From an uncultured Bacteroidales bacterium (GTDB taxonomy: Bacteria > Bacteroidota > Bacteroidia > Bacteroidales > Paludibacteraceae): a stretch of 64,000 nt of DNA. A model generated the notes under the pieces. The model saw only the letters and a program-made list of their open reading frames with translations, was not told the DNA's origin and did not search any database. The translations under genes were made by a program, and so were the position numbers. Shown piece after piece: positions 1 to 64,000 of this stretch (positions are counted from its first letter, which is position 1; every line of letters begins with the position of its first letter). The stretch covers positions 124,001-188,000 of the forward strand of contig CACZZL010000001.1 of the NCBI GenBank assembly GCA_902785605.1. Reading direction: 5' to 3'.

Positions 1-55
1 CACCGCTGGGACAAAAAATTCAATAACACATACTGACAAAAGTATATTTATAGAT

Positions 56-1363
56 ATGAAAAAACAGCTTTTGGGAATCATCATGGCGCTGAGCGCACTG
101 AGCCTGTCGGCACAGTCGATACCGGAGGAGTATTTGAGTTGGCCGTGCGAGATGCTGCGCGACTCGCTGAACCTGCCGTACTTCTACTGCGACTGCCGTG
201 AGAACACCGAGGTATTCGCATTTCCGTTGGAGCGTGAGATTACCGATACCGTTTGGTATACCGCGACCGTGAACGACCTGCGTCAGGGTTTGTCCGCCTA
301 CTGGTTCGCTAACTGCTCCGTGACGATGGAGGTGTACGCTTTCTGCGCCAGCAAGAAACCGACGATGGTGATCACGGTGGGTGCGAACCGCAACTGCGAT
401 GTAGATAATACAAAGATCAACCAGAAACTGGATGAGATGGGTGAGACGGCGCGTCTGCAGGCTGAGACCCTGACTCCGCACTTGCGCGTTTATCCCAACA
501 ACGGCGGTTCGGGGCATGTCTATTGTTACCCGTACGACCAAGGACCGCACTCGACTTGCGAGAATCCCCTGCCGCTGCTGGTCGGTATGACCTATGTCTG
601 CGACAAAGAGGAGAACGTCTATCGCATGGAGTGGTCTAAGATACCGGCTTCCGGTAAGTCGTTTGTACACTGGAAACAGAAACAGAACAAAGGATGCGAA
701 GTGTGGATGACATTGGACAGCTGTATGGGTGAAGAGATCGGACGAGCTGACCTCTCCGACTCGCTGCATGTCTATCAACCGGATTCGGCTTCGCTGGTCA
801 ACGCACGGAGCGCAAAACGTTCGCTGTGGCTGCACGTGAAACACGCTGCTGGCATTACGGGACGTATCTATTTATATTCCAATCCCAAATACGAGGAAAC
901 GGCCCTGCCGGCAGTCACCAAGAAGACTTGCTACGGCAAGACCATCAAACAGAACGAACGTACCTACAGCACCGACACGGCGTTTGTAGACACGATATGG
1001 GTGGCACGCGATACGCTGACGACCCAACGCATTAACCTGACCTTTACTCAACCGACCCTGGAGTATGACACTGTCTATGTCGATTCGGCCGCTATTCATC
1101 GCGGCTACCGCTATACGCCGTCCGGCGACATCCTGTACGAGTTCGGAGACTACACGCTGGAAGTGAAGAAAACCAACACGTGTACCCGCCGCATCCAGGT
1201 GACCGTAGAGCCGAAGAAACCGGAAGAGCCCCCTGTGAATCCGCAAGAGGGTCTGGAGGACACCCCGGCAGCCCGCAAAGTGCGTAAGATGGTGGAGAAC
1301 GGGCAGATGATCATGATCATTGACGGAAAGAAATACAATGTCTTAGGACAATCTATTCAATAA
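56..1363 (+). CDS. secreted protein with short C-terminal sorting-like motif
   Basis: Predicted exported protein of 435 aa. The N-terminus is a clear Sec signal peptide (MKKQLLGIIMALSALSLSAQ). The central part is Cys-containing and rich in beta-type sequence with no fold I recognise. The last ~30 residues have the pattern K-x5-G-Q-x-x-I-x-x-x-G-K-x-Y-N-x-x-G-Q, a short conserved ending seen on many exported Bacteroidales proteins and thought to act as, or substitute for, a sorting signal. A proline-rich linker (residues ~392-402) precedes it. The gene is followed after 31 bp by the 1728-aa secreted protein, so the two may be co-transcribed. Function unknown; extracellular or surface location is inferred. 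Confidence 0.8.
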   Translation: MKKQLLGIIMALSALSLSAQSIPEEYLSWPCEMLRDSLNLPYFYCDCRENTEVFAFPLEREITDTVWYTATVNDLRQGLSAYWFANCSVTMEVYAFCASKKPTMVITVGANRNCDVDNTKINQKLDEMGETARLQAETLTPHLRVYPNNGGSGHVYCYPYDQGPHSTCENPLPLLVGMTYVCDKEENVYRMEWSKIPASGKSFVHWKQKQNKGCEVWMTLDSCMGEEIGRADLSDSLHVYQPDSASLVNARSAKRSLWLHVKHAAGITGRIYLYSNPKYEETALPAVTKKTCYGKTIKQNERTYSTDTAFVDTIWVARDTLTTQRINLTFTQPTLEYDTVYVDSAAIHRGYRYTPSGDILYEFGDYTLEVKKTNTCTRRIQVTVEPKKPEEPPVNPQEGLEDTPAARKVRKMVENGQMIMIIDGKKYNVLGQSIQ

Positions 1364-1394
1364 AAAACAATAATATTAACCAATCAACAAACAA

Positions 1395-4300
1395 ATGAAG
1401 AAGTTTTTCTTACTGACCCTATTGTCCATGGTGACCGTCTCGATGATGGCCATCGGTAACAATAGCGGTAGTACCAAAGCCAATGCAATTGACTTTGATT
1501 GGAGTACGGGAGTGGAGCACGCAGGCGGTACCAAGTGGTATCGCGTGGATTTGGCACCTCTCTACGAAGAGGAGAATCCCTCCCTTACCCTGTATCTGAC
1601 CAACCCGAGCAACGAGGTGGGTACTTCTGTAAATGTTAGCATGAAGGCAACGGTAGCCGGCGAGACGGAGTCGAAAGACTACTCGATCGCAGCGCGTCAG
1701 TACAAGACCTACACGGCCAATGCCTCTCTGCTCGTTCGTCTCAAACAGACGGAGATCTACCTGACTCTTACGTCGAACGGTCGTCTCAAACTGAGTGCTA
1801 AGGTGTTTGAGGCAGCCGACTTGGATGAGACCTGTAAGGATGCCCGTACCCTCAACTGGAACACGCTCGCTACCCAGGCACCGAGTTATTCGGCATGGTG
1901 GAAAGTGAGCCTGGATCCTGTGAAGAACGCGTCGGACAAAGATGCGAAGATCACCATCACCAACACCGGTTCTCAAACGGTGAACCTCAAGGTAGGTCAG
2001 TCTCTTGACTGCCCGTCTTCGGGTTTGACTAAGCGTAACTACACGCTTGCTCCGAACGAGTCGGTAGTGGACACCGTACCGCGCAGCATGATCCTGAACG
2101 TGCAGCCGGACGAGCTCTACTTCGGTATTGAGAACGTGGAGTCGCAGGTGAGCATGAAAGTGGAGCTGGTGAACCAACCCGCACAGCCGATCATTCCGGC
2201 AACAGAGCATGCCGTTGAACTGCATGTGACGGACACGATTGTCATTCCTGCCGGCCGTACGCTGTACAAAGTGAGCGTGGCTGACATGGACTCGATGATG
2301 AAGTACGAGCCTGAGTTTACCTATCGCAACGAGCAAGCTGCTCCTGCTAACCTGTCCATTAAGATGGCGTTCGAGCACGAGGCGTATGGTACCAGCAACA
2401 CCGACTACGAACTGGCTCCGGGCGAGGAGGAGATCGTAGTGTACAAGAAGAACATGTTGGCCGGCTTGGCAGATGTGGATTCGATCTTCCTGCTCACTAT
2501 CACCGACCAGCCGATTAACTTCTACGGCCGTTACAAACACGTACGTGAAGGTAAGGCTTGTAAGACCAACATCGACTTCAACTGGGAGACCGGTCATGTT
2601 CAGGAAGCACGTACCACACAGTGGTATGCAGTGGATGTGACAGCTGCTCGTAATGACCTCAAGGACATCATGGTGTATGCTATGAACCTCAGTGGTGAGC
2701 CGGCTAAGGTGAAGACATCGTTCGCATTCTCCTGCCCGTATATCGACTTGCAGGAGATGGAGCGCACTCTCGCTGTAGGCAACGACACCGTTTCGCGTCG
2801 CGTCGTTTATTCGACCTATGCCCTGCTGTCGGATGTCGTATGGTTCGGTTTGGAGACCGACCAGGAGGTTCGTTTCTGGGCTGACACAGTGGCTGCACAG
2901 ACCAAAGATGATCCGGATCCTGCTTGTTTGTCGGCTACTGACTTCAATTGGGAGCAAGGTGTACATCAGAATGCCAACGACACCACCTGGTATCGTATCG
3001 ACATGACTATGGTTCGCGAGTCTGCCGCTAAGTTCCCGACGCTGAGCATCCAGAACTTCAGCACGACCGACACCCTGACGCTCGTTACCGAGCAGTCGCT
3101 CGAGTGTCCGGATCAAATCGAGAACGAAGTGCGTACGATCAAGATCGAGCCGAGCGGCTCGTATGAGAGCAAGATCTCGCGTAACTTGTTCGAGCATATC
3201 TCGCAAAACGAGTTGTGGGTTCGCCTGACCGGTAACTGCGAGTTCTCGCTCCAGGTTCGTCTGACCGAAGAGTCCGCAGGTGCCAGCTGTATGTCCGCTG
3301 TGCCGTTCAACTGGGTTTCCGGTAACATACAGGATGCGAATGCCAATGTATGGTACTCGGTTGACCTACGCGATGTAATGCAAGACGGCAACGATATCAA
3401 ACTGCATATCAAGAACAACGATAATGAGCCCTGTAAGGGTTATGCGCAACTCATCTACTCGTGCCCGAGCGATGAGGAGCCGTCTCTGCAGAACTTCAAC
3501 CTCGCTAAGTCCGAGGAGCGTAAGATCACCGTCCAGGCAAGCGCATTCGAAATGGTGGACGACAGTACGATCTATGTGAACGTACAAGGTTCGACTTCGA
3601 TTCGTTTCTGGGTTGAGGTACTGCCTCCGGAGGACTTCGATACCATCTACGCAGACGGTTTGACGCTCATCCCGCTCCAGTGGGATAGCATCTATACCCA
3701 AACGGAAGATACCGTATGGTACATCATTCCGCAGTCGGAGATCGAGAAAGTACGTAATCTGGACGAGAAACAGAAACCGGTAGCGCATGTCATCAACCTC
3801 GGCAGCGAGGAGATCTCGATCAAGGGTGAGGCCGCTTTTGCGTTCCCGATCACAAAGAAGATGATGACCAAGACCAAGGGCCTCAAGGCCGGCGCACACT
3901 TCACAGATACGATCCCTGTAGGTACGTTTGACCAGTTCCTCAAGAAAGACTCGATCATCATTCGCGTGACCCGTCCGAAGGGTACGGCTGCATTCCAGTT
4001 CCGTGCAGAGCTCGTGAAGGCGTTCAGCGGTAACGACCGTAAGGATGCTATTCCGTTCCCGATCGGTAAGATCATTGAGCAGTCGGCTAACTCGGCTATC
4101 TGGTATAAGATGAGAACAGCGGATTGGAAGAAGAATCCGAACATGTACAACAAGAGCCTCAAGGCATACACCAAGAACGTAGGTACCACTACGGCGGATA
4201 TCACAGTAGAGGCTTATGACGGATACGATTCGGATGTGAATATGTTGGAAGGACGCGGTTCGATTCGTTCGCCGCAAGGTGAGATCCGTCAGCGTACGAT

Positions 4301-6581
4301 CCCGGCACAAGTCATCTACGGCTTGGGCGATGTAGAGGTTTACTTCCGAGTAACTACGACCGATACGCTTATCTTCGAGACCTTCCTTGATAGCGAATAC
4401 GCTCCGGCACCGGTTGATCCGATGCAAGACTCGGCTAAACTGCTGGTTCCGAACGTAGACTACACTATTCCGGGTGACAACGAGGCACACTGGTACCGCG
4501 TTTGTGTACCGTATCTGCGTAATAACTATCGTTACGTACATGCCGGTACGCTCACCTATGAGCTGTTTGGTAAGACGACCATCGAGGCGACGGCTACGCT
4601 GTCCGACAACCTGGATTTCGCAATGCCTGTTCGTACACGTACGATCAATACAGCCGGTGGTCATCGATTTGGTGAGAAAGCGCTGCCTGACCTGGTAGCT
4701 GAGGCTGCCAGCAGAGGTGCACACCGTAACCTGGATATCTCTTCGTTCCACGAGGACTATGTAGATAGCATGTTGCACCGTTACATCACCGACGACTCGA
4801 TCAGCGTTTATGTACGTATCAAGTCCGATAAGGATATCAAGGCACGTCTGAACTTGCCGCAGATCACCGGTGACGCTTGTGTTAACTTCATGGAGTTCGA
4901 CTGGGAGCACGGTAACGTCAATGCAGCCGGTAAGACCAACTGGATCCGCGTTCAACTGGACGAGAGTCGTGTGCCGGAAGGTAAGGATCTCATGCTCCAC
5001 TTGGACAACTGGGCTAGCGGTTCGACCGATGTGGATGTAGAGATCTATCCGGGTGACTGCTCGGCAGCACTCGAGGGATCGCTCCACCGTACGCTGGTAA
5101 CCGATACGACCAAGGTACTTGAGCGCCAGTTGCTGGCTACTTGGGGATGGACTAACCTCATGTTCAAGTACACCTCTGACTCGGCAACCCATATCTGGGC
5201 TGAGATTGTCGATCATATTGACCGTGACACGTTGGATGTGGATCTGGATACGATCTATGTTTGTCCGATGACTGAGTTCGAGGACGAGTACGATCACGTA
5301 CTCCATACTATCGATCCGAGCGATCCGACCTCTTGGACCTGGACCACTCCGTATGACTCGATCGATAAGTCGGAGGCTAAGATCACAACGTATATGTACA
5401 CCTATCACGTGCTTCCGCTCCAAGAGCCGGATGCAGCGCTCTATCCGATCACTTCGATGCTGGATAAGATCGTGATCACCCGCGGTAAGGTGCTCGACAT
5501 GACCGCCGCTTCGGCTGCGCTCTTCGCGAACCTGACCAACGATCACGAGGATTCGATCATGTACGTAGACCATGTGGATAGCATCCTGTGGGAGTACAGT
5601 CCGGACAACGCAACCTTCTATCCGATTCCGGCTACTCCGCTGGCTTCGGAGGCGATCGTGCTGCGTTACCGTCTGCTCACCGAGTGTGCGGGTGACACCG
5701 TGACGAGTGCTTACTACTACAACCTGACCCGTGACACCTTGGTAGTGGATGATGCTTGTAAGTCCTACACATGGGAGGGCACGACCTACACCGAGTCCAA
5801 GTTGGATTCCGTGATTTACCCGCTGGCTAACGGCTGTGACAGTATCGCATACCTCGACCTCACGATCCTGTCGCCTGTAACGGGCAAGGATAGCGTCGAG
5901 AACTGCTACTTCTACACATGGACCGCAGGTGACGGTAAGACTTACTACAACGATACGACCGTTACGTACACCTTCGACGGTGGCGCGGCTAACGGCTGTG
6001 ATAGCATTGTGACGATGAAGATCAAAGTGAACAACCCGTACCTGATGACGCTGCCGCTGGTAGCTAAGTACGGTGATCGTCTGCTCATGATCGACCGTAA
6101 TGCGATCAACAGCATGGACGGCTGGAACCTCGATATCGTGAACGATACGATCCTCGTGAAGTGGTACCAAGAGGCTACTCCGGAGAATGAGTTCCTGGGC
6201 TACGGATATTACTACACCAAGTCGAACGGCGACGTGCTTGATGCAGGCACTTACTACGCACTCGTAGAGATCCCTGCTGCGGAAGGCGAACCTTGCGGTT
6301 TGAAGGGTGAGACCAACCACTACACTGTGGCTGGTGCAGCGCCGGCTCCCGCTCTCGTTCCGTCACTCGCTCGTCCGGGTGAGGATGTGACCGTACTGAA
6401 TCTCGATCCGGAGAAAGAGACGCTCATCCGCATCTTCACAACCGACGGATTGCTGCAAGGAATGTACACCGTTCGCGGTGAGACGTCCTTCACCATCAAA
6501 GCCGCTTACGAAGTAGGATTCTACCTCGTTGAGTTGAGCAATGATGATCTGAAATCAACTTTACGTTACATTGTTAAATAA
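1395..6581 (+). CDS. giant modular secreted protein with type IX-like C-terminal domain
   Basis: 1728-aa exported protein. A signal peptide covers residues 1-20 (MKKFFLLTLLSMVTVSMMA). About ten diverged beta-sandwich-like modules of ~120-145 aa follow, beginning near residues 29, 146, 270, 388, 510, 632, 755, 882, 1012 and 1160; the typical opening is C-x4-x-FNW-x2-G-x8-W-Y-x-VD. Near residues 1450-1540 lie two copies of a Cys/NGCDSI-type repeat common in large surface proteins of this phylum. The last ~75 residues (TVLNL, GFYLVEL, ending LRYIVK) look like a type A C-terminal sorting domain of the type IX secretion system. Probably a surface or extracellular protein exported with help of machinery that includes PorW, encoded 2 kb downstream. 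Ligand or activity cannot be inferred. Confidence 0.85.
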   Translation: MKKFFLLTLLSMVTVSMMAIGNNSGSTKANAIDFDWSTGVEHAGGTKWYRVDLAPLYEEENPSLTLYLTNPSNEVGTSVNVSMKATVAGETESKDYSIAARQYKTYTANASLLVRLKQTEIYLTLTSNGRLKLSAKVFEAADLDETCKDARTLNWNTLATQAPSYSAWWKVSLDPVKNASDKDAKITITNTGSQTVNLKVGQSLDCPSSGLTKRNYTLAPNESVVDTVPRSMILNVQPDELYFGIENVESQVSMKVELVNQPAQPIIPATEHAVELHVTDTIVIPAGRTLYKVSVADMDSMMKYEPEFTYRNEQAAPANLSIKMAFEHEAYGTSNTDYELAPGEEEIVVYKKNMLAGLADVDSIFLLTITDQPINFYGRYKHVREGKACKTNIDFNWETGHVQEARTTQWYAVDVTAARNDLKDIMVYAMNLSGEPAKVKTSFAFSCPYIDLQEMERTLAVGNDTVSRRVVYSTYALLSDVVWFGLETDQEVRFWADTVAAQTKDDPDPACLSATDFNWEQGVHQNANDTTWYRIDMTMVRESAAKFPTLSIQNFSTTDTLTLVTEQSLECPDQIENEVRTIKIEPSGSYESKISRNLFEHISQNELWVRLTGNCEFSLQVRLTEESAGASCMSAVPFNWVSGNIQDANANVWYSVDLRDVMQDGNDIKLHIKNNDNEPCKGYAQLIYSCPSDEEPSLQNFNLAKSEERKITVQASAFEMVDDSTIYVNVQGSTSIRFWVEVLPPEDFDTIYADGLTLIPLQWDSIYTQTEDTVWYIIPQSEIEKVRNLDEKQKPVAHVINLGSEEISIKGEAAFAFPITKKMMTKTKGLKAGAHFTDTIPVGTFDQFLKKDSIIIRVTRPKGTAAFQFRAELVKAFSGNDRKDAIPFPIGKIIEQSANSAIWYKMRTADWKKNPNMYNKSLKAYTKNVGTTTADITVEAYDGYDSDVNMLEGRGSIRSPQGEIRQRTIPAQVIYGLGDVEVYFRVTTTDTLIFETFLDSEYAPAPVDPMQDSAKLLVPNVDYTIPGDNEAHWYRVCVPYLRNNYRYVHAGTLTYELFGKTTIEATATLSDNLDFAMPVRTRTINTAGGHRFGEKALPDLVAEAASRGAHRNLDISSFHEDYVDSMLHRYITDDSISVYVRIKSDKDIKARLNLPQITGDACVNFMEFDWEHGNVNAAGKTNWIRVQLDESRVPEGKDLMLHLDNWASGSTDVDVEIYPGDCSAALEGSLHRTLVTDTTKVLERQLLATWGWTNLMFKYTSDSATHIWAEIVDHIDRDTLDVDLDTIYVCPMTEFEDEYDHVLHTIDPSDPTSWTWTTPYDSIDKSEAKITTYMYTYHVLPLQEPDAALYPITSMLDKIVITRGKVLDMTAASAALFANLTNDHEDSIMYVDHVDSILWEYSPDNATFYPIPATPLASEAIVLRYRLLTECAGDTVTSAYYYNLTRDTLVVDDACKSYTWEGTTYTESKLDSVIYPLANGCDSIAYLDLTILSPVTGKDSVENCYFYTWTAGDGKTYYNDTTVTYTFDGGAANGCDSIVTMKIKVNNPYLMTLPLVAKYGDRLLMIDRNAINSMDGWNLDIVNDTILVKWYQEATPENEFLGYGYYYTKSNGDVLDAGTYYALVEIPAAEGEPCGLKGETNHYTVAGAAPAPALVPSLARPGEDVTVLNLDPEKETLIRIFTTDGLLQGMYTVRGETSFTIKAAYEVGFYLVELSNDDLKSTLRYIVK

Positions 6582-6598
6582 GAATAGGAGGTAGCACA

Positions 6599-8071
6599 AT
6601 GAAGACAATCAAATCAATTCTAATTGCAGCCATCCTGATCAGTGCATCTGCCGTGTCGACCCTGTCGGCACAGCAGGCAGATGTGCCGGCATACCAATTC
6701 CAAGTGGCTATCGGCGACTCCGTCATGATCAAGCCCGAGTGTACCAAGTACCTCACCGGAGAGACTCCGTCTTCCTGGGTATGGGACAAAGTGCATACGG
6801 TACGTCAGTTGGGTACGAAAAAAGATCCGAACAAGTACCCGAACGGTGTCCTGTTGATGAATATCTACTCCTGGGTTTGTGACTCGTGTCTGTACGTAGT
6901 CAACGGTCGCGCACAAGAAGCAGTTAAGGAAGCTGCTGAAGAGCAGGCTGAGGACAAAGCTGCTTTTGAGCAGGATCAAAAAGCCAGAAGAGAAGCAGGT
7001 CAGTTGACTCAGGAAGAGGAGAAAGCCGTCCGTGAGGCGGAGCGTGCAGCTCGTGAGGCGGAAGAGATAGAGAAACGCAGAGCGGCTATCCGTGAAGCAG
7101 AAGAGAAAGAGGCTGCTGAGAAAGCAGCTCGTGAGGCTGAAGAACAGCGTCTGGCAGCCGAGAAGGCAGAGGAAGAGCGTCAGAAAGCAGAGCAGGCTAA
7201 AGCAGACTCGATCAAATCGGCTGAGCAGAAGCACAAGAACTACTACGACCGTTTCACGATCGGTGTACGCGGCGGTGCAGCAGGTCTGCTCCATACCGTA
7301 CAGTCCGGTAGTTGGACCTGTGGTGGTGACGCTTTGCTCGACCTGCAGTATGCACACTATTGGACCAATGACAGCCGTCCGGCTGACCTGGGTATCATCG
7401 TCGGTCTGGGTATCGGTTATTCGCAGAGCGGCATGAAAGCTGCGGTGGATACCTCCTATACCGTTTCGACCACGGATGGTAACATCGACTATACGCTCAA
7501 GGCAGACGAAGTGCGTGAGCACGACGGACAGCTCCAACTCGAGGTGCCGTTGATGTTCTCCATGATCCATGAAAACGGTCTGTTCCTCAACGTCGGTCCG
7601 AAGTTCATGATCCCGGTTTACACGCCGTACAAGCAGAACATCACCAACCCCGACATCAACGCTTACTTCCCGGCTGAGGGTGTGAACGTTTCCAACGAGG
7701 TGATCACCGGTTATCTCAAAGACAACCAGTTGACCAACGCCGGTACGGATAACGGTAACCAGTTCTCCATCAACGTGATGGTAACGGCTGAACTCGGATA
7801 CGAGTGGACGCTGAAGAGCGGTAACTCGCTCGGCCTGGGTGCATACGCGAACTACTGCGTTTACAACAGCTTCAAGAACAACGGTTCGGTGAAATCGCTC
7901 ATGGACGTAACCGCTCCGCAAGGTTCGTCGGTAGCTACCGTAGATGTCCTCTCGGCAACGAAGACCTACGCTACCGGTCTGGGATATTTTGATGCAGGTA
8001 TCAAACTCGCATACCACTTCAACTTCCCGAAGAAGCAGTATAAGCACTTCTCGAATTCTAAATTGTTCTAA
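6599..8071 (+). CDS. outer-membrane beta-barrel protein with charged coiled-coil segment
   Basis: 490-aa envelope protein. A signal peptide ends around residue 25 (LSAQ). A ~75-aa N-terminal region with two Cys (CDSC) follows. Residues ~105-205 are an Ala/Glu/Lys/Arg-rich segment with repeated REAEE-type units, surely a long helix or coiled coil. From ~residue 212 to the end the sequence alternates like a beta-barrel of the PorT/OMP_b-brl type (GVRGGAAGLL, LGIIVGLGIGYSQ, FDAGIKLAYHFNF). The helix could span the periplasm or touch peptidoglycan, with the barrel as anchor; that is inference. The start is 17 bp after the preceding gene and tsaB begins 4 bp after its stop. Confidence 0.8.
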   Translation: MKTIKSILIAAILISASAVSTLSAQQADVPAYQFQVAIGDSVMIKPECTKYLTGETPSSWVWDKVHTVRQLGTKKDPNKYPNGVLLMNIYSWVCDSCLYVVNGRAQEAVKEAAEEQAEDKAAFEQDQKARREAGQLTQEEEKAVREAERAAREAEEIEKRRAAIREAEEKEAAEKAAREAEEQRLAAEKAEEERQKAEQAKADSIKSAEQKHKNYYDRFTIGVRGGAAGLLHTVQSGSWTCGGDALLDLQYAHYWTNDSRPADLGIIVGLGIGYSQSGMKAAVDTSYTVSTTDGNIDYTLKADEVREHDGQLQLEVPLMFSMIHENGLFLNVGPKFMIPVYTPYKQNITNPDINAYFPAEGVNVSNEVITGYLKDNQLTNAGTDNGNQFSINVMVTAELGYEWTLKSGNSLGLGAYANYCVYNSFKNNGSVKSLMDVTAPQGSSVATVDVLSATKTYATGLGYFDAGIKLAYHFNFPKKQYKHFSNSKLF

Positions 8072-8075
8072 GCGA

Positions 8076-8738
8076 ATGACGATACTGTGTATCGAAACTA
8101 GTACATCGGTTTGTTCGGCCGCCATCTGTAAGGATGGCGAGCCGATCAGCCAGTGTATATGCCGCGAAGGTAGTAATCATGCACGATTGCTACCTCGTTA
8201 TATTCAGCAACTGCTCACCGAGGCACGCCAACAAGGCCTGACCATCGAGGCGGTTGCACTCTCTGAAGGACCGGGCAGTTATACCGGCCTTCGTATCGGA
8301 TCCTCTACCGCCAAGGGACTATGCTACGGACTGAGTATCCCGCTCATTCCCGTTCCGACCCTCGAGGTGCTCAAAATCGCATCCGGAGTCAAGGAGGGCG
8401 TGCTCATCCCTATGATAGACGCAAGGCGAATGGAGGTGTATACCATGATCGACGGTGAGACCAAAGCGGTCGTCGTCGAGAACGAACAGAGCCTGTACAC
8501 CGGAGATCAAACGGTGTATTACTTCGGTGACGGAGCCGAGAAGTGCTCCAAAGTCATCACAAAACCCAACTGGCACTATGTCCCCGGCATCGTGCCCGAA
8601 GCACAATATGTGGGTGCTTGGGCAGAAACTAAAGCGGCTAAAGGCGAAGGGTTGAAGGCGAATGAAATAGCGTACTACGAACCCTACTATCTCAAAGAGT
8701 TCATTGCCGCTCCGAGTCATGTCAAAGGACTTGTATAA
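8076..8738 (+). CDS. tsaB: tRNA N6-threonylcarbamoyladenosine synthesis protein TsaB
   Basis: TsaB is the ASKHA-fold partner of TsaD in making t6A37 on tRNAs that read ANN codons. The 220-aa length fits the family. The N-terminal ATPase-fold strand ILCIETST is at residues 3-10 and the conserved SEGPGSYTGLRIGSSTAKG segment at ~63-81. I chose ATG 8076, 4 bp after the upstream stop, because the TsaB N-terminus begins exactly there; an in-frame extension to 7944 would lie inside the barrel gene. Near the C-terminus (residues ~188-197) the sequence KAAKGEGLKAN is encoded by a heptamer array, in a position that is variable in the family. Confidence 0.93.
   Translation: MTILCIETSTSVCSAAICKDGEPISQCICREGSNHARLLPRYIQQLLTEARQQGLTIEAVALSEGPGSYTGLRIGSSTAKGLCYGLSIPLIPVPTLEVLKIASGVKEGVLIPMIDARRMEVYTMIDGETKAVVVENEQSLYTGDQTVYYFGDGAEKCSKVITKPNWHYVPGIVPEAQYVGAWAETKAAKGEGLKANEIAYYEPYYLKEFIAAPSHVKGLV
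8636..8663 (+). repeat. heptamer array in tsaB (GGCGAAN family)
   Basis: Four 7-bp units: GGCTAAA, GGCGAAG, GGTTGAA, GGCGAAT. It lies in frame in the variable C-terminal part of tsaB and encodes AKGEGLKAN. Confidence 0.7.
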
Positions 8739-8768
8739 AGGTGAAAGGTTATAGGTGAAAGGTTATAG
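8739..8768 (+). repeat. heptamer array forming the tsaB-porW spacer
   Basis: Four perfect alternating units, AGGTGAA and AGGTTAT twice each, begin directly after the tsaB stop codon. The GTG start codon of porW is inside the third unit, so the array supplies both the spacer and the first codons of porW. Confidence 0.9.
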
Positions 8769-11355
8769 TTTTACATATAAACTCTCCATTGTTATCGCCC
8801 TCATGGCGATAATCCTTTCTTCTTGCTCCACGCAGAAAAACACGTGGGCGACTCGATCATTCCATCAAACGAAAGTTAAGTACAATATTCTATATAACGG
8901 CAATGTGGCCTATGAAGAGGGCCTCAAAGCCATTCGAGATGCCAATACAGACGACTACAGCACGGTGCTGTATCTCTACCCCGTGTCGAACCATACGGCT
9001 GCGGCAGCCGCTTCCACTCAGATGGACAAGACCATTGAGAAATGCCGCAAATGTATCAAACTGCATTCCATCAAAGCCAAACCGAAACGCGATCCCAAGA
9101 AAGCGAGCGACCCGCAGTATAAGTTGTGGCTGCAGTCCGAGGAGTTCAATGCCTACATGAGTCTGGCATGGATTCGTCTGGGCGAGGCAGAGTTTCACAA
9201 AGGCGATTTCTTGGGCGCTGTCAGTACGTTCAATTATATCATTCGTCACTACCAGAACGACCCGGATATGATCGCGCAGTGCCAGTTGTGGATCGCGCGC
9301 GCCTATGCCGAGATGGGCTGGCAGTACGAAGCGGAGGACATGCTCAACCGCGTGCAGATCGATGCACTCAGCCGCCAGCATGCCAAACTGTATGCCGCCG
9401 TCAAGGCAGATGTGTTGCTCAAAGGACAACATTACCACGAGGCCCTGCCGTTCGTCAAACTGGCGATCCCGCATGAGCAACGTAAGATCTACCGCCCGCG
9501 TTTTGCGTATGTCTTAGGCCAGCTGTACGAGATGGAGGGGAAGAAAGAGGAAGCGCTCCAGTCCTATAAATCCGTTGTCCGCATGGCACCGACCAACGAG
9601 ATGGAGTTCAACGCCCGTCTGCGCATGGCAGAATTGGGAGGAAAGAACTCGATCCGCCAACTGCGTACGATGACCAAGCAGTCGAAGTTCAAAGACCGTC
9701 TCGATCAGATCTACGGCGCGATGGGTAACATCTACCTGACCAACAAAGATACGGCGCAGGCACTGGAGATGTACGAACTGGCGATCGAGAAAGCCACGCA
9801 AGCGGGAGCACCCAAAGCGGCTGTGCTCGTGCGCGCGGGCGATATCTATTATGAACAACGCGCGTACGTGAAGGCCCAACCCTGTTACCGCGAGGCGGTG
9901 ACTATCCTCACCACCGAGCATGAGCAGTACGCACGTATCCAGAAACGCTCCGAGGTGCTCGATGAACTGATCGTGTCCTACACCCAGGCACAACTGCAAG
10001 ACTCCTTGCAACGCTTGGGGCACATGACCGAAGAAGAACAACGGGCCATCGTGGATAAGATCATTGCGGACCTGATTCAAACCGAGCAAGAAGACTCGAT
10101 CAGGCAGGTACAAGAAGCCCGCGAACTGGCACACGGAGACTCCGGACCGCGGAGTGTCAATACAGCTAACATGTTAGGCGGCGGAGGCGCGCAAGCCGCA
10201 GAATGGTATTTTTATAATCCGCAACTCATCAAACAGGGGCAGCAGGAATGGCGTCGTCGTTGGGGCAACCGTCCATTGGAGGATAACTGGCGCCGGCAGA
10301 ACAAACAAGTGACCGCTTCGTTCAGCGACGAGACGTACGAAGAAGGAACGGATTCGTTGGCCTTGGCGGGTGACTCCACGCTCATGCGGCCCAAACAAGA
10401 GACCGATACGCATAAACCCGAGTATTACCTTCAGCAGATCCCGCGTACCGCAGAGGACTATGCCCTCAGCGACAGCCTGTGGCGGGAAGCAATGGTAGCG
10501 CTCTACTATATCTACCGGGATCGTCTGGAAGACCCGTCGTTAGCCGAAGAGACTCTCCGGGCACTCGAAGAACGTTTTGCCTCTCATCCCTCCGTGCTGG
10601 CTATTCATGAAGACGAAGCGCTGCGCGCATTGCAGCACGATGAGGTGTACATCGCCCGTATGCAACGCATGTTAGCCGAGCAGGATTCGCTCTACGCCGC
10701 TACCTACAAGGCCTTCACCAAAGGGCAATACACCGAGGTCAAAGCGAACAAACAGTATGCCCAGCAGGAGTACCCGCAGAGCACGCTGATGCCGCGATTC
10801 CTGTTCCTCAACGCGATCGCGGTGGCACGCACTGAAGGACAAGAGCCGTTCATGGCCCAACTGCAACAACTGGTGGAGAACTACGGTTCGACCGAACTGG
10901 GTACGATGGCCAAAGATATGCTCGCGATGATGGGACAAGGCATGGAGAGCCAGACAGGCAGTGCAAGTTCCAACCTGGCAGACCTGCGCGGACAGGTGAG
11001 CGACACCCAACAGCAGGATGACCAGACCGTTGAACAGCAGTGGAGCGAGGACCGCAAACAACCGTCCGTCGTGCTCCTTATCCTGCCGACGGCCGACGAA
11101 CAGGCGCTCAACGAACTGCTGTACGAAGTGGCGTTGTTCAACTTCAGCCAGTTCCTCATTCGTGACTTCGACCTGCAGAAATTGCCGGTATGGGGTGAAG
11201 GATGCGCGCTGCGTATCAGCGGCTTTGCCGATTTGGATGAGGCGGACTGGTATGTGGACCTGATTAGCCGCAACGAAGAGATGCAGATCATCCTGCAGCC
11301 GGTACAAATAAGGACCGTAGCCGAGGTGAACATCCCCTTGCTGCTCAAGGAATAA
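8755..11355 (+). CDS. porW: PorW/SprE-like type IX secretion lipoprotein with TPR repeats
   Basis: 866-aa lipoprotein. The signal peptide ends in the lipobox ILSSC with Cys24, followed by STQKNTW-type residues and the R-Y-N-x-x-N-G-like region typical of PorW. TPR-like helical repeats run from ~residue 130 to 400 and again from ~590 to 730. PorW/SprE links outer-membrane parts of the type IX secretion system to the motor complex; family assignment rests on the lipobox context and TPR layout. The start is GTG 8755, because no ATG precedes the hydrophobic core; the start lies inside a heptamer array. A low-complexity QQQDDQTVEQQ stretch sits near residue 755. Confidence 0.82.
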   Translation: MKGYSFTYKLSIVIALMAIILSSCSTQKNTWATRSFHQTKVKYNILYNGNVAYEEGLKAIRDANTDDYSTVLYLYPVSNHTAAAAASTQMDKTIEKCRKCIKLHSIKAKPKRDPKKASDPQYKLWLQSEEFNAYMSLAWIRLGEAEFHKGDFLGAVSTFNYIIRHYQNDPDMIAQCQLWIARAYAEMGWQYEAEDMLNRVQIDALSRQHAKLYAAVKADVLLKGQHYHEALPFVKLAIPHEQRKIYRPRFAYVLGQLYEMEGKKEEALQSYKSVVRMAPTNEMEFNARLRMAELGGKNSIRQLRTMTKQSKFKDRLDQIYGAMGNIYLTNKDTAQALEMYELAIEKATQAGAPKAAVLVRAGDIYYEQRAYVKAQPCYREAVTILTTEHEQYARIQKRSEVLDELIVSYTQAQLQDSLQRLGHMTEEEQRAIVDKIIADLIQTEQEDSIRQVQEARELAHGDSGPRSVNTANMLGGGGAQAAEWYFYNPQLIKQGQQEWRRRWGNRPLEDNWRRQNKQVTASFSDETYEEGTDSLALAGDSTLMRPKQETDTHKPEYYLQQIPRTAEDYALSDSLWREAMVALYYIYRDRLEDPSLAEETLRALEERFASHPSVLAIHEDEALRALQHDEVYIARMQRMLAEQDSLYAATYKAFTKGQYTEVKANKQYAQQEYPQSTLMPRFLFLNAIAVARTEGQEPFMAQLQQLVENYGSTELGTMAKDMLAMMGQGMESQTGSASSNLADLRGQVSDTQQQDDQTVEQQWSEDRKQPSVVLLILPTADEQALNELLYEVALFNFSQFLIRDFDLQKLPVWGEGCALRISGFADLDEADWYVDLISRNEEMQIILQPVQIRTVAEVNIPLLLKE

Positions 11356-11380
11356 AAAAAAAGAGAACCGAAGTTCTCTT
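11354..11380 (-). terminator. intrinsic terminator (distal copy)
   Basis: Stem AAGAGAAC / GTTCTCTT with a four-base loop. Read on the minus strand it is followed by nine T, so it terminates minus-strand transcription, converging on the end of porW. It lies immediately beyond a second copy of the tRNA-Pro 3' end. Confidence 0.75.
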
Positions 11381-11475
11381 GTCGGGAAGACGTGATTCGA
11401 AAATTGCGAAACTTCGCAATAATCGTTCGAGCAAAGCGAGATAAGAACACGCGTGGATCGAATCCGTACTTCCAC
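11381..11475 (-). pseudogene. degenerate second tRNA-Pro 3' end
   Basis: Positions 11379-11401 repeat positions 11499-11521 base for base, i.e. the last ~20 nt of tRNA-Pro (T-loop half and acceptor 3' strand), exactly 120 bp apart, and each copy is followed on the minus strand by its own terminator. The sequence between (11402-11475) does not fold as a tRNA body; it holds an 8-bp inverted repeat ATTGCGAA/TTCGCAAT at 11403-11420. Best read as the remnant of a tandem tRNA-plus-terminator duplication, or less likely an attachment-site scar; no integrase is nearby. Confidence 0.5.
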
Positions 11476-11500
11476 AAAAAAACAGCCGAAGCTGTTTTTT
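11474..11500 (-). terminator. terminator of tRNA-Pro
   Basis: Stem AAACAGC / GCTGTTT with loop CGAA and a T-run on both strands, starting one base beyond the tRNA 3' end. It should stop the tRNA transcript. Confidence 0.8.
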
Positions 11501-11501
11501 G

Positions 11502-11575
11502 TCGGGAAGACGTGATTCGAACACGCGACCTCCGGTCCCCCAGACCGTTGCGCTACCGGGCTGCGCCACTTCCCG
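11502..11575 (-). tRNA. tRNA-Pro (anticodon GGG)
   Basis: Full cloverleaf by eye on the minus strand: acceptor CGGGAAG with CTTCCCG, D-arm GCGC/GCGC, anticodon loop CTGGGGG giving anticodon GGG, T-arm GCGTG-TTCGAAT-CACGT. The outermost anticodon-stem pair (27-43) is an A-G mismatch; the other four pair. CCA is not encoded. A consensus promoter lies just upstream (11596-11627). Confidence 0.92.
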
Positions 11576-11595
11576 CGCTTTTTTGAAAAAGCGTG

Positions 11596-11627
11596 CAAAG
11601 GTACAACAAAAAAATGACATACGCAAA
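11596..11627 (-). promoter_or_regulatory. Bacteroidota promoter for tRNA-Pro
   Basis: Minus strand TTTGCGTA, 20-bp gap, TACCTTTG, which matches the TTG-N20-TAnnTTTG pattern; the tRNA starts ~20 bp downstream of the -7 box. Confidence 0.85.
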
Positions 11628-11651
11628 TAATTTGCGCTTTTTTTAACGAAA

Positions 11652-12989
11652 ATGAGTAAAAAATTTTATATTGAGACATACGGATGCCAAATGAACGTCG
11701 CCGATAGCGAGGTTGTTGCGGCTATTATGCAGACCACAGATGCCCAACTGTGCGAGCAGTGGGAGGACGCGGATATCATCCTGCTCAACACCTGTTCCAT
11801 TCGCGATAACGCCGAGCAGAAAGTGGGTGCCCGCCTGCGTGAACTGAAGGCGCATCTCCAGAATCGAAAATCGAAAATCGAGAATCGGGAAAAGATCATC
11901 GGTGTCATCGGCTGCATGGCAGAACGCATGGGGCAGGAACTGATCGATACGTTCGGTGTCGATTTTGTAGCCGGTCCGGATGCGTACCTGGATATCCCGA
12001 ACCTGCTGGCGCAATGCGAACAGGGACACAAGGCGATGAATGTGCAACTGAGCACGACCGAGACCTACCGTCAGATCATTCCGGCGCGAATCGGGCGCTC
12101 CATCAGCGGTTTTGTGTCCATCATGCGCGGGTGCAATAACTTCTGCTCCTACTGCGTCGTGCCGTACACCCGCGGACGCGAACGTAGCCGCGATGTGGAG
12201 TCCATCCTCAACGAGGTACGCGACTTGCAAGCACGCGGATACAAAGAGGTCACGCTGCTCGGTCAGAACGTCAATTCGTATCGCTACGTACGCGAAGACG
12301 GTTCGGTCATCGACTTCGCCGACCTGCTGGAGATAGTCGCCGACGCCGTTCCGGATATGCGTATCCGCTTCACGACCAGCCATCCCAAGGACATGTCTGA
12401 CAAGACACTCGAGGCCATCAGCCGCCACGATAACTTGTGTAAGTTCATTCATCTGGCCGTGCAGTCGGGTTCGAACCATGTGCTCAAACTCATGAACCGT
12501 AAGTACACGCGCGAGTGGTACCTGGACCGCATTGCGGCGATCCGTCGTATCCTGCCCGATGCCGCCATCAGTACGGATATCTTCTGCGGATTCCACGACG
12601 AGACCCTGGAGGACCATGCTCAGACCCTTAGTCTCATGCGCGAAGTGGGCTTTGACTCCGCGTTCATGTTCAAGTACTCCGAGCGCCCCGGCACCTATGC
12701 CCATAAGCATCTGCCGGATAATGTACCCGAAGAGGAGAAAGTGCGTCGGCTCAATGAGATCATCGCACTCCAGACCCAACTGTCGCTCGAGTCCAATCAG
12801 CGCGAGATAGGCAAGATAGTCGAAGTGCTCGTCGAAGGATTCTCCAAACGAAGCCACGACGACATGTACGGACGAACCGGACAGTACAAGACCGTCGTCT
12901 TCCCGCGTACCGATCAGAAGATAGGCGATATCGTCCGAGTACGCGTTTTGGAAGCCTCTGCAGCTACATTACGAGGCAAAATCGTATAA
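11652..12989 (+). CDS. miaB: tRNA-2-methylthio-N6-dimethylallyladenosine synthase MiaB
   Basis: Radical-SAM methylthiotransferase that converts i6A37 to ms2i6A37 in tRNA, acting after MiaA (also encoded in this window). 445 aa, normal length. The N-terminal UPF0004 domain has cluster cysteines in YGCQMN (Cys12), NTCS (~48) and IGCMAER (~88). The radical-SAM motif GCNNFCSYC is at ~159-167, and a C-terminal TRAM domain runs from ~378. Residues ~71-80 (NRKSKIENRE) are encoded by a heptamer array, in the loop just before the third cluster Cys segment, where homologues vary. No consensus promoter is visible in the 24 bp between the tRNA promoter and the ATG. Confidence 0.96.
   Translation: MSKKFYIETYGCQMNVADSEVVAAIMQTTDAQLCEQWEDADIILLNTCSIRDNAEQKVGARLRELKAHLQNRKSKIENREKIIGVIGCMAERMGQELIDTFGVDFVAGPDAYLDIPNLLAQCEQGHKAMNVQLSTTETYRQIIPARIGRSISGFVSIMRGCNNFCSYCVVPYTRGRERSRDVESILNEVRDLQARGYKEVTLLGQNVNSYRYVREDGSVIDFADLLEIVADAVPDMRIRFTTSHPKDMSDKTLEAISRHDNLCKFIHLAVQSGSNHVLKLMNRKYTREWYLDRIAAIRRILPDAAISTDIFCGFHDETLEDHAQTLSLMREVGFDSAFMFKYSERPGTYAHKHLPDNVPEEEKVRRLNEIIALQTQLSLESNQREIGKIVEVLVEGFSKRSHDDMYGRTGQYKTVVFPRTDQKIGDIVRVRVLEASAATLRGKIV
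11862..11890 (+). repeat. heptamer array in miaB (AATCGAA family)
   Basis: Four units AATCGAA, AATCGAA, AATCGAG, AATCGGG within the coding sequence, read in frame as a charged loop. Confidence 0.88.
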
Positions 12990-13024
12990 AAACAAAGAAA
13001 AATTGCATTTTTTTGCCAAAATAT

Positions 13025-13055
13025 TTGGCTATGTCAAATAAAAGCAGTACTTTTG
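13025..13055 (+). promoter_or_regulatory. promoter of the greA unit
   Basis: TTTGGC, 20-bp gap, TACTTTTG. It lies 35 bp after the miaB stop and 110 bp before the first ORF of the unit, leaving a structured leader. Confidence 0.75.
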
Positions 13056-13095
13056 TACCGAAAACAAAAATTTTCATAGTTAAGGTTTAGGTTTA

Positions 13096-13164
13096 ATGGC
13101 GAAAGGAGGCTGTGAAGTTTCCTTTCGTTTTTAAACAAAAAAGAGGCACGTGCCTTATTTTTTT
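13096..13164 (+). promoter_or_regulatory. structured leader with terminator-like hairpins upstream of greA
   Basis: First hairpin: CGAAAGGA (13100-13107) pairs with TCCTTTCG (13120-13127), followed by TTTTT, the form of an intrinsic terminator; its 5' arm contains a strong Shine-Dalgarno-like AAAGGAGG, rare in this phylum. Second: the perfect palindrome AGGCACGTGCCT (13144-13155) followed by an A and a T-run that leads straight into the ATG at 13165. A 12-codon frame (13096-13134) overlaps the first hairpin. This suggests premature termination or attenuation ahead of greA, an arrangement known from the E. coli greA leader; function here is inferred. Confidence 0.5.
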
Positions 13165-13272
13165 ATGGCAGAAGAAACAAAAAACACAGACTCTCCGTTG
13201 CTGGATTTGACCAATACGGAGGACGTTCGCAAAGCGATCATCGCCAGCGAAATACTGAATCGAAAATATTAA
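13165..13272 (+). CDS. small hypothetical protein (35 aa) upstream of greA
   Basis: ATG 13165 to TAA 13272, starting directly after the T-run of the leader and ending 11 bp before greA. The protein is acidic at the N-terminus (MAEETKNTDS) and ends in a helix-like VRKAIIASEILNRKY. The C-terminal stretch looks like a conserved motif rather than random coding sequence. No signal peptide. Function unknown; the position suggests co-transcription with greA. Confidence 0.6.
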   Translation: MAEETKNTDSPLLDLTNTEDVRKAIIASEILNRKY

Positions 13273-13283
13273 AATAGATAGAT

Positions 13284-13751
13284 ATGGCAGTAACGTACAT
13301 GACCGAAGACGGTCTGAAAAAACTGAAAGAAGAGCTCCATGAGTTGGAGACGGTGGAGCGCCCGCGTATCATTGCCGCTATTGCAGAGGCACGTGAGAAA
13401 GGCGACTTAAGCGAGAATGCGGAGTATGATGCCGCAAAAGAGGCACAGGGTGCACTGGAGACCAAGATCGCGCATATGAAAGCCAAACTGGCGGATGCGC
13501 GTGTGCTCGATGCATCGGATATCAAAACGGATGAGGTGCAGATCCTGACCAAGGTGCGCGTACGCATGTCCAACGGCATGGAGAAAACGTACCAACTCGT
13601 TACCGAGGGAGAGGCCAACGCACTCGCCGGTAAGATCTCCGTCACCACCCCGATTGCCAAGGGACTGATGGGTAAAAAAGTAGGGGAGATTGCTGAAGTG
13701 CAGGTTCCCGCAGGTGTCATGAAGTTCGAGATCCTCGAAATCTCCCTTTAA
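13284..13751 (+). CDS. greA: transcription elongation factor GreA
   Basis: 155 aa, the normal length. The N-terminal coiled coil carries the acidic tip DLSENAEYDAAKEAQ (~residues 43-58), whose Asp and Glu help RNA polymerase cleave backtracked transcripts. The C-terminal FKBP-like domain includes SVTTPIAKGLMGKKVGE (~114-130). It starts 11 bp after the 35-aa ORF and is followed by a heptamer array and the HIT gene. Expression may be controlled by the terminator-like leader upstream. Confidence 0.97.
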   Translation: MAVTYMTEDGLKKLKEELHELETVERPRIIAAIAEAREKGDLSENAEYDAAKEAQGALETKIAHMKAKLADARVLDASDIKTDEVQILTKVRVRMSNGMEKTYQLVTEGEANALAGKISVTTPIAKGLMGKKVGEIAEVQVPAGVMKFEILEISL

Positions 13752-13786
13752 ATTGTACATTGTACATCGTCAAATCGTACATTAAA
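13752..13786 (+). repeat. heptamer array forming the greA-HIT spacer (ATTGTAC family)
   Basis: ATTGTAC, ATTGTAC, ATCGTCA, AATCGTA and a partial fifth unit. It begins at the greA stop and fills the whole spacer up to the HIT start codon. Confidence 0.85.
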
Positions 13787-14194
13787 ATGACCATCTTTAC
13801 GAAAATTATCAAGGGTGAGATTCCGAGCTACAAAGTAGCAGAGGACGACAAGAACTACGCGTTCTTGGATATCAACCCGCTGGTGAAAGGACATACGTTG
13901 GTGATTCCTAAGTTGGCTGAACCCGAGGCCGATTATATCTTCGACCTCACGGACGAACAGTTGCAGAGCCTGATGGTGTTTGCCGCCAAGGTGGCACGAG
14001 GCATCAAAGCTGCGACCGGTTGCAAGCGCGTCGGCGTAGCGGTGCTCGGTATGGAAGTGAACCATGTGCATGTACATTTAGTTCCGATGAATTCGGAGAA
14101 AGACATGCTCTTCACCAATCCCAAACTGTCTCTGCCGGCAGAAGAGATGGCGTTCATTGCCAACTCGATCGCCGAGGCTATTGAGAAGCTCTAA
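13787..14194 (+). CDS. HIT family nucleotide hydrolase
   Basis: 135-aa histidine-triad protein of the Hint/HinT branch (purine nucleoside phosphoramidase-like). The HIT motif HVHVHLVP is at ~residues 92-99; the N-terminal TIFTKIIKGEIPS is typical. I chose ATG 13787 rather than the in-frame TTG 13760 because the upstream codons come from the heptamer array and lie outside the family. Cytoplasmic. A bidirectional terminator follows. Confidence 0.95.
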   Translation: MTIFTKIIKGEIPSYKVAEDDKNYAFLDINPLVKGHTLVIPKLAEPEADYIFDLTDEQLQSLMVFAAKVARGIKAATGCKRVGVAVLGMEVNHVHVHLVPMNSEKDMLFTNPKLSLPAEEMAFIANSIAEAIEKL

Positions 14195-14233
14195 AAAAAA
14201 GAAAGTCCGCAATTCGCGGACTTTTCTTTTTCC
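14195..14233. terminator. bidirectional terminator between HIT and M13 genes
   Basis: A-rich arm, stem AAGTCCGC / GCGGACTT with loop AATTC-like bases, then a T-rich arm. It serves the convergent genes on both strands. Confidence 0.85.
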
Positions 14234-14242
14234 ATTTTCTTT

Positions 14243-16261
14243 TTACCAAATGGACACTCGCTCTTCCGGAGCAATGTACATCGGGCTTTCGGGGGTTACG
14301 TTCCATGCGTCGTACCAGGCGTTGATCTGCGGCAGTGCGCCGTTCACACGCCAACGACCGAGCGAGTGGGGATCCGACTTGGTGCGGTTGAGAATCTCCT
14401 CCGGACGGATGTTGCCTGCCCATACATTGGCGTATGCCAGGAAGAAACGTTGTGCCGGTGTGAATCCGTCGCGCTCCTGCAGACGGTCTTTCTCGGCTTT
14501 TGCCTCCTCGTTCAGCGTGAACGCCAGATACGAAACCTGTAGACCGCCATGGTCGGCGATGTTCTCGCCCAGCGTGAACGCACCGTTGGCATGTACACCC
14601 GGGGCTACTTCGATGCGGTTGAACGCCTCTTCCATCACTTTGGTGCGGGCATCGAACGCGGCTTTGTCCTCGTCCGTCCACCAGTTGATCATGTTACCGT
14701 CCTTGTCGAAGTGACAGCCCTGATCGTCGAAACCATGGGTCATCTCATGACCGATCACTACACCGATAGCACCGTAGTTGAACGCATCATCCGCGCTCAT
14801 GTCAAAGAACGGGTATTGCAGAATACCGGCCGGGAAACAGATCTCGTTGCTCGACGGGTTGTAGTATGCATTCACCGTCTGCGGGGTCATGTACCATTTG
14901 GCTTTGTCTACCGGTTTGCCGAGGAAGCTGAGGCTGTAGTCCTGCTCGAACTTAGCTGCACGCTGCAGGTTCGCATAGTACGTATCTTTCGTGTTCACGT
15001 TCAGTGCCGTGTAGTCACGCCAGGTGTCCGGATAGCCGATCTTAATGGTCATTGCGTTCAACTTCTCCAGCGCTTTGTCTTTCGTCTCGCGCGACATCCA
15101 CTCCAGGTTCTCGATGCGGATACCCAGCGCCTTTTGCAGGTTCTTCACCAGCGCCAGCATACGCTCTTTGTTCTCCTCGGGGAAGTACTTCTGTACGTAC
15201 ATCTGACCGACTGCCTCACCGAGCGTACCGTTGACGATATGTACCGCACGTTTCCACAGCGGACTCGGCTCCTCACGACCGGAGAGCACCTTGCCGTAGA
15301 AATCGAAGCTGGCCATGTAGATATCGGTCGTCAGGTACGAAGCTGCACCGTCGATCACCTGCCATGCGAACAAGGTCTTCAGGTCCTCCAACGGCTCCTC
15401 GTCCAGCATCTTACCTGCTTCCTGCAGGTGCGGAATCTGACCAACTGACAGGCTGTCTAACTCAATGCCCAGCGCACCGAAGTACTCGTTCCAGTTCACT
15501 TGTGGAACCAGTTGCTGCAGTTCTGTCACACTCATCTTGTTGTAGTTGGCAATCGGGTCGCGCAACTCGACGTTGCTGTATGCCGCTTTGGCCAGACGGG
15601 TCTCCAGACGCAGCACGGTCTGGGCACGGTCAGCAGCGTTGTCAAATCCGAACAAACCGAACATCTTCTCTACGTACGCAACGTACGCATCACGGATGGC
15701 GCGCGTCTGCTCGTCTTCATCTAAATAGTACTCTTTCTCGCCCAATGCGAAACCGGCTTGGTACTCGTTGAGGATGTTCATCGAACTGTTCATCGCGTCT
15801 GCATCCACGTACATTGCCCACAGTTGAAAATCCATCGAGGCGCCCAGCACCTTGGATAACTCTTCGCGAGTGCTGATTCCCTCGATTTCATCGAGAGTTT
15901 TGCGGACAGGCTCGATGCCCTCTTGGTCACGACGAGCCGTGTCCATGGCGAGATTATACATATCGCCGATCTTCTGGGCGATCGAACCCTGTGTGTGGTT
16001 CGTAGCTGCGATGTCTTTGATCAGACCATTCACCTGTTCCAGGTTGTTCAGGCCCAGTTTGTCAAACGAACCGAAACGGCTGTACTCGGGCGTCAACGGG
16101 TTGTTAGCCATCCAGCCGCCACAAGCGAACTGGTAAAAATCATTCTGCGGTACGGCGGTCGTGTCCAGGTTCGCCAGATCAATACCGGTCGTCTGTTGTT
16201 TGGTAGTGCATGCTGTTGTCATCATACTGATTGCTGCAAGCGTAAATAAGAATTTTTTCAT
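14243..16261 (-). CDS. pepO: M13 family (neprilysin/PepO-like) metallopeptidase, lipoprotein
   Basis: 672-aa zinc endopeptidase anchored as a lipoprotein: MKKFLFTLAAISMMTTAC with lipobox TTAC (Cys18). The zinc site is HEMTHGFDD (~residues 499-507), the second motif GENIADHGG (~565-573), and the conserved short C-terminus ends in W. I start at ATG 16261; codons upstream to 16348 overlap the promoter and lie outside the signal peptide. Likely periplasmic face of the envelope, degrading oligopeptides. Transcribed from the minus-strand half of a divergent promoter shared with the YhcH gene. Confidence 0.95.
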   Translation of the reverse strand: MKKFLFTLAAISMMTTACTTKQQTTGIDLANLDTTAVPQNDFYQFACGGWMANNPLTPEYSRFGSFDKLGLNNLEQVNGLIKDIAATNHTQGSIAQKIGDMYNLAMDTARRDQEGIEPVRKTLDEIEGISTREELSKVLGASMDFQLWAMYVDADAMNSSMNILNEYQAGFALGEKEYYLDEDEQTRAIRDAYVAYVEKMFGLFGFDNAADRAQTVLRLETRLAKAAYSNVELRDPIANYNKMSVTELQQLVPQVNWNEYFGALGIELDSLSVGQIPHLQEAGKMLDEEPLEDLKTLFAWQVIDGAASYLTTDIYMASFDFYGKVLSGREEPSPLWKRAVHIVNGTLGEAVGQMYVQKYFPEENKERMLALVKNLQKALGIRIENLEWMSRETKDKALEKLNAMTIKIGYPDTWRDYTALNVNTKDTYYANLQRAAKFEQDYSLSFLGKPVDKAKWYMTPQTVNAYYNPSSNEICFPAGILQYPFFDMSADDAFNYGAIGVVIGHEMTHGFDDQGCHFDKDGNMINWWTDEDKAAFDARTKVMEEAFNRIEVAPGVHANGAFTLGENIADHGGLQVSYLAFTLNEEAKAEKDRLQERDGFTPAQRFFLAYANVWAGNIRPEEILNRTKSDPHSLGRWRVNGALPQINAWYDAWNVTPESPMYIAPEERVSIW

Positions 16262-16293
16262 ATCAATTGTCTGTTTTTTGTACAAAACGGCTG

Positions 16294-16341
16294 CAAAATT
16301 ACAAAAAATCTTGCATATATGCAAATTTTTTACTAACTTTG
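16294..16341. promoter_or_regulatory. back-to-back promoters sharing a palindromic -33 element
   Basis: The palindrome TTGCATATATGCAA (16311-16324) gives a TTGC -33 element on each strand. Plus-strand -7 box TAACTTTG (16334-16341) drives the YhcH gene; minus-strand -7 box TAATTTTG (16301-16294) drives the M13 peptidase. The 20-bp gap is the same on both sides. Confidence 0.85.
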
Positions 16342-16375
16342 CGCCCAAATTGGCAAAATATAAATCATAAATAGT

Positions 16376-16831
16376 ATGATACTCGACAAATTAGAGAATG
16401 CGGACTGGTACTATGACAGTGTACCGGGACTGAAGGAATTCATGAAATTCTACAACGACAACGATTTGGAAGAACTGCCTGCGTGCAAGATCTACTTGGA
16501 CGGCAAGGATTTGTTTGTGAACATTCTGGACTTCAAAGGCAAAGAGGAGGCCAAATGCCGCATGGAGGCACACAAGGACTACCTCGACATCCAGATTCCG
16601 CTGGGTGACGATGAGGTCATGGGCTGGAAAGCACAGGTGGACTGCCAAGATGTGACTCAGGAGTACGACGAAGGCAAGGACGTCGAGTTCTATGGTGACA
16701 AGGCTACGGCTAAATTTACCGTTCCTGCCGGCCATTTCGCGGTCTTCTTCCCCTCCGATGCACACCAACCGGGAATAGCACCGGGCAAAGAGTACCGGAA
16801 AATCATCGTCAAAGCAAGAGTGAACAACTAA
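16376..16831 (+). CDS. YhcH/YjgK/YiaL family protein (putative sugar anomerase)
   Basis: 151-aa cupin-like beta protein of the YhcH/NanQ/EbgC family. Family members open or interconvert sugar anomers, for example N-acetylneuraminate. Metal-binding residues are visible as HKDYLDIQ (~residues 66-73, family form H-x4-D), E in the following strand and H in PSDAHQPG (~129-136). Cytoplasmic; no signal peptide. Single gene from the divergent promoter; substrate cannot be told. Confidence 0.9.
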   Translation: MILDKLENADWYYDSVPGLKEFMKFYNDNDLEELPACKIYLDGKDLFVNILDFKGKEEAKCRMEAHKDYLDIQIPLGDDEVMGWKAQVDCQDVTQEYDEGKDVEFYGDKATAKFTVPAGHFAVFFPSDAHQPGIAPGKEYRKIIVKARVNN

Positions 16832-16837
16832 GCGGTT

Positions 16838-16907
16838 CGAGGACGCTTCGAGAGCGCCTCGAGGGAATATCGTATCATACCCATACCTATAATATACTAC
16901 GTATATT
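16838..16907 (+). promoter_or_regulatory. two inverted repeats ahead of glgB
   Basis: First, CGAGG-A-CGCT with AGCG-CCTCG (16838-16861). Second, AATATAC/GTATATT around a 3-bp loop (16891-16907). The first could end the YhcH transcript although it lacks a T-run; the second could be an operator or mRNA leader hairpin for glgB. No TAnnTTTG box is seen here. Confidence 0.35.
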
Positions 16908-16942
16908 ATTCCGTGATTTTGAAATTCTAATTAATCAATACT

Positions 16943-19006
16943 ATGGCAACGAAACAAAAACACCTCAAACTCGTTGAGCGCGACCCGTATCTGCAGCCGT
17001 ACGAAGCGGCCTTACAAGGTCGTTACGACTATGCAGTCAATAAAGAGAAAGAACTGACCGGCGGTCAGCCGCTGGCAGAGTGGGCGACCGGATACCTCTA
17101 TTTCGGCCTGCACAAAACAGCCAAAGGCTGGGTACTGCGCGAATGGGCGCCAAATGCCACCGCGATCTATATCAAAGGCGACATGAACAACTGGGCCAAG
17201 GACGAAGCCTATCGTCTCCAGCCGGTCGGCAACGGCGTGTGGGAAGCCAAACTGCCGAAAAAAGCCATGCAGCACGGACAGCTGTACAAGTTGCTCGTGG
17301 AGTGGAACGGCGGTTACGGAGAGCGTATCCCGTCTTACGTACGCCGCGTCGTTCAGGATGAGCAGACCAAGATCTTTTCCGCACAGGTGTGGGATGAACC
17401 CGAATACGAGTGGAAGCACCGCAACGCTGCCAAGGTGAAGAAAGTCGGCAAGGACGGTCTCTATATCTACGAGTGCCATATCGGTATGAGTTCCAAGGAG
17501 GAGAAAGTGAGCTCGTACGAGGAGTTCCGTCGCGATGTGCTGCCGCGTATTGAGAAACTGGGTTATAACTGCGTGCAGATCATGGCCATCCAGGAGCACC
17601 CTTACTACGGCTCGTTCGGATATCACGTATCTAATTTCTTCGCTGCTTCCAGCCGTTTCGGTACACCGAACGAACTCAAAGCGCTCATCGACGACGCGCA
17701 CGGACGCGGTATGAAGGTCATCATGGACCTCGTGCACAGCCATGCGGTCAAGAACGAACTCGAGGGACTCGGTAACTTCGACGGAACAGGCTATCAGTAT
17801 TTCCATGACGGCAGTCGCCGCGAACACCCGGCCTGGGACTCGCTCTGCTTTAACTACGGCAAGAACGAAGTGCTCCATTTCCTGCTGTCTAACTGTAAGT
17901 TCTGGCTCGACGAATACGACTTCGACGGCTTCCGTTTTGACGGTGTGACCTCCATGATCTACCGCAGTCACGGTCTGGGCGAGGACTTCAATGGCTATCC
18001 GTCCTACTTCAACGGTAACGAAGATGGCGATGCGCTCATGTACCTCACGCTGGCTAACAAGGTTATTCATGAGGTCAAACCCGATGCCATCTCCATCGCT
18101 GAAGAGATGTCCGGCATGCCGGGTCTCGCTTGCCCGATAGCGGACGGCGGCGTGGGATTCGACTACCGTCTGGCCATGGGTATTCCCGATTTCTGGATCA
18201 AGTATATCAAAGAGGTCAAGGATGAGGACTGGAAAGCCGGTCATATCCTCTACGAGATGACCAACCGCCGCGAGGACGAGAAGACCATCTCCTACGCCGA
18301 GAGTCACGACCAGGCACTCGTAGGCGACAAGACCATCATCTTCCGCCTCGTGGATTCCGACATGTACTGGCACTTCGAGCACGGTCATTCGTCCTTCATG
18401 GCCGACCGCGGAATAGCGCTGCATAAGATGATCCGTCTCATTACCGCTTCGACCATCAACGGCGGATACCTCAATTTCATGGGGAACGAATTCGGTCACC
18501 CGGAGTGGATCGATTTCCCGCGGGAGGGCAACGGATGGAGCTGTAAGTACGCTCGTCGTCAATGGGACCTCGTGGACAACCCCAACTATTTCTTCTCGGA
18601 CCTCAACCGCTTCGACAAGGCGATGATCCATCTGCTCAAGAAGCACCTGATCACCCTCAACCCGACCGCAGAGGAGAAGAAGTACAACGTCGGCAAACAC
18701 CTGCCGTGGGTATATAAGTGGGCTGACAACGAGGGCGACCAGGTGGTGGCTTATTCGCGTGGCGACCTGCTGTTCATCTTCAACTGGAACGGACAGAAGT
18801 CCTTTAACGACTACGGTATCCTCGTGCCCTCCGGTAAGTATGAGGTCGTACTCAATACCGATGCCAAGCAGTTCGCCGGCTTCGGCCTCGCGGACGACTC
18901 CGTCGAGCACTTCACCAACTACGACCCGCTCTACGACAAGGACGGCAAGGGCTGGCTCAAGATGTACCTCCCTGCACGGAGTGCAGTCGTTTTGAAGAAA
19001 TCATAA
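16943..19006 (+). CDS. glgB: 1,4-alpha-glucan branching enzyme (GH13)
   Basis: 687 aa. Makes alpha-1,6 branches in glycogen; pairs functionally with the GT3 glycogen synthase encoded at 47.4-49.0 kb. N-terminal CBM48 at ~residues 60-145, then the GH13 barrel with nucleophile region DGFRFDGV (~329-336), acid/base region AEEMSG (~386-391) and transition-state His-Asp in ESHDQ (~452-456). The sequence resembles the eukaryote-like (GH13_8) branching enzymes (FGYHVSNFFAASSRFG, FMGNEFGHPEWIDFPR). The stop codon lies in the first unit of a heptamer array that fills the spacer to nagB. Confidence 0.96.
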   Translation: MATKQKHLKLVERDPYLQPYEAALQGRYDYAVNKEKELTGGQPLAEWATGYLYFGLHKTAKGWVLREWAPNATAIYIKGDMNNWAKDEAYRLQPVGNGVWEAKLPKKAMQHGQLYKLLVEWNGGYGERIPSYVRRVVQDEQTKIFSAQVWDEPEYEWKHRNAAKVKKVGKDGLYIYECHIGMSSKEEKVSSYEEFRRDVLPRIEKLGYNCVQIMAIQEHPYYGSFGYHVSNFFAASSRFGTPNELKALIDDAHGRGMKVIMDLVHSHAVKNELEGLGNFDGTGYQYFHDGSRREHPAWDSLCFNYGKNEVLHFLLSNCKFWLDEYDFDGFRFDGVTSMIYRSHGLGEDFNGYPSYFNGNEDGDALMYLTLANKVIHEVKPDAISIAEEMSGMPGLACPIADGGVGFDYRLAMGIPDFWIKYIKEVKDEDWKAGHILYEMTNRREDEKTISYAESHDQALVGDKTIIFRLVDSDMYWHFEHGHSSFMADRGIALHKMIRLITASTINGGYLNFMGNEFGHPEWIDFPREGNGWSCKYARRQWDLVDNPNYFFSDLNRFDKAMIHLLKKHLITLNPTAEEKKYNVGKHLPWVYKWADNEGDQVVAYSRGDLLFIFNWNGQKSFNDYGILVPSGKYEVVLNTDAKQFAGFGLADDSVEHFTNYDPLYDKDGKGWLKMYLPARSAVVLKKS

Positions 19007-19053
19007 ATTTGAAATCATAAATTTGAAATCATAAATCATAAATCATAAATTAA
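18998..19053 (+). repeat. eight-unit heptamer array, entire glgB-nagB spacer
   Basis: Eight consecutive 7-bp units of AAATCAT/AAATTTG type, 56 bp in all. The first unit supplies the last Ser codon and TAA stop of glgB, and the last abuts the nagB ATG, so the region before the nagB start is entirely repeat. Confidence 0.95.
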
Positions 19054-19863
19054 ATGCGAGTAATTATCGAACCTTCGTATGACCTGCTCAGCCAGTGGGC
19101 TGCGAACTATGTAGCAAAACGTATCAATGAGTTTGACCCCAAAGAGAGCAAACCCTTCGTATTGGGTCTGCCGACCGGCTCTTCGCCGCTAGGTATGTAC
19201 CGTGAACTGATCAAACTGAACCAAGCCGGTAAGGTGTCCTTCCGCAACGTCGTAACGTTCAACATGGACGAGTATGTCAACCTGCCCGAGGAGCACCCGG
19301 AGAGCTATCATAGCTTCATGTGGAACAACTTCTTCTCCCACATTGATATCCGCAAGGAGAACGTCAATATCCTCAACGGCAACGCATCTGACCTCGCAGC
19401 CGAGTGCGCACGTTACGAGCAGAAGATCAAAGACATTGGCGGTATCCATCTCTTCCTCGGCGGTATCGGTCCGGACGGACATATCGCGTTCAACGAGCCG
19501 GGTTCGTCCCTTACCAGCCGCACCCGTAAGAAAGAGCTGACAACCGACACTATCATCGCCAACAGCCGTTTCTTCGACAACGATGTAAACAAAGTGCCTA
19601 AGACTGCCCTCACCGTAGGTGTCGGCACCGTCATGGATGCCAAAGAGGTGCTCATCATGGTCAATGGTCACAACAAAGCCCGTGCCCTGCAGCACGCCAT
19701 CGAGGAGCCGATTAGCCATATGTGGACCGTCTCCATGCTCCAGATGCACCAGCACGGTATCATCGTCTGCGATGAGGCGGCTTGCGAGGAACTCAAAGTG
19801 GGAACCTTCAACTACTTCAAAGACATCGAGCGTAACAACCTCGACCCGAACTCCCTGTTGTAA
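19054..19863 (+). CDS. nagB: glucosamine-6-phosphate deaminase
   Basis: 269 aa, same length class as E. coli NagB. Converts glucosamine-6-phosphate to fructose-6-phosphate and ammonia. Phosphate-binding [12 protein letters not shown] at ~38-49, catalytic Asp in FNMDEY (~residue 72), and the active-site loop [16 protein letters not shown] (~137-152) with the His-Glu pair. Cytoplasmic. The mRNA upstream of its ATG is a heptamer array shared with the glgB end. Confidence 0.97.
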
Positions 19864-19873
19864 AACTTCGCTT

Positions 19874-22800
19874 ATGAGGCGGTTCTGGGGGATAGTTTTT
19901 TGTTTGTTAATGGTGCTGCCGATGGTAGCACAGGAGGAGGAGTTGTGCCGTTTCGGCACGCTCCTTTTTCGTGAGGACTTCGGCGGAAACGACCCGAGTG
20001 ACCCGGCGGTGGGGCGTACGCCTGTATCGGGCATGAGTAGCTCCTATCAGCAAATCTACACACTGCAGACCAGTGATCCCGGAGCCGGTATGGGTTCCGG
20101 CTGCTACCTGGTCGCCAAACGGGGATACCGCAATTCCACCATTAACACCTACTCGGTCTGGCACATCATGGACGACCATACCTATTTTGGGGATACCACA
20201 CGCGGCTACCTCTTGGAGATAGACGGTACAGGTCGCGGAAATGATGTGTTCTATAGTACCGAGATTCAGGGTCTCTGTGCCGGTTCCAAGCTGACTTTCT
20301 CTGCCTATGTGGCGAACCTGACTACGGCCGGTCAATACAACGGTTGGCGCAACAGAAACTATGTCCATCCCAAACTAACGTTCGTGCTCACTCACCCGCA
20401 AACCGGTGCAGAGTTAGCGCGCTATAACACGGATACGATCGCTCATGACTGGAGCCTGTTCGGCACGCCGAGTGCCTGGAAATATACGGCGAATTGGCAG
20501 TTGGTGGGAATGAACTTCACCGTGCCGGAAGGCGTTGATGCCGTGCGGCTCAGTATCCGCAACAATGCCAGCGGTTCATCCACCGGAAACGACTTCGCCA
20601 TGGATGACATCGAGATACGTCTCTGTACTCCGCCGGTTTTCATAGATGGCGAAACCGAAGTGTGCGAGAATGCAGAAACGGTCATGCGTGCTGAGTTTGC
20701 CAATGACGGCACGTTTGCCGAGCCTTTGGCCTATAAATGGTGGTTCTCGGCCGACAGCCTCACCTGGACAGAACTGAGCGAGACAACGAGTGTGCTCACT
20801 CTTCCGAATGGACAAAAGGCCGGCTCCGGTTGGTACAGAGTAGCCGTCTCCGGCGCAGGAAATATCGAAAGTATCAACTGCCGTGCCATGAGCGAACCCT
20901 TCCACATGACCATCATCGAGTGCGAACCGCCCGAACCCGTACTCTGTACGAGTGGTATTCTCCTCTTCCGAGAAGACTTTGGTGGCAACAACCCCTCAGA
21001 CCCGCGAGTAAGCACAACGCCCGTGTCCGGTATGACGTATTCGCAGTCCACCAGCACGATGGGATCCGGCGTTTACATGGTCACCAAGTCCGGTTATTGC
21101 AACGGAGATACGACCGGCTGGACGATTCCTGGTGCTGACCGAGCTACCAAGCGTTCACAGTGGTATATCCAGGATGACCATACTTATCCGAACGACTATA
21201 CCCGCGGCTATTTTATGGAGATAGATGGCAAAGGCGGCAATCAGCAGTTCTACCAAACGGAGATAAACGGCTTGTGCGAAGGTATCGAACTGACCTTCAG
21301 CGCTTACGTGGCGAATGTGTTCACGTGGTTTCAGTACGACTGGTACACCAAGAACCGAGGACCGGTGATAGCCCCTTGTCTGAAGTTTGTGCTCACCAAT
21401 CCGCAGACTGGTGAGACCTTGGCCGAAAAGAACACGCAAGAGATACCGTTCGACGAGGCCCTACCTGCCTTGACCGATTGGCAGTATTCTTCAGCCTGGC
21501 ACCTTGTCGGTATGAACTTTACCGTCCCCGTCGGTGTCAATGCCATCCGTCTGTCTATCTACAACAACGTCACCAACGGTAATGGCAACGATTTCGCCTT
21601 GGATGACATCGAGATCCACCTCTGCATGACGCCTGACACCATCCTTACCGATACCACCGTCTGCGATACCACCCGACAAATCCGTTGGCGCGAAAAGACA
21701 TTCGCTATAGCCGACACTCTCCGCGACACGGTCTTTAGTAGCTGCGGTTTCGATAGTATATACTATGTCATGCGCGTGGAAACGGAACATTGCGAACATT
21801 CGCTCTGTACCGATGGCATCCTTCTCTTCCGCGAGGATTTCGGCGGCAACAACCCCTCCGATCCGAAAATCAGTACGACTCCTGTTTCCGGCATGAGCTA
21901 TACCCAAGTGACAACAGATGTACTCGGCAGCATGGGTGCAGGAAAATATCTGGTGACCAAACAGGGGTATTGCAACGGAAATGGTACGTCACAATGGCAT
22001 CTCCAAGACGACCATACCCATTTTGGAGACTTGACCCGTGGCTATTTTATGGAGATAGACGGCCGAGCAGGTAGTGATGCTTTTTATCGTACCACCATCG
22101 ACCATCTTTGCGAAGGTATCGAATTGACCTTCTCCGCTTACGTGGCCAACGTCATGACCTGGGGCATGTACGTAGGTCGCCCGGGTATGTATGCGTACCC
22201 ACGACTGAAGTTTGTCTTAACGGATCCTACATCTAACACAGAGTTAGCTACTTACGACACAGGCGACATACCGTTCGACTCTACCTTTATCGGCGATAAT
22301 ATGTGTTGGCAACAATCCGTCGAATGGCGATTAGTGGGTATGAATTTTACCGTCCCCGTAGGTGTTGAGTCTGTGCAACTGTCTATCTACAACAACGTCA
22401 GCAATTCCAACGGCAATGATTTCGCCATTGACGACATCGAGGTCCACCTCTGCATGACACCGGACACGATACGGACGGACACGACGGTCTGCGACACTAT
22501 CGATCAGATTGCGTGGCGCGGCAAAGAGTACGCAATCGTAGACACCCTGCGCGACACTCTTCGTAGCTCTTGTGGTTTTGACAGCATATACTACCTGATG
22601 CGCGTGGAAACGGAACATTGTGAATCGCCTTGCCCCGAAATACACTACGCTACTCGTGATACTACCGTCTGCGACACCCTTATGCCTTTCACGTGGCACG
22701 GACTGCTGTTCAATAAACCCGGTTCACAAACCATATTACTGAAGGATGAACAGGGTTGCGATAGTATAGAGATTGATTACACGTTAAGCACATTTCATTG

Positions 22801-24208
22801 CGAAGACTTTTGTCTGGAAGGGGAATTGCTTTTTAGAGAAGATTTTGGAGGAAATGATGCTGGAGATTCAGAAATCAGTTGCGCACACGTGTCAGGAATT
22901 GCAAATTTTTATACGAATGCATGTCAGGAGGTAAGAAAACATCCTGAATACGGAATGAGCACAATGAATTATGTGCTCACTAAAAAAGGGCAGGGAAATC
23001 GTCAATGGCATGTGCAAGATGATCATACTTATCCCAATGATTATACTCGTGGGTATTTTCTTGAAGTAGATGGATATGGTGGAACCATCTATAAAACGAC
23101 TGTAAATAATTTGTATGAAGGGATGGAATTGACCTTCTCTGCTTATATCGCTATTTTACACGATTCATGTGTCATCGCAAATATGCGGAAGAACTACGGT
23201 TACACATATCCGCGATTTAAGTTCATTTTGAAGGATGCGGAATCCAATGCAGAGTTAGCCACATATACTACAGGTAATATTTTGCCGGACATAACGACGC
23301 CATGTGTTCTCGCAAAATCGGCTCTATGGCAATTGAAAGGAATGAAGTATGTAGTGCCAGAAGGGGTTTCATCTATTCAAATGCTTATCAACAATGATGT
23401 GGCTTCCTATGATGGCAATGATTTTGGTATAGACGACATCGAGATTCGTTTGTGTTATATGCCAGCCAAAAAGATAGTACAAGACACGATCATTTGCGAC
23501 ACAATTGATAATATTGTTTGGAGAAATAAGATCTATCCATTGAAAAATGAATTACGCGACACGGTATATGATAGTAGTGGGGCAGATAGTATTTATTACA
23601 TATTGAATGTAATTATGGAACATTGTTGCCCGGAAATCAAAGAGAAAACAATAACCATAGGAACTCTATGTGATACCTTGCTCCCATATACTTTGTATTT
23701 TAGAGATACAGTACTGACTTTTAAAATGGCAGGAGATCTCCTTCTGGAATTTCAGCACCCACAATGGGATTGTATAGATTCTATTTATACTCTCCACCTT
23801 GATACTTTCCACTGTGAGCGGCTATATCCAATCATCGTCAACAAGTACAACTGGCAGTTGCTATTGGACAATGTGAAACTGCGACAGTTCTTCCCGAACC
23901 GCACCGCGCTTGCCTATCAGTGGTACAAGGACGAACTGCCGGTAGCCGGGGCAACGGAGGACGACTACGCCGAGCAGAACGAACTGCACGGACGGTTCCA
24001 ACTGCGCATCGGCTTGGACGGCAACCAGACCATCTGGTCGAACATCCTGGAAATCAACACCGAGCAGGCAGCACCCCTGCCCGTGCACGTACGTATTTAT
24101 AATAGTCATGGCATGCCTGTAGCCGAAGACCAAGTGACGCACGGCATCTACCTCTACCGTTATGAACAAGGTAATCAGGTATGGACTGAGAAACGGTTCA
24201 TCCCATAA
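19874..24208 (+). CDS. giant secreted protein with four large repeats and sorting-like C-terminus
   Basis: 1444-aa exported protein. Signal peptide MRRFWGIVFCLLMVLPMVAQ. Four large repeats open with C-x2-G-x-LLFREDFGGN at ~residues 24, 357, 645 and 979; each contains a YLVTK-type strand, a DDHTY...TRGYFMEIDG block, ELTFSAYVAN, GMNFTVP and NDFAIDDIEIHLC. This looks like a carbohydrate-binding-like jelly-roll unit, but I cannot name the family. Short Cys-rich linkers carry DTTVCDT. The C-terminus is a short type A-like sorting domain (VRIYNSHGMPVAEDQV, GIYLYRY). The fourth repeat (~22.80-23.82 kb) is distinctly AT-rich. I chose ATG 19874, 10 bp after nagB; the longer frame overlaps nagB and lacks a signal peptide. 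Confidence 0.85.
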   Translation: MRRFWGIVFCLLMVLPMVAQEEELCRFGTLLFREDFGGNDPSDPAVGRTPVSGMSSSYQQIYTLQTSDPGAGMGSGCYLVAKRGYRNSTINTYSVWHIMDDHTYFGDTTRGYLLEIDGTGRGNDVFYSTEIQGLCAGSKLTFSAYVANLTTAGQYNGWRNRNYVHPKLTFVLTHPQTGAELARYNTDTIAHDWSLFGTPSAWKYTANWQLVGMNFTVPEGVDAVRLSIRNNASGSSTGNDFAMDDIEIRLCTPPVFIDGETEVCENAETVMRAEFANDGTFAEPLAYKWWFSADSLTWTELSETTSVLTLPNGQKAGSGWYRVAVSGAGNIESINCRAMSEPFHMTIIECEPPEPVLCTSGILLFREDFGGNNPSDPRVSTTPVSGMTYSQSTSTMGSGVYMVTKSGYCNGDTTGWTIPGADRATKRSQWYIQDDHTYPNDYTRGYFMEIDGKGGNQQFYQTEINGLCEGIELTFSAYVANVFTWFQYDWYTKNRGPVIAPCLKFVLTNPQTGETLAEKNTQEIPFDEALPALTDWQYSSAWHLVGMNFTVPVGVNAIRLSIYNNVTNGNGNDFALDDIEIHLCMTPDTILTDTTVCDTTRQIRWREKTFAIADTLRDTVFSSCGFDSIYYVMRVETEHCEHSLCTDGILLFREDFGGNNPSDPKISTTPVSGMSYTQVTTDVLGSMGAGKYLVTKQGYCNGNGTSQWHLQDDHTHFGDLTRGYFMEIDGRAGSDAFYRTTIDHLCEGIELTFSAYVANVMTWGMYVGRPGMYAYPRLKFVLTDPTSNTELATYDTGDIPFDSTFIGDNMCWQQSVEWRLVGMNFTVPVGVESVQLSIYNNVSNSNGNDFAIDDIEVHLCMTPDTIRTDTTVCDTIDQIAWRGKEYAIVDTLRDTLRSSCGFDSIYYLMRVETEHCESPCPEIHYATRDTTVCDTLMPFTWHGLLFNKPGSQTILLKDEQGCDSIEIDYTLSTFHCEDFCLEGELLFREDFGGNDAGDSEISCAHVSGIANFYTNACQEVRKHPEYGMSTMNYVLTKKGQGNRQWHVQDDHTYPNDYTRGYFLEVDGYGGTIYKTTVNNLYEGMELTFSAYIAILHDSCVIANMRKNYGYTYPRFKFILKDAESNAELATYTTGNILPDITTPCVLAKSALWQLKGMKYVVPEGVSSIQMLINNDVASYDGNDFGIDDIEIRLCYMPAKKIVQDTIICDTIDNIVWRNKIYPLKNELRDTVYDSSGADSIYYILNVIMEHCCPEIKEKTITIGTLCDTLLPYTLYFRDTVLTFKMAGDLLLEFQHPQWDCIDSIYTLHLDTFHCERLYPIIVNKYNWQLLLDNVKLRQFFPNRTALAYQWYKDELPVAGATEDDYAEQNELHGRFQLRIGLDGNQTIWSNILEINTEQAAPLPVHVRIYNSHGMPVAEDQVTHGIYLYRYEQGNQVWTEKRFIP

Positions 24209-24223
24209 GACCGGAAACACCTA

Positions 24224-24251
24224 TAAAAAGCGTCCTCAGGGCGCTTTTTTT
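24224..24251 (+). terminator. intrinsic terminator after the secreted protein gene
   Basis: AAAAAGCGTCC and GGGCGCTTTTTTT pair around a TCA loop, with one mismatch, ending in a T-run. Confidence 0.85.
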
Positions 24252-24261
24252 GTATGAACAC

Positions 24262-24292
24262 TTGCATATGTCAAAAAAAAACACTACCTTTG
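24262..24292 (+). promoter_or_regulatory. promoter of cysS
   Basis: TTGCATA, 20-bp gap, TACCTTTG; 37 bp before the cysS ATG. Confidence 0.85.
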
Positions 24293-24329
24293 CAGCCGCA
24301 AAGGTTTTAAGCAAAAAACAAAACGACAT

Positions 24330-25793
24330 ATGTTAGAAATCTATAATTCCTTGTCTCGCTACAAAGAGACGTTCAAACCCCTGCATGAGGGACATGTGGG
24401 TATGTACGTGTGCGGACCGACCGTGTATGGGGATGCCCACCTGGGTCACGCCCGTCCGGCCATCACGTTCGACCTGCTCTACCGCTACCTCACCTACCTC
24501 GGATACAAAGTGCGCTATGTGCGTAACATCACCGATGTCGGCCACCTGGAGCATGATGCCGATGAGGGAGAGGATAAGATCGCCAAGAAAGCGCGTCTGG
24601 AGCAGTTGGAACCGATGGAAGTGGTGCAGTTCTACACCAACCGCTACCACCGCGACATGGCTGCGCTCAACGTGCTGCCGCCGTCCATCGAACCCCACGC
24701 CTCAGGACATATCATCGAGCAGATCGCGTTCGTACAGAAGATCCTCGACAAAGGCTACGCCTACGTGTCCAACGGCTCCGTTTATATGGACGTAGAGAAG
24801 TACGCCAAGGATTTTCCGTACGGTAAGCTGTCCGGTCGTAACCTCAACGATATCGTCACAGAGACCCGCGAACTGGACGGGCAGGACGAGAAGAAGCACA
24901 GCTACGACTTCGCACTGTGGAAGAAAGCTGCACCCGAGCATATCATGCATTGGCCGAGCCCCTGGTCCGAAGGATTTCCCGGTTGGCACATGGAGTGCTC
25001 CACGATGGGTACCAAGTACCTGGGTGAGCGGTTCGACATCCACGGCGGCGGACTCGACCTCATCTTCCCCCACCACGAAGCGGAGATCGCGCAGTCCTGC
25101 GCGGCACTCGGTCACGAGACGGTGCACTACTGGATGCACAACAACATGATCACCATCGCCGGTAAGAAGATGGGTAAGAGTTACAATAACTTCATCACCC
25201 TCGAGCAGTTCTTCAAGGGCGAGCACCCGTTGTTAAGCAAACCCTTCGGCCCGATGGTCATCCGTTTCTTCATTCTGCAGGCACACTACCGCTCGACCGT
25301 GGACTTCTCTTCCGAAGCCCTCGAAGCCGCCGAGAAGGGCCTGCAACGTATGCAAGAGGCCTATGCCCGTCTGCTGAAGCTGCAAGCTGGCAATCAGACG
25401 ACGGTTGAGGTAGCCGGTCTGCGTCAGCGTTGTACCGAAGCGATGGACGATGATCTGAACACACCGTTCGTGATCGCTGCGCTCTTTGATAGCACACGCG
25501 CTATCAACACCGTGCATGACGGTAAGGGTACGATCTCCGAGGCGGATCTCAAGGAACTGCGTGGGGTATGGAAGACCTTCGCGATCGATATCCTCGGTCT
25601 GCGTCTCGAAGAGCAGGGCGGCGATGAAGGAAAGCAAAAAGCCTTCAACGGTGCTATCGACCTGCTGCTTGGTATTCGTCTGCAGGCCAAGCAGAACAAG
25701 GATTGGACTACTTCCGATAAGATTCGCAACGAACTGACCGCACTCGGTTTCCAGATCAAGGACACCAAGGATGGCTTTGAGTGGAGCATCTGA
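24330..25793 (+). CDS. cysS: cysteinyl-tRNA synthetase
   Basis: 487 aa. Class I synthetase that charges tRNA-Cys. Zinc/Cys-binding [16 protein letters not shown] (residues ~28-43) contains the HIGH-type motif [14 protein letters not shown] (~218-227) and [13 protein letters not shown] (~236-248) give further zinc ligands. The KMSKS loop reads KKMGKS (~278-283). The DALR-like C-terminal domain is complete. Its own promoter and the preceding terminator mark a new unit; the DUF5715 gene follows within 2 bp. Confidence 0.97.
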
Positions 25794-25795
25794 CC

Positions 25796-26536
25796 ATGGA
25801 CTTCGAACAATTCCAACAGTTTCTTGTCGAGCACAAACGGCAAACGATCGTAGTGAGCGCTTTCGTGGTGCTGCTGTGCATGGTGATTGTGCTCTGCCGT
25901 CACTGCGGCAGCGACGCGCCGGACACACCGCAAGAGCAGAAGGAACAAAAGATAGAGGACGGTAACCTGGTGCATTATCCGGGTCGCAGTTTCGACTACC
26001 GGATCAAGTTCAGCGACCTGCATGCCAAACAGCACGCAGCAGCGGTCATGATCGGTCTGCCGCGACCACCTAAAGATAGAGCCGATGCCGCGTCCATGCG
26101 CAAGCAATTGGTGGAGATCAAGACCAACAAGAACTATATCGTCGATGACCTGACGCACTCGGTGCCTTATCTGGTGCCCTGCGCCAAACGCGAACTGGAC
26201 TCCATCGGCGTGGAGTGGGCGGACATCCTCAAGCGCAACGGCCTGCCGCACTACCGGTTCTACGTCACCTCCGTGCTGCGCACCCAAGAGGACATCAAGT
26301 ACCTGCAGCGCAGCGGTAACATCAACTCCATCACGCAGTCCTGTCACTGTTACGGCACGACCTTCGACCTGGCGTACATGCGGTACGATAAAGTGACACG
26401 CACCCGTGACTACATGCACGAGGACAACCTCAAACTGGTGCTCGGACAGGTGCTACTCAACCACCAGCGGGCAGGTAAGATCTACGTCAAGTACGAAGCC
26501 AAGCAGAGCTGCTTCCACATCACGGTCAGAAAATAA
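25796..26536 (+). CDS. DUF5715 family protein, membrane-anchored
   Basis: 246 aa with an N-terminal membrane helix (TIVVSAFVVLLCMVIVLC, ~residues 20-37) and an extracytoplasmic domain. The segment FYVTSVLRTQEDIKYLQRSG ... ITQSCHCYGTTFDLAY resembles DUF5715 and, distantly, the VanY/M15 peptidase core (R-T then S-x-H-x-x-G-x-x-x-D), though a full set of zinc ligands is uncertain. A role in the periplasm or cell wall is inferred. I chose ATG 25796, just after the cysS stop; a GTG at 25781 overlapping cysS is possible. Confidence 0.75.
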   Translation: MDFEQFQQFLVEHKRQTIVVSAFVVLLCMVIVLCRHCGSDAPDTPQEQKEQKIEDGNLVHYPGRSFDYRIKFSDLHAKQHAAAVMIGLPRPPKDRADAASMRKQLVEIKTNKNYIVDDLTHSVPYLVPCAKRELDSIGVEWADILKRNGLPHYRFYVTSVLRTQEDIKYLQRSGNINSITQSCHCYGTTFDLAYMRYDKVTRTRDYMHEDNLKLVLGQVLLNHQRAGKIYVKYEAKQSCFHITVRK

Positions 26537-26568
26537 AAAAGACGCAATCCAATGCGTCTTTTTTGTGT
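26537..26568. terminator. bidirectional terminator
   Basis: AAAAAAGACGCA and TGCGTCTTTTTT arms around an ATCCA loop, between the convergent DUF5715 and outer-membrane protein genes. Confidence 0.88.
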
Positions 26569-26569
26569 G

Positions 26570-27337
26570 TTAGAACCGATAACTGAAACTCACGTACCAA
26601 CCCCATTCGGACATGTACTGTCCTTTGCGCTGCGGGTGTTTGACAAGGTTGTTCAGACCGAAGTCATAGCCGGACTGCAAGCGGTACTTGTCCCATTCAA
26701 AACCGCCGCCGAGTCCCAACTGGATGTTCGCACGTACCAACTCATCCGCCATACGGTCGTACGTGTCGGTCGGGATACCCTGAGACTGTAACCATGTCTC
26801 CACACCGCTGCTCAGGTGTTTGTCCATGTAGTCCGTTTGCGCAAGGCCGATATGCAGTTGCGGACCGGCGTAGAAGAACAGGTTGAGCTGTTTCCACAAC
26901 GGAATCGTGTAGTACGCCCGTACAGGCACGGTGAGGTTGTGCGCCAGCACACGGTGACGGATATACTCCGTCTGCACCGATACGACATCCACCGAACGCC
27001 AGTGTTGCTCATTGCGTCCGTACAGGAGCGTGTAGTACGCACCCGTCTGCAGACTGAAATGCTTGGGCAGCACGAACGTGAACGTCGCACCAAGCCGTAC
27101 GCCGTGCAGGTACATGTCCGGGAACGAGATGTCACGGGCACGCTGCCAATGCTGTACATACCCCGCCTCAATGCGGTACTCCGTGCTGAACGTATAGGGA
27201 TTCTCATCCACCGTCTTGGCCGTCGGATCAAAGAACGTGTTGTCCTCTATCTGCATGCCAGGCTTGACCTTGTCGTCTGCCCACATTAGCCCCGCACTCA
27301 GGCACAAAAAAAGCACTATATATCCGATTCGCTTCAT
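26570..27337 (-). CDS. outer-membrane beta-barrel protein
   Basis: 255 aa. Signal peptide MKRIGYIVLFLCLSAGLMWA, then amphipathic strands (YRIEAGYVQHW, TFTFVLPKHFSLQTGAYYT, VRAYYTIPLWKQLNLFFYAGP) and a final aromatic residue (SFSYRF), the usual C-terminal barrel signal. Resembles the PorT/OMP_b-brl families of small 8-stranded barrels; no specific function. Start at the ATG that opens the signal peptide. Divergent from preA, each with its own promoter. Confidence 0.82.
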   Translation of the reverse strand: MKRIGYIVLFLCLSAGLMWADDKVKPGMQIEDNTFFDPTAKTVDENPYTFSTEYRIEAGYVQHWQRARDISFPDMYLHGVRLGATFTFVLPKHFSLQTGAYYTLLYGRNEQHWRSVDVVSVQTEYIRHRVLAHNLTVPVRAYYTIPLWKQLNLFFYAGPQLHIGLAQTDYMDKHLSSGVETWLQSQGIPTDTYDRMADELVRANIQLGLGGGFEWDKYRLQSGYDFGLNNLVKHPQRKGQYMSEWGWYVSFSYRF

Positions 27338-27358
27338 AGCTCGATTGTAATTTGGCTG

Positions 27359-27390
27359 CAAAAGTACAAAAAAATAATGAAATGTGCAAA
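27359..27390 (-). promoter_or_regulatory. promoter of the outer-membrane protein gene
   Basis: Minus strand TTTGCACA, ~20-bp gap, TACTTTTG, 22 bp upstream of the ATG. Confidence 0.8.
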
Positions 27391-27415
27391 TTATACGAGA
27401 ATTTTGTGCGAAAAT

Positions 27416-27446
27416 TTGCGTATTTGCGGATTTTTAAGTAACTTTG
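27416..27446 (+). promoter_or_regulatory. promoter of the preA unit
   Basis: TTGCGTATTTGCGG region, 20-bp gap, TAACTTTG, 37 bp before the preA ATG. Confidence 0.85.
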
Positions 27447-27483
27447 CACCCGCAATAATAATACGCTCATTAATACAAATGCT

Positions 27484-28938
27484 ATGATACACATCAATGA
27501 AGAGGTAGCTCGCTGCCTGTTATGCGAGAACGCACCGTGCGGTGAGAAGACTGCACGCGCTATCCGGGCACTCCGTTTTGACAACTTGTGGACGGCCCGT
27601 GAACTGTTCGATCAGATCAACGACGCTGAGATAGCTGCCGCTGAGGCCGCTTGTATCCATTACGACAAACCCATTCGGATTGCTGAACTCAAATCAGCAA
27701 TGACCAATGACCAATCACCAATGAGCGAAGCTCCGCTGCCAAGCCTCGAACTCAACTTCTGTGACATGGTCTGTGAGAACCCCTTCTTCCTTGCCAGCTC
27801 CGCTGTCTGCACCAACTACGATATGGTAGCCCGTGCACTGGAAGCCGGTTGGGCCGGTGTGTTCTACAAAACGATCTGCAAGCAGGACATCCGGGAGGTG
27901 TCGCCTCGTTTTGATGCGGTACGCAAAGAGGGTACACCCTTCGTCGGGTTCCGTAACATGGAGCAGCTCTCCGAGAACCCCTATCAGGTGGACTTTGATA
28001 TCCTGCACCGCCTCAAACAGAACTACCCGACCAAACGTATCATTGCGTCCATCATGGGTCAGAGCGAAGAGGAATGGATCGAGTTGGCGAAGATGGCGGA
28101 GGAGGCAGGCTGTGATGCTGTCGAACTCAATTTCTCCTGCCCGCAGATGAAACTGTCCGGACTCGGTTCCGACATCGGTCAGAGCAATGACCTGATCTTG
28201 TGCTACACCTCCTGCATCAAAGATGCCGTTTCGATACCCGTCATTCCGAAGATGACACCCAACATCATGTCCATGCGTAGCCCTGCCTTAGCTTGTTTCT
28301 ACGCGGGAGCGCACGGTATCAGCGCCATCAACACCATCAAGTCCATCACCATGAGCCATGAGGCCGAGGTGAGCCACAAAAAGACCATCAGCGGCTACTC
28401 GGGCAAAGCGGTCAAACCGATTGCTCTCCGTATGGTATACGAGATGACAGGCGATCCGGTGATCCGCAAAGCCGGCATAGAGAAGCATATGGACATCAGC
28501 GGTATAGGTGGCATCGAGACCTGGCGCGATGCGCTGGAGTTCATTCAACTCGGCTGTCGTAATGTGCAGGTGTGCACCGCTGTCATGCAGTACGGTTACC
28601 GCATCATTGATGACCTCAAGCTCGGTCTGCAGCATTACATGCAGGAGCGCGGAATCACGGAACTGAAGAAACTGGTGGGTGAGGAACTGCCGAACATCGT
28701 GCTGCCCTCTAAACTTGACCGCGAGACCATGGTCTTCCCTAAGATCGACCGTGAGAAATGTATCGGGTGCGGCCGTTGTTACATCTCCTGTATGGACGGC
28801 GGACACCAGGCGATCTCGTTCGGCGAGGACCGCAAACCGCGTATTGTCGGCACTAAGTGTGTCGGCTGTCACCTCTGCCGACTCGTCTGCCCGACCGGCG
28901 CAATCGGTCAAGCCAACCGCATGGTTAAGAAAGCGTAA
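27484..28938 (+). CDS. preA: NAD-dependent dihydropyrimidine dehydrogenase subunit PreA-like
   Basis: 484 aa. FMN-binding TIM barrel of the dihydroorotate/dihydropyrimidine dehydrogenase family (NPFFLASSAVC, LNFSCPQMK, GISAINTIKS, GIGGIETWRDALEFIQLG), followed by a two-cluster ferredoxin domain CIGCGRCYISC ... CVGCHLCRLVCP at ~424-470. It would reduce uracil or thymine, or oxidise the dihydro forms. Residues 1-60 carry RCLLCENAPC, like the N-terminal Fe-S region of the partner subunit PreT; no PreT gene is in the window. The linker at ~residues 72-81 (MTNDQSPMSE) comes from a heptamer array. Confidence 0.88.
   Translation: MIHINEEVARCLLCENAPCGEKTARAIRALRFDNLWTARELFDQINDAEIAAAEAACIHYDKPIRIAELKSAMTNDQSPMSEAPLPSLELNFCDMVCENPFFLASSAVCTNYDMVARALEAGWAGVFYKTICKQDIREVSPRFDAVRKEGTPFVGFRNMEQLSENPYQVDFDILHRLKQNYPTKRIIASIMGQSEEEWIELAKMAEEAGCDAVELNFSCPQMKLSGLGSDIGQSNDLILCYTSCIKDAVSIPVIPKMTPNIMSMRSPALACFYAGAHGISAINTIKSITMSHEAEVSHKKTISGYSGKAVKPIALRMVYEMTGDPVIRKAGIEKHMDISGIGGIETWRDALEFIQLGCRNVQVCTAVMQYGYRIIDDLKLGLQHYMQERGITELKKLVGEELPNIVLPSKLDRETMVFPKIDREKCIGCGRCYISCMDGGHQAISFGEDRKPRIVGTKCVGCHLCRLVCPTGAIGQANRMVKKA
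27699..27726 (+). repeat. heptamer array in preA (AATGACC family)
   Basis: AATGACC, AATGACC, AATCACC, AATGAGC, in frame in the linker between the N-terminal segment and the FMN barrel. Confidence 0.9.
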
Positions 28939-28969
28939 TAACAATTAATTGCAAATCAACAATACAGAT

Positions 28970-30421
28970 ATGGAACCGAAAGCAGTTTTTGATATTTTTG
29001 CCCAGATCAACCAAGTACCCCGTCCGTCCAAACACGAACAGCGTATCAGCCAATGGTTACAGACCTTTGCAGCCGAGCACGGTATCGAGTGTGTCGCCGA
29101 TGAGGCGATGAACGTCATCATGCGTGTACCCGCTACCCCCGGCTACGAGCACCACGAGGGCGTGATACTGCAGGCGCACATGGACATGGTGTGCGAGAAG
29201 AACGGTGACGTGGAGCATGACTTCATGAACGACCCGATACAGACATGGGTTGATGGCGAATGGCTAAAGGCGAAGGGTACAACCCTGGGTGCCGATGACG
29301 GAATCGGAATCTCCATGGCACTCGCTGCCATCACCGACCCGAACCTGCAACACCCGGCTATCGAGTGCCTCTTCACTGTCGATGAGGAGACCGGTCTGAC
29401 CGGCGCCATGAAACTGCAGGACGGTATGCTGCGCGGCAAACGACTCATTAACATCGACTCCGAGGATGACGGCCAGATCTTCATCGGCTGCGCCGGCGGA
29501 ATCGATACGTTGGCTAAGATGCACTATAAAGGTGAACGGTTAGAGGCGAAAGGCGAAAGGATCGCTATCCGCTTATCCGTCAGCGGACTGATGGGTGGTC
29601 ACTCGGGCGATGATATCAACAAAGGTCGTGCGAACGCGAACCAGATCTTGGTGTGGTTCTTGGCGCGTATCTGGCCGCAGGCCGAACTGCACCTGGCGCG
29701 TATCGAAGGCGGTAACCTGCGCAATGCGATTGCCCGTGAGGCACAGGCCGTGCTCTGTGTGCCGATGAGTTACAAAGAGCAGATCCGCATCGAGTGGAAC
29801 AACTACGTAGCTCAAATGGAATCGGTGTTCGGTGAAGTGGAGAAAGATATGCGTCTGGACCTCGAGACCTGCGACATGCCCGATACATTCCTTCCTGCCG
29901 ACAAGGCCTATCGTCTCGTCATGGCGCTGTGCGAATGTCCGCACGGCATGATCGCTATGTCCAAAGAGATGCCGGGACTCGTTGAGACCAGTACCAACTT
30001 GGCTTCCATAAAGATGAAAGAAGAGGCCAATGGCGAACGGTATATAGAGATCAACACCTCGCAGCGTTCGTCCATCGAAGCATCGAAACACCACCTCAAG
30101 TGGGCAGTGGAGCAGGCACTATCGCTCGCGTGCGACGAAGTGACGCATGGGGACGGTTACCCGGGTTGGGCACCGAACCCGTACTCAGCCCTGCTCGAAG
30201 TGGTCAAACAAGCGTATAAGGACCTGTTCAAAGCAGATCCCCAAGTGCTGGCTATCCATGCCGGCTTGGAGTGCGGTCTGTTTCTGGAGAAGTATCCGTA
30301 CCTGGACATGGTGTCCATCGGCCCGCAGATGTACGGTGTACACTCGCCACAGGAACGTCTGTCTATTCCGTCCACTGAACGTTGCTACAAATGGCTTTGC
30401 CAAACCCTTCAGACGCTCTGA
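28970..30421 (+). CDS. pepD: aminoacyl-histidine dipeptidase (cytosol nonspecific dipeptidase)
   Basis: 483 aa, M20C metallopeptidase that hydrolyses dipeptides such as carnosine-like Xaa-His. Metal and catalytic motifs: LQAHMDMVCEKN (~67-78), GTTLGADDGIG (~101-111), TVDEETGLTGA (~136-146), GLMGGHSGDDI (~204-214) and the C-terminal IHAGLECGLF (~431-440). ATG 28970 is chosen; the track upstream adds only residues outside the family. A heptamer array inserts a charged loop (ERLEAKGER) before GLMGGHSG. Part of a tight preA-pepD-cca-parE series. Confidence 0.94.
   Translation: MEPKAVFDIFAQINQVPRPSKHEQRISQWLQTFAAEHGIECVADEAMNVIMRVPATPGYEHHEGVILQAHMDMVCEKNGDVEHDFMNDPIQTWVDGEWLKAKGTTLGADDGIGISMALAAITDPNLQHPAIECLFTVDEETGLTGAMKLQDGMLRGKRLINIDSEDDGQIFIGCAGGIDTLAKMHYKGERLEAKGERIAIRLSVSGLMGGHSGDDINKGRANANQILVWFLARIWPQAELHLARIEGGNLRNAIAREAQAVLCVPMSYKEQIRIEWNNYVAQMESVFGEVEKDMRLDLETCDMPDTFLPADKAYRLVMALCECPHGMIAMSKEMPGLVETSTNLASIKMKEEANGERYIEINTSQRSSIEASKHHLKWAVEQALSLACDEVTHGDGYPGWAPNPYSALLEVVKQAYKDLFKADPQVLAIHAGLECGLFLEKYPYLDMVSIGPQMYGVHSPQERLSIPSTERCYKWLCQTLQTL
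29531..29558 (+). repeat. heptamer array in pepD (GGCGAAA family)
   Basis: GGTGAAC, GGTTAGA, GGCGAAA, GGCGAAA, in frame in pepD, just before the conserved GHSG segment. Confidence 0.82.
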
Positions 30422-30431
30422 TAAGCTATAG

Positions 30432-31841
30432 ATGACCGTTACAGACCCCAAAATAGAACACCCCATTCTTCACTTGATCGGTGAAGAGGCGGATCGCTTA
30501 AACCTCGAGTGCTACGTCATCGGCGGTTGGGTGCGTGACCTGTTCCTGCACCGCCCGTCGGACGACATCGACGTGGTGGTCGTCGGCTCCGGCATATCCT
30601 TAGCCGAAGCGGTCGCCAAACGCCTGGGTAAGCATGCCCACTTGGCGGTGTTCAAGACCTACGGCACCGCACAGGTCAAACGCGGTGAGATGGAACTCGA
30701 GTTCGTCGGGGCACGGCGCGAGAGTTATCAGCACGACAGCCGTAACCCGATCGTGGAAGACGGCACGCTCCAAGAAGACCAGAACCGCCGTGACTTCACC
30801 ATCAACGCCATGGCGATCTGTCTAAACAAAGACCGCTACGGCGAACTGCTGGATCCGTTTGACGGGATGTACGATCTGGAGGATTGTATCATTCGTACCC
30901 CGCTCGACCCGGACATCACGTTCTCGGACGACCCGCTGCGCATGATGCGAGCCATCCGTTTTGCAACCCAACTGGGTTTCTTCCTTGAGGACGAGACCTT
31001 TGATGCCATCGTGCGTAACAAAGAGCGCATGAACATCATCACCAAGGAGCGTATTGCGGAAGAACTGAACAAGATCATGCTCAGCCGCCGTCCGTCCGAA
31101 GGATGGCTGCTGCTCGACAAGACCGGCCTGCTGCCGCTCATCTTCCCCGAATTGGCAGCCCTCAAGGGCATCGAAGTGAAGGAAGGACGCGGACACAAGG
31201 ATGTGTTCCTCCACACGCTCAAGGTGTTGGATAATGTAGCGCAGACCTCCGATAACTTATGGCTTCGCTGGGCCGCGTTGCTGCACGATATCGGCAAACC
31301 GAAGAGCAAAGCCTGGGACCCGCAAGCCGGGTGGACATTCCGCAACCACAACTACATCGGGGCGAAGATGGTGCCTAAGATCTTTGCGAAAATGAAGATG
31401 CCGCTCAACGACAAGATGGAGTACGTCAAGAAGATGGTGGACCTGCATATGCGGCCGATCAACCTCATCGAAGACACCGTCACAGACAGCGCCGTACGCC
31501 GTCTGCTCTTCGAAGCGGGAGACGATATAGAAGACCTGATGCTGCTCTGCGATGCAGATATCACCAGCCGCAATGAGGAGAAGAAAGCACGGTTCCATCA
31601 CAACTACCAGCTCGTTCGGCAGAAGATGGTGGAACTGGAAGAACGGGACCGAATCCGTAATTTTCAACCGCCTGTCAAAGGGGATGAGATCATGGAGATA
31701 CTCCACCTCGAACCCTGCTCGACGGTCGGCGAACTGAAGATGGCGATCAAGGATGCCATCCTCGACGGTATCATTCCCAACGAGTACGAACCCGCCAAAG
31801 CGTACCTGCTCAAACTGGCACACGAAAAAGGACTATGTTAG
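30432..31841 (+). CDS. cca: CCA tRNA nucleotidyltransferase with HD domain
   Basis: 469 aa. Class II nucleotidyltransferase that adds or repairs the 3' CCA of tRNAs; fitting, because the tRNA in this window lacks an encoded CCA. Head domain GGWVRD (~29-34) and DDIDVVV (~42-48) carry the catalytic carboxylates; [10 protein letters not shown] (~121-130) is the nucleotide-binding motif. An HD-type domain follows (HDIGKPK, ~284-290). Overlaps the start of parE by 7 bp. Confidence 0.95.
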
Positions 31842-33757
31842 AAGAACAAGAAACGATAAATTTGAACGCCGTAGACTACGGCGACGAGAACATTATTCAC
31901 CTCGATGACATGGAGCATATCCGGCGCCGTCCGGGTATGTATATCGGTAAGTTAGGCGACGGCAGTCACTCCGACGACGGTATCTATGTGCTCATCAAAG
32001 AGAGTATCGATAACTCGATCGATGAGTTCCGCATGGGCGAGGGAAAAGTGATAGAAGTGGATGTGGCAGACGGTCGGGTACGCGTGCGTGACTATGGCCG
32101 TGGAATCCCCTTGGGCAAACTGGTCGAAGTGGTCAGCGTGCTCAACACCGGCGGTAAGTACGACAGCAAGGCTTTCAAGAAATCCGTCGGTCTGAACGGT
32201 GTGGGTACCAAAGCGGTCAATGCCCTCTCATCCTACTTCTGCGTCGAGTCGTACCGCGAGGGTAAGACCCGTCGGGCGGAGTTTGCACAAGGCAAACTGA
32301 CGAAAGACAGCGGTATTCTCGATTATAACGGCACCGAGAAACGCGGAACGATCATAGAGTTCGTGCCCGATGACAGCAAAGGACTGTTTGAGAACTACCG
32401 CTTCCGCGATGATTACATCGAAGAGCTGCTGCGTAACTACGCCTACCTCAACACCGGCCTCACGCTCGTCTATAACGGCAAGAAGTTCGTCTCCAAGAAC
32501 GGTCTGTTGGACCTGCTCACGGAGAACATGACGGAGACACCGCTGTATCCGATCATTCATATCAAAGGTGAAGACATTGAGATCGCCCTCACCCATACCG
32601 ACCAGAACGGCGATGAGTACTACTCGTTCGTTAACGGTCAGCACACCATCCAGGGCGGTACGCACCAGGCCGCTTATCGCGAAGCGATCGGTCGTACCAT
32701 TAAGGAGTTCTTCAACAAGAACCAGGAACTGGCCGATATCCGAAACGGTGTCGTAGGCGCGATCGCCATCAATGTGGAAGAACCCGTCTTCGAGTCCCAG
32801 ACCAAGGTTAAGTTGGGTTCCAAAGACATGTCGCCCACCGGTGGTATCAGCGTCAATAAGTTCGTCAATGACTTCGTCAAACAGCAACTGGATAACTACC
32901 TGCACAAGAACCCTGAGGTGACGGAAGTGATGCTGCAGAAGATCCAGGACAGCGAGAAAGAACGTAAGGCGATTGCGGCGGTGTCCAAAGTAGCACGTGA
33001 GCGGGCGAAGAAGAACCTGGTCAACAACCCCAAACTGCGCGATTGCCAGATTCACCTCAACGATGCCAAACCCGTCAAGTCCGCCAAGGATGCCGACGAC
33101 GATCTGCGTCTGGAGAGCTCCATCTTCATCACCGAGGGTCTGTCCGCTTCGGGCTCCATCACCAAGAGCCGCGACGTGCGCACCCAAGCGGTGTTCTCGC
33201 TCCGCGGTAAACCGCTCAACAGTTACGGCCTGAGTAAATCCGTCGTCTATGAGAACGAGGAGTTCAACTGTCTGCAGTCGGCCCTCAACATCGAAGACGG
33301 CCTGGACGAACTGCGTTATAACAAAGTGATCATCGCAACCGATGCCGATGTGGACGGTATGCACATCCGTCTGCTGATGCTGACGTTCTTCCTCCAGTTC
33401 TTCCCCGACCTCGTTAAGAAAGGGCATGTCTATATCCTGCAGACGCCGCTGTTCCGTGTCAAGGACAAGAACCAGATCATCTATTGCTACTCCGAAGAGG
33501 AGCGGCTCAAGGCGCTCAATAAGATCAAGAACCCCGAAATCACCCGATTCAAAGGACTCGGAGAGATCTCGCCCGATGAGTTCAAGGGTTTCATCGGACA
33601 GGGTATTCGTCTGGACCAGGTGACGCTGCGCAAAGAGGACGCAGTGAATGAACTGCTGGCGTACTACATGGGTAAGAACACAACCGAGCGGCAACAGTTC
33701 ATCATCGACAACCTCGTGGTCGAAGAAGACCGTGTGGAGGAGGAGTTTGAGTCATGA
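31835..33757 (+). CDS. parE: DNA topoisomerase IV subunit B (ParE-type)
   Basis: 640 aa. ATPase half of a type IIA topoisomerase that unlinks daughter chromosomes. GHKL ATPase motifs: [11 protein letters not shown] (~51-61), DYGRGIPLG (~86-94), [13 protein letters not shown] (~118-130). Transducer and TOPRIM domains follow; the TOPRIM Glu motif reads EGLSASGS (~433-440) instead of the usual EGDSAGG, while [11 protein letters not shown] (~501-511) is intact. The length and RGKPLN motif favour ParE over GyrB. Overlaps cca by 7 bp and the next ORF by 4 bp. Confidence 0.9.
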
Positions 33758-33930
33758 AAGCGCTGATTGCATTCATCGTGATGGCGATTATCATCTTGAC
33801 GCTTATCGAGATCAATGAGCGCGTCAAGGCGAAACGCAAAAAGGAGGACTGTGCCAAAGAGCCATCCTCCAAAGAGGACTGCGCGGATTGTAGTCTGATA
33901 GAGCTTTGCGAGAAGAAGCCTTCTAAATAA
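33754..33930 (+). CDS. small Cys-rich membrane protein (58 aa)
   Basis: Starts at ATG 33754, sharing ATGA with the parE stop, so probably translated by coupling. Residues ~3-18 form one membrane helix ([16 protein letters not shown]), followed by a basic stretch (KAKRKK) and a Cys-rich tail with Cys33, Cys43, Cys46 and Cys52 (pattern C-x9-C-x2-C-x5-C). That tail could bind a metal or cluster; orientation and function are unknown. Codon use matches its neighbours. Confidence 0.7.
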
Positions 33931-33940
33931 ATTATTAACC

Positions 33941-34002
33941 ATTCGGGGTGCTTTTGCTGAGATTACACCCGTAGAACTTGGGCGGGTAATGCCGCCAAAG
34001 AA
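33941..34002 (+). promoter_or_regulatory. TPP (thiamine pyrophosphate) riboswitch
   Basis: Contains the hallmark pieces of the THI element in order: GGGGTGC, CTGAGATTACACCC, GAACTTGGGCGGGTAATGCCGCC-type second arm (33974-33996), then AAAG. It ends 2-3 bp before the ATG of the TonB receptor, so ligand binding would probably mask the start region and block translation rather than act by a separate terminator. Ligand: thiamine pyrophosphate, by family. Confidence 0.93.
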
Positions 34003-34004
34003 AG

Positions 34005-36260
34005 ATGAGAAAAAAACTTTTTTTGAGCGCTTTGGCGCTATGTAGTGTTTGCGCAAGTGCGCAGACGAGTAAGGACACCTTAACGATCCTCATGCACCAA
34101 TTGGAGGACATCGAAGTGAGTGCTATGCGGGTGCAGCAGACCACTCTCTCCACCGCTGTCGTCAAGACCGATGAACTGAACCGTGACAACACGGGGCAGA
34201 ACTTACCGTACCTGCTGACCACCACGCCCGGTCTGCAGGTCACCAGTGACGACGGTCTGGGAGTGGGGTACACTTATTTCCGGGTCCGCGGCACAGACCA
34301 CACACGTATTAACATGACCGTGAACGAAGTACCGCTCAACGACCAGGAGAGCCAGACCGTGTTCTGGGTGAACATGACGGACATGAGTTCGTCCATCTCG
34401 CAGGTCGATGTGCAACGCGGTGTGGGAACGAGTACCAGCGGTTCGGCGTTTGGCGCGAGTCTTAACATGCAAACGAACATGCTGGACAGCGTGAGCCGTC
34501 TGACCTTGGCGTTCAACGGCGGTATGTACAACACTTTTCGTGAGATGGTCAACGCACACGCGTCCATCAGCAACCGGTGGATGATGAACGCGCGGTTCAC
34601 CAAAGTGAACTCGGACGGTTTCCTCTACCGCACGAACAGCGACCTGTACAGTTACTACGGCGACATCGGTTGGTACGGAAAGAAGACGCAGGTCATCCTT
34701 CGTGCTTTCGGTGGCGCAGAGACGACCGGTATGGGCTGGGAAGGTGTGTCGTACGAGACCGCGTACGGAATCAACGGGGCGGATCGGCGTTATAACCCGG
34801 CCGGCGAATATACGATGAAAGACAGCCAAGGCAATGACTCGACCGTCTATTATCCCAACCAAACGGATAACTACGCCCAGCAGCACGGACAACTGTCCAT
34901 CAACCACCGTTTCACCCAGCGCTGGAGCCTCACGGCCACGTTCCACTACACCCACGGTAGCGGGTATTACGAGCAGTACAAGAAGAAGAAATACAGTTAT
35001 TGGGGGTTGTCCGATAGCGGTAAGAGTTACGGTATGTACCAAAAATACCTCAACAACCACTTCGCGGGCTTCATGATCTCGTCCAAGTACATCTCCGAAC
35101 CCGTGGACCTGCAGATCGGTGCGGCGGCGAACAATTACCTCGGTCACCACTATGGTCAACTGGAGTACCTGGCGACCCCTTCCGCCACACCCCTGCCGAT
35201 TCACTACGAGTACTACCGCAACCGCGCCAATAAGATCGATGCCAACACCTACGCCAAAGTGAACTGGCGTATCATCAACAAGTCGCGAGAGAAACTGGCG
35301 CTGTACGGTGACTTGCAGTACCGGTTCGTGCGCTACACCATGTCCGGCATCAACGATGAGACAATGACCGAACTGCCGCTGTCGGTGGACTACCATTTCT
35401 TCAACCCCAAGGCCGGTCTGACCTACCAGAACCACGGCCATACGCTCTCCGCGTCGTTCGCAATCGCCAACCGCGACCCGAGCCGAAACAACTACAAGGA
35501 GAACATCCTTTACGATCCGACGACGCAGACCTATTCGGGCGATATGCCTCAGGCCGAGCGGCTCTACGACTACGAGTTGGGTTACCAATACGCGCACGCG
35601 CGTTTTAATATAGGTGTCAACCTCTATTTCATGGACTACGACAACCAGCTCGTGCTCACGGGTGAGTACAATGACATCGGTGTCATGCGCACCGTTAACG
35701 TGAAAGACTCATACCGCATGGGTGCCGAACTGACGGCGGGCGTGAAGATCACCGATTGGTTTAGATGGGAAGGTAACATGGTCGTTAGCCGTAACAAGAT
35801 ACAGAACTACAAACAGTACATCGACCTGTACGATGACCAGAACAACTGGAACTGGATCGGGCAGGATAGTATCATGGGGGATGTGACGATTGCTTTCTCG
35901 CCGATGATTACCGCCATGAGCCTGTTCACGTTCGACTACGCCGGTTTTGTGGGCACCATCCAGACCAACGTGACGAGTCGTCAGTTCCTTGACAACACCA
36001 TGGACGAGCACGCTATGCTCAAAGCGTTCACGACGACGAACGTGAACCTGCAGTATAACCTGCCGATGAAAAAATGGATCACTGACCGCAGCGGTGTGCC
36101 CGATGTGAAACTGTTATGCCAACTCAACAATATCTTCAACGCCAAATACGCCAGCAACGGCGGAGCCGATGCCAGCCGTTTTGCGGATGGTAGTCGTTGC
36201 ACGTGGTACTACGCCCAAGCAGGTATCAACGTACACGCAGGATTTGTCGTACAATGGTAG
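34005..36260 (+). CDS. TonB-dependent receptor, probable thiamine-compound importer
   Basis: 751-aa outer-membrane receptor. Signal peptide ends LCSVCASAQ; plug domain ~40-170 (EDIEVSAMR, LPYLLTTTPGLQVTSDD, YFRVRGTDHTRINMTVNEVPLND, FGASLNMQT); the barrel follows to the terminal aromatic (VQW). No carboxypeptidase-like N-terminal domain and no SusD partner beside it, unlike glycan-uptake systems. The TPP riboswitch directly in front points to uptake of thiamine or a precursor; specificity is inferred from this context. Its 3' end overlaps the convergent membrane-protein gene by 35 bp. Confidence 0.9.
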   Translation: MRKKLFLSALALCSVCASAQTSKDTLTILMHQLEDIEVSAMRVQQTTLSTAVVKTDELNRDNTGQNLPYLLTTTPGLQVTSDDGLGVGYTYFRVRGTDHTRINMTVNEVPLNDQESQTVFWVNMTDMSSSISQVDVQRGVGTSTSGSAFGASLNMQTNMLDSVSRLTLAFNGGMYNTFREMVNAHASISNRWMMNARFTKVNSDGFLYRTNSDLYSYYGDIGWYGKKTQVILRAFGGAETTGMGWEGVSYETAYGINGADRRYNPAGEYTMKDSQGNDSTVYYPNQTDNYAQQHGQLSINHRFTQRWSLTATFHYTHGSGYYEQYKKKKYSYWGLSDSGKSYGMYQKYLNNHFAGFMISSKYISEPVDLQIGAAANNYLGHHYGQLEYLATPSATPLPIHYEYYRNRANKIDANTYAKVNWRIINKSREKLALYGDLQYRFVRYTMSGINDETMTELPLSVDYHFFNPKAGLTYQNHGHTLSASFAIANRDPSRNNYKENILYDPTTQTYSGDMPQAERLYDYELGYQYAHARFNIGVNLYFMDYDNQLVLTGEYNDIGVMRTVNVKDSYRMGAELTAGVKITDWFRWEGNMVVSRNKIQNYKQYIDLYDDQNNWNWIGQDSIMGDVTIAFSPMITAMSLFTFDYAGFVGTIQTNVTSRQFLDNTMDEHAMLKAFTTTNVNLQYNLPMKKWITDRSGVPDVKLLCQLNNIFNAKYASNGGADASRFADGSRCTWYYAQAGINVHAGFVVQW

Positions 36261-36750
36261 AAGCGATATACGCAATCAGTGCAGCGCCTGTGGGAATCCA
36301 TCCCCAGGCGTTTTTTGGATCAAAGAACGCTGCCCAAGTGTTTGTTATCCAGCCCATATAAACAGCTATCGCTGCCCATACGGCGACCAAGGCTACGCCT
36401 AACAACATAGCGGTGAACGAACGCAGGTTGAACAGGTTCTGGTAGATCAGGTATCCACCGATAGGAAGAAGCAAAAACAGCACGGTAGGGAGCCAGTACG
36501 AAGCGATACTGAGCAGCACCGCTACCTGGAAACACTGTTCTACCGAACTGGTGTGCCGCTCTATGCGCAGCACAAGGAACACGCAGAACATCGCGATGAC
36601 CGCTACCAAAAAACCCCACAGATAATTAGGGCTGAGGGCGGTCTGACGAATAAGGGCGATGATCGCCGGAATAGCACTACCGCCTATTGCCAGCAGTCCG
36701 AGGACTACCGGCAATAGGTGATAAAGCATTGTTTGTGTCGCGCGTTTCAT
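36226..36750 (-). CDS. hypothetical membrane protein
   Basis: 174 aa with about five predicted membrane helices (~8-33, 43-62, 76-100, 108-132, 148-168). Not a family I recognise. Its ATG overlaps the TAA of the M3 peptidase gene (TAATG), so it is translationally coupled as the last gene of the long minus-strand run. The 3' end overlaps the convergent receptor gene by 35 bp. Confidence 0.7.
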   Translation of the reverse strand: MKRATQTMLYHLLPVVLGLLAIGGSAIPAIIALIRQTALSPNYLWGFLVAVIAMFCVFLVLRIERHTSSVEQCFQVAVLLSIASYWLPTVLFLLLPIGGYLIYQNLFNLRSFTAMLLGVALVAVWAAIAVYMGWITNTWAAFFDPKNAWGWIPTGAALIAYIASTIVRQILRVR

Positions 36751-38846
36751 TACTCAATAAAACCTTTGCGACGAAGCAGGTTGTTAGGATCGGCCTCTTT
36801 TCCGCGGAACTCAATATACAGTTCCTGTGCGTCCCGCGTACCGCCTTGCTCAAGCAAGTGACGGAAACGTTTGGCCGTCTCGGCGTCGAACAGGTCACCC
36901 GTCTCTTTGAACGCTGCGAAAGCGTCGGCATCGAGTACAGCAGCCCAGGTGTAGCTGTAGTAGCCTGCTTCGTAACCCGTGGTGAAGATATGGTTGTAGA
37001 ACGTCGGACGATAACGAACGATGATCTCGTCGATCATACCCATCTTATCCAGACTCGCTTTCTCAAACGCATTCACATCGAGTCCTTCGGCACTCGTCAA
37101 CTCATGGAAATCCATATCCAGGATCGACGCACTCAGTAACTCGGTCGTCACAAAACCCTGGTTGAACTTACCGGCTTTGTTGATCTTCTCGATCAGTTCG
37201 TCCGGTATCACTTCACCCGTCTGGTAATGGAACGCATAGGTCTTGAGCACCTCCGGTTCGTAGGCGTAGTTCTCCATGAACTGGCTCGGCAGCTCGACGA
37301 AGTCACGCGGGGTGTTCGTGCCGCTGAGCGATTTATAGTGCGCCTTGCTCATCAGGCCGTGCAGCGCATGACCGAACTCATGGAACAGGGTTTCTACATC
37401 GTCCATCGAGAGCAGCGACGGGTTACCTGCGGTCGGTTTGTTGAAGTTACCTACGTTGATGATGACAGGACGATGATCTACACCCTCTGCATCGATATAC
37501 TGCGGCAGGATATTGTTCATCCATGCGCCCGGACGTTTGCCGGCACGCGGGAAATAGTCGGTGTACAGAATACCGACGAGCTCACCCTCTGCATCCGTCA
37601 CCTTGAATACCTCTACATCGGGGTTATACACCGGCATGTTCTTCAGCTGCTCGAACTGCAGGCCGTACAACTTGGTGGCCACACCGAACGCACCCATGCG
37701 CACGTTGCTCAACTCGAAATACGGTTTGAGTTCTTCCTCGTCCAGCGCATACTTAGCTTTGCGCAGTTTCTCGGCGTAGTACCACCAATCCCATGGTTGC
37801 AGTTTCTCGCCCGGCATATCTTGGTCTAACAACTGTTGCAGCGCAGCTGCTTCACGCTTGGCAGCCTCCAGCGACGGTGCCCAAACGGACTGAAGGAAAG
37901 CGTCCACGGTCTGATGGTTCTTGGCCATACAGTCAGCCAGGATATAATCCGCAGCATTGTCATAGCCGAACAACTGTGCTTTCTCGATACGGAGCTCCAT
38001 CTCGCGGATGATGACCGCTTTGTTGTCATGGTCATTGTCGTGGTTGGCACGGGTGGTGTAGTCCATGAGCAGCTGCTTACGCAGTTCGCGGTTCTCGCAG
38101 TACTGCAGTACCGGCGTAAAGGAGGTACGCTTCGGGGTGAACAACCACTCGCCCGGGTGACCCGCTGCGGCTGCCTCTTCGGCTGCGGCTGCTTTGGCAC
38201 TCTCCGGCAGACCGGCTAACAAAGCCTCGTCGGTGATGAAACGCTTCACGTCCTCGCTGTTGGTCTCGGCTACCACGTTGTTACCGAACTGCAACGAGAG
38301 CAGACTCAGCTCTTCGTTGATCGCTTTCAGACGCTCTTTCTTGTCCTCCGGCAGGTTGGCTCCGTTATTGGCAAACGACTTATAGGTCTCCGTCACCAGA
38401 CGCATCTGCTCGGGGTTAAGACCCAACTGCTCACGCTGGTCATAGACGAACTTAACGCGTTGGAAGAGCGAGTCGTTGAGGATAATGCCGTCATTGAGTG
38501 CACTCAACATCGGGTACACTTTTTCGGCAATCTCGTTCATCTCATCATTACCGTCTGCTTCGAGCACGTTGAAGAACACGCCCTGTACACGCTCCAGCAG
38601 CATACCGGTGCGGTCGAGGGCCACAATGGTATTCTCGAATGTCGGTTCGTCGGGGTTGTTCACGATAGCGGATACTTCCGCTTGTTGCTCTGCGATAGCG
38701 GCCTCAAAAGCCGGCAGGTAATGATCTAATTGAATCTTGTTGAATGCCGGTACTCCGTACGGCGTGTTGGGCTGATCCAACAAGGGGTTGGTGTTGCATG
38801 CTAATAAACTCATAGCAATGACTCCTACTGTTAAAATCTTTTTCAT
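36750..38846 (-). CDS. dcp: M3 family metallopeptidase (Dcp-like), lipoprotein
   Basis: 698 aa zinc peptidase of the thimet oligopeptidase/peptidyl-dipeptidase Dcp family. Signal peptide with lipobox SLLAC (Cys17). Zinc motif FHEFGHALHGL (~486-496) with the downstream Glu in the following helix; C-terminal TTGYEAGYYSYTWAA is characteristic of the family. Probably in the periplasm, cutting dipeptides from short peptides. Lies 11 bp after the AsmA-like gene. Family certain; Dcp versus OpdA specificity is not. Confidence 0.93.
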   Translation of the reverse strand: MKKILTVGVIAMSLLACNTNPLLDQPNTPYGVPAFNKIQLDHYLPAFEAAIAEQQAEVSAIVNNPDEPTFENTIVALDRTGMLLERVQGVFFNVLEADGNDEMNEIAEKVYPMLSALNDGIILNDSLFQRVKFVYDQREQLGLNPEQMRLVTETYKSFANNGANLPEDKKERLKAINEELSLLSLQFGNNVVAETNSEDVKRFITDEALLAGLPESAKAAAAEEAAAAGHPGEWLFTPKRTSFTPVLQYCENRELRKQLLMDYTTRANHDNDHDNKAVIIREMELRIEKAQLFGYDNAADYILADCMAKNHQTVDAFLQSVWAPSLEAAKREAAALQQLLDQDMPGEKLQPWDWWYYAEKLRKAKYALDEEELKPYFELSNVRMGAFGVATKLYGLQFEQLKNMPVYNPDVEVFKVTDAEGELVGILYTDYFPRAGKRPGAWMNNILPQYIDAEGVDHRPVIINVGNFNKPTAGNPSLLSMDDVETLFHEFGHALHGLMSKAHYKSLSGTNTPRDFVELPSQFMENYAYEPEVLKTYAFHYQTGEVIPDELIEKINKAGKFNQGFVTTELLSASILDMDFHELTSAEGLDVNAFEKASLDKMGMIDEIIVRYRPTFYNHIFTTGYEAGYYSYTWAAVLDADAFAAFKETGDLFDAETAKRFRHLLEQGGTRDAQELYIEFRGKEADPNNLLRRKGFIE

Positions 38847-38857
38847 ATCTGTAAAAA

Positions 38858-41800
38858 TTATTTGATTCGCACATTGCGTTCCATGGACTGTTTGATGCGT
38901 TCGCGCAGTTCACGGGATTGCGTGTCGACTTTCTGATACCAGTGCGGTTTGAAGTCCTGCGCGAACTTACACTTGGCGAGTTTGATCTGCAGGTCGTCCA
39001 TCGTACCGCTCACGTTCACGCCCAGGTAGATCGGGCTGAGCACGTTGATATCGTAGTCGAAGGTCATGTTCGTGTTGTGCCGTCCGCCGAGTGCGACCAT
39101 GTAGTTATCCATCTGCACGCAGAGCGGGTACACATCGATCTCGTTCTTGTAGATCGTGATCTCGGCATTGATGGAGTCGATCTTGTTCTCGGTCTTTTTG
39201 TTGAACAGCAGCAACTTACTGATCTTATCGAAGGTCTCGCCGTCCAGTACCACCAGGTCTTTGGCCGTCAAGGCTGCCGCACCGCGCAGGGTGCTCATCT
39301 TCGGTTTGTACTGGCTGTTGGTGTAGGTCTCGGCGGCCAGGTGGAACTCCGCTGCGCCTTGGAAACTGCTCAGCATCGGCACCATCTCTTCCAAGCCCGG
39401 GATCATCGTCAGCAACTCATCTATGTCCACATCGATCATATGGTAGTCCATACCGATATACAGGTGATTGCGGCGCGGGGTGCGGTACATAGCCGTCAAC
39501 TGCAACTTGGCTGCGCGGCATACGAAACCCACCTCGTCCAGGATCAGCGTGCCTTCGTTGAGGTAGATACCTCCCTTCAGATCCTTGGCGACTTGGTTGA
39601 ACACGACCACTTCCTGCATATGCGTATGCAGCGCCAGGTTCACATCGGTCGGAACAAGGAACGGCTCGGATTCCGTTTTCACGGAATCATTGGTGACGGG
39701 TGATTGGTCATTGGTGACAGGTGCCTCTTCTTCGCTACCGCTGTCGGCGCTGAACCATGCCATGAGCTGATTCGCATCGCAGTGATTGGAGACAACCTCC
39801 AGTTCGCCTTCCAGCACCGCTTCGTGTTTGAACCATTTGCCGATATGACGAATGTTACCTTTGAGGTTGATGTCTGAGTTACCCAACTCAATGCGTGAGT
39901 TATCAATGCTCATCTCGCGGTTCGAGTAACTGAACTCAATAGACGGGATATAGACTGTCTCCGGCAGACGCTCCGGCAGTTCCAGTTCACCTTGCTTAAG
40001 GTTGATCTTCAACCGCGGGTTCCACTGCAGCAGCACGTTCTCACCGTTTCGGTTATACCGTGCACCCACTTCCAGATCCAGTTTCTCGGTCTTCGCTTTC
40101 AGTTCCTCACCCATGCGTGCCTGCAGACCGTCGGTGCGCAGGTCCGCTTTGAGTCGCGGAGCGGATTTGTCTTTGCGTCCGCCGCTCAGGGCTGCTTTCA
40201 GTTCGGAGCGTTGGAGGTTGGCTGTTATGTCCTGATAGAACCCGTCCAGCGCGTCACAACGCAGTTCGGCTTGCAGCACCGGCATGACGGTCGTGTCCTT
40301 GGTGTTGTACTCGGCATACGCTTTCATATCCGGTGCGTCGATCGTACCGCCCATCGAATCCATCTCCAGTTCAACCATGCGGTCGGACTGCAGGCTCACT
40401 GCAGCATACAATACCGGGTCGTTGCTCAGCACGTTTCCGCTCTCCAGGCAGATCACCGATTGCTTGAGCGCCGCTTTCAGCGGGGTCGTCATCTCAAAGT
40501 CCACTTTCTCGGTCTCCAAGTCGATACGGGCCCAGTTGACCTTGGGTTTGGAGGGTTGGCTGTTCGGTATCTGCACGCGAGCGTGCGTCTTGGGCAGGTC
40601 TGCCATCATGCCGTCCTGCGCGTAATGGATATCCTTGAGGTTCATGTCCGCGCTGATGCGTCCTTTGTGCAAACGCATCTCGCTCAGGTCGCTCAGACGA
40701 ATCTTGGCTTGGGCTGTACCCGCTGCCTGACCGCTCAGTCGCATGCCCTTGGGCAGGAACGCTTTGAAGTCCGGAATACGGGCATCGATGTCGGCTTGGA
40801 TATCCAGGAGCATGTCCGATTGGATATCGCTGATGGTGCCTTTGGCTTCCAGACGGCTGTTCCACAGCTGCGCTTGTGCCTTATGCAAGGTCACAACCGG
40901 CATCTGCGTGTCGCTGTACGTACCTTTTGCGGTGGCGTCCAAGGCAATTGAACCTTTCAACTTATAGGACGCAATCGACTTGGTGAACCGCTCCGGCACA
41001 AGGGCCAGCAGGGTCTCGATGTTCCAGGTGTCGGTTGTCAAGCGCACGTCCATGTCGATGGAGTCGTGCAGCGTGACTTCGCCTTCAGCGCGCAAGTTCA
41101 GATCGTTGACTGCCAGCCGGGCACCGTCCAATGCAAAGTGCATCGAGTCGAGGTTCATCGCCATCGGGGCAATCAATTCGATATGCAGACTGTCAGCATA
41201 AGTCTCGCCTTTGAGTCGGGCATATATGTCTTGTGCGTCCAAGGCGATGAGCATGTCGTCCCAACTGGCTGCTTTGGCACTCAGGTCGGTTGCACCGATG
41301 GATGCCTGAATCGTGTCCTTGTCGTCCACGAACGTGAGGACATCGGCTTGCAGGTGCAGGCCGTCCACGGTCAACTGATCGAACGGCAGCGAGAAAGCGG
41401 TCGTGTCCTCTTCGGTTGTATCCGGTGAGGTGACGAACACGTCACTCAGGTTGGTCGTGCCGTCCTGTGCGATGTAGAAATGGACCGTTGCCTCTTCCAA
41501 TGCTGCCTCATAGATATGCAGGTTCTTGTGGTTAATGAACTCCATCACATCGACGGTGGCGGTCAGGTGCTGCGCACAAACGACGGTGTCGCTCTGTGCC
41601 CCCTCCATCGGGTTGATCAGCAGCAACTTGTCGGCACGCAGACCAAAACGGGGGAAAGTGGAGAAGAAAGTCAACTCCACTTCGCCGATCTCGTGCTCGC
41701 AGGTGATGTACTTAGCTGCTGCCTGGCGGGCAATCGGTGTCAGGCGCTCCGGCGTGAAAACGATATAGATCGCTACGCTGGCGGTGATCACGACCGTCAG

Positions 41801-41860
41801 CACCAGGCCTAACAGGGTCCAGCCTAGGACTTTGAGGGTTGTTTTAACGCCTTTTTTCAT
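38858..41860 (-). CDS. AsmA-like envelope protein
   Basis: 1000 aa. An N-terminal membrane helix (~residues 10-32) is followed by a long beta-rich body typical of AsmA/TamB-type proteins, which form hydrophobic grooves for lipid transport between membranes. The start (VLGWTLLGLVLTVVI, ARQAAAKYITC) and the ending (DLQIKLAKCKFAQDF) fit the large AsmA family of this phylum. Residues ~713-723 (VTNDQSPVTND) are encoded by a heptamer array. Overlaps the upstream lipoprotein gene by 4 bp (ATGA). Confidence 0.82.
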   Translation of the reverse strand: MKKGVKTTLKVLGWTLLGLVLTVVITASVAIYIVFTPERLTPIARQAAAKYITCEHEIGEVELTFFSTFPRFGLRADKLLLINPMEGAQSDTVVCAQHLTATVDVMEFINHKNLHIYEAALEEATVHFYIAQDGTTNLSDVFVTSPDTTEEDTTAFSLPFDQLTVDGLHLQADVLTFVDDKDTIQASIGATDLSAKAASWDDMLIALDAQDIYARLKGETYADSLHIELIAPMAMNLDSMHFALDGARLAVNDLNLRAEGEVTLHDSIDMDVRLTTDTWNIETLLALVPERFTKSIASYKLKGSIALDATAKGTYSDTQMPVVTLHKAQAQLWNSRLEAKGTISDIQSDMLLDIQADIDARIPDFKAFLPKGMRLSGQAAGTAQAKIRLSDLSEMRLHKGRISADMNLKDIHYAQDGMMADLPKTHARVQIPNSQPSKPKVNWARIDLETEKVDFEMTTPLKAALKQSVICLESGNVLSNDPVLYAAVSLQSDRMVELEMDSMGGTIDAPDMKAYAEYNTKDTTVMPVLQAELRCDALDGFYQDITANLQRSELKAALSGGRKDKSAPRLKADLRTDGLQARMGEELKAKTEKLDLEVGARYNRNGENVLLQWNPRLKINLKQGELELPERLPETVYIPSIEFSYSNREMSIDNSRIELGNSDINLKGNIRHIGKWFKHEAVLEGELEVVSNHCDANQLMAWFSADSGSEEEAPVTNDQSPVTNDSVKTESEPFLVPTDVNLALHTHMQEVVVFNQVAKDLKGGIYLNEGTLILDEVGFVCRAAKLQLTAMYRTPRRNHLYIGMDYHMIDVDIDELLTMIPGLEEMVPMLSSFQGAAEFHLAAETYTNSQYKPKMSTLRGAAALTAKDLVVLDGETFDKISKLLLFNKKTENKIDSINAEITIYKNEIDVYPLCVQMDNYMVALGGRHNTNMTFDYDINVLSPIYLGVNVSGTMDDLQIKLAKCKFAQDFKPHWYQKVDTQSRELRERIKQSMERNVRIK
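39689..39723 (-). repeat. heptamer array in the AsmA-like gene (ATTGGTG family)
   Basis: Five units on the plus strand: ATTGGTG, ACGGGTG, ATTGGTC, ATTGGTG, ACAGGTG. The reverse complement, read in the gene, is of the same AATGACC type as the preA array and gives nearly the same peptide (TNDQSP). Confidence 0.9.
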
Positions 41861-42312
41861 TTGGTCTCAACAACTTTGGAGAAATAGAACTTATTGCTGG
41901 AGCGGTCTTTCTCGTAGTACTCGAGGTCCGTGGAGGTCAGTTTGGTGACCACATACACCTTGGGTATCTCCGCACCGCCGTTGTCCATGAGATGAATCTC
42001 CGTCAGCTTGCCGTTGGATTCGAATTTATACTTGAACCAACCGTTGCCGTAAGGGAGTAGGTCCTCTTCGAACACGTCCTCTGCCTCGTCCCATTCGCGG
42101 CCGTACAGATAACTGGTCTCATCGGATTGCTCGCTCGTGAAACGTACGAAATGTTCCGTGTTGTTTTCTTGCCACAACGCCTGCAGGCTGCTCAACTGAT
42201 ACGACGGCTCTTTGTCCTTACCGCCTATCATCGAACAACTGCTGAACGCAATTCCCACCAGCGCTACCAGCGCCAAACTGATTACTGATTTCTGAATGCT
42301 GAATGCTTTCAT
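41857..42312 (-). CDS. hypothetical lipoprotein
   Basis: 151 aa with a lipobox AFSSC (Cys26). The rest is a small beta-rich domain (LQALWQENNTEHFVRFTSE, WFKYKFESNGKLTEIHLMD). Not recognised, though it resembles small lipocalin-like lipoproteins of the phylum. The first ~12 codons (MKAFSIQKSVIS) are written in a heptamer array. It sits 2 bp after ileS and overlaps the AsmA-like gene, so it may work in the envelope with that protein. Confidence 0.75.
   Translation of the reverse strand: MKAFSIQKSVISLALVALVGIAFSSCSMIGGKDKEPSYQLSSLQALWQENNTEHFVRFTSEQSDETSYLYGREWDEAEDVFEEDLLPYGNGWFKYKFESNGKLTEIHLMDNGGAEIPKVYVVTKLTSTDLEYYEKDRSSNKFYFSKVVETK
42280..42307 (-). repeat. heptamer array encoding a lipoprotein N-terminus
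   Basis: Plus-strand units GATTACT, GATTTCT, GAATGCT, GAATGCT. On the coding strand they provide codons ~2-11 of the signal peptide n-region. Confidence 0.85.
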
Positions 42313-42314
42313 AA

Positions 42315-45300
42315 TTATGCTTTTTCAATTTTGATGTTCACGTTATAACCGTCCATCTCGACAGCCTCACCTTGTACGTCGGTTGCCAACTGCAATGAAG
42401 TAGCCAATACCTGACCGGCGATATACTCGTTGCAATGCAGCACGGCGTTGTGGATCTCTTTGCGATCTTCGATGCTCACCTTAATGCGGTCGGTGATCTC
42501 CAAACCGGAAGACTTACGCAGGTTTTGGATGCGGTTAATGAGCTCACGGGCAATTCCTTCCTCGATCAGTTCGTCCGTCAATTCGATATCGAGCGCGATC
42601 GTAAGAATACCGTTGTTGGCCACAAGCCATCCCGGCATGTCCTCGGTGATGATCTCCACATCTTCGGGCACAAGCGTGTAGTCGAGTAGGGTGAACTGTC
42701 CGTCAGTTTCCATCTTAGCGATATCGTCTTGACTCATCGCGGTGATAGCCGCAGCCAGCTCTTTCATCTTACCACCCACTTTCTTACCGAGCACTTTGAA
42801 CTGCGGTTTGATCTTCTTAACCAGTTTGATCTCACTCTGCTCGGCCGGTACGATGACCAGTTCCTTGACGTTCACCTCGCTCTTGATGAGGTCGGCTACG
42901 TGCAGCAACGCATCGGTCGTCTCTTGGTCGGGGGTCGGAATGACGGCCTTCTGCAGCGGTTGACGCACGTTCTTCTCCGCACGCTTACGCAGGCTGAGGA
43001 TCGTACTCGTTGCCTGTTGAGCCAAATACATCTGACGCTCCAGGTTGAGGTCAATGAGACTTTCGTCTGCCTTGGGCCAATTGCTCAAGTGGACGGTCTC
43101 TCCCACTAAGTCGCGATAGAGACGGTCGGCATAGAACGGAGCGTTCGGAGCCATGAGTTGGGCAACAGTCTTGAGGCAGGTATAGAGCGTCTCGTAGGCT
43201 GCCTGTTTGTCGGCATTCATCTCACCGCCCCAGAAACGTTTACGGTTGAGACGCACGTACCAGTTACTGAGGTCATCCTGCACGAAGTCCGAGATCGCAC
43301 GACCGGCTTTGGTCGGCTCGTAGGCCTCGTAGGCTTCGGTCACCTCTTTGACGAGCGAATTGAGCTTTGAGAGAATCCAACGGTCGATTTCTGAATACTG
43401 ACCACTGAATGCTGACGGCTCCCAACCATCCACGTTGGCGTAGAGCGCGAAGAACCCGTAGGTGTTATAGAGGGTGCCGAAGAACTTACGGCGTACCTCG
43501 TCCACGCCTTCGGGGTCGAATTTCAGGTTCTCCCACGGGCTGGAGTTAGTCAGCATGTACCAGCGTACGGCATCGGCGCCATAGGTGTCGAGCGCACCGA
43601 ACGGATCGACGGCATTACCCAGACGCTTGGACATCTTGTTACCGTTCTTATCGAGCACGAGGCCGTTGGAGATGACGTTCTTGTACGCCACCGTGCCTTC
43701 GATCATCGTATGGATCGCGTGGAGTGTGAAGAACCAACCGCGGGTCTGGTCTACTCCTTCGGAGATGAAATCGGCCGTGCGCGGTGCATCGGCGTGCTCG
43801 AAGGGGTAGTGGTTTTGTGCGTACGGCATGGCTCCTGAATCGAACCAAACGTCGATCAGGTCCAACTCACGTTTCATCGGCTTGCCCGACGGCGAGACGA
43901 GAACGATGTTATCCACATACGGACGGTGCAGGTCGATCACCGACGGGTCGTAGTTGGCTTTGGAGTAGTCGCCTACCACATGCTTCGGCCAAGGGTTCGC
44001 CTTCATGAAGCCCGCCTTGACGGATTTATCGATCTCTGCGAACAACTCTGCGATCGAACCGATGCAGATCTCTTCCTGTCCGTCTTCGGTACGCCAGATC
44101 GGCAGCGGAGTACCCCAGTAACGGCTGCGGCTGAGGTTCCAATCGTTGAGGTTGTTGAGCCATTGGCCGAAACGACCGGTTCCCGTCGATTCGGGTTGCC
44201 AGTTAATGGTCTTATTGAGCGCGATCATGTCCTCGCGTGCTTTGGTCGATTGGATGAACCAGCTGTCGAGCGGGTAGTAGAGTACAGGTTTGTCGGTACG
44301 CCAGCAGTGCGGATAGGAGTGTACATGCTTCTCGGTCTTGAGCAGACGACCGTCACTTTTCATTTCCAGACAGAGATGCAGATCAAGTGATTCGGCTTTG
44401 GCTGCTGCCACCTCGTCGTACTTACCGTCCACGGTGAACTGCGGGTCATAGGCGTTCTTCACCCACCGGCCGGCATACTTACCGTATAGTTCGGTGTTGA
44501 CGTTCGCAGCTACCCATTCGGGATCCAGGTCGTCGATGTTCCAGTACTTACCGGTGAAATCAACCATCGGGCGCGGGCCGTAGTTCTTGGTCTGCATGTA
44601 CAGACCCGGTACACCGGCTGCGTCTCCCACTTTCTTATCGTCCGCACCGAAAGTCGGGGCGATATGCACAATACCTGTTCCATCTTCGGTCGTCACGTAG
44701 TCACCCGGGATGACACGGTATGCACCCGGTCCCGGGTTCACCCACGGGAAGAGGGGTTCGTACTCGAGTCCTACGAGGTCCGTACCTTTGTAGCGGGCTA
44801 CGATGTTGGCGTTCTCGAAGTATGCGGACAAACGTGCCTCGGCCAGAATGATATGTTCACCACTCTCCAGTTCGATCTCGACGTAGTCGATCTTCGGTCC
44901 TACGCACAGCGCGGTGTTCGAAGGCAAGGTCCACGGAGTCGTCGTCCATGCGATGATATAAGTATTCTCGCCAATTTTTAATTTTTCATTTTTAATTTTT
45001 AATTTAAACTTAGCGGTGCAGGTCAGATCCTTCACATCGCGGTAACAACCCGGTTGGTTGAGCTCGTGCGAACTCAGACCCGTGCCGGCAGCCGGCGAGT
45101 AGGGTTGAATGGTGTAACCCTTATAGAGGTAACCTTTCTTATAGAGCTCTTTGAGCAGGTACCACAGGGTCTCGATATACTTGTTGTCGTACGTGATATA
45201 CGGGTCGTCGAGGTCCACCCAATAACCCATCTGCTTGGTGAGGTTGGTCCACTCGCGCGTGTACTTCATCACCTCACGGCGGCAAGCCGCGTTGTACTCA

Positions 45301-45644
45301 TCGACGCTGATCTTCTTACCGATATCCTCTTTGGTGATGCCGAGCATCTTCTCCACACCCAACTCAACCGGCAGACCGTGGGTGTCCCAACCGGCTTTAC
45401 GACGCACCTGATAGCCCTGCATCGTCTTGAACCGGCAGAACGTATCTTTGATCGTACGTGCCATCACGTGGTGAATACCCGGCATACCGTTCGCCGAAGG
45501 GGGACCTTCGAAGAACAGGAACTGCGGATGTCCCTCACGGGTGCTGATACTCTTCTCAAACAGGTTTTCTTCTTCCCATTTTGCCAGCACCTCTTTGCTC
45601 AGCGCCGGCAAGTTTAATCCTTTGTATTCGTTAAATTTTTTCAT
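42315..45644 (-). CDS. ileS: isoleucyl-tRNA synthetase
   Basis: 1109 aa, the long class I type. HIGH-type motif in ANGMPGIHHVMA (~50-61), CP1 editing domain marked by WTTTPWTLPSNTAL (~228-241), KMSKR motif NKMSKRLGNAVDP (~666-678), and anticodon-binding and C-terminal domains complete. Two heptamer arrays encode loops: KFKLKIKNEKLKIGE just before the WTTTPWTLPSN motif, and SAFSGQYSEIDR near residue 745. Both sites are variable in homologues. No T-box leader is seen. Lies 52 bp after the C69 peptidase gene. Confidence 0.97.
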   Translation of the reverse strand: MKKFNEYKGLNLPALSKEVLAKWEEENLFEKSISTREGHPQFLFFEGPPSANGMPGIHHVMARTIKDTFCRFKTMQGYQVRRKAGWDTHGLPVELGVEKMLGITKEDIGKKISVDEYNAACRREVMKYTREWTNLTKQMGYWVDLDDPYITYDNKYIETLWYLLKELYKKGYLYKGYTIQPYSPAAGTGLSSHELNQPGCYRDVKDLTCTAKFKLKIKNEKLKIGENTYIIAWTTTPWTLPSNTALCVGPKIDYVEIELESGEHIILAEARLSAYFENANIVARYKGTDLVGLEYEPLFPWVNPGPGAYRVIPGDYVTTEDGTGIVHIAPTFGADDKKVGDAAGVPGLYMQTKNYGPRPMVDFTGKYWNIDDLDPEWVAANVNTELYGKYAGRWVKNAYDPQFTVDGKYDEVAAAKAESLDLHLCLEMKSDGRLLKTEKHVHSYPHCWRTDKPVLYYPLDSWFIQSTKAREDMIALNKTINWQPESTGTGRFGQWLNNLNDWNLSRSRYWGTPLPIWRTEDGQEEICIGSIAELFAEIDKSVKAGFMKANPWPKHVVGDYSKANYDPSVIDLHRPYVDNIVLVSPSGKPMKRELDLIDVWFDSGAMPYAQNHYPFEHADAPRTADFISEGVDQTRGWFFTLHAIHTMIEGTVAYKNVISNGLVLDKNGNKMSKRLGNAVDPFGALDTYGADAVRWYMLTNSSPWENLKFDPEGVDEVRRKFFGTLYNTYGFFALYANVDGWEPSAFSGQYSEIDRWILSKLNSLVKEVTEAYEAYEPTKAGRAISDFVQDDLSNWYVRLNRKRFWGGEMNADKQAAYETLYTCLKTVAQLMAPNAPFYADRLYRDLVGETVHLSNWPKADESLIDLNLERQMYLAQQATSTILSLRKRAEKNVRQPLQKAVIPTPDQETTDALLHVADLIKSEVNVKELVIVPAEQSEIKLVKKIKPQFKVLGKKVGGKMKELAAAITAMSQDDIAKMETDGQFTLLDYTLVPEDVEIITEDMPGWLVANNGILTIALDIELTDELIEEGIARELINRIQNLRKSSGLEITDRIKVSIEDRKEIHNAVLHCNEYIAGQVLATSLQLATDVQGEAVEMDGYNVNIKIEKA
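43389..43416 (-). repeat. heptamer array in ileS (TACTGAC family)
   Basis: Plus-strand units TTCTGAA, TACTGAC, CACTGAA, TGCTGAC. Encodes SAFSGQYSEI in frame. Confidence 0.85.
44975..45009 (-). repeat. heptamer array in ileS (TTTTTAA family)
   Basis: Plus-strand units TTTTTAA, TTTTTCA, TTTTTAA, TTTTTAA, then TTTAAAC. Encodes the lysine-rich loop FKLKIKNEKLKI in the editing-domain entrance of IleS. Confidence 0.92.
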
Positions 45645-45664
45645 ATATCTGATTCAAAAAAGTC

Positions 45665-45696
45665 CTTTGTACATTGTACATTGTCTCTTTGTACAT
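45665..45696 (-). repeat. heptamer array in the C69-ileS spacer (ATTGTAC family)
   Basis: TTTGTAC, ATTGTAC, ATTGTCT, CTTTGTA and a partial unit. Same family as the greA-HIT spacer; occupies most of the 52-bp spacer and reaches the C69 stop region. Confidence 0.85.
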
Positions 45697-47403
45697 TTAT
45701 TCATGTGTAATCTCCGGTGCTACCATCTTAAGGAACGGTTCGGGCAGCGGCAGACGGTTCGGTCCGCAGCTCTGTCCGTAGGGGTTCCGTTTGAAATCAC
45801 CGTTCTCTTCCTTACGCTCCTGTCCGTCGAGGAACTTGGTCATCAGGTAGATACCCAGGTTTTGCCAATCGGCCACCAGGTTCTCTGCCTGCGAGCAGGA
45901 GAAAGCGGTGAGGAAAGCACGTGCTTCTTCATCGCTCAGATCGGCCACCTGTGCATCAATGCCCGCTGTCTGCGCGTTGAACTTATCGTCCCACACCTGT
46001 TGACGTTCGCGGATATGCGGGTACATACGGCTGTACTTGGTGTAGGCCCAGTTGGCTACGATGTTAAACGTCCACCATGCGCTGGTCGGGGAGTAGGTGT
46101 AACTGTCTCCGTTCCCTTCCGCAAAGCACTCGGGGATGCGGTTGATACAACTGTACATCGGCGCGTAGCACGAGCAGGCGGCATCATCGACACCGAACCA
46201 GAAGATACCATAACGGTTGAAACTGCGCATCTGTGACACGAACGACCAAGCGGTCTGTTGGGTCGCTGTCGGGCGCTCGTACCAGTATTGGAGCGTGTCC
46301 GTACCGTTCACGGCGCACTTGAAGCCCAGACCACCGTAGCGCAGTTTGCTGTTCCACGGACCGGCATCGGTGCCTTGGGTGATATCCAGCGGCGTACCTT
46401 TGTACTCGTCGCGCATGCACTCTTTGAGATCCTGCGCACTCACTTTGCGGTTCGGAACGATCCACAGCGGCATATGCTCGCCTTCGTTCTGACCGGCTGT
46501 CTCCCGGAAGGTCTTACCGCTTGCATAATCGAAGTAGCGGTCCATGTCATCGCTGAAATGGCGGAAGAACGACCATACACGTGCTTCGCATACATAGAGT
46601 CCGCTGAAGTCGAATGGGTTGTACGCTGCTTGGAATGAAAAATCCTTGTCAGCACCGCTGAAGAACCCTTTCTCGCGGGCGAAGGAGATAAGCTCTTTGT
46701 CCCACATCCAGTCCCCGTGACATACGCAGTTCAGTTTCTTCTGCAGCCGTTTCTGCTCCGCCGTCAGTTTGGCTTTGCCTTGGGGCAGGGTTGTTATACG
46801 TGCCTGGTTGGCATGACCCGCAATCGCATTGTCCGGAATGCGTACAGCGACCCAGTTAGCCCCTTTGCGACCGGGACCTTTTCCAATCAGGTCCATGATC
46901 CATACCTCGTTCGGGTCACCGATGGAGAACGATTCGCCTTCGGAAGCGTAGCCGTACTCGTTGACGAGTGTGATCATCCACTCGATGGCTTCGCGGGCCG
47001 TCTTACTGCGCTCCAGCGCGATGTAGATGAGACTGCCGTAGTCGACACCCACCGTGTCCCACAGCGCTTCGCGACCACCCCAGGTTGTCTCACCGACGGT
47101 CACCTGGTGTTCGTTGGTGTTACCCACGACCGAATAGGTGTGTGCTACCTGCGGGATCTGCCCCTGTTCACGACCGGTGTCCCAGTCTTTGACGGTGCGC
47201 ATCGCTCCTTCGGGATAGTCCGCTGCGGGAGCAAAATGCAGAAAACCGTACATGCCGTACGAGTCCGCTGCGTAAGATATCATTGTACTGCCGTCCGCCG
47301 ACGCCTCTTTGCCGACGAGGAAGTTGGTACAGGCCTGTACAGGCGAAAGGTTATAGGCGAGAGGCGAGAGGAGCAGCAGGGCTGCTAAGATATATTTTTT
47401 CAT
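45697..47403 (-). CDS. C69 family dipeptidase, secreted
   Basis: 568 aa N-terminal nucleophile hydrolase of the PepD(A)/C69 family. Signal peptide to Ala24, then Cys25 in CTNFLVGKEASADGS, the catalytic cysteine that becomes the new N-terminus after cleavage. Conserved GETTWGGRE and GYASEGESFSIGDPNEVWIMD segments follow. Exported, so it probably acts on peptides in the periplasm. I start at ATG 47403 (upstream codons lie within the glycogen synthase gene), overlapping that gene by 4 bp. The hydrophobic core of the signal peptide (LSPLAYNLSP) is encoded by a heptamer array. Confidence 0.92.
   Translation of the reverse strand: MKKYILAALLLLSPLAYNLSPVQACTNFLVGKEASADGSTMISYAADSYGMYGFLHFAPAADYPEGAMRTVKDWDTGREQGQIPQVAHTYSVVGNTNEHQVTVGETTWGGREALWDTVGVDYGSLIYIALERSKTAREAIEWMITLVNEYGYASEGESFSIGDPNEVWIMDLIGKGPGRKGANWVAVRIPDNAIAGHANQARITTLPQGKAKLTAEQKRLQKKLNCVCHGDWMWDKELISFAREKGFFSGADKDFSFQAAYNPFDFSGLYVCEARVWSFFRHFSDDMDRYFDYASGKTFRETAGQNEGEHMPLWIVPNRKVSAQDLKECMRDEYKGTPLDITQGTDAGPWNSKLRYGGLGFKCAVNGTDTLQYWYERPTATQQTAWSFVSQMRSFNRYGIFWFGVDDAACSCYAPMYSCINRIPECFAEGNGDSYTYSPTSAWWTFNIVANWAYTKYSRMYPHIRERQQVWDDKFNAQTAGIDAQVADLSDEEARAFLTAFSCSQAENLVADWQNLGIYLMTKFLDGQERKEENGDFKRNPYGQSCGPNRLPLPEPFLKMVAPEITHE
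47341..47368 (-). repeat. heptamer array encoding the C69 signal-peptide core
   Basis: AGGCGAA, AGGTTAT, AGGCGAG, AGGCGAG on the plus strand, ending 12 bp before the codon of the catalytic Cys. Confidence 0.88.
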
Positions 47404-48968
47404 AATAGTCTTGGGTTTTGAAGTTCGTTGATTCGTTTGTCTCGTTTTTTCAATGCGATGTCGTAGGCCTGGCGGTAGTACTTGAAGAAATGCTTCCAAT
47501 CGGCTTTCTTGGCGACTGCTTCGGCTTCCTTACGTGCCCGCGCTTTGTCTTCTTTCGACAGACGGTCAAAGCGCAGCAGGTCCTCGGCGATGTGGTCTGC
47601 CACCTCGTCGAAGTTAGAGTCATTACGCTTAATGACGATCACACCGTACTGATCTTTCTGTTGCGCTGCCCATACACCGAAACCGGTCAACGAGGTCGTG
47701 ATGGTCGGTACATGGAACGCACAGGACTCCAGCGGTGTGTATCCCCATGGTTCGTAGTAGGACGGGAACACGCTCACGTCCATTCCGATAAGCAGGTCGT
47801 AATAGGTCTTGCCGAACAGCGGGTCATGACCGTCCAGGTAATAGGGAACGAACACGGCGCTCACCCGGCCTTTGCGGGACGGGGCGCGGTCGAGGTAAGG
47901 GATCATGACGAACGCAATCACTTCGCGCTCCAGTTGCTGGCTGTGGTAGATCTTCTGTGCCAACTTATCCAGCGCGGCAGCGAACACGTCGATACCTTTG
48001 TTCTTCCACTCCAGCCGGCCGGAGATGCACACGAACAGGGCGTTCTCGGGTACGACACCGCCGAGCTGTTCGCCGGCCACCTTACGCAGTACTTCGCGTG
48101 CTTCGGCACGTTTGAGATCGAAGTCTTTGCCTTTGGGCACGTAGGTCGGTTCGAATCCGTTCGGGGTGACGATATCAACAGGTTTGTCGAGCAGCTGCTT
48201 GCACTCGCGTGCTGTGATGTCACTCACGGTCGTGAAGCAGTCGGCATGCTGCGCAGCCTGTTTTTCTACGGAGTGCTTGCTGACCATGTTCAGTTCGTAC
48301 GCCATCTGGTCCCCGTTGTACCCTTCGAAATAGTCGTACAGCGGTTTGCCGTTGCCGGCTATCGAACGACCGATACCGGTGGCATGGGTGGTGAACAGGG
48401 TCGCGATCTGCGGACAGTGGTCTTGCAGGTAGAAGATCGAGAACGCCGTCTGCCATTCGTTGGCATGCATGCAGAACTGCGGAGCACGGGATTTTTTAAT
48501 TTTTAATTTTTCATTTTTCATTATCCAGTGGTACAGACTCTCCATCACCATGCCGGCTGCGTAGCCGAACAGGCAGGACTCGTCGTAGTCGCCGTAGGCG
48601 GCATGACTCTGCACTTGGAACTTATCCCATGCCCAGGCGTAGATCTCGTCCTTGTGCGCCCACAGCGCATCGAACTTAAGCAGGATAGCAATCGGTTCTC
48701 CCGGCACCATCCAACGACCGATTCGGACAGGGATGTCTTCTTTCAACTTTCCACTTTCAACTTTCCACTTTTTGAGAAGATCGCGATCTTCTCGAAAATA
48801 GATATCACTATGGTCTCCGAAGTCGGGACCGAAGAAGAACACTTTGTCGGGGTGTTCAGCTTGCATGGAAGCGGCACGGGTGCTCAGTACGGCATAGATA
48901 CCGCCTACGCGGTTGCACACTTCCCATGAGGTTTCAAATATATAATCCGGTGTATTCATTTTCATCAT
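47400..48968 (-). CDS. glycogen synthase, GT3 (eukaryote-like) type
   Basis: 522 aa glycosyltransferase that elongates alpha-1,4-glucan. The N-terminus ETSWEVCNRVGGIYAVLST matches the GT3 glycogen synthases of yeast and animals, a type common in Bacteroidota. The C-terminal half has SGRLEWKNKGIDVF and PSYYEPWGYTPLESCAF (family acceptor/donor site). Functional partner: GlgB at 17-19 kb. Two heptamer arrays sit in frame: KWKVESGKLKED (~residues 67-78) and IMKNEKLKIKKS (~150-161), both in loops that vary between homologues. Start ATG 48968 lies at the edge of a third array. Confidence 0.9.
   Translation of the reverse strand: MMKMNTPDYIFETSWEVCNRVGGIYAVLSTRAASMQAEHPDKVFFFGPDFGDHSDIYFREDRDLLKKWKVESGKLKEDIPVRIGRWMVPGEPIAILLKFDALWAHKDEIYAWAWDKFQVQSHAAYGDYDESCLFGYAAGMVMESLYHWIMKNEKLKIKKSRAPQFCMHANEWQTAFSIFYLQDHCPQIATLFTTHATGIGRSIAGNGKPLYDYFEGYNGDQMAYELNMVSKHSVEKQAAQHADCFTTVSDITARECKQLLDKPVDIVTPNGFEPTYVPKGKDFDLKRAEAREVLRKVAGEQLGGVVPENALFVCISGRLEWKNKGIDVFAAALDKLAQKIYHSQQLEREVIAFVMIPYLDRAPSRKGRVSAVFVPYYLDGHDPLFGKTYYDLLIGMDVSVFPSYYEPWGYTPLESCAFHVPTITTSLTGFGVWAAQQKDQYGVIVIKRNDSNFDEVADHIAEDLLRFDRLSKEDKARARKEAEAVAKKADWKHFFKYYRQAYDIALKKRDKRINELQNPRLL
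48493..48520 (-). repeat. heptamer array in GT3 synthase (TTTTTAA family)
   Basis: TTTTTAA, TTTTTAA, TTTTTCA, TTTTTCA on the plus strand; encodes MKNEKLKIKK, almost the same peptide as the ileS array 3.5 kb away. Confidence 0.92.
48740..48767 (-). repeat. heptamer array in GT3 synthase (CTTTCAA family)
   Basis: CTTTCAA, CTTTCCA, CTTTCAA, CTTTCCA, strictly alternating; encodes KWKVESGKLKE. Confidence 0.92.
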
Positions 48969-48995
48969 TCATCTTTCATCTTTCATCTTTCATCT
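48961..48995 (-). repeat. heptamer array spanning the PKD-GT3 junction (TTCATCT family)
   Basis: TTCATCA followed by four TTCATCT units. It contains both the TGA stop of the PKD lipoprotein (48992-48990) and the ATG of the glycogen synthase (48968), so the whole spacer is repeat. Confidence 0.93.
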
Positions 48996-49997
48996 CACCT
49001 CATTATCCAACGCCAACTTGGTAGCGCCGGTCATAGCATTGACACGGGTGGGGGTAGAAACGAACTTGTTGTTGTCCGAACCGATGAACGGCATGTACCA
49101 TATACCCTCGTCGTTTGCCCAGTAGATACGGTTGTCAAAATAGGTGTCGAGCACCATGGCCCAGCACGGGCGCTCGTCGATGAGCACGATGTTCGCGCCG
49201 TCGATGTTGGCTACCCACAGACCGTCCGCACGGAAGTATATCTTGCGGTTCGCGATATGGAAGCCCTCAATGGTGGGGAACAGCTCCTGCAGTTCAGACA
49301 GGTAAAAATCATATCCGTTGTAGGTCTGCATGGTGTCCTGTTCGGCATCGAGCAAGTCCTTGGCACTGTCGTCCAACTGCGCCTCCTCGGCCCGTTCGCC
49401 GAAGATACGCTGACGGTAATAGCCCATCGGGGAACGGATCAGCAGCGAGTTCGTCTCGCGGTCCAGGATAGGGACTGTCTTGGTGATGACGGTCGTCTCG
49501 TTGTTCATCGTCAGGCGCAGCGTCACTTCCGCTTCGCCCTCTTCGGTGAAGTAGCCCGTGACCGAACTGCCGGTTGTGGTGACGACCGAATCCGGGAACT
49601 CCCATTCGTACGTGATGGTGTAGTTGTACGGGTTATACACATTCGCTTCGAACGTGTAGTCCTCGTAGATGAAGAACACGCTGTCCACGCAGGTGAAGGT
49701 CGGGATGGTGTCGTACACCGTGATATCTGCGGTCTTGGTGAGGGATTTTTTCTTGTCTACCTTGAGGGTTACGATGTAGTTACCCGGTTTCTTATACACA
49801 TGTGAAGGGTTCTTCAGCGTGGACGTCACGCCGTCGCCGAAGGTCCACTCCCATTCCTCACCGGCGGAACTCAGGTTAGAGAACGCGACCGATTGTCCGG
49901 CACGCGGTTCGGTGGGGCTGTACGTGAAGTTCACATCGACCTTCTTACAAGCGATCGCTGCGAAGCAGAGTGTCAATAATAGAATTGTTTTTTTCAT
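48990..49997 (-). CDS. PKD-domain lipoprotein
   Basis: 335 aa. Lipobox AIAC (Cys17). One PKD domain at ~residues 25-95 with the usual WTFGDG and HVYKKPGNYIVTL motifs. The C-terminal ~130 residues (DTMQTYNGYDFY, ANRKIYFRADGLWVANIDG, NRIYWANDEGIWYMPF) look like propeller-type repeats. Anchored in the envelope, probably a binding protein; ligand unknown. ATG 49997 lies inside the end of miaA (53-bp overlap), beyond the conserved part of MiaA. Confidence 0.82.
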   Translation of the reverse strand: MKKTILLLTLCFAAIACKKVDVNFTYSPTEPRAGQSVAFSNLSSAGEEWEWTFGDGVTSTLKNPSHVYKKPGNYIVTLKVDKKKSLTKTADITVYDTIPTFTCVDSVFFIYEDYTFEANVYNPYNYTITYEWEFPDSVVTTTGSSVTGYFTEEGEAEVTLRLTMNNETTVITKTVPILDRETNSLLIRSPMGYYRQRIFGERAEEAQLDDSAKDLLDAEQDTMQTYNGYDFYLSELQELFPTIEGFHIANRKIYFRADGLWVANIDGANIVLIDERPCWAMVLDTYFDNRIYWANDEGIWYMPFIGSDNNKFVSTPTRVNAMTGATKLALDNEVR

Positions 49998-50886
49998 AAT
50001 CATCTTTGGCATTGAGCCAATGTATTTCTTTGTCGCGTCGGAACCAAGTCAATTGTCGCTTGGCGTAATGACGCGTGTTTTGTTGTATGAGTTCAATAGC
50101 GCGGTTCAGATCGTACTCGCCGTCGAAGTAGGCGAACAGCTCTTTGTACCCGACTGTCTGCAGGCTGTTGAGGTGCCGTTTGGCATAGACCCGCCGTGCC
50201 TCGTCCACCAGTCCGTCGTCGATCATCTGCAGCACGCGGCGGTTGATGCGGTCGTATAACTCTTCCCGCGGCCGGTCGAGCCCGATCTTGAGGATGCGGA
50301 ATGGCCGTTCTTTCTTTAGCCTCTCGCCATTAGCCTTTAGCCGGAGCAGACTTGAGTATGCGACTCCTGTCGTCAGGCATAACTCGACGCAGTGCATCAG
50401 CCGGGCAGGGTTGTTTTGGTCCACCTGTTCCCAATAAACCGGATCGAGGCGTTGTACTTCCTCTTGCAACCACTTTAGCCCTTCGCCATTAGCCTTTAGC
50501 CCCTTCGCCCTCACGTCGTTTCGTATCTCTGCCGGTACGGCAGGCAGGTCGTCCAGTCCGTTGCAGACGGCATCGGCGTAGAGCATCGATCCTCCGGTCA
50601 TGACCAGCACGTCGTGGGTTGCAAACAGCTGCTCCATGAGCGCCAGCGCATCCCGCTCGTACTGCCCCGCGTTATAATCCTCTTCCAATGCGCGCGTGCC
50701 TACGAACCAGTGTTGCGCGCGCGTAAGTTCTTCCGGGGTCGGAGCTGCCGTGCCGATAGGGATATCACGGTACACCTGACGGCTGTCGCAGTTGAGTATC
50801 GGACATCCGTACCGCTCCGCCACACCCAACGATAGTTCCGTCTTTCCGACCCCCGTCGGTCCTACTATGAGCAGAAGAGTTTTCAG
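49945..50886 (-). CDS. miaA: tRNA dimethylallyltransferase MiaA, apparent CTG start
   Basis: Adds the dimethylallyl group to A37 of tRNAs reading UNN codons, the substrate for MiaB (11.7 kb). P-loop GPTGVGKT (residues 9-16), DSRQVYRDIPIG (~33-44), GGSMLYADAVCNGLD, and KERPFRILKIGLDR are all present. The first ATG/GTG/TTG in frame (TTG 50829) would delete the P-loop; upstream of it the frame is open only to CTG 50886, with a stop two codons further. CTG-AAA-ACT reads as a normal MiaA beginning (MKTLLLIVGPTG). The CTG belongs to a heptamer array. Two more arrays encode internal loops. 313 aa with this start. Confidence 0.88.
   Translation of the reverse strand: MKTLLLIVGPTGVGKTELSLGVAERYGCPILNCDSRQVYRDIPIGTAAPTPEELTRAQHWFVGTRALEEDYNAGQYERDALALMEQLFATHDVLVMTGGSMLYADAVCNGLDDLPAVPAEIRNDVRAKGLKANGEGLKWLQEEVQRLDPVYWEQVDQNNPARLMHCVELCLTTGVAYSSLLRLKANGERLKKERPFRILKIGLDRPREELYDRINRRVLQMIDDGLVDEARRVYAKRHLNSLQTVGYKELFAYFDGEYDLNRAIELIQQNTRHYAKRQLTWFRRDKEIHWLNAKDDYEKNNSIIDTLLRSDRL
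50315..50342 (-). repeat. heptamer array in miaA, distal (TTTAGCC family)
   Basis: TTTAGCC, TCTCGCC, ATTAGCC, TTTAGCC on the plus strand; encodes RLKANGERLKK just before the conserved KERPFRI segment of MiaA. Confidence 0.9.
50474..50509 (-). repeat. heptamer array in miaA, proximal (TTTAGCC family)
   Basis: TTTAGCC, CTTCGCC, ATTAGCC, TTTAGCC, CCTTCGCC. Encodes AKGLKANGEGLK, the same wording as the TsaB and second MiaA inserts. Confidence 0.9.
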
Positions 50887-50907
50887 TGTTCAGTATTCAG
50901 TGTTCAG
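50880..50907 (-). repeat. heptamer array at the miaA start (TGTTCAG family)
   Basis: TTTTCAG, TGTTCAG, TATTCAG, TGTTCAG. It fills the 22-bp spacer to the upstream gene and contains the presumed CTG start codon of miaA. Confidence 0.92.
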
Positions 50908-50908
50908 T

Positions 50909-51460
50909 CTAAAACATTGTTCCGTCATCAAAACTCAGGTCTTGGAAACCATCGTAGTCGATGTCACCCAGGTCGTACTCGTCTTTGAACTCGTCGTTGA
51001 ACTCAAAATCATCATCCCCGCCTTTGCTGCCTAAACCGGCCATGGGATCATCGGACTTGAGTTGCTTCGGTGCTTTGCCTTTGCTCTCCACGCACTCGAC
51101 ACCGTTCATACTACCCGGTTTGATCTCACGGAGCGAACCGAAGAAATAGCGCTCGAACATCGGGTCGAAGATGTAGATGAGACGTTGACCCTGCTCCTCA
51201 ATGAGGTCGGACAGACGTGTCTCGTTCATCACCATGTTGTCGTACTCGAAGTTCGAATCCATCTCCACGAGCGTCACTTCCTGTCCTTTCTCCCATTCGT
51301 CGTTGCACAGGAAGAACGACGTCATCTGATCATCGGGATAGCCGACACTCTTCAGAATAGCCTCATGCAGCTCCAGGAACGTAGCGTCTGCGTCGGCTTC
51401 AAACACGCGGCGGAAGTTCGGATCCCCTTCCTCACACGAAAAAGTAAATCTGTAAATCAT
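50909..51460 (-). CDS. plasmid pRiA4b ORF-3-like domain protein
   Basis: 183 aa. The N-terminal ~125 residues have the pRiA4b ORF-3-like fold (YRFTFSCEEGDPNFRRVFE, DATFLELHEAILKSVGY, MTSFFLCNDEW, LIYIFDPMFERYFFGSL). The C-terminus is very acidic and apparently disordered (GDDDFEFNDEFKDEYDLGD). Cytoplasmic; the family has no settled function although it was first named from plasmid-borne ORFs. Here it is part of a housekeeping run, 22 bp before miaA, so it is not a plasmid sign. Confidence 0.85.
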   Translation of the reverse strand: MIYRFTFSCEEGDPNFRRVFEADADATFLELHEAILKSVGYPDDQMTSFFLCNDEWEKGQEVTLVEMDSNFEYDNMVMNETRLSDLIEEQGQRLIYIFDPMFERYFFGSLREIKPGSMNGVECVESKGKAPKQLKSDDPMAGLGSKGGDDDFEFNDEFKDEYDLGDIDYDGFQDLSFDDGTMF

Positions 51461-51472
51461 ATGGTTGTTGTT

Positions 51473-52408
51473 TTAATATTCCATTCCTATATTATCGACC
51501 CACACGGTGTTACCCGGGCAGCCGGTGAAAGGCAGTTGGCAGCCGGAAGAGATCTGTACGATGGCGTGTGTCGGTTGCAGGTCACCCCGCCAACCGATCT
51601 CCTCGATGCAGACCATCTTGCCTCTGCTGTTCCGTGCCTTGAACCGGTCGTTGCACAGCACGCTCCACGGCTGGTCAGCCCCCTTGGGCAGTTCGCCGTA
51701 GATGACCGGCACCCGGTGGGCATCAACCCAGCCCGTGGTGGACGTGCGGATATACTCGGTCGCGGTGCCCACACGGTAGGCGTAGATATGTCCTTTCTCT
51801 TCCCATCGGTACTGCAGCACCAGCACGATCTGTCCGGCGTCGCGGCCTTCCACTTTCTTCACCTTGCGTGACGCTGAGGCTTTGAGGATGGTGCCGTTCT
51901 TGATGACCGCTTTGTAGTCGAGCACCAGCGCTTGGGGACGTTTGGTGAACGGCATACCCATGTTAATGGCCGAGTTGGGGTTGGAACTGTGTGCCAGCGT
52001 GACGGGGTCAGCCAGGATACCGGTGTAGATACTGCCGGTGACCAGTGCGTTGAGGCGCATCGTCCCGGCGTGCACGGTGTCCAGACGTGTCTCCATACGG
52101 CAGCAGTAGCCGTCACCCCGTTTCTCCGGCACGACACTCACCGACACTTTGGTGATGCCCATGGCTTGCGCCAGGGCGTTGCCCGAACTCCAGGGCGAGT
52201 TCTTGCAGCGGGTGTATTGGGTGCCGTACACGGTGTCCGTCGGGGCGATCATATACAGTGCTTTGGTGCTTCCGCCCAAGAATCCCGATTCGGTGATATA
52301 GCGTACTGTCCAGGTCTCAAAATTGCCATAAGGCAACAGCTCGATCTGCTGTGCCCCAGCGCTCATTGCCAAGCCCAAAAGGGCTATTATCCAAACACTC
52401 TTTTTCAT
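51473..52408 (-). CDS. PCMD-domain secreted protein
   Basis: 311 aa. Signal peptide MKKSVWIIALLGLAMSAGAQ. The beginning LPYGNFETW, the SGNALAQAMGI stretch, MGMPFTKRPQALVLDYK (~residues 161-177) and the closing WVDNIGMEY are typical of PCMD (putative carbohydrate metabolism) domain proteins, which form jelly rolls. Probably exported and sugar-binding. First gene of the eleven-gene minus-strand run, behind a good promoter. Confidence 0.8.
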   Translation of the reverse strand: MKKSVWIIALLGLAMSAGAQQIELLPYGNFETWTVRYITESGFLGGSTKALYMIAPTDTVYGTQYTRCKNSPWSSGNALAQAMGITKVSVSVVPEKRGDGYCCRMETRLDTVHAGTMRLNALVTGSIYTGILADPVTLAHSSNPNSAINMGMPFTKRPQALVLDYKAVIKNGTILKASASRKVKKVEGRDAGQIVLVLQYRWEEKGHIYAYRVGTATEYIRTSTTGWVDAHRVPVIYGELPKGADQPWSVLCNDRFKARNSRGKMVCIEEIGWRGDLQPTHAIVQISSGCQLPFTGCPGNTVWVDNIGMEY

Positions 52409-52427
52409 CTTTTCACAAAATAGCGTG

Positions 52428-52458
52428 CAAAGATAGTGTTTTTTTTTGATATACGCAA
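52428..52458 (-). promoter_or_regulatory. promoter of the eleven-gene minus-strand run
   Basis: Minus strand TTGCGTAT, 20-bp gap, TATCTTTG, 20 bp before the PCMD ATG. Confidence 0.85.
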
Positions 52459-52488
52459 GATTTTAATAAAAAATTATTAAAATATTCG

Positions 52489-52645
52489 TTATAGCAGGTT
52501 CAGGAAGAGGGTGATGATGGAGGTGTTGATCAGGTCGGCGAACATAGCACCGATGATGGGTAGCTGGTGAAGAAAGCGAGCATGAACACATCGCGGAGCG
52601 TGGTATCAAACGACAGTTCTATGTGACACCATCCGTAGTTATGGG
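52489..52645 (-). pseudogene. gltS: remnant of a gltS-type sodium/glutamate symporter gene
   Basis: Two pieces of GltS are readable on the minus strand. The 5' piece (YGWCHIELSFDTTLRDVF then MLAFFTS) matches the GltS segment around FDMSLRD...LMLAFFATIG near residue 65-80. The 3' piece (PIIGAMFADLIN then TSIITLFLNLL, stop at 52489) matches the last residues of the family (PMVGAFFIDIVNALVI). They are joined with a frameshift, so about 300 intervening residues have been deleted. It fills the gap between the PCMD promoter and the receptor-like gene. No function expected. Confidence 0.72.
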
Positions 52646-52648
52646 TTT

Positions 52649-54244
52649 TTAGAATCGATATTGCATTCTGATGTTGACGGCATGCCGGTTGAGGGTGGCG
52701 GATGCACAAAGTGCATCGAACATATCATGCCATTCGACGCCGATGTTCAGGAAATGCCCTATCTGTTTGTTCACACTCAGACAGCCGTAGACCGGTGTGC
52801 CGTACACTTCTCGAACCGGTGATTTTGGGGTGAAATAGATGACCTGCAGCCCGATCTTCCATTGAGCCGGGAGATAGGCCGTCGGGGCACAGCGAACAGA
52901 GGCAAACACTTTGTTCTTGGCGATATAGAGCTTCGTCCCGCCCGTCAGCGTCAGCCACCTTGTTTTCCAGTACGCCGATGCGCCGATCTCGCCGTAGGTG
53001 TCTTCGTTTTCCACGATGTAGAGACTCGCTTCCGGTTGAACCGTCATCCGCTGCCGGCTGTAGGCATAGGAGAGCTTGATCTGGTTGATGTCCTTCTCGT
53101 CCAACTGCGCCATCGTCGTCGCCCACACCTCGTTCTGCAGGGTAGTGGGGTCGATGAACAGCGCTAAGTAGGCCGGGTTGAAGTACTTGCGGTAATAGCC
53201 CAACTGCAGCGTATGGCGGGGGTTGGGAACGAACGCGATCACGGCGTTGGTGTGATTGCGGACATCAAAAAACTTCTGCGTCACGGCCGAGTCGGCTATC
53301 TGGTAGTTGTAGAACATGACACGGTGTCCCACCGTGAACCGCCATTGAGGCAAGGCGTAGGTGAACTGCAGATAGATGTCGTGGTTGAACACCTGCCAGT
53401 TCCGGTCCGTGCCCTTCTGACGGGTCATGAGGTAGTCCCCTTCCACACCCGCCATCATCGTCAGCCCTTTGACGGGCAAGGGGGTGTTCAGTTCGAGCAC
53501 GAACATGGGTAACTGGTTCGCGTAGAGCGGATCGGTCGCGTACTGATAACCGCCCAAGACGAGCAGTTCCGTGCCTGCGTCGTTGAATGTATGGAAATAG
53601 CGCGCGCGACCCATGATCTTCTGCGAGTGCCCGTCGGGCATGACGAAGTATTGTTGGGTGAGATAACTCAGCAGTTTGTTCCGTTCATCGAATCGGTTGG
53701 TCATGTGCAGCGTCACATACTCCTTGTGTCCGTTCTGATAGCGGTACGAGGCGTTCGCATAGAGGTCCGTACGCGCACTGCCGTACAGCACATTGACCGT
53801 CCCGCTGCTTTCCACGGATTGTCCGAACGCGCCTTGTCCTTCGACGAATCCGCTCACCGTGTCGGGCATGAACATGGTGATATCCAGCACATTACCTGTG
53901 CCGATCGTGCCTTTTGCCACACCGGTGTTGGTGCAGACCTGGATCTTGGCAATGTCCTTGGCTTTCATCTGGTTCAGGACCAAACGTGTGTCGCCGTTGA
54001 CGGGCACGTTGTCGATGCGGAGGTTGTAGTCGTTGATCAGGTCCTCGTAGCCGCTGATGAGCAGGTCCGGCATCATCTGGAGCATATCCAACAGCGACTC
54101 TTCCCCCGTCAGTTCCATGCGCTGGGGGTAGATCAGGGTGCGGTCAGCCTTCACCTCAATGATCGGCAAACTGTCGTTGGCGAACAGGGAGGCGGACCAC
54201 AGCCCGCAGGCCACCAAAAGGATAAGAAGTCGATAGCGTTTCAT
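52649..54244 (-). CDS. short TonB-dependent receptor-like outer-membrane protein
   Basis: 531 aa. Signal peptide MKRYRLLILLVACGLWSASLFA. Residues ~30-125 read as a receptor plug (SLLDMLQMMPDLLISGYEDL, LRIDNVPVNGDTRL, DIAKIQVCTNTGVAKGTIGTGNVLDI). The remainder alternates like a barrel and ends in an aromatic (MQYRF). At ~400 barrel residues it is well below a usual 22-strand receptor (600 or more in total), so the barrel may be smaller or reduced. No TonB box stands out. ATG 54244 chosen, 11 bp after the -7 box; the longer frame runs through the promoter. Confidence 0.75.
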   Translation of the reverse strand: MKRYRLLILLVACGLWSASLFANDSLPIIEVKADRTLIYPQRMELTGEESLLDMLQMMPDLLISGYEDLINDYNLRIDNVPVNGDTRLVLNQMKAKDIAKIQVCTNTGVAKGTIGTGNVLDITMFMPDTVSGFVEGQGAFGQSVESSGTVNVLYGSARTDLYANASYRYQNGHKEYVTLHMTNRFDERNKLLSYLTQQYFVMPDGHSQKIMGRARYFHTFNDAGTELLVLGGYQYATDPLYANQLPMFVLELNTPLPVKGLTMMAGVEGDYLMTRQKGTDRNWQVFNHDIYLQFTYALPQWRFTVGHRVMFYNYQIADSAVTQKFFDVRNHTNAVIAFVPNPRHTLQLGYYRKYFNPAYLALFIDPTTLQNEVWATTMAQLDEKDINQIKLSYAYSRQRMTVQPEASLYIVENEDTYGEIGASAYWKTRWLTLTGGTKLYIAKNKVFASVRCAPTAYLPAQWKIGLQVIYFTPKSPVREVYGTPVYGCLSVNKQIGHFLNIGVEWHDMFDALCASATLNRHAVNIRMQYRF

Positions 54245-54254
54245 TTTTCGCCTG

Positions 54255-54285
54255 CAAAGGTAGTGATTTTTTTGCAAATATGCAA
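54255..54285 (-). promoter_or_regulatory. promoter of the receptor-like gene
   Basis: Minus strand TTGCATATTTGCAAA, 20-bp gap from the first TTG, TACCTTTG. Confidence 0.85.
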
Positions 54286-54288
54286 GAT

Positions 54289-54966
54289 TTATGTCCGTAT
54301 TTTGCAAAAATCTTGTGAAAGATTTATTGGAGGAGCGGAATTTTCGGGTTCTTGGTAGTGCAAAAGGGCTGTTAAGGGATATGAACGGCGGGTATATAGA
54401 GGGCGAACGACAGGCTCAAAGGAGATGTTGTTTGCGCTGATGTCGTCTATGTTGATTTCGGGTTCTTGAGCGGCTTTTCGGGCAGCTTGGAGTTCACGAT
54501 AGATGGCTACATAGGTATATTGGTAAAAACGGGAGTACCGTTTCATGCCCGGTTCGGGTTCGGCTCCGCCTCTGACCACACGGAAATAATGCGTAAAGAA
54601 CCGCAAGCGCCATTCAAGGGCTTCGGGTGAGTAGTCGTGCTCGAGTGCATGGGCCTTGCGTTGTGCGAGTTTGATGAGTTCGCGGTTCTCTACACAGGCG
54701 TCAGACCAGTGTGTCGGGAAATGGTAGGTATAGAGTTGATAGAGGTTACCGCCACACCGCGGAACACGGCGGGCAATGATATGTTTGTTGTAACGCTGTC
54801 CTTCTTTGAAGGTATTCATCTTGCCACAATACATCTTGATAGCCGGAACGAATTCTAAGTAACGTACTCCGCGTCTGTGAGAGGCGGAGACTTCCGTTGG
54901 AGGCACGTATCGAGATACGATGCCATTCAAACGGGAAATAATGCGTGTTTTTAGATGTCGAGACAT
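54289..54966 (-). CDS. hypothetical protein, Arg-rich
   Basis: 225 aa, basic, without signal peptide or membrane helix. Several aromatic- and Arg-rich blocks look conserved (RGVRYLEFVPAIKMYCGK, LYQLYTYHFPTHW, RFFTHYFRVVRGGAEP, YSRFYQYTYVAIYRELQAA). I do not recognise the family. It has its own promoter and a ~150-nt 5' UTR with a long inverted repeat. It stands between a RAYT-like gene and the receptor-like gene in an accessory-looking stretch; a nucleic-acid-related role would fit its charge but is a guess. Confidence 0.65.
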   Translation of the reverse strand: MSRHLKTRIISRLNGIVSRYVPPTEVSASHRRGVRYLEFVPAIKMYCGKMNTFKEGQRYNKHIIARRVPRCGGNLYQLYTYHFPTHWSDACVENRELIKLAQRKAHALEHDYSPEALEWRLRFFTHYFRVVRGGAEPEPGMKRYSRFYQYTYVAIYRELQAARKAAQEPEINIDDISANNISFEPVVRPLYTRRSYPLTALLHYQEPENSAPPINLSQDFCKIRT

Positions 54967-55039
54967 ACGTTGTAATGTGTTGTATATATGCTGTTTACAA
55001 GTTTATAAATTTTGCATGGTCTAGGAGAACAAGGTTCCG

Positions 55040-55098
55040 CCCTCATTCCTACTTGCAAAATACTCTGATTTTGGTTGCAAAGAAGGAGTGAATGAGGG
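55040..55098. repeat. long imperfect inverted repeat
   Basis: CCCTCATTC (55040-55048) pairs with GAATGAGGG (55090-55098), with weaker pairing inside and two TTGCAA copies in the loop. It sits in the leader of the 54966 gene, just downstream of the RAYT-like gene, so it could be a REP-type substrate for that protein or an mRNA leader structure. Confidence 0.5.
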
Positions 55099-55123
55099 AT
55101 GGAGAGATTTCCTAAATCCGCTG

Positions 55124-55155
55124 CAAAGGTACAAATAATTTTTGAGATACGCAAA
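55124..55155 (-). promoter_or_regulatory. promoter of the 225-aa hypothetical gene
   Basis: Minus strand TTTGCGTATC, 20-bp gap, TACCTTTG. The -7 box and following bases (TACCTTTGCAGCGGATTT) are identical to those at 56662 going down. Confidence 0.82.
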
Positions 55156-55179
55156 TCTTGGAGCGATTTTTTAGAAAAA

Positions 55180-55204
55180 AAAATGTCCGGATAGCATCCG
55201 GACG
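55180..55204 (-). terminator. terminator of the RAYT-like gene
   Basis: Stem GTCCGGAT / ATCCGGAC with a short loop, followed on the minus strand by nine T. Confidence 0.88.
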
Positions 55205-55220
55205 GAATGAACAAAATAGA

Positions 55221-56204
55221 TTAAATGCGGCAGAGTTCCTCGGCGATTTGATTGAGGGCGATACATTCAGCGCGGGAGATGCTACGTTTTTGAGGGTCGT
55301 AAGGCCAGGGAGAGAGGACGAGTAGTTGACCGGCATCAACGGCATCAAAAAGGAGAGAGGATGGCTTGTAGTATTGTCCGAAGCCGTTGTCGGCGAGATA
55401 GATAACGGGGCGTTTCTGCTCCAGTAGGGAATGGAGGATATCCTGCTCATCGGGGCTGATGAAAGGGGAAACCATGACGGTGTTTTCTTGTGCTGCAAGG
55501 ATGCAACTCTCCTTATAGGAAAGGAGTCGTTGCGGCTCACCGTGTTGTGCCTCTTCCACCATGGTGCGGCGCACATGTACGGGCATATACCGATGTTGGT
55601 ATAGAAGTTTGGTGTTTCCTACCGCATCGTAGGTGCGCCCGTTAATGGCTACATTACGCTGGACATGAAAGAAGCCGGGATTGAGGCGCTTGGTCGCGAG
55701 GCGCTTAGGGTTGAGTTTGACATACTGCATCATGGCGTCGAGTTGTCCACGGCGGGACATGGGACGAATGAACGGGATCTCGGTAAAGATAGGATGAAGA
55801 GTCGTTTTATTTTGTTCGTTTTCCCGAATGTCATTCGGGCTAATTGACAAAATAGGATATTCGCGACCGACTTTCTTGGCAGCTTGCCAAAAACCTCTCA
55901 CGACAGATTTTATACCATACGGCATTGTTTGCTGCACGTAAAGGATGAAATGTACATGATCCGGCATGAGGCAATATTGCAGCAGGCGAATTTGCGGGCG
56001 ATAATGAGGAATAGAGCCAATGATATAAACAATCTCCTTCCCTAATTCCGTACGTTCAACATAGGCTTTGGAAGGGTCGCTATCGGGTATAATGAGGTCT
56101 CCTAATAACGGTTCACGAGAGGGAATAGTGAGGGTGACATGATAGATGCCGATGCCTTTCCATGCCTCGCCGGGCTCTTGCCAATGCCATTGTTCGTGCT
56201 CCAT
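55221..56204 (-). CDS. RAYT-like Y1/HUH transposase with extra C-terminal Rossmann-like domain
   Basis: 327 aa. Residues 1-175 form an IS200-like Y1 domain of the REP-associated tyrosine transposase type: HUH motif MPDHVHFIL with His83 and His85, and catalytic Tyr161 in MQYVKLNPKR. Such proteins nick and rejoin single-stranded DNA at hairpins. Residues ~225-327 are an added domain with SPFISPDEQDI, PVIYLADNGFG, SLLFDAVDAGQLLVLSPW and RAECIALNQIAEE, reminiscent of DprA/SLOG-type nucleotide-binding folds. All catalytic residues are present, so it may be active. Own promoter and terminator; no insertion-sequence ends recognised. Confidence 0.85.
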   Translation of the reverse strand: MEHEQWHWQEPGEAWKGIGIYHVTLTIPSREPLLGDLIIPDSDPSKAYVERTELGKEIVYIIGSIPHYRPQIRLLQYCLMPDHVHFILYVQQTMPYGIKSVVRGFWQAAKKVGREYPILSISPNDIRENEQNKTTLHPIFTEIPFIRPMSRRGQLDAMMQYVKLNPKRLATKRLNPGFFHVQRNVAINGRTYDAVGNTKLLYQHRYMPVHVRRTMVEEAQHGEPQRLLSYKESCILAAQENTVMVSPFISPDEQDILHSLLEQKRPVIYLADNGFGQYYKPSSLLFDAVDAGQLLVLSPWPYDPQKRSISRAECIALNQIAEELCRI

Positions 56205-56222
56205 GCGTTGTTAATTTGGCTA

Positions 56223-56253
56223 CAAAATTAATATTATTTTTTGAATTATGCAA
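56223..56253 (-). promoter_or_regulatory. promoter of the RAYT-like gene
   Basis: Minus strand TTGCATAA, 20-bp gap, TAATTTTG, 19 bp before the ATG. Confidence 0.82.
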
Positions 56254-56296
56254 GATATAGACCTAAAAATCGTTTAAGCCGGCATAAACGTGATGT

Positions 56297-56650
56297 TTAT
56301 TCCACTACCTCATAATAACCTTTTTGACGACCTTTTAAGCGACGTACTATACCATGCTCACGAAGGAAAGCTAACTCTCTTTCTATGGTACGTTTCCCTA
56401 TTTTAGTTTTAGAAACAATATCGTCCACTTTCAAACCGCCATCCTTACCGCCAAATTGACGGACTAAATCCACGATACAGCGCTGTTTTTCTGTAAGTTC
56501 CAAACCGCCATTCAAACCGCCATCTTTTAAAACATCCGTAGTAGTGTCCACCTCTATAAAATCCTCACGGCAGAAGATGTCGATTAGGAAATAGGTGCGG
56601 AACTCATCGGTCTCGATTGCCGCAGCTGGAGAACCATTTTTCTCAAATCC
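56297..56650 (-). pseudogene. C-terminal stump of an AlbA_2-type ATP-binding protein
   Basis: An open frame on the minus strand from 56650 reads EKNGSP, ETDEFRTYFLIDIF, then the linker DGGLNGG and a winged-helix (LTEKQRCIVDLVRQFGG ... IGKRTIERELAFLREHGIVRR). NGSP-x-FETDE-x-RTYF is the hallmark end of the HATPase-like half of AlbA_2-domain regulators, so roughly the first 80% of a normal gene is gone. A promoter abuts the break point. The only start in the surviving frame is GTG 56551, which would give an 84-aa winged-helix protein; that short product could still be made. Confidence 0.75.
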
Positions 56651-56654
56651 GCTG

Positions 56655-56686
56655 CAAAGGTAGTGAAAAATTCTGAAATATGCAAA
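56655..56686 (-). promoter_or_regulatory. promoter reading into the ATP-binding protein stump
   Basis: Minus strand TTTGCATA, 20-bp gap, TACCTTTG, followed by CAGCGGATTT as at 55124. It meets the truncation point exactly. Confidence 0.78.
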
Positions 56687-56700
56687 AAAATCCTAAAATA

Positions 56701-56732
56701 TTTGTGTATTCCAAAAATTTGTAGTACTTTTG
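56701..56732 (+). promoter_or_regulatory. promoter of the potABCD operon
   Basis: TTTGTGTA, 20-bp gap, TACTTTTG. The transcript would have a ~105-nt leader before potA. Confidence 0.82.
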
Positions 56733-56843
56733 TGCCCAAATTGCGTATTATGCGCTGACGTGTGCGGTGCGTGCGCGAAATATTAAGGCAGCAGATACGC
56801 GATACTATTGTGTAACCAAAACGTTTTTTTATGGTACGAAGAA

Positions 56844-58310
56844 ATGGCAAAATCGGAGTTTATTATTGAGGTCAACCATGTCTCAAAACAGTTTGAGGAT
56901 GGTAAGTTTGCGTTGAATGACGTCAGCCTGCAAGTGAAGAAAGGCGAGTTCGTCACTATTCTTGGCCCGTCGGGCTGCGGTAAAACGACACTGCTGCGAT
57001 GCATCGCAGGTTTTCAGGTGGCGAGTTCAGGAGAGATATTGCTGAAAGGTGAGGATGTGACGAAGACTCCTCCTTACAAGCGTCCTGTCAATACCGTGTT
57101 TCAGAAATATGCATTGTTCCCGCACTTGAATGTATTCAACAACGTGGCATTTGGTCTGAAGTTGAAGAAAGAAGCGCCGGAGACGATCAAGAAGAAAGTG
57201 CGTCAAGCGCTGAAGATGGCGAACTTGACTGGATACGAAGAACGCAAAGTGGACACCTTGAGCGGTGGTCAGCAACAGCGTGTAGCGATTGCGCGAGCCA
57301 TCGTGAATAAACCGGAGGTTTTGTTATTGGACGAGCCGTTGAGCGCATTGGATCTGAAGATGCGTCACGACATGCAGATCGAGTTGAAGGAGTTGCATGA
57401 GAAGCTCGGTATCACGTTCATCTACGTCACGCACGATCAAGAGGAGGCGTTGACCCTGTCCGACCGTGTGGTGGTGATGAGCGAAGGAAAGATTCAACAG
57501 ATAGGTACCCCAACCGATATTTACAACGAGCCGCAGAACTGTTTTGTGGCGGATTTCATTGGCGAGAGTAACATCTTGTCCGGTACGATGATTCGTGATA
57601 AACGGGTATCGTTCTGCGGACAGGAGTTCGACTGTATCGACACCGGCTTCGGCGAGAACAACCCCGTCGATGTGGTCATTCGTCCGGAAGACATCTACGT
57701 TTGGCGCAAAGAGGACGAGAAACGCGGTAAAGTGGTCGCCAACGAAGAGGACGACGCCGAGGACCGCGTACCGAAGGGGAAATTTACCAAGTGGTACGGG
57801 ACGGTGGAGAGTTGTATCTTCAAGGGCGTGCACTATGAGATGCGTGTGCTCACGCCGGACAACTACGAGTTCCTGATTCAGGACTACCACGAGTACCTGC
57901 CGGGTACGGAGATCGGTATGCTCGTCAAACCGGAGGATATCCAGATCATGAAGAAAGAGCACTATATCTACAACTATTTTGAAGGCGAAGTGCTCAAGAA
58001 CGGCAAGGTGCGTTTCCTCGATGCCGAGTGGGAGGTGATGCCGCAACAGATAGAAGGCCTCGAAGCGGGCGAGCACGTGCAAGTGCTGGTGCCGTTCCGC
58101 TCGATCGATCTGCAGGACTACGAGGAAGAGGGTGTGCTCTCGGGCGAGGTGCATTTCATCCTGTTCAAGGGTAACCATTTCCACCTCACGATTCGCACGG
58201 ACGAGGGGTATGACCTGTATGTGAACACGAACGATGTGTGGGACGACGGTGACCGCGTAGGTATCGTTATTCCGAAGAAAGAGATACTCGTCCGGAAAAT
58301 GACGAATTGA
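56844..58310 (+). CDS. potA: spermidine/putrescine ABC transporter ATP-binding protein PotA
   Basis: 488 aa ATPase of the polyamine importer. Walker [10 protein letters not shown] (41-49), signature [14 protein letters not shown] (~139-152), Walker [13 protein letters not shown] (~160-171), switch His in VTHDQEEAL (~194-202). The C-terminal part after ~235 is about 250 aa, longer than in E. coli PotA (378 aa in total), with TOBE-like strands and an inserted acidic stretch ([17 protein letters not shown]). ATG 56844 chosen; codons upstream in the same frame fall outside the family. Cytoplasmic face of the inner membrane with PotB and PotC. Confidence 0.94.
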
Positions 58311-58312
58311 CA

Positions 58313-59110
58313 ATGAATAAGATTATACAAATAGCTTCTTCGCGTCGGACCTGGGCATGGCCGTACATCCTGTTCATGGGTCTGTTCGTGGTGCTGCCGC
58401 TCATCTTGGTGGGTGTGTACGCGCTGACGGACATAGACGGCAACTTCACGCTCCGTAACTTCGCGAAGTTCTTCACCCACAGTGAGGCCATTCAGACCTT
58501 TCTGTACTCGGTGATGATTGCGGTGTTCAACACCGTGATCTGCCTGCTCATCGGCTATCCGGCTGCGTATATCATGGCGCAGGAGGATTTCAAGACACCC
58601 AAAGTGATGGCGATGTTGTTCATTCTGCCGATGTGGATCAATTTCCTGCTGCGTACGGTGGCGACGGTCGAGCTGTTCAATATGTGCGGTCTGCCGTTAG
58701 GCGAAGGCGCGCTGCTGTTCGGTTTGTGCTACGACTACCTGCCGTTCATGATCTACCCGATCTACAACACGCTGCAGAAAATGGATAACTCGCTTGTCGA
58801 GGCTGCGCAGGACCTGGGTGCGAACCGTTGGCAGAGTTTCTGGAAAGTGATCGTGCCGCTCAGTATGCCCGGTGTGTACAGCGGAATCGTGATGGTGTTC
58901 ATGCCGACCGTATCGACGTTCGCGATTGCGGAACTGCTGACGCACAATAACATCAAGTTGTTCGGTAGCCTGATTCAGGACTATATCACGACGACCGACC
59001 TGCTCAACTACGGCGCCGTGCTGTCGCTCGTGCTGCTGATTATCATTGCATTGACTTCGTTCTTCGGTGATCACGACGACACCGGCGGAGAGAAAGGAGG
59101 GCTGGTATGA
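58313..59110 (+). CDS. potB: polyamine ABC transporter permease PotB
   Basis: 265 aa, about six membrane helices, with the permease EAA loop EAAQDLGANRWQSFWKVIVP (~162-181) that docks on PotA. Starts 2 bp after the potA stop and shares ATGA with potC. A TTG at 58307 in frame is a less likely start. Confidence 0.94.
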   Translation: MNKIIQIASSRRTWAWPYILFMGLFVVLPLILVGVYALTDIDGNFTLRNFAKFFTHSEAIQTFLYSVMIAVFNTVICLLIGYPAAYIMAQEDFKTPKVMAMLFILPMWINFLLRTVATVELFNMCGLPLGEGALLFGLCYDYLPFMIYPIYNTLQKMDNSLVEAAQDLGANRWQSFWKVIVPLSMPGVYSGIVMVFMPTVSTFAIAELLTHNNIKLFGSLIQDYITTTDLLNYGAVLSLVLLIIIALTSFFGDHDDTGGEKGGLV

Positions 59111-60531
59111 GAGAAAAGGCTAATGGTTATAGGCTAATGGCTAAAGGTTATAGGCTAAAGGCTAAAGGTTATAGGCTAATGGTGGTGATGGTATTGTTAC
59201 TTTCGCCGTTCGCCCTTCGCCTTTCGCCTTTATTTGCGCAGTCGAACCTGAACTACACCGTTCGGGTGGGGGCACAGGGAGAGGTGCAGGTGCTGCAGGA
59301 TTTCCCGGAGAGCTACGCGGCGGAGAAAGTGAATATAAAACTAGGAAGCCTAGAAACCCTAGGAACCCTAGGAGACCTAGGAAACATAGACCATCTCGAC
59401 TTCGTGTTTGCGAAGGAGGAACTGCCGTTAGAGGACCGTTTTGTCAGCGTCTATAGTTACACAGACGAGTCGGAGACGACCTGGACGGTGTGGCGCAGTA
59501 CGAAAGAGCCGAAGAACACCAAGTTGCGTGTGCAGACGCGCAACGGGCGTAATGCGTTCGAGCACTACCTGCACGAGACGCTGGACGAGCACCGCAGTCA
59601 CGGATGGATATGGTGGGTGTTTGCCGGTGTGGCATTGGCCTTGGCGCTGGTAGCGGTGTGCATGCAGATCATCCAACGGCGCAAAGAGAAGAGCCTGTCC
59701 AGCGTGGAGCAGGAGACACTGCGCCGCAAACGGATGGGTATGCGCAGACATTATATCTCGCAGGCGTACCTGTGGGTGCTGCTGCTGGTGCTGTACGCCC
59801 CGATCGCACTGATCGCGGTGTTCTCGTTCACCAACAGTAAGATCCTCGGTAACTGGACGGGATTCTCGTTGGACCTGTATGCGAACCTGTTCACCGGCAA
59901 GGCGGACGCGGGTCTGAACAGCGCCATCTGGTACACGGTGATCATTGCACTGGTTGCTGCGGTGTGCTCAACGATACTGGGCACCTTGGCCGCGATCGGT
60001 ATCTATAACATGCGTGCCCGCAGTCGTAAGATGGTGAGCCTGCTGAACTCGGTGCCGATGATCAACCCCGACATCATCACCGGTATATCGCTGTTCCTGC
60101 TGTTTGTGGCGCTGGGCATGAGTCAGGGTCTGGTGACGGTGTGCATTGCCCATATCGTGTTCTGTACGCCGTACGTGGTACTGAGCGTGCTGCCGCGTCT
60201 GAGCCGTATGAACCCCAACACGTACGAAGCGGCACTGGACTTGGGGGCGACCCCGGCACAGGCGCTGCGTATGGTGATGCTGCCTGAGCTCTGGCCGGGT
60301 ATGCTGTCGGGATTCATCTTGGCCCTGACGCTGTCGGTTGATGACTTCGGCGTGACGTTCTTCACCAAAGGAAGCGGCGGTTTGGAGACGCTCAGTACGT
60401 TCATCTACTCCGATGCCCGCAAAGGCGGTCTGACCCCGGAGTTGCGACCGCTGTTCACGATTATCTTATTAGTGATGTTGACTGTTTTGATCTATATCAA
60501 TTTTCGAAATAAAAAACAAGAAGAAGAATGA
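59107..60531 (+). CDS. potC: polyamine ABC transporter permease PotC with unusual N-terminal extension
   Basis: 474 aa where PotC is normally ~260. The permease core starts near residue 212 (HYISQAYLWVLLLVLYAPI) and carries the EAA loop EAALDLGATPAQALRMVMLP (~374-393). The first ~210 residues are extra: an N-terminus of 7-residue repeats (AKGYRLK type) encoded by a nine-unit heptamer array, a signal-like segment ending LSPLFAQ encoded by a second array, a ~125-aa predicted extracytoplasmic beta-rich region containing a 9-bp repeat, and a membrane helix (WWVFAGVALALALVAVCMQI, ~165-184). The frame is open throughout; two proteins fused is the simplest reading. Overlaps potB and potD by 4 bp each. 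Confidence 0.85.
   Translation: MREKANGYRLMAKGYRLKAKGYRLMVVMVLLLSPFALRLSPLFAQSNLNYTVRVGAQGEVQVLQDFPESYAAEKVNIKLGSLETLGTLGDLGNIDHLDFVFAKEELPLEDRFVSVYSYTDESETTWTVWRSTKEPKNTKLRVQTRNGRNAFEHYLHETLDEHRSHGWIWWVFAGVALALALVAVCMQIIQRRKEKSLSSVEQETLRRKRMGMRRHYISQAYLWVLLLVLYAPIALIAVFSFTNSKILGNWTGFSLDLYANLFTGKADAGLNSAIWYTVIIALVAAVCSTILGTLAAIGIYNMRARSRKMVSLLNSVPMINPDIITGISLFLLFVALGMSQGLVTVCIAHIVFCTPYVVLSVLPRLSRMNPNTYEAALDLGATPAQALRMVMLPELWPGMLSGFILALTLSVDDFGVTFFTKGSGGLETLSTFIYSDARKGGLTPELRPLFTIILLVMLTVLIYINFRNKKQEEE
59118..59180 (+). repeat. nine-unit heptamer array encoding the PotC N-terminus
   Basis: GGCTAAT, GGTTATA and GGCTAAA units, nine in a row (63 bp), giving a protein repeat of period 7. The longest array in the window. 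Confidence 0.95.
59201..59228 (+). repeat. heptamer array in the potC signal segment (TTCGCC family)
   Basis: TTTCGCC, GTTCGCC, CTTCGCC, TTTCGCC; the opposite-strand form of the GGCGAAA family. Encodes LSPFALRLSPL. Confidence 0.92.
59341..59385 (+). repeat. 9-bp tandem array in potC (CTAGGNNNN family)
   Basis: Five 9-bp units beginning CTAG(G/A), e.g. CTAGGAAGC, CTAGAAACC, CTAGGAACC; encodes an LGT/LGD-type three-residue repeat in the extracytoplasmic region. Confidence 0.92.
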
Positions 60532-61772
60532 AAAAAGTATTAGTTTCTGTGTTGGCTGTAGCAGCCATCGTATTGAGTTCGTGCGGTAATACAGACCGTG
60601 CACATCAACTCAAAGTGCTCAACTGGGCGGATTACATTGACGAAGATGTGAAAGCCGGTTTTGAGCAGTGGTATTTTGAGCAGACCGGTGAAAAAGTAGA
60701 GCTGGTGTATGAGATGTTCGACATCAACGAGACCGCGCTCACCAAGATCGAGGTAGGTCACGAGGACTACGACGTGTTCTGTCCGTCGGAGTACATCATC
60801 GAGCGTATGCTCAAAAAAGACCTGCTGATTCCGATTCAGAAAGAGTTGATTCCGGACAGCATCTATTACTTCGACAACATCTCTCCGTTCGTAACTGGTA
60901 AGTTCCAACAGATGGCACCGAGCGAGGATGTCAAAGTGAGCGATTACACGGTGGGTTACATGTGGGGAACGACCGGTTTCATCTACAACCCGCAGTTCGT
61001 AGAGCGTGAGGAGTTGACCAGCTGGGCGGCTGTGCTGAATCCTAAGTTCGAGAACCGTATTCTGATGAAGGACGCCTTCCGCGATGTGTATTCGGTCCTG
61101 GTACTGTACGCGTATGCCGATCAGATCGAGGCCGGTGAGGTGAACCGTGACGAGTTGGTTCGTGACATCACCCCGGAGCGTGTAGAGGCGGTTAAGCAGG
61201 TGTTGCTGCAGGCTAAGAAACAGATCAGCGGTTGGGAAGTGGACTTTGGTAAGGAAGAGATGACCAAGGGTAAGACATGGCTCAACCTCAGTTGGTCGGG
61301 TGACGCACAGTTCGCGATCGAAGAGGCGGCTGAGATGGGCGTAGCGCTCGATTATATCGTGCCGCAGGAAGGTTCGAACGTATGGTTCGACGGTTGGGTG
61401 ATTCCCAAGTACGCGAAGAACGTGAAGGCAGCTACTTATTTCATCGATTACATGTGTAAGGCTGAGAACGCGCTGGCGAACATGACCGAGATCGGCTATG
61501 TATCCTGCGCAGGCGGTGAGAACGCTGCAGCGACTATCCTGGCTGACCAGAACGATGAGGAGGAATGGCCCGAGACCGTAGATGCCAGCTATTTCTTCGG
61601 TGAGGAGCCGATCGAGGTGGACGGTGAGGCATTGGATCCGCACGCGCTGCACCTCAACCCGGTTTACTATGCCGACAAGAGTATCATCGACCGCTGCGCG
61701 CTCATGCACGATGCAGGTGACGCACAAGAGATGCTGCTCGAGATGTGGAATGAGATTAAGTTAGCACGATGA
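60528..61772 (+). CDS. potD: polyamine-binding lipoprotein PotD
   Basis: 414 aa extracytoplasmic solute-binding protein. Lipobox LSSC (Cys19); LNWADYIDEDV (~34-44) is the PotD/PotF opening; GYMWGTTGFIYNPQ (~143-156) and WSGDAQFAIEEA (~257-268) line the ligand cleft. Delivers spermidine or putrescine to PotBC; the exact polyamine cannot be told. Overlaps potC by 4 bp and the TPR gene by 4 bp. Confidence 0.94.
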   Translation: MKKVLVSVLAVAAIVLSSCGNTDRAHQLKVLNWADYIDEDVKAGFEQWYFEQTGEKVELVYEMFDINETALTKIEVGHEDYDVFCPSEYIIERMLKKDLLIPIQKELIPDSIYYFDNISPFVTGKFQQMAPSEDVKVSDYTVGYMWGTTGFIYNPQFVEREELTSWAAVLNPKFENRILMKDAFRDVYSVLVLYAYADQIEAGEVNRDELVRDITPERVEAVKQVLLQAKKQISGWEVDFGKEEMTKGKTWLNLSWSGDAQFAIEEAAEMGVALDYIVPQEGSNVWFDGWVIPKYAKNVKAATYFIDYMCKAENALANMTEIGYVSCAGGENAAATILADQNDEEEWPETVDASYFFGEEPIEVDGEALDPHALHLNPVYYADKSIIDRCALMHDAGDAQEMLLEMWNEIKLAR

Positions 61773-64000
61773 GAAGAATCCAACTAGGCATCCTAGGACT
61801 CCTAGGTTTTCTAGGCCTCCTAGTTTCTCCAGCCCAGGCGCAGACCTCGGAGATGGAGCAGCGCTATAATGCGTTGGCGGAGCGTTTTGAGGTGCGCGAC
61901 AAGGCGCTGATGCGCGATCTGAAAACGTACCTGCAGGCGTACCCGTACACCACGTTCGTGGACGAGGTGAACTTCATGCAGGCTGTGCTCTATGCCGAGA
62001 AATCGGTCTATAAGCAGAGCCTGAAGATGTTCGAGACCGTGGACCGCAAAGCCCTCACCCGTCCGCACCAACTGGACTACTCGTTCTACCGCGGATACAG
62101 TTTCATGATGCTGGAGGACTACCGCAGTGCGCATGTCTATTTCCACGTGCTGAGTAAGACGGAGAACCGCTACACGGTGCGTTCCAAGTACTACTATGCG
62201 TACTGTATGTACAAACAGGGCGAGTACGACAAGGCGCTGCCGTACTTCAACCAGTTGGAGAACGACCCGACCTACGCCAAGACCGTACCGTATTTCCTGA
62301 CGCAGATCTACTACGCCAAGGGCGAGTACGATGAGGCGGAGAACCGTGCGTTGGCGCTGCTGCAGGCGAGTCCGGAGAACGAGAACAACCCCGAGTTACA
62401 CCGTATCTTAGGTGAGATATACTACTTCAAGGGCGATAACCGTCAGGCGGTCGATCACCTGTCGCAGTACGAACGTGCCGCGACGGCGAACAAAGAGGAG
62501 TTGGTGCGCAATGACATGTACATGCTCGGTGCGGCCAATTACCGTCTGGGTCAGTACAACGAGGCGGTGCAGTACCTCAAGAAAGTGAAGCAGCAGAGCG
62601 ATACGCTGTCCGAGGCTTCCTGTCTGATCTTAGGTCACTCGTATGTGGCGCTCAAGCAGCCCGAGCAGGCGATGCTGTCGTACCAAGCGGCAGCCGGGTA
62701 CAAGTTGACTCCGGCTGTGACGGAAGAGGCGTCGTACAACTACACGCTCTGTACCTACCAATCGTCCAGTGCGCTGGGTGAGTCGGTGCGGGCGTTCAAT
62801 GAGTTTTTGACGACCTTCCCCAATTCGAAGTACGAGAACAAGGTCTATCAGTTGCTGTCCGATGCGCTGATGCGCTCCAAGAACTACGCTGCGGCTATCT
62901 CGACGCTGGATTCGATTCCGAACCCGACGCCTAAGATGCTGCAGACCAAGCAGTACCTGCGCTATCAGTTAGGTGCCGATTGTTTCCTGCAAGGAAAGAT
63001 GCAGCAGGCGATCGACTGGACGACCGAGGTGATCAACCACGCGTCTGAGTCGGACCAATACACGACCGAGGCGTATTACCTGCGTGCCGAAGCGGAGTAC
63101 CGCTTGCGTAATTATGTAGCGTGTGAGGCGGACGTGAACCGTTTCCTGGCGCGTGCGGATGCCAAGCAGTCGGATAACTACACGATCGCTAAGTACCTGA
63201 AGGGTTACACCGCGTTCTCGCAGGGTAAGTACAACGAGGCGCGTACGGCGTTCTCGGCGTATATCGATGCTGCGCTGGCGACCGAACCGACCTATGCCGA
63301 TGCACTCAACCGTATCGGTGACTGTTATTTCAACGCGCGCGATTTCAGCCATGCTATATCGTACTACACCCAGGTGAGCAACATCAACGCGACCGGAGCG
63401 GACTATGCGCTGTTCCAGAAAGGGTATGCGCTCGGTCTGCTGCATAAGTACGACGATAAGATCAGCGTGCTCAAGGACCTGATCCGTCGCTACCCGCGTT
63501 CGGATTATGCGGACGACGGCACGTACGAGATTGCCCGTGCGCAGTTGCAGAAAGATGATGAGCGCGGCGCTATACTGACCTATGAGCAGTTGCTGAGTGT
63601 GTATCCGCATTCGCCGCTGGCGCGTAAGGCTTCGCTGGAGCGTGCGATGCTGTACCGTAACCTCGGTCAGAACGATGAGTCGTTGGCGGCTTACCGTCAG
63701 ACGATCGAGAAGTACCCGGCGACCGATGAGGCTTATGCGGCATTGGATGCCGTGCAGGCGCTCTATGTGGAGTTGGGCCGTGTGGACGAGTATCTGGAGT
63801 ACGCTAAGACGCTGGCGCGCATGAACATGAACGTATCGACGCAGGAGGATAGTCTGATCTATGCCTCGGCGGAGATCCAGTATATGCAGGCTGCATATCA
63901 GAAAGCGGCGGTGTCGCTTAATAACTACATCACTCAGTTCTGTGCCGGCGGTCGTTATTGCACGACGGCGCGGTACTACCTGGCGGATTCGTATTACCGC
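61769..64000 (+). CDS. TPR-repeat secreted protein (partial, runs off the window)
   Basis: Open frame from ATG 61769, overlapping the potD stop (ATGA), through the last base, 744 codons with no stop. Signal peptide MRRIQLGILGLLGFLGLL ending SPAQAQ, then tetratricopeptide-like repeats throughout (YNALAERFEVRDKALMRDL, ARTAFSAYIDAALATEP, GDCYFNARDFSHAISYY, RGAILTYEQLLSVYPHSPLA). Large periplasmic TPR proteins of this sort are common in the phylum; a scaffold role is likely. The hydrophobic core of the signal peptide is a 9-bp tandem repeat. Co-transcription with potABCD is suggested by the overlap, though a link to polyamine uptake is unproved. Confidence 0.85.
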   Translation, partial: MRRIQLGILGLLGFLGLLVSPAQAQTSEMEQRYNALAERFEVRDKALMRDLKTYLQAYPYTTFVDEVNFMQAVLYAEKSVYKQSLKMFETVDRKALTRPHQLDYSFYRGYSFMMLEDYRSAHVYFHVLSKTENRYTVRSKYYYAYCMYKQGEYDKALPYFNQLENDPTYAKTVPYFLTQIYYAKGEYDEAENRALALLQASPENENNPELHRILGEIYYFKGDNRQAVDHLSQYERAATANKEELVRNDMYMLGAANYRLGQYNEAVQYLKKVKQQSDTLSEASCLILGHSYVALKQPEQAMLSYQAAAGYKLTPAVTEEASYNYTLCTYQSSSALGESVRAFNEFLTTFPNSKYENKVYQLLSDALMRSKNYAAAISTLDSIPNPTPKMLQTKQYLRYQLGADCFLQGKMQQAIDWTTEVINHASESDQYTTEAYYLRAEAEYRLRNYVACEADVNRFLARADAKQSDNYTIAKYLKGYTAFSQGKYNEARTAFSAYIDAALATEPTYADALNRIGDCYFNARDFSHAISYYTQVSNINATGADYALFQKGYALGLLHKYDDKISVLKDLIRRYPRSDYADDGTYEIARAQLQKDDERGAILTYEQLLSVYPHSPLARKASLERAMLYRNLGQNDESLAAYRQTIEKYPATDEAYAALDAVQALYVELGRVDEYLEYAKTLARMNMNVSTQEDSLIYASAEIQYMQAAYQKAAVSLNNYITQFCAGGRYCTTARYYLADSYYR
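61784..61828 (+). repeat. 9-bp tandem array encoding the TPR-protein signal peptide
   Basis: CTAGGCATC, CTAGGACTC, CTAGGTTTT, CTAGGCCTC, CTAGTTTCT. Same CTAGG family as in potC 2.4 kb upstream, but in a different reading frame relation, here coding LGILGLLGFLGLL. Confidence 0.93.

Follow-up and report, generated by a model that had tools for sequence, protein, structure and literature searches.

Short tandem arrays of seven-nucleotide units are dispersed through the spacers and genes of an uncultured Paludibacteraceae bacterium, and we hypothesize, at a probability of about one half, that they are the trace of a genus in which short patches of DNA turn over rapidly, with blocks of about 30 bp arriving whole and behaving neutrally wherever they are tolerated. 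The host (G000) is a metagenome-assembled genome, 83.5% complete, of a genus near Candidatus Colicola, and the window is the whole 64,000-nucleotide stretch in which the arrays were first noticed. Polymerase slippage is credited for the dominance of heptamers among bacterial repeats, and to our knowledge this has had no direct test. Because the genus is species rich, one slot can be examined in many natural replicates, and essential genes provide a ruler in their reading frame, so that the origin of heptamer arrays becomes testable; the system also shows how repeat DNA can time and again be turned into protein loop sequence.

Excess, size and families of heptamer arrays

Tandem repeats of period 7 occur in the window far above chance, as in heptanucleotide LSSR: at a TRF score of at least 30 there are 20 period-7 rows, representing about 19 sites, whereas 20 order-1 shuffles of the window average 1.05 rows, and at a score of at least 40 there are 11 against 0. 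A self-shift scan (score at least 12) returned 11 hits at period 7, where shuffles give 0.05, and 0 to 2 at each other period except the harmonics 14 (7) and 21 (4). The arrays are therefore genuine, and counts no higher than in shuffled sequence, which had been named as grounds for dismissing them, were not observed. The original prediction had listed at least 23 arrays, of which about 19 period-7 sites are recovered at this threshold, and visual inspection can supply weaker ones; it had admitted only two arrays of 9 bp, and TRF gives seven period-9 rows (0.9 in shuffles), among which the two CTAGG arrays are the only ones clearly of the 9-bp kind. The system reaches well beyond the window, as had been expected, with 91 period-7 arrays in a 464-kb sample of the genome and no more than 15 for each of the other periods between 2 and 13. 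In spacers, autocorrelation at lag 7 was uninformative.

As described earlier, arrays of this genome most often have about four units, both for spacer arrays (two whole units in 8, three in 9, four in 21, five in 9, six in 4 and more in 5) and for mid-gene arrays (two in 7, three in 8, four in 12 and five in 1). Among 80 loci of the genus, spacer arrays most often have three to four units (34 and 29 arrays, respectively) and mid-gene arrays four (32 of 67). All the unit families named earlier were found in the window by TRF and the self-shift scan, and they recur at distant loci on either strand without orientation preference: the 91 arrays form 127 pairs with identical units, far above the 6.4 and 17.6 of two null models, whose maxima in 2000 trials were 24 and 42. 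In total 43 unit necklaces, with recurrence, are dispersed among the 91 arrays, so that several degenerate heptamer families coexist in one genome as in STRR. Calling them about ten unrelated families was too strong, since the units have a common degenerate composition pattern that exceeds permuted nulls.

Location of the arrays and possible regulatory roles

Short spacers are the main sites of arrays, and protein loops also carry them. By TRF and gene calls, AGGTGAA/AGGTTAT units in 14-bp alternation (8737..8768) lie where two co-directional genes meet, and ATTGTAC units (13752..13783) lie at the junction of genes ending at 13751 and starting at 13760. Whole spacers are filled by AAATCAT/AAATTTG (18997..19051) 3' of a branching-enzyme-like gene, whose stop is at 19006 and whose neighbour starts at 19054, by six copies of TTCATCT (48955..48995) upstream of the glycogen synthase gene, and by nine copies of GGCTAAA/GGTTATA (59115..59183) in the spacer 59110/59179. 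TTGTACA units (45667..45697) lie in the spacer 45645-45696, AGTGTTC/AGTATTC (50878..50908) adjoins the stop of a minus-strand gene (50909-51460), weak CTTTAGC (50314..50342) and TTAGCCC (50475..50511) arrays share a stretch without called genes, and the 9-bp array TCCTAGGAC (61791..61823) lies in the spacer 61772/61853.

Within genes, AATCGAA is repeated 4.3 times (11862..11891) in a radical-SAM/UPF0004/TRAM (MiaB-like) gene (11652-12989), AATTTTT 4.7 times (44973..45005) in the isoleucyl-tRNA synthetase (IleRS) gene at residues 214-224, and the glycogen synthase (GlgA) gene holds TTTTTAA/TTTTTCA (48493..48522) at residues 149-159 and CTTTCAA/CTTTCCA (48740..48771) at residues 66-77. A weak TCATTGG array (39687..39715) lies in a TamB-like gene (38858-41860), and a short one of 2.4 AGGCGAA units (29544..29560) in an M20-peptidase gene, where two of three aligned orthologues have different residues. 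Arrays near 5' ends comprise AATGACC (27698..27724) in a gene with dihydroorotate-dehydrogenase and ferredoxin domains (27484-28938), ACTGATT/GCTGAAT (42277..42307) in a minus-strand gene (41857-42312), short AGGCGAG (47355..47371) in a C69-peptidase gene, and TTCGCCT/CTTTCGC (59200..59231) in a BPD_transp_1 (ABC permease) gene that also contains the 9-bp array CTAGGNNNN (59341..59389). Among the 80 genus loci no aligned orthologue spans the arrays at 27698 or 42277.

In the 464-kb sample 56 arrays fall in 58.2 kb of spacer and 35 in 405.8 kb of genes, and divergent spacers hold fewer than expected (3 arrays in 9.6 kb; P = 0.003). Such positions bear on the proposal, made for the TAACTGA repeats of Beggiatoaceae, that arrays are regulatory sites acting in translation or DNA binding. 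Many arrays here lie next to a stop or a start codon in the spacers of operons (27 of 45 near the upstream stop, 18 near the downstream start) and their units follow a common degenerate pattern, both of which would suit such a role; against it, orientation by the common unit register shows no significant bias (28 sense, 17 antisense; P = 0.14), the 45 arrays taken as RNA show no less structure than shuffled letters do (mean z -0.48), arrays are replaced between sister genomes, and they also lie inside essential enzymes. We regard a regulatory function as improbable.

Lineage distribution and relation to known repeats

Period-7 arrays number 77 per 400 kb in this genome, against 5 in 20 other Paludibacteraceae genera and 7 in 20 other Bacteroidota, and 80 loci of the genus, totalling 1.43 Mb, contain 197. 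Within the sample compared, the excess is confined to the genus.

STRR of filamentous cyanobacteria are degenerate heptamers of several families, likewise dispersed, in another phylum; among the 91 arrays, STRR1 and STRR3 units are absent and the STRR2 type occurs three times. Heptamer repeats as such are already known, including in Bacteroidetes: MacGregor (2015; PMC4679880) describes TAACTGA repeats in five Bacteroidetes, among them Paludibacter propionicigenes (two sets), and mentions for Elizabethkingia "larger assemblages of heptamer repeats", which overturns the earlier statement that there was no report from Bacteroidota. Among the titles and abstract openings listed by our literature search, none beyond that paper dealt with heptamer systems of Paludibacteraceae. 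According to the same paper, TAACTGA repeats, which occur in Beggiatoaceae, cyanobacteria and some Bacteroidetes, resemble the present arrays in having mostly 2-6 units, a frequent position near start codons and a patchy distribution; unlike that one-unit system, ours has many families and no significant strand bias, and TAACTGA itself occurs in none of the 91 arrays and in one of the 197 genus arrays. GGGAATC repeats of Xanthomonas and GGGGAYT repeats of Nostoc (PMC4692102) share the intergenic position and the variation of sequence and length among close relatives, and those of Xanthomonas also the modal four units; they form one G-rich family thought capable of quadruplexes, whereas the units here are diverse and often A/T-rich (GGGAATC occurs in only one of the 91 arrays). 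Mrazek-type heptanucleotide LSSR, from what these two papers relate, are similar in the dominance of the 7-nt unit, in being scattered over lineages and in a strong intergenic excess in some groups, and dissimilar in that arrays here also sit within essential enzymes, whose loops they fill, and are swapped as complete arrays.

Loop lengths and the slippage alternative

Replication slippage of the ordinary kind, preferring 7-nt steps, acting on resident sequence and with its history hidden by later point mutations and indels, is an alternative that we consider possible though rather unlikely. The preference is reportedly an effect of the polymerase footprint, an idea attributed to Mrazek (2007). 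In favour of slippage, heptamers are reported in PMC4692102 and PMC4679880 (citing Mrazek 2007) as the commonest or an over-represented class of long SSR in many bacteria.

We compared loop lengths in 55 orthologues of IleRS and GlgA (about 55-92% identical in protein), taking as reference the modal array-free loop, which is not necessarily the ancestor. Eighteen of the 20 loop arrays are 27-35 bp long, and the net changes keep the reading frame and rarely match whole heptamers: a nonzero multiple of 21 bp was found for none of 16 arrays in IleRS and for one of 4 in GlgA, so in-frame slippage of a resident unit does not fit, and the slippage proposed for Mrazek-type LSSR does not fit most of the arrays compared. 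At the divergence of these orthologues additional indels could obscure multiples of 21. The 20 arrays are also partly non-independent, L242/L255 and L260/L262 having the look of alleles held in common. With the second or third commonest loop length as reference, two more arrays (both in L262) become multiples of 21, which raises the count to at most 3 of 20, approximately the chance level. The IleRS array of this genome adds 27 bp to the modal loop; the GlgA array at 48740..48771 adds 21 bp with a seed present, and so fits slippage. Seeds in array-free orthologous loops were found for 18 of 20 arrays against 15.6 expected, a test too permissive to discriminate.

The slots themselves are variable. 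At IleRS residue 214, 25 of 30 orthologues have no scored array and four besides this genome have one, the slot holding AAAAATT, GCCAATT or AGTCGAA units depending on the species; in the GlgA slot at residues 149-159 the relatives have arrays of other families. Two further IleRS slots lie at about residues 733-766 and 983-1018. The comparison with array-free orthologues that had been proposed as a check thus finds most IleRS orthologues without an array and the GlgA slot of relatives filled by different ones.

Also in favour of slippage, the 7-mers of arrays are over-represented in the sequence 8-60 bp away from them, where their rate is 0.0061, compared with 0.0013 at a distance of 60-150 bp and 0.0030 at one of 1-3 kb; against it stands the presence of MutS1 in this genome, and loss of mismatch repair is rejected as a source of the arrays on the same ground. 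Contiguous two-by-two blocks of unit variants would speak for it in our own sample (10 of 17 columns, one third expected) and against it in the genus set (only 6 of 40). Since the strong excess of such neighbour copying (AABB) given by a lag-based detector is gone with TRF-defined arrays, and an order-invariant detector is inconsistent among our sample, the genus and the clade (1 of 7), it is taken as detection bias and left unused.

Turnover among close genomes

Phase-variable contingency repeats vary in unit number between strains; the genomes compared here are about 90-97% identical, none clearly of the same species, and change between them mostly affects whole arrays. By our reading of 27 array loci comparable in five close genomes, 7 are unchanged, 3 differ in length only, and at 17 one genome or more lacks the array, has another in its place or has it disrupted; growth and loss by whole units, as LSSR slippage would have it, is not the pattern seen, given 3 length-only loci here and 1 loop array in 20 (at most 3 with other reference lengths). 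Where an array is shared, the number of its units and their variants persist through several per cent of divergence, and yet replacement of whole arrays occurs, again contrary to slippage, whereas one spacer array differs between the sisters L080 and L079 by exactly three units, a clean step of +21 bp that slippage would explain. Taken together, the whole-array changes and the loop lengths bear out the earlier suggestion of insertion rather than free slippage.

A four-unit, 28-bp array lies between a stop and a start codon in G064 and is absent in G065 and G062; the G064 assembly contains no second copy at up to 3 mismatches, and G062 has a 3-mismatch relative at another place. Some array alleles also recur in non-sister genomes (G062 = G065, G063 = G065), so recombination contributes as well and the 28-bp insertion could be imported. 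That homologous recombination accounts for the whole pattern, importing spacer and loop alleles from other species while the arrays themselves are old, seems unlikely to us. For the alleles in question, the 250-bp bin around the slot is indeed closer in identity to the non-sister lineage than to the sister; however, divergence at 28 swapped slots is 0.108 within 50 bp, slot misalignment included, and is back at background by 50-150 bp (0.037, against 0.035 beyond 2.5 kb), and import leaves the origin of many different arrays at one slot unaccounted for.

Proposed mechanism and candidate sources

In the rapid-turnover reading, a few to some tens of bases would be replaced in one event by a block of about 30 bp, usually four to five near-copies of a heptamer and less often units of 8 to 12 bp or a palindromic element. 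The block may arise or arrive in one short-patch event, by burst synthesis at a primer-template misalignment or by microhomology capture of a short single strand. The latter would be SPDIR-like: short-patch double illegitimate recombination, described in Acinetobacter, replaces short stretches en bloc with arbitrary net length, as the length changes here fit, and lacks tandem heptamer content and a genus-wide scale; a donor for the one insertion examined was not found in the G064 assembly. The arrays would have no sequence-specific job, selection deciding only where they survive, namely in short operon or convergent spacers, at gene ends and in tolerant protein loops, and the 7-nt step would come from the machinery that synthesises them. 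More tentatively, and perhaps doubtfully, an activity peculiar to this lineage, writing or repairing DNA in 7-nt steps, may stamp such blocks of four to five units and may repeatedly have given essential enzymes such as IleRS repeat-coded loops.

That a reverse transcriptase of the DRT10 or telomerase type templates the arrays, or that a mobile element moves them, we judge very unlikely. DRT10 makes tandem-repeat cDNA (PMC12632851); palindromic elements occupy the same slots as arrays; and RVT_1 matches occur in 10 of 41 genus genomes and Y1_Tnp matches in 13 of 31, 9 of them over the cut-off. On the other side, this genome, at its 83.5% completeness, has no match to RVT_1, nor have 31 of the 41 genomes, including 13 of 16 of good quality; it has no match to Y1_Tnp; and each genome carries many different units. 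Ku-dependent end joining was likewise set aside, a Ku gene being present in 0 of 31 genus genomes.

An imperfect 28-mer is common to 8 array pairs, against 2.6 and 2.1 in nulls, most other word lengths giving weaker signals; this comparison, which covered only about 22% of the genome, is suggestive of block copying between arrays.

Heptamer arrays abundant in one genus of those sampled

In the window, a TRF search yielded 20 period-7 rows, as against 1.05 per order-1 shuffle, and our own scan found 11 arrays at that period, as against 0.05 in shuffles. A sample of the source genome (2.08 Mb, 83.5% complete) comprising the window and 20 further stretches (464 kb, ~22% of the genome) contains 91 period-7 arrays, accompanied by harmonics at 14 and 21, where shuffled sequence would give about 0.8; every other period from 2 to 13 accounts for 0 to 15. 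Among named relatives, the genome stands nearest to MAGs labelled as uncultured Bacteroidales or Paludibacteraceae; many of these come from rumen and gut, and Candidatus Colicola is among them. The genus records named in this comparison are MAGs or uncultured-bacterium assemblies. Assembly error is an unlikely source of the arrays, since some lie in-frame in essential genes and identical arrays occur in separate assemblies.

Per 400 kb, the source genome carries 77 period-7 arrays, 20 other genera of its family 5, and 20 further Bacteroidota, 12 of which belong to its class, 7, the other-genera controls being a single 20-kb stretch per genome. Within the genus, 80 loci centred on one conserved gyrase-B-like gene (1.43 Mb) hold 197 arrays, with at least one in 61 loci; these loci overlap by orthology, so their array counts are not independent. 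In five close genomes (G061–G065, loci L135–L170), period 7 (55 arrays) is followed by periods 8 (45), 11 (45) and 15 (34), and heptamers are therefore the leading, not the sole, class.

Heptamer arrays are already known in bacteria, including Bacteroidetes and the Paludibacteraceae among them (PMC4679880), and the arrays described here resemble those of Xanthomonas in their modal four units (PMC4692102). In the literature searched, we found no multi-family heptamer system of such density, no confinement of one to a single genus, no whole-array exchange at fixed slots, and no repeated filling of the same loops of essential enzymes.

Units, size and location

The 91 arrays comprise 43 unit necklaces (rotation and strand merged) and form 127 identical-unit pairs, against 6.4 and 17.6 under nulls. 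A degenerate composition pattern is common to all four array subsets, exceeding 20 column-permuted nulls in each (log units per array against the null maximum: own spacers 3.05 and 2.42, own genes 3.56 and 2.64, genus spacers 2.75 and 2.27, genus genes 3.01 and 2.38); its consensus is not identical between subsets and hence we name no motif. Among arrays with a score of 10 or more, the modal size is four whole units both in the source genome (21/56 in spacers, 12/28 mid-gene) and in genus mid-gene arrays (32/67), while genus spacer arrays most often have three units (34/114) or four (29/114).

Genes were called by our own codon-usage script, so gene starts are approximate; spacers (56 of the 91 arrays, in 58.2 kb) exceed genes (35 in 405.8 kb) 11-fold in array density. 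Divergent spacers are array-poor (3 in 9.6 kb). In 45 co-directional spacers the array edge lies by the upstream stop codon 27 times and by the downstream start 18 times, and orientation relative to transcription shows no significant preference (28 against 17 in spacers of the source genome, 46 against 38 in those of the genus loci). Genes in the window include a PorW/SprE type IX secretion lipoprotein (8755–11355; NCBIfam NF052312) and a 1728-aa open frame (1395–6581) that matched nothing in NCBIfam at E 0.001.

Arrays in protein loops

The loop at residues 149–159 of glycogen synthase (GlgA) holds a TTTTTAA-type array in the source genome and, by scan, AAAGGTT-type (L222) and AGTCGAA-type (L228) arrays in relatives; by eye, further heptamer-like arrays are seen in L224 and L220, a palindromic element in L218 and a period-9 repeat in L221. 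In L219 and L226 the loop is bare and short. Of the 30 isoleucyl-tRNA synthetase (IleRS) orthologues among the matches listed from 41 genomes searched, 11 contain arrays, 16 in all, which fall at about five sites; within the same set, the slot at residue 214 bears arrays of three families in five sequences and the short modal loop in ten.

In-frame expansion of a resident heptamer predicts net length changes in multiples of 21 bp. Relative to the modal array-free loop, changes range from -9 to +45 bp, and nonzero multiples of 21 account for 0 of 16 IleRS arrays (among the matches listed) and 1 of 4 in GlgA. Taking the second or third commonest loop length as reference qualifies two more arrays, up to 3/20, about the chance share; the modal loop is uncertain as the ancestral state, and the 20 arrays are not all independent. 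As 18 of the 20 are 27–35 bp long, block size looks set, rather than reached by change in unit count.

Turnover and mechanism

In the five close genomes (~90–97% identity), the 55 arrays reduce, with orthologues merged, to 27 loci comparable in at least two genomes. By our own reading, 7 are unchanged in all genomes compared, 3 differ in length only, and at 17 at least one genome lacks the array or has it replaced or disrupted. Among the replacements are arrays of different heptamer families, arrays whose units span 8 to 12 bp, and palindromic elements. Shared arrays often keep their unit variants, as in a 31-bp array identical in four genomes. In G064, a four-unit, 28-bp array lies between a stop and a start codon, at a junction that is bare in G065 and G062; the G064 assembly has no further copy at up to 3 mismatches, and G062 has a 3-mismatch relative at a different place. 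Support for block copying between array loci is suggestive only.

Import of long tracts could also exchange arrays; around 28 swapped slots, sequences diverge by 0.108 in the nearest 50 bp, a value that includes slot misalignment, by 0.037 at 50–150 bp and by 0.035 far off, and this return to background by 50–150 bp argues against such import. Certain alleles are common to non-sister genomes, and recombination thus contributes. A reverse-transcriptase template is unlikely, because RVT_1 was not found in the source genome or in 31 of 41 genomes. The best reading is that arrays originate as patches of ~30 bp, each of which would replace local sequence in a single event and persist where harmless. 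Ku was not found in any of 31 genomes, and MutS1 is present in the source genome.

Other elements beside the arrays

Palindromic elements (CCCTCCCTT..AAGGGAGGG and GTCTGTCAG..CTGACAGAC types, by eye; L093, L140, L135 and GlgA of L218) share spacer and protein-loop slots with heptamer arrays, even within genes. In palindromic arrays of ~12 bp (CGATATATCGA type), the differences between two close genomes, at L137 (13700–14750) and L148, are 93 and 71 bp. Longer spacers in L136 (213–430 and 1408–1572), one with a GGGGACCCC palindrome, likewise show block differences from L146 of a sister genome. Three short DNA elements of ~60–95 bp in L080 (12771–12863, 18378–18442 and 21615–21673), possibly REP-like or small-RNA families, each have several copies, among the matches listed, in seven genomes searched.
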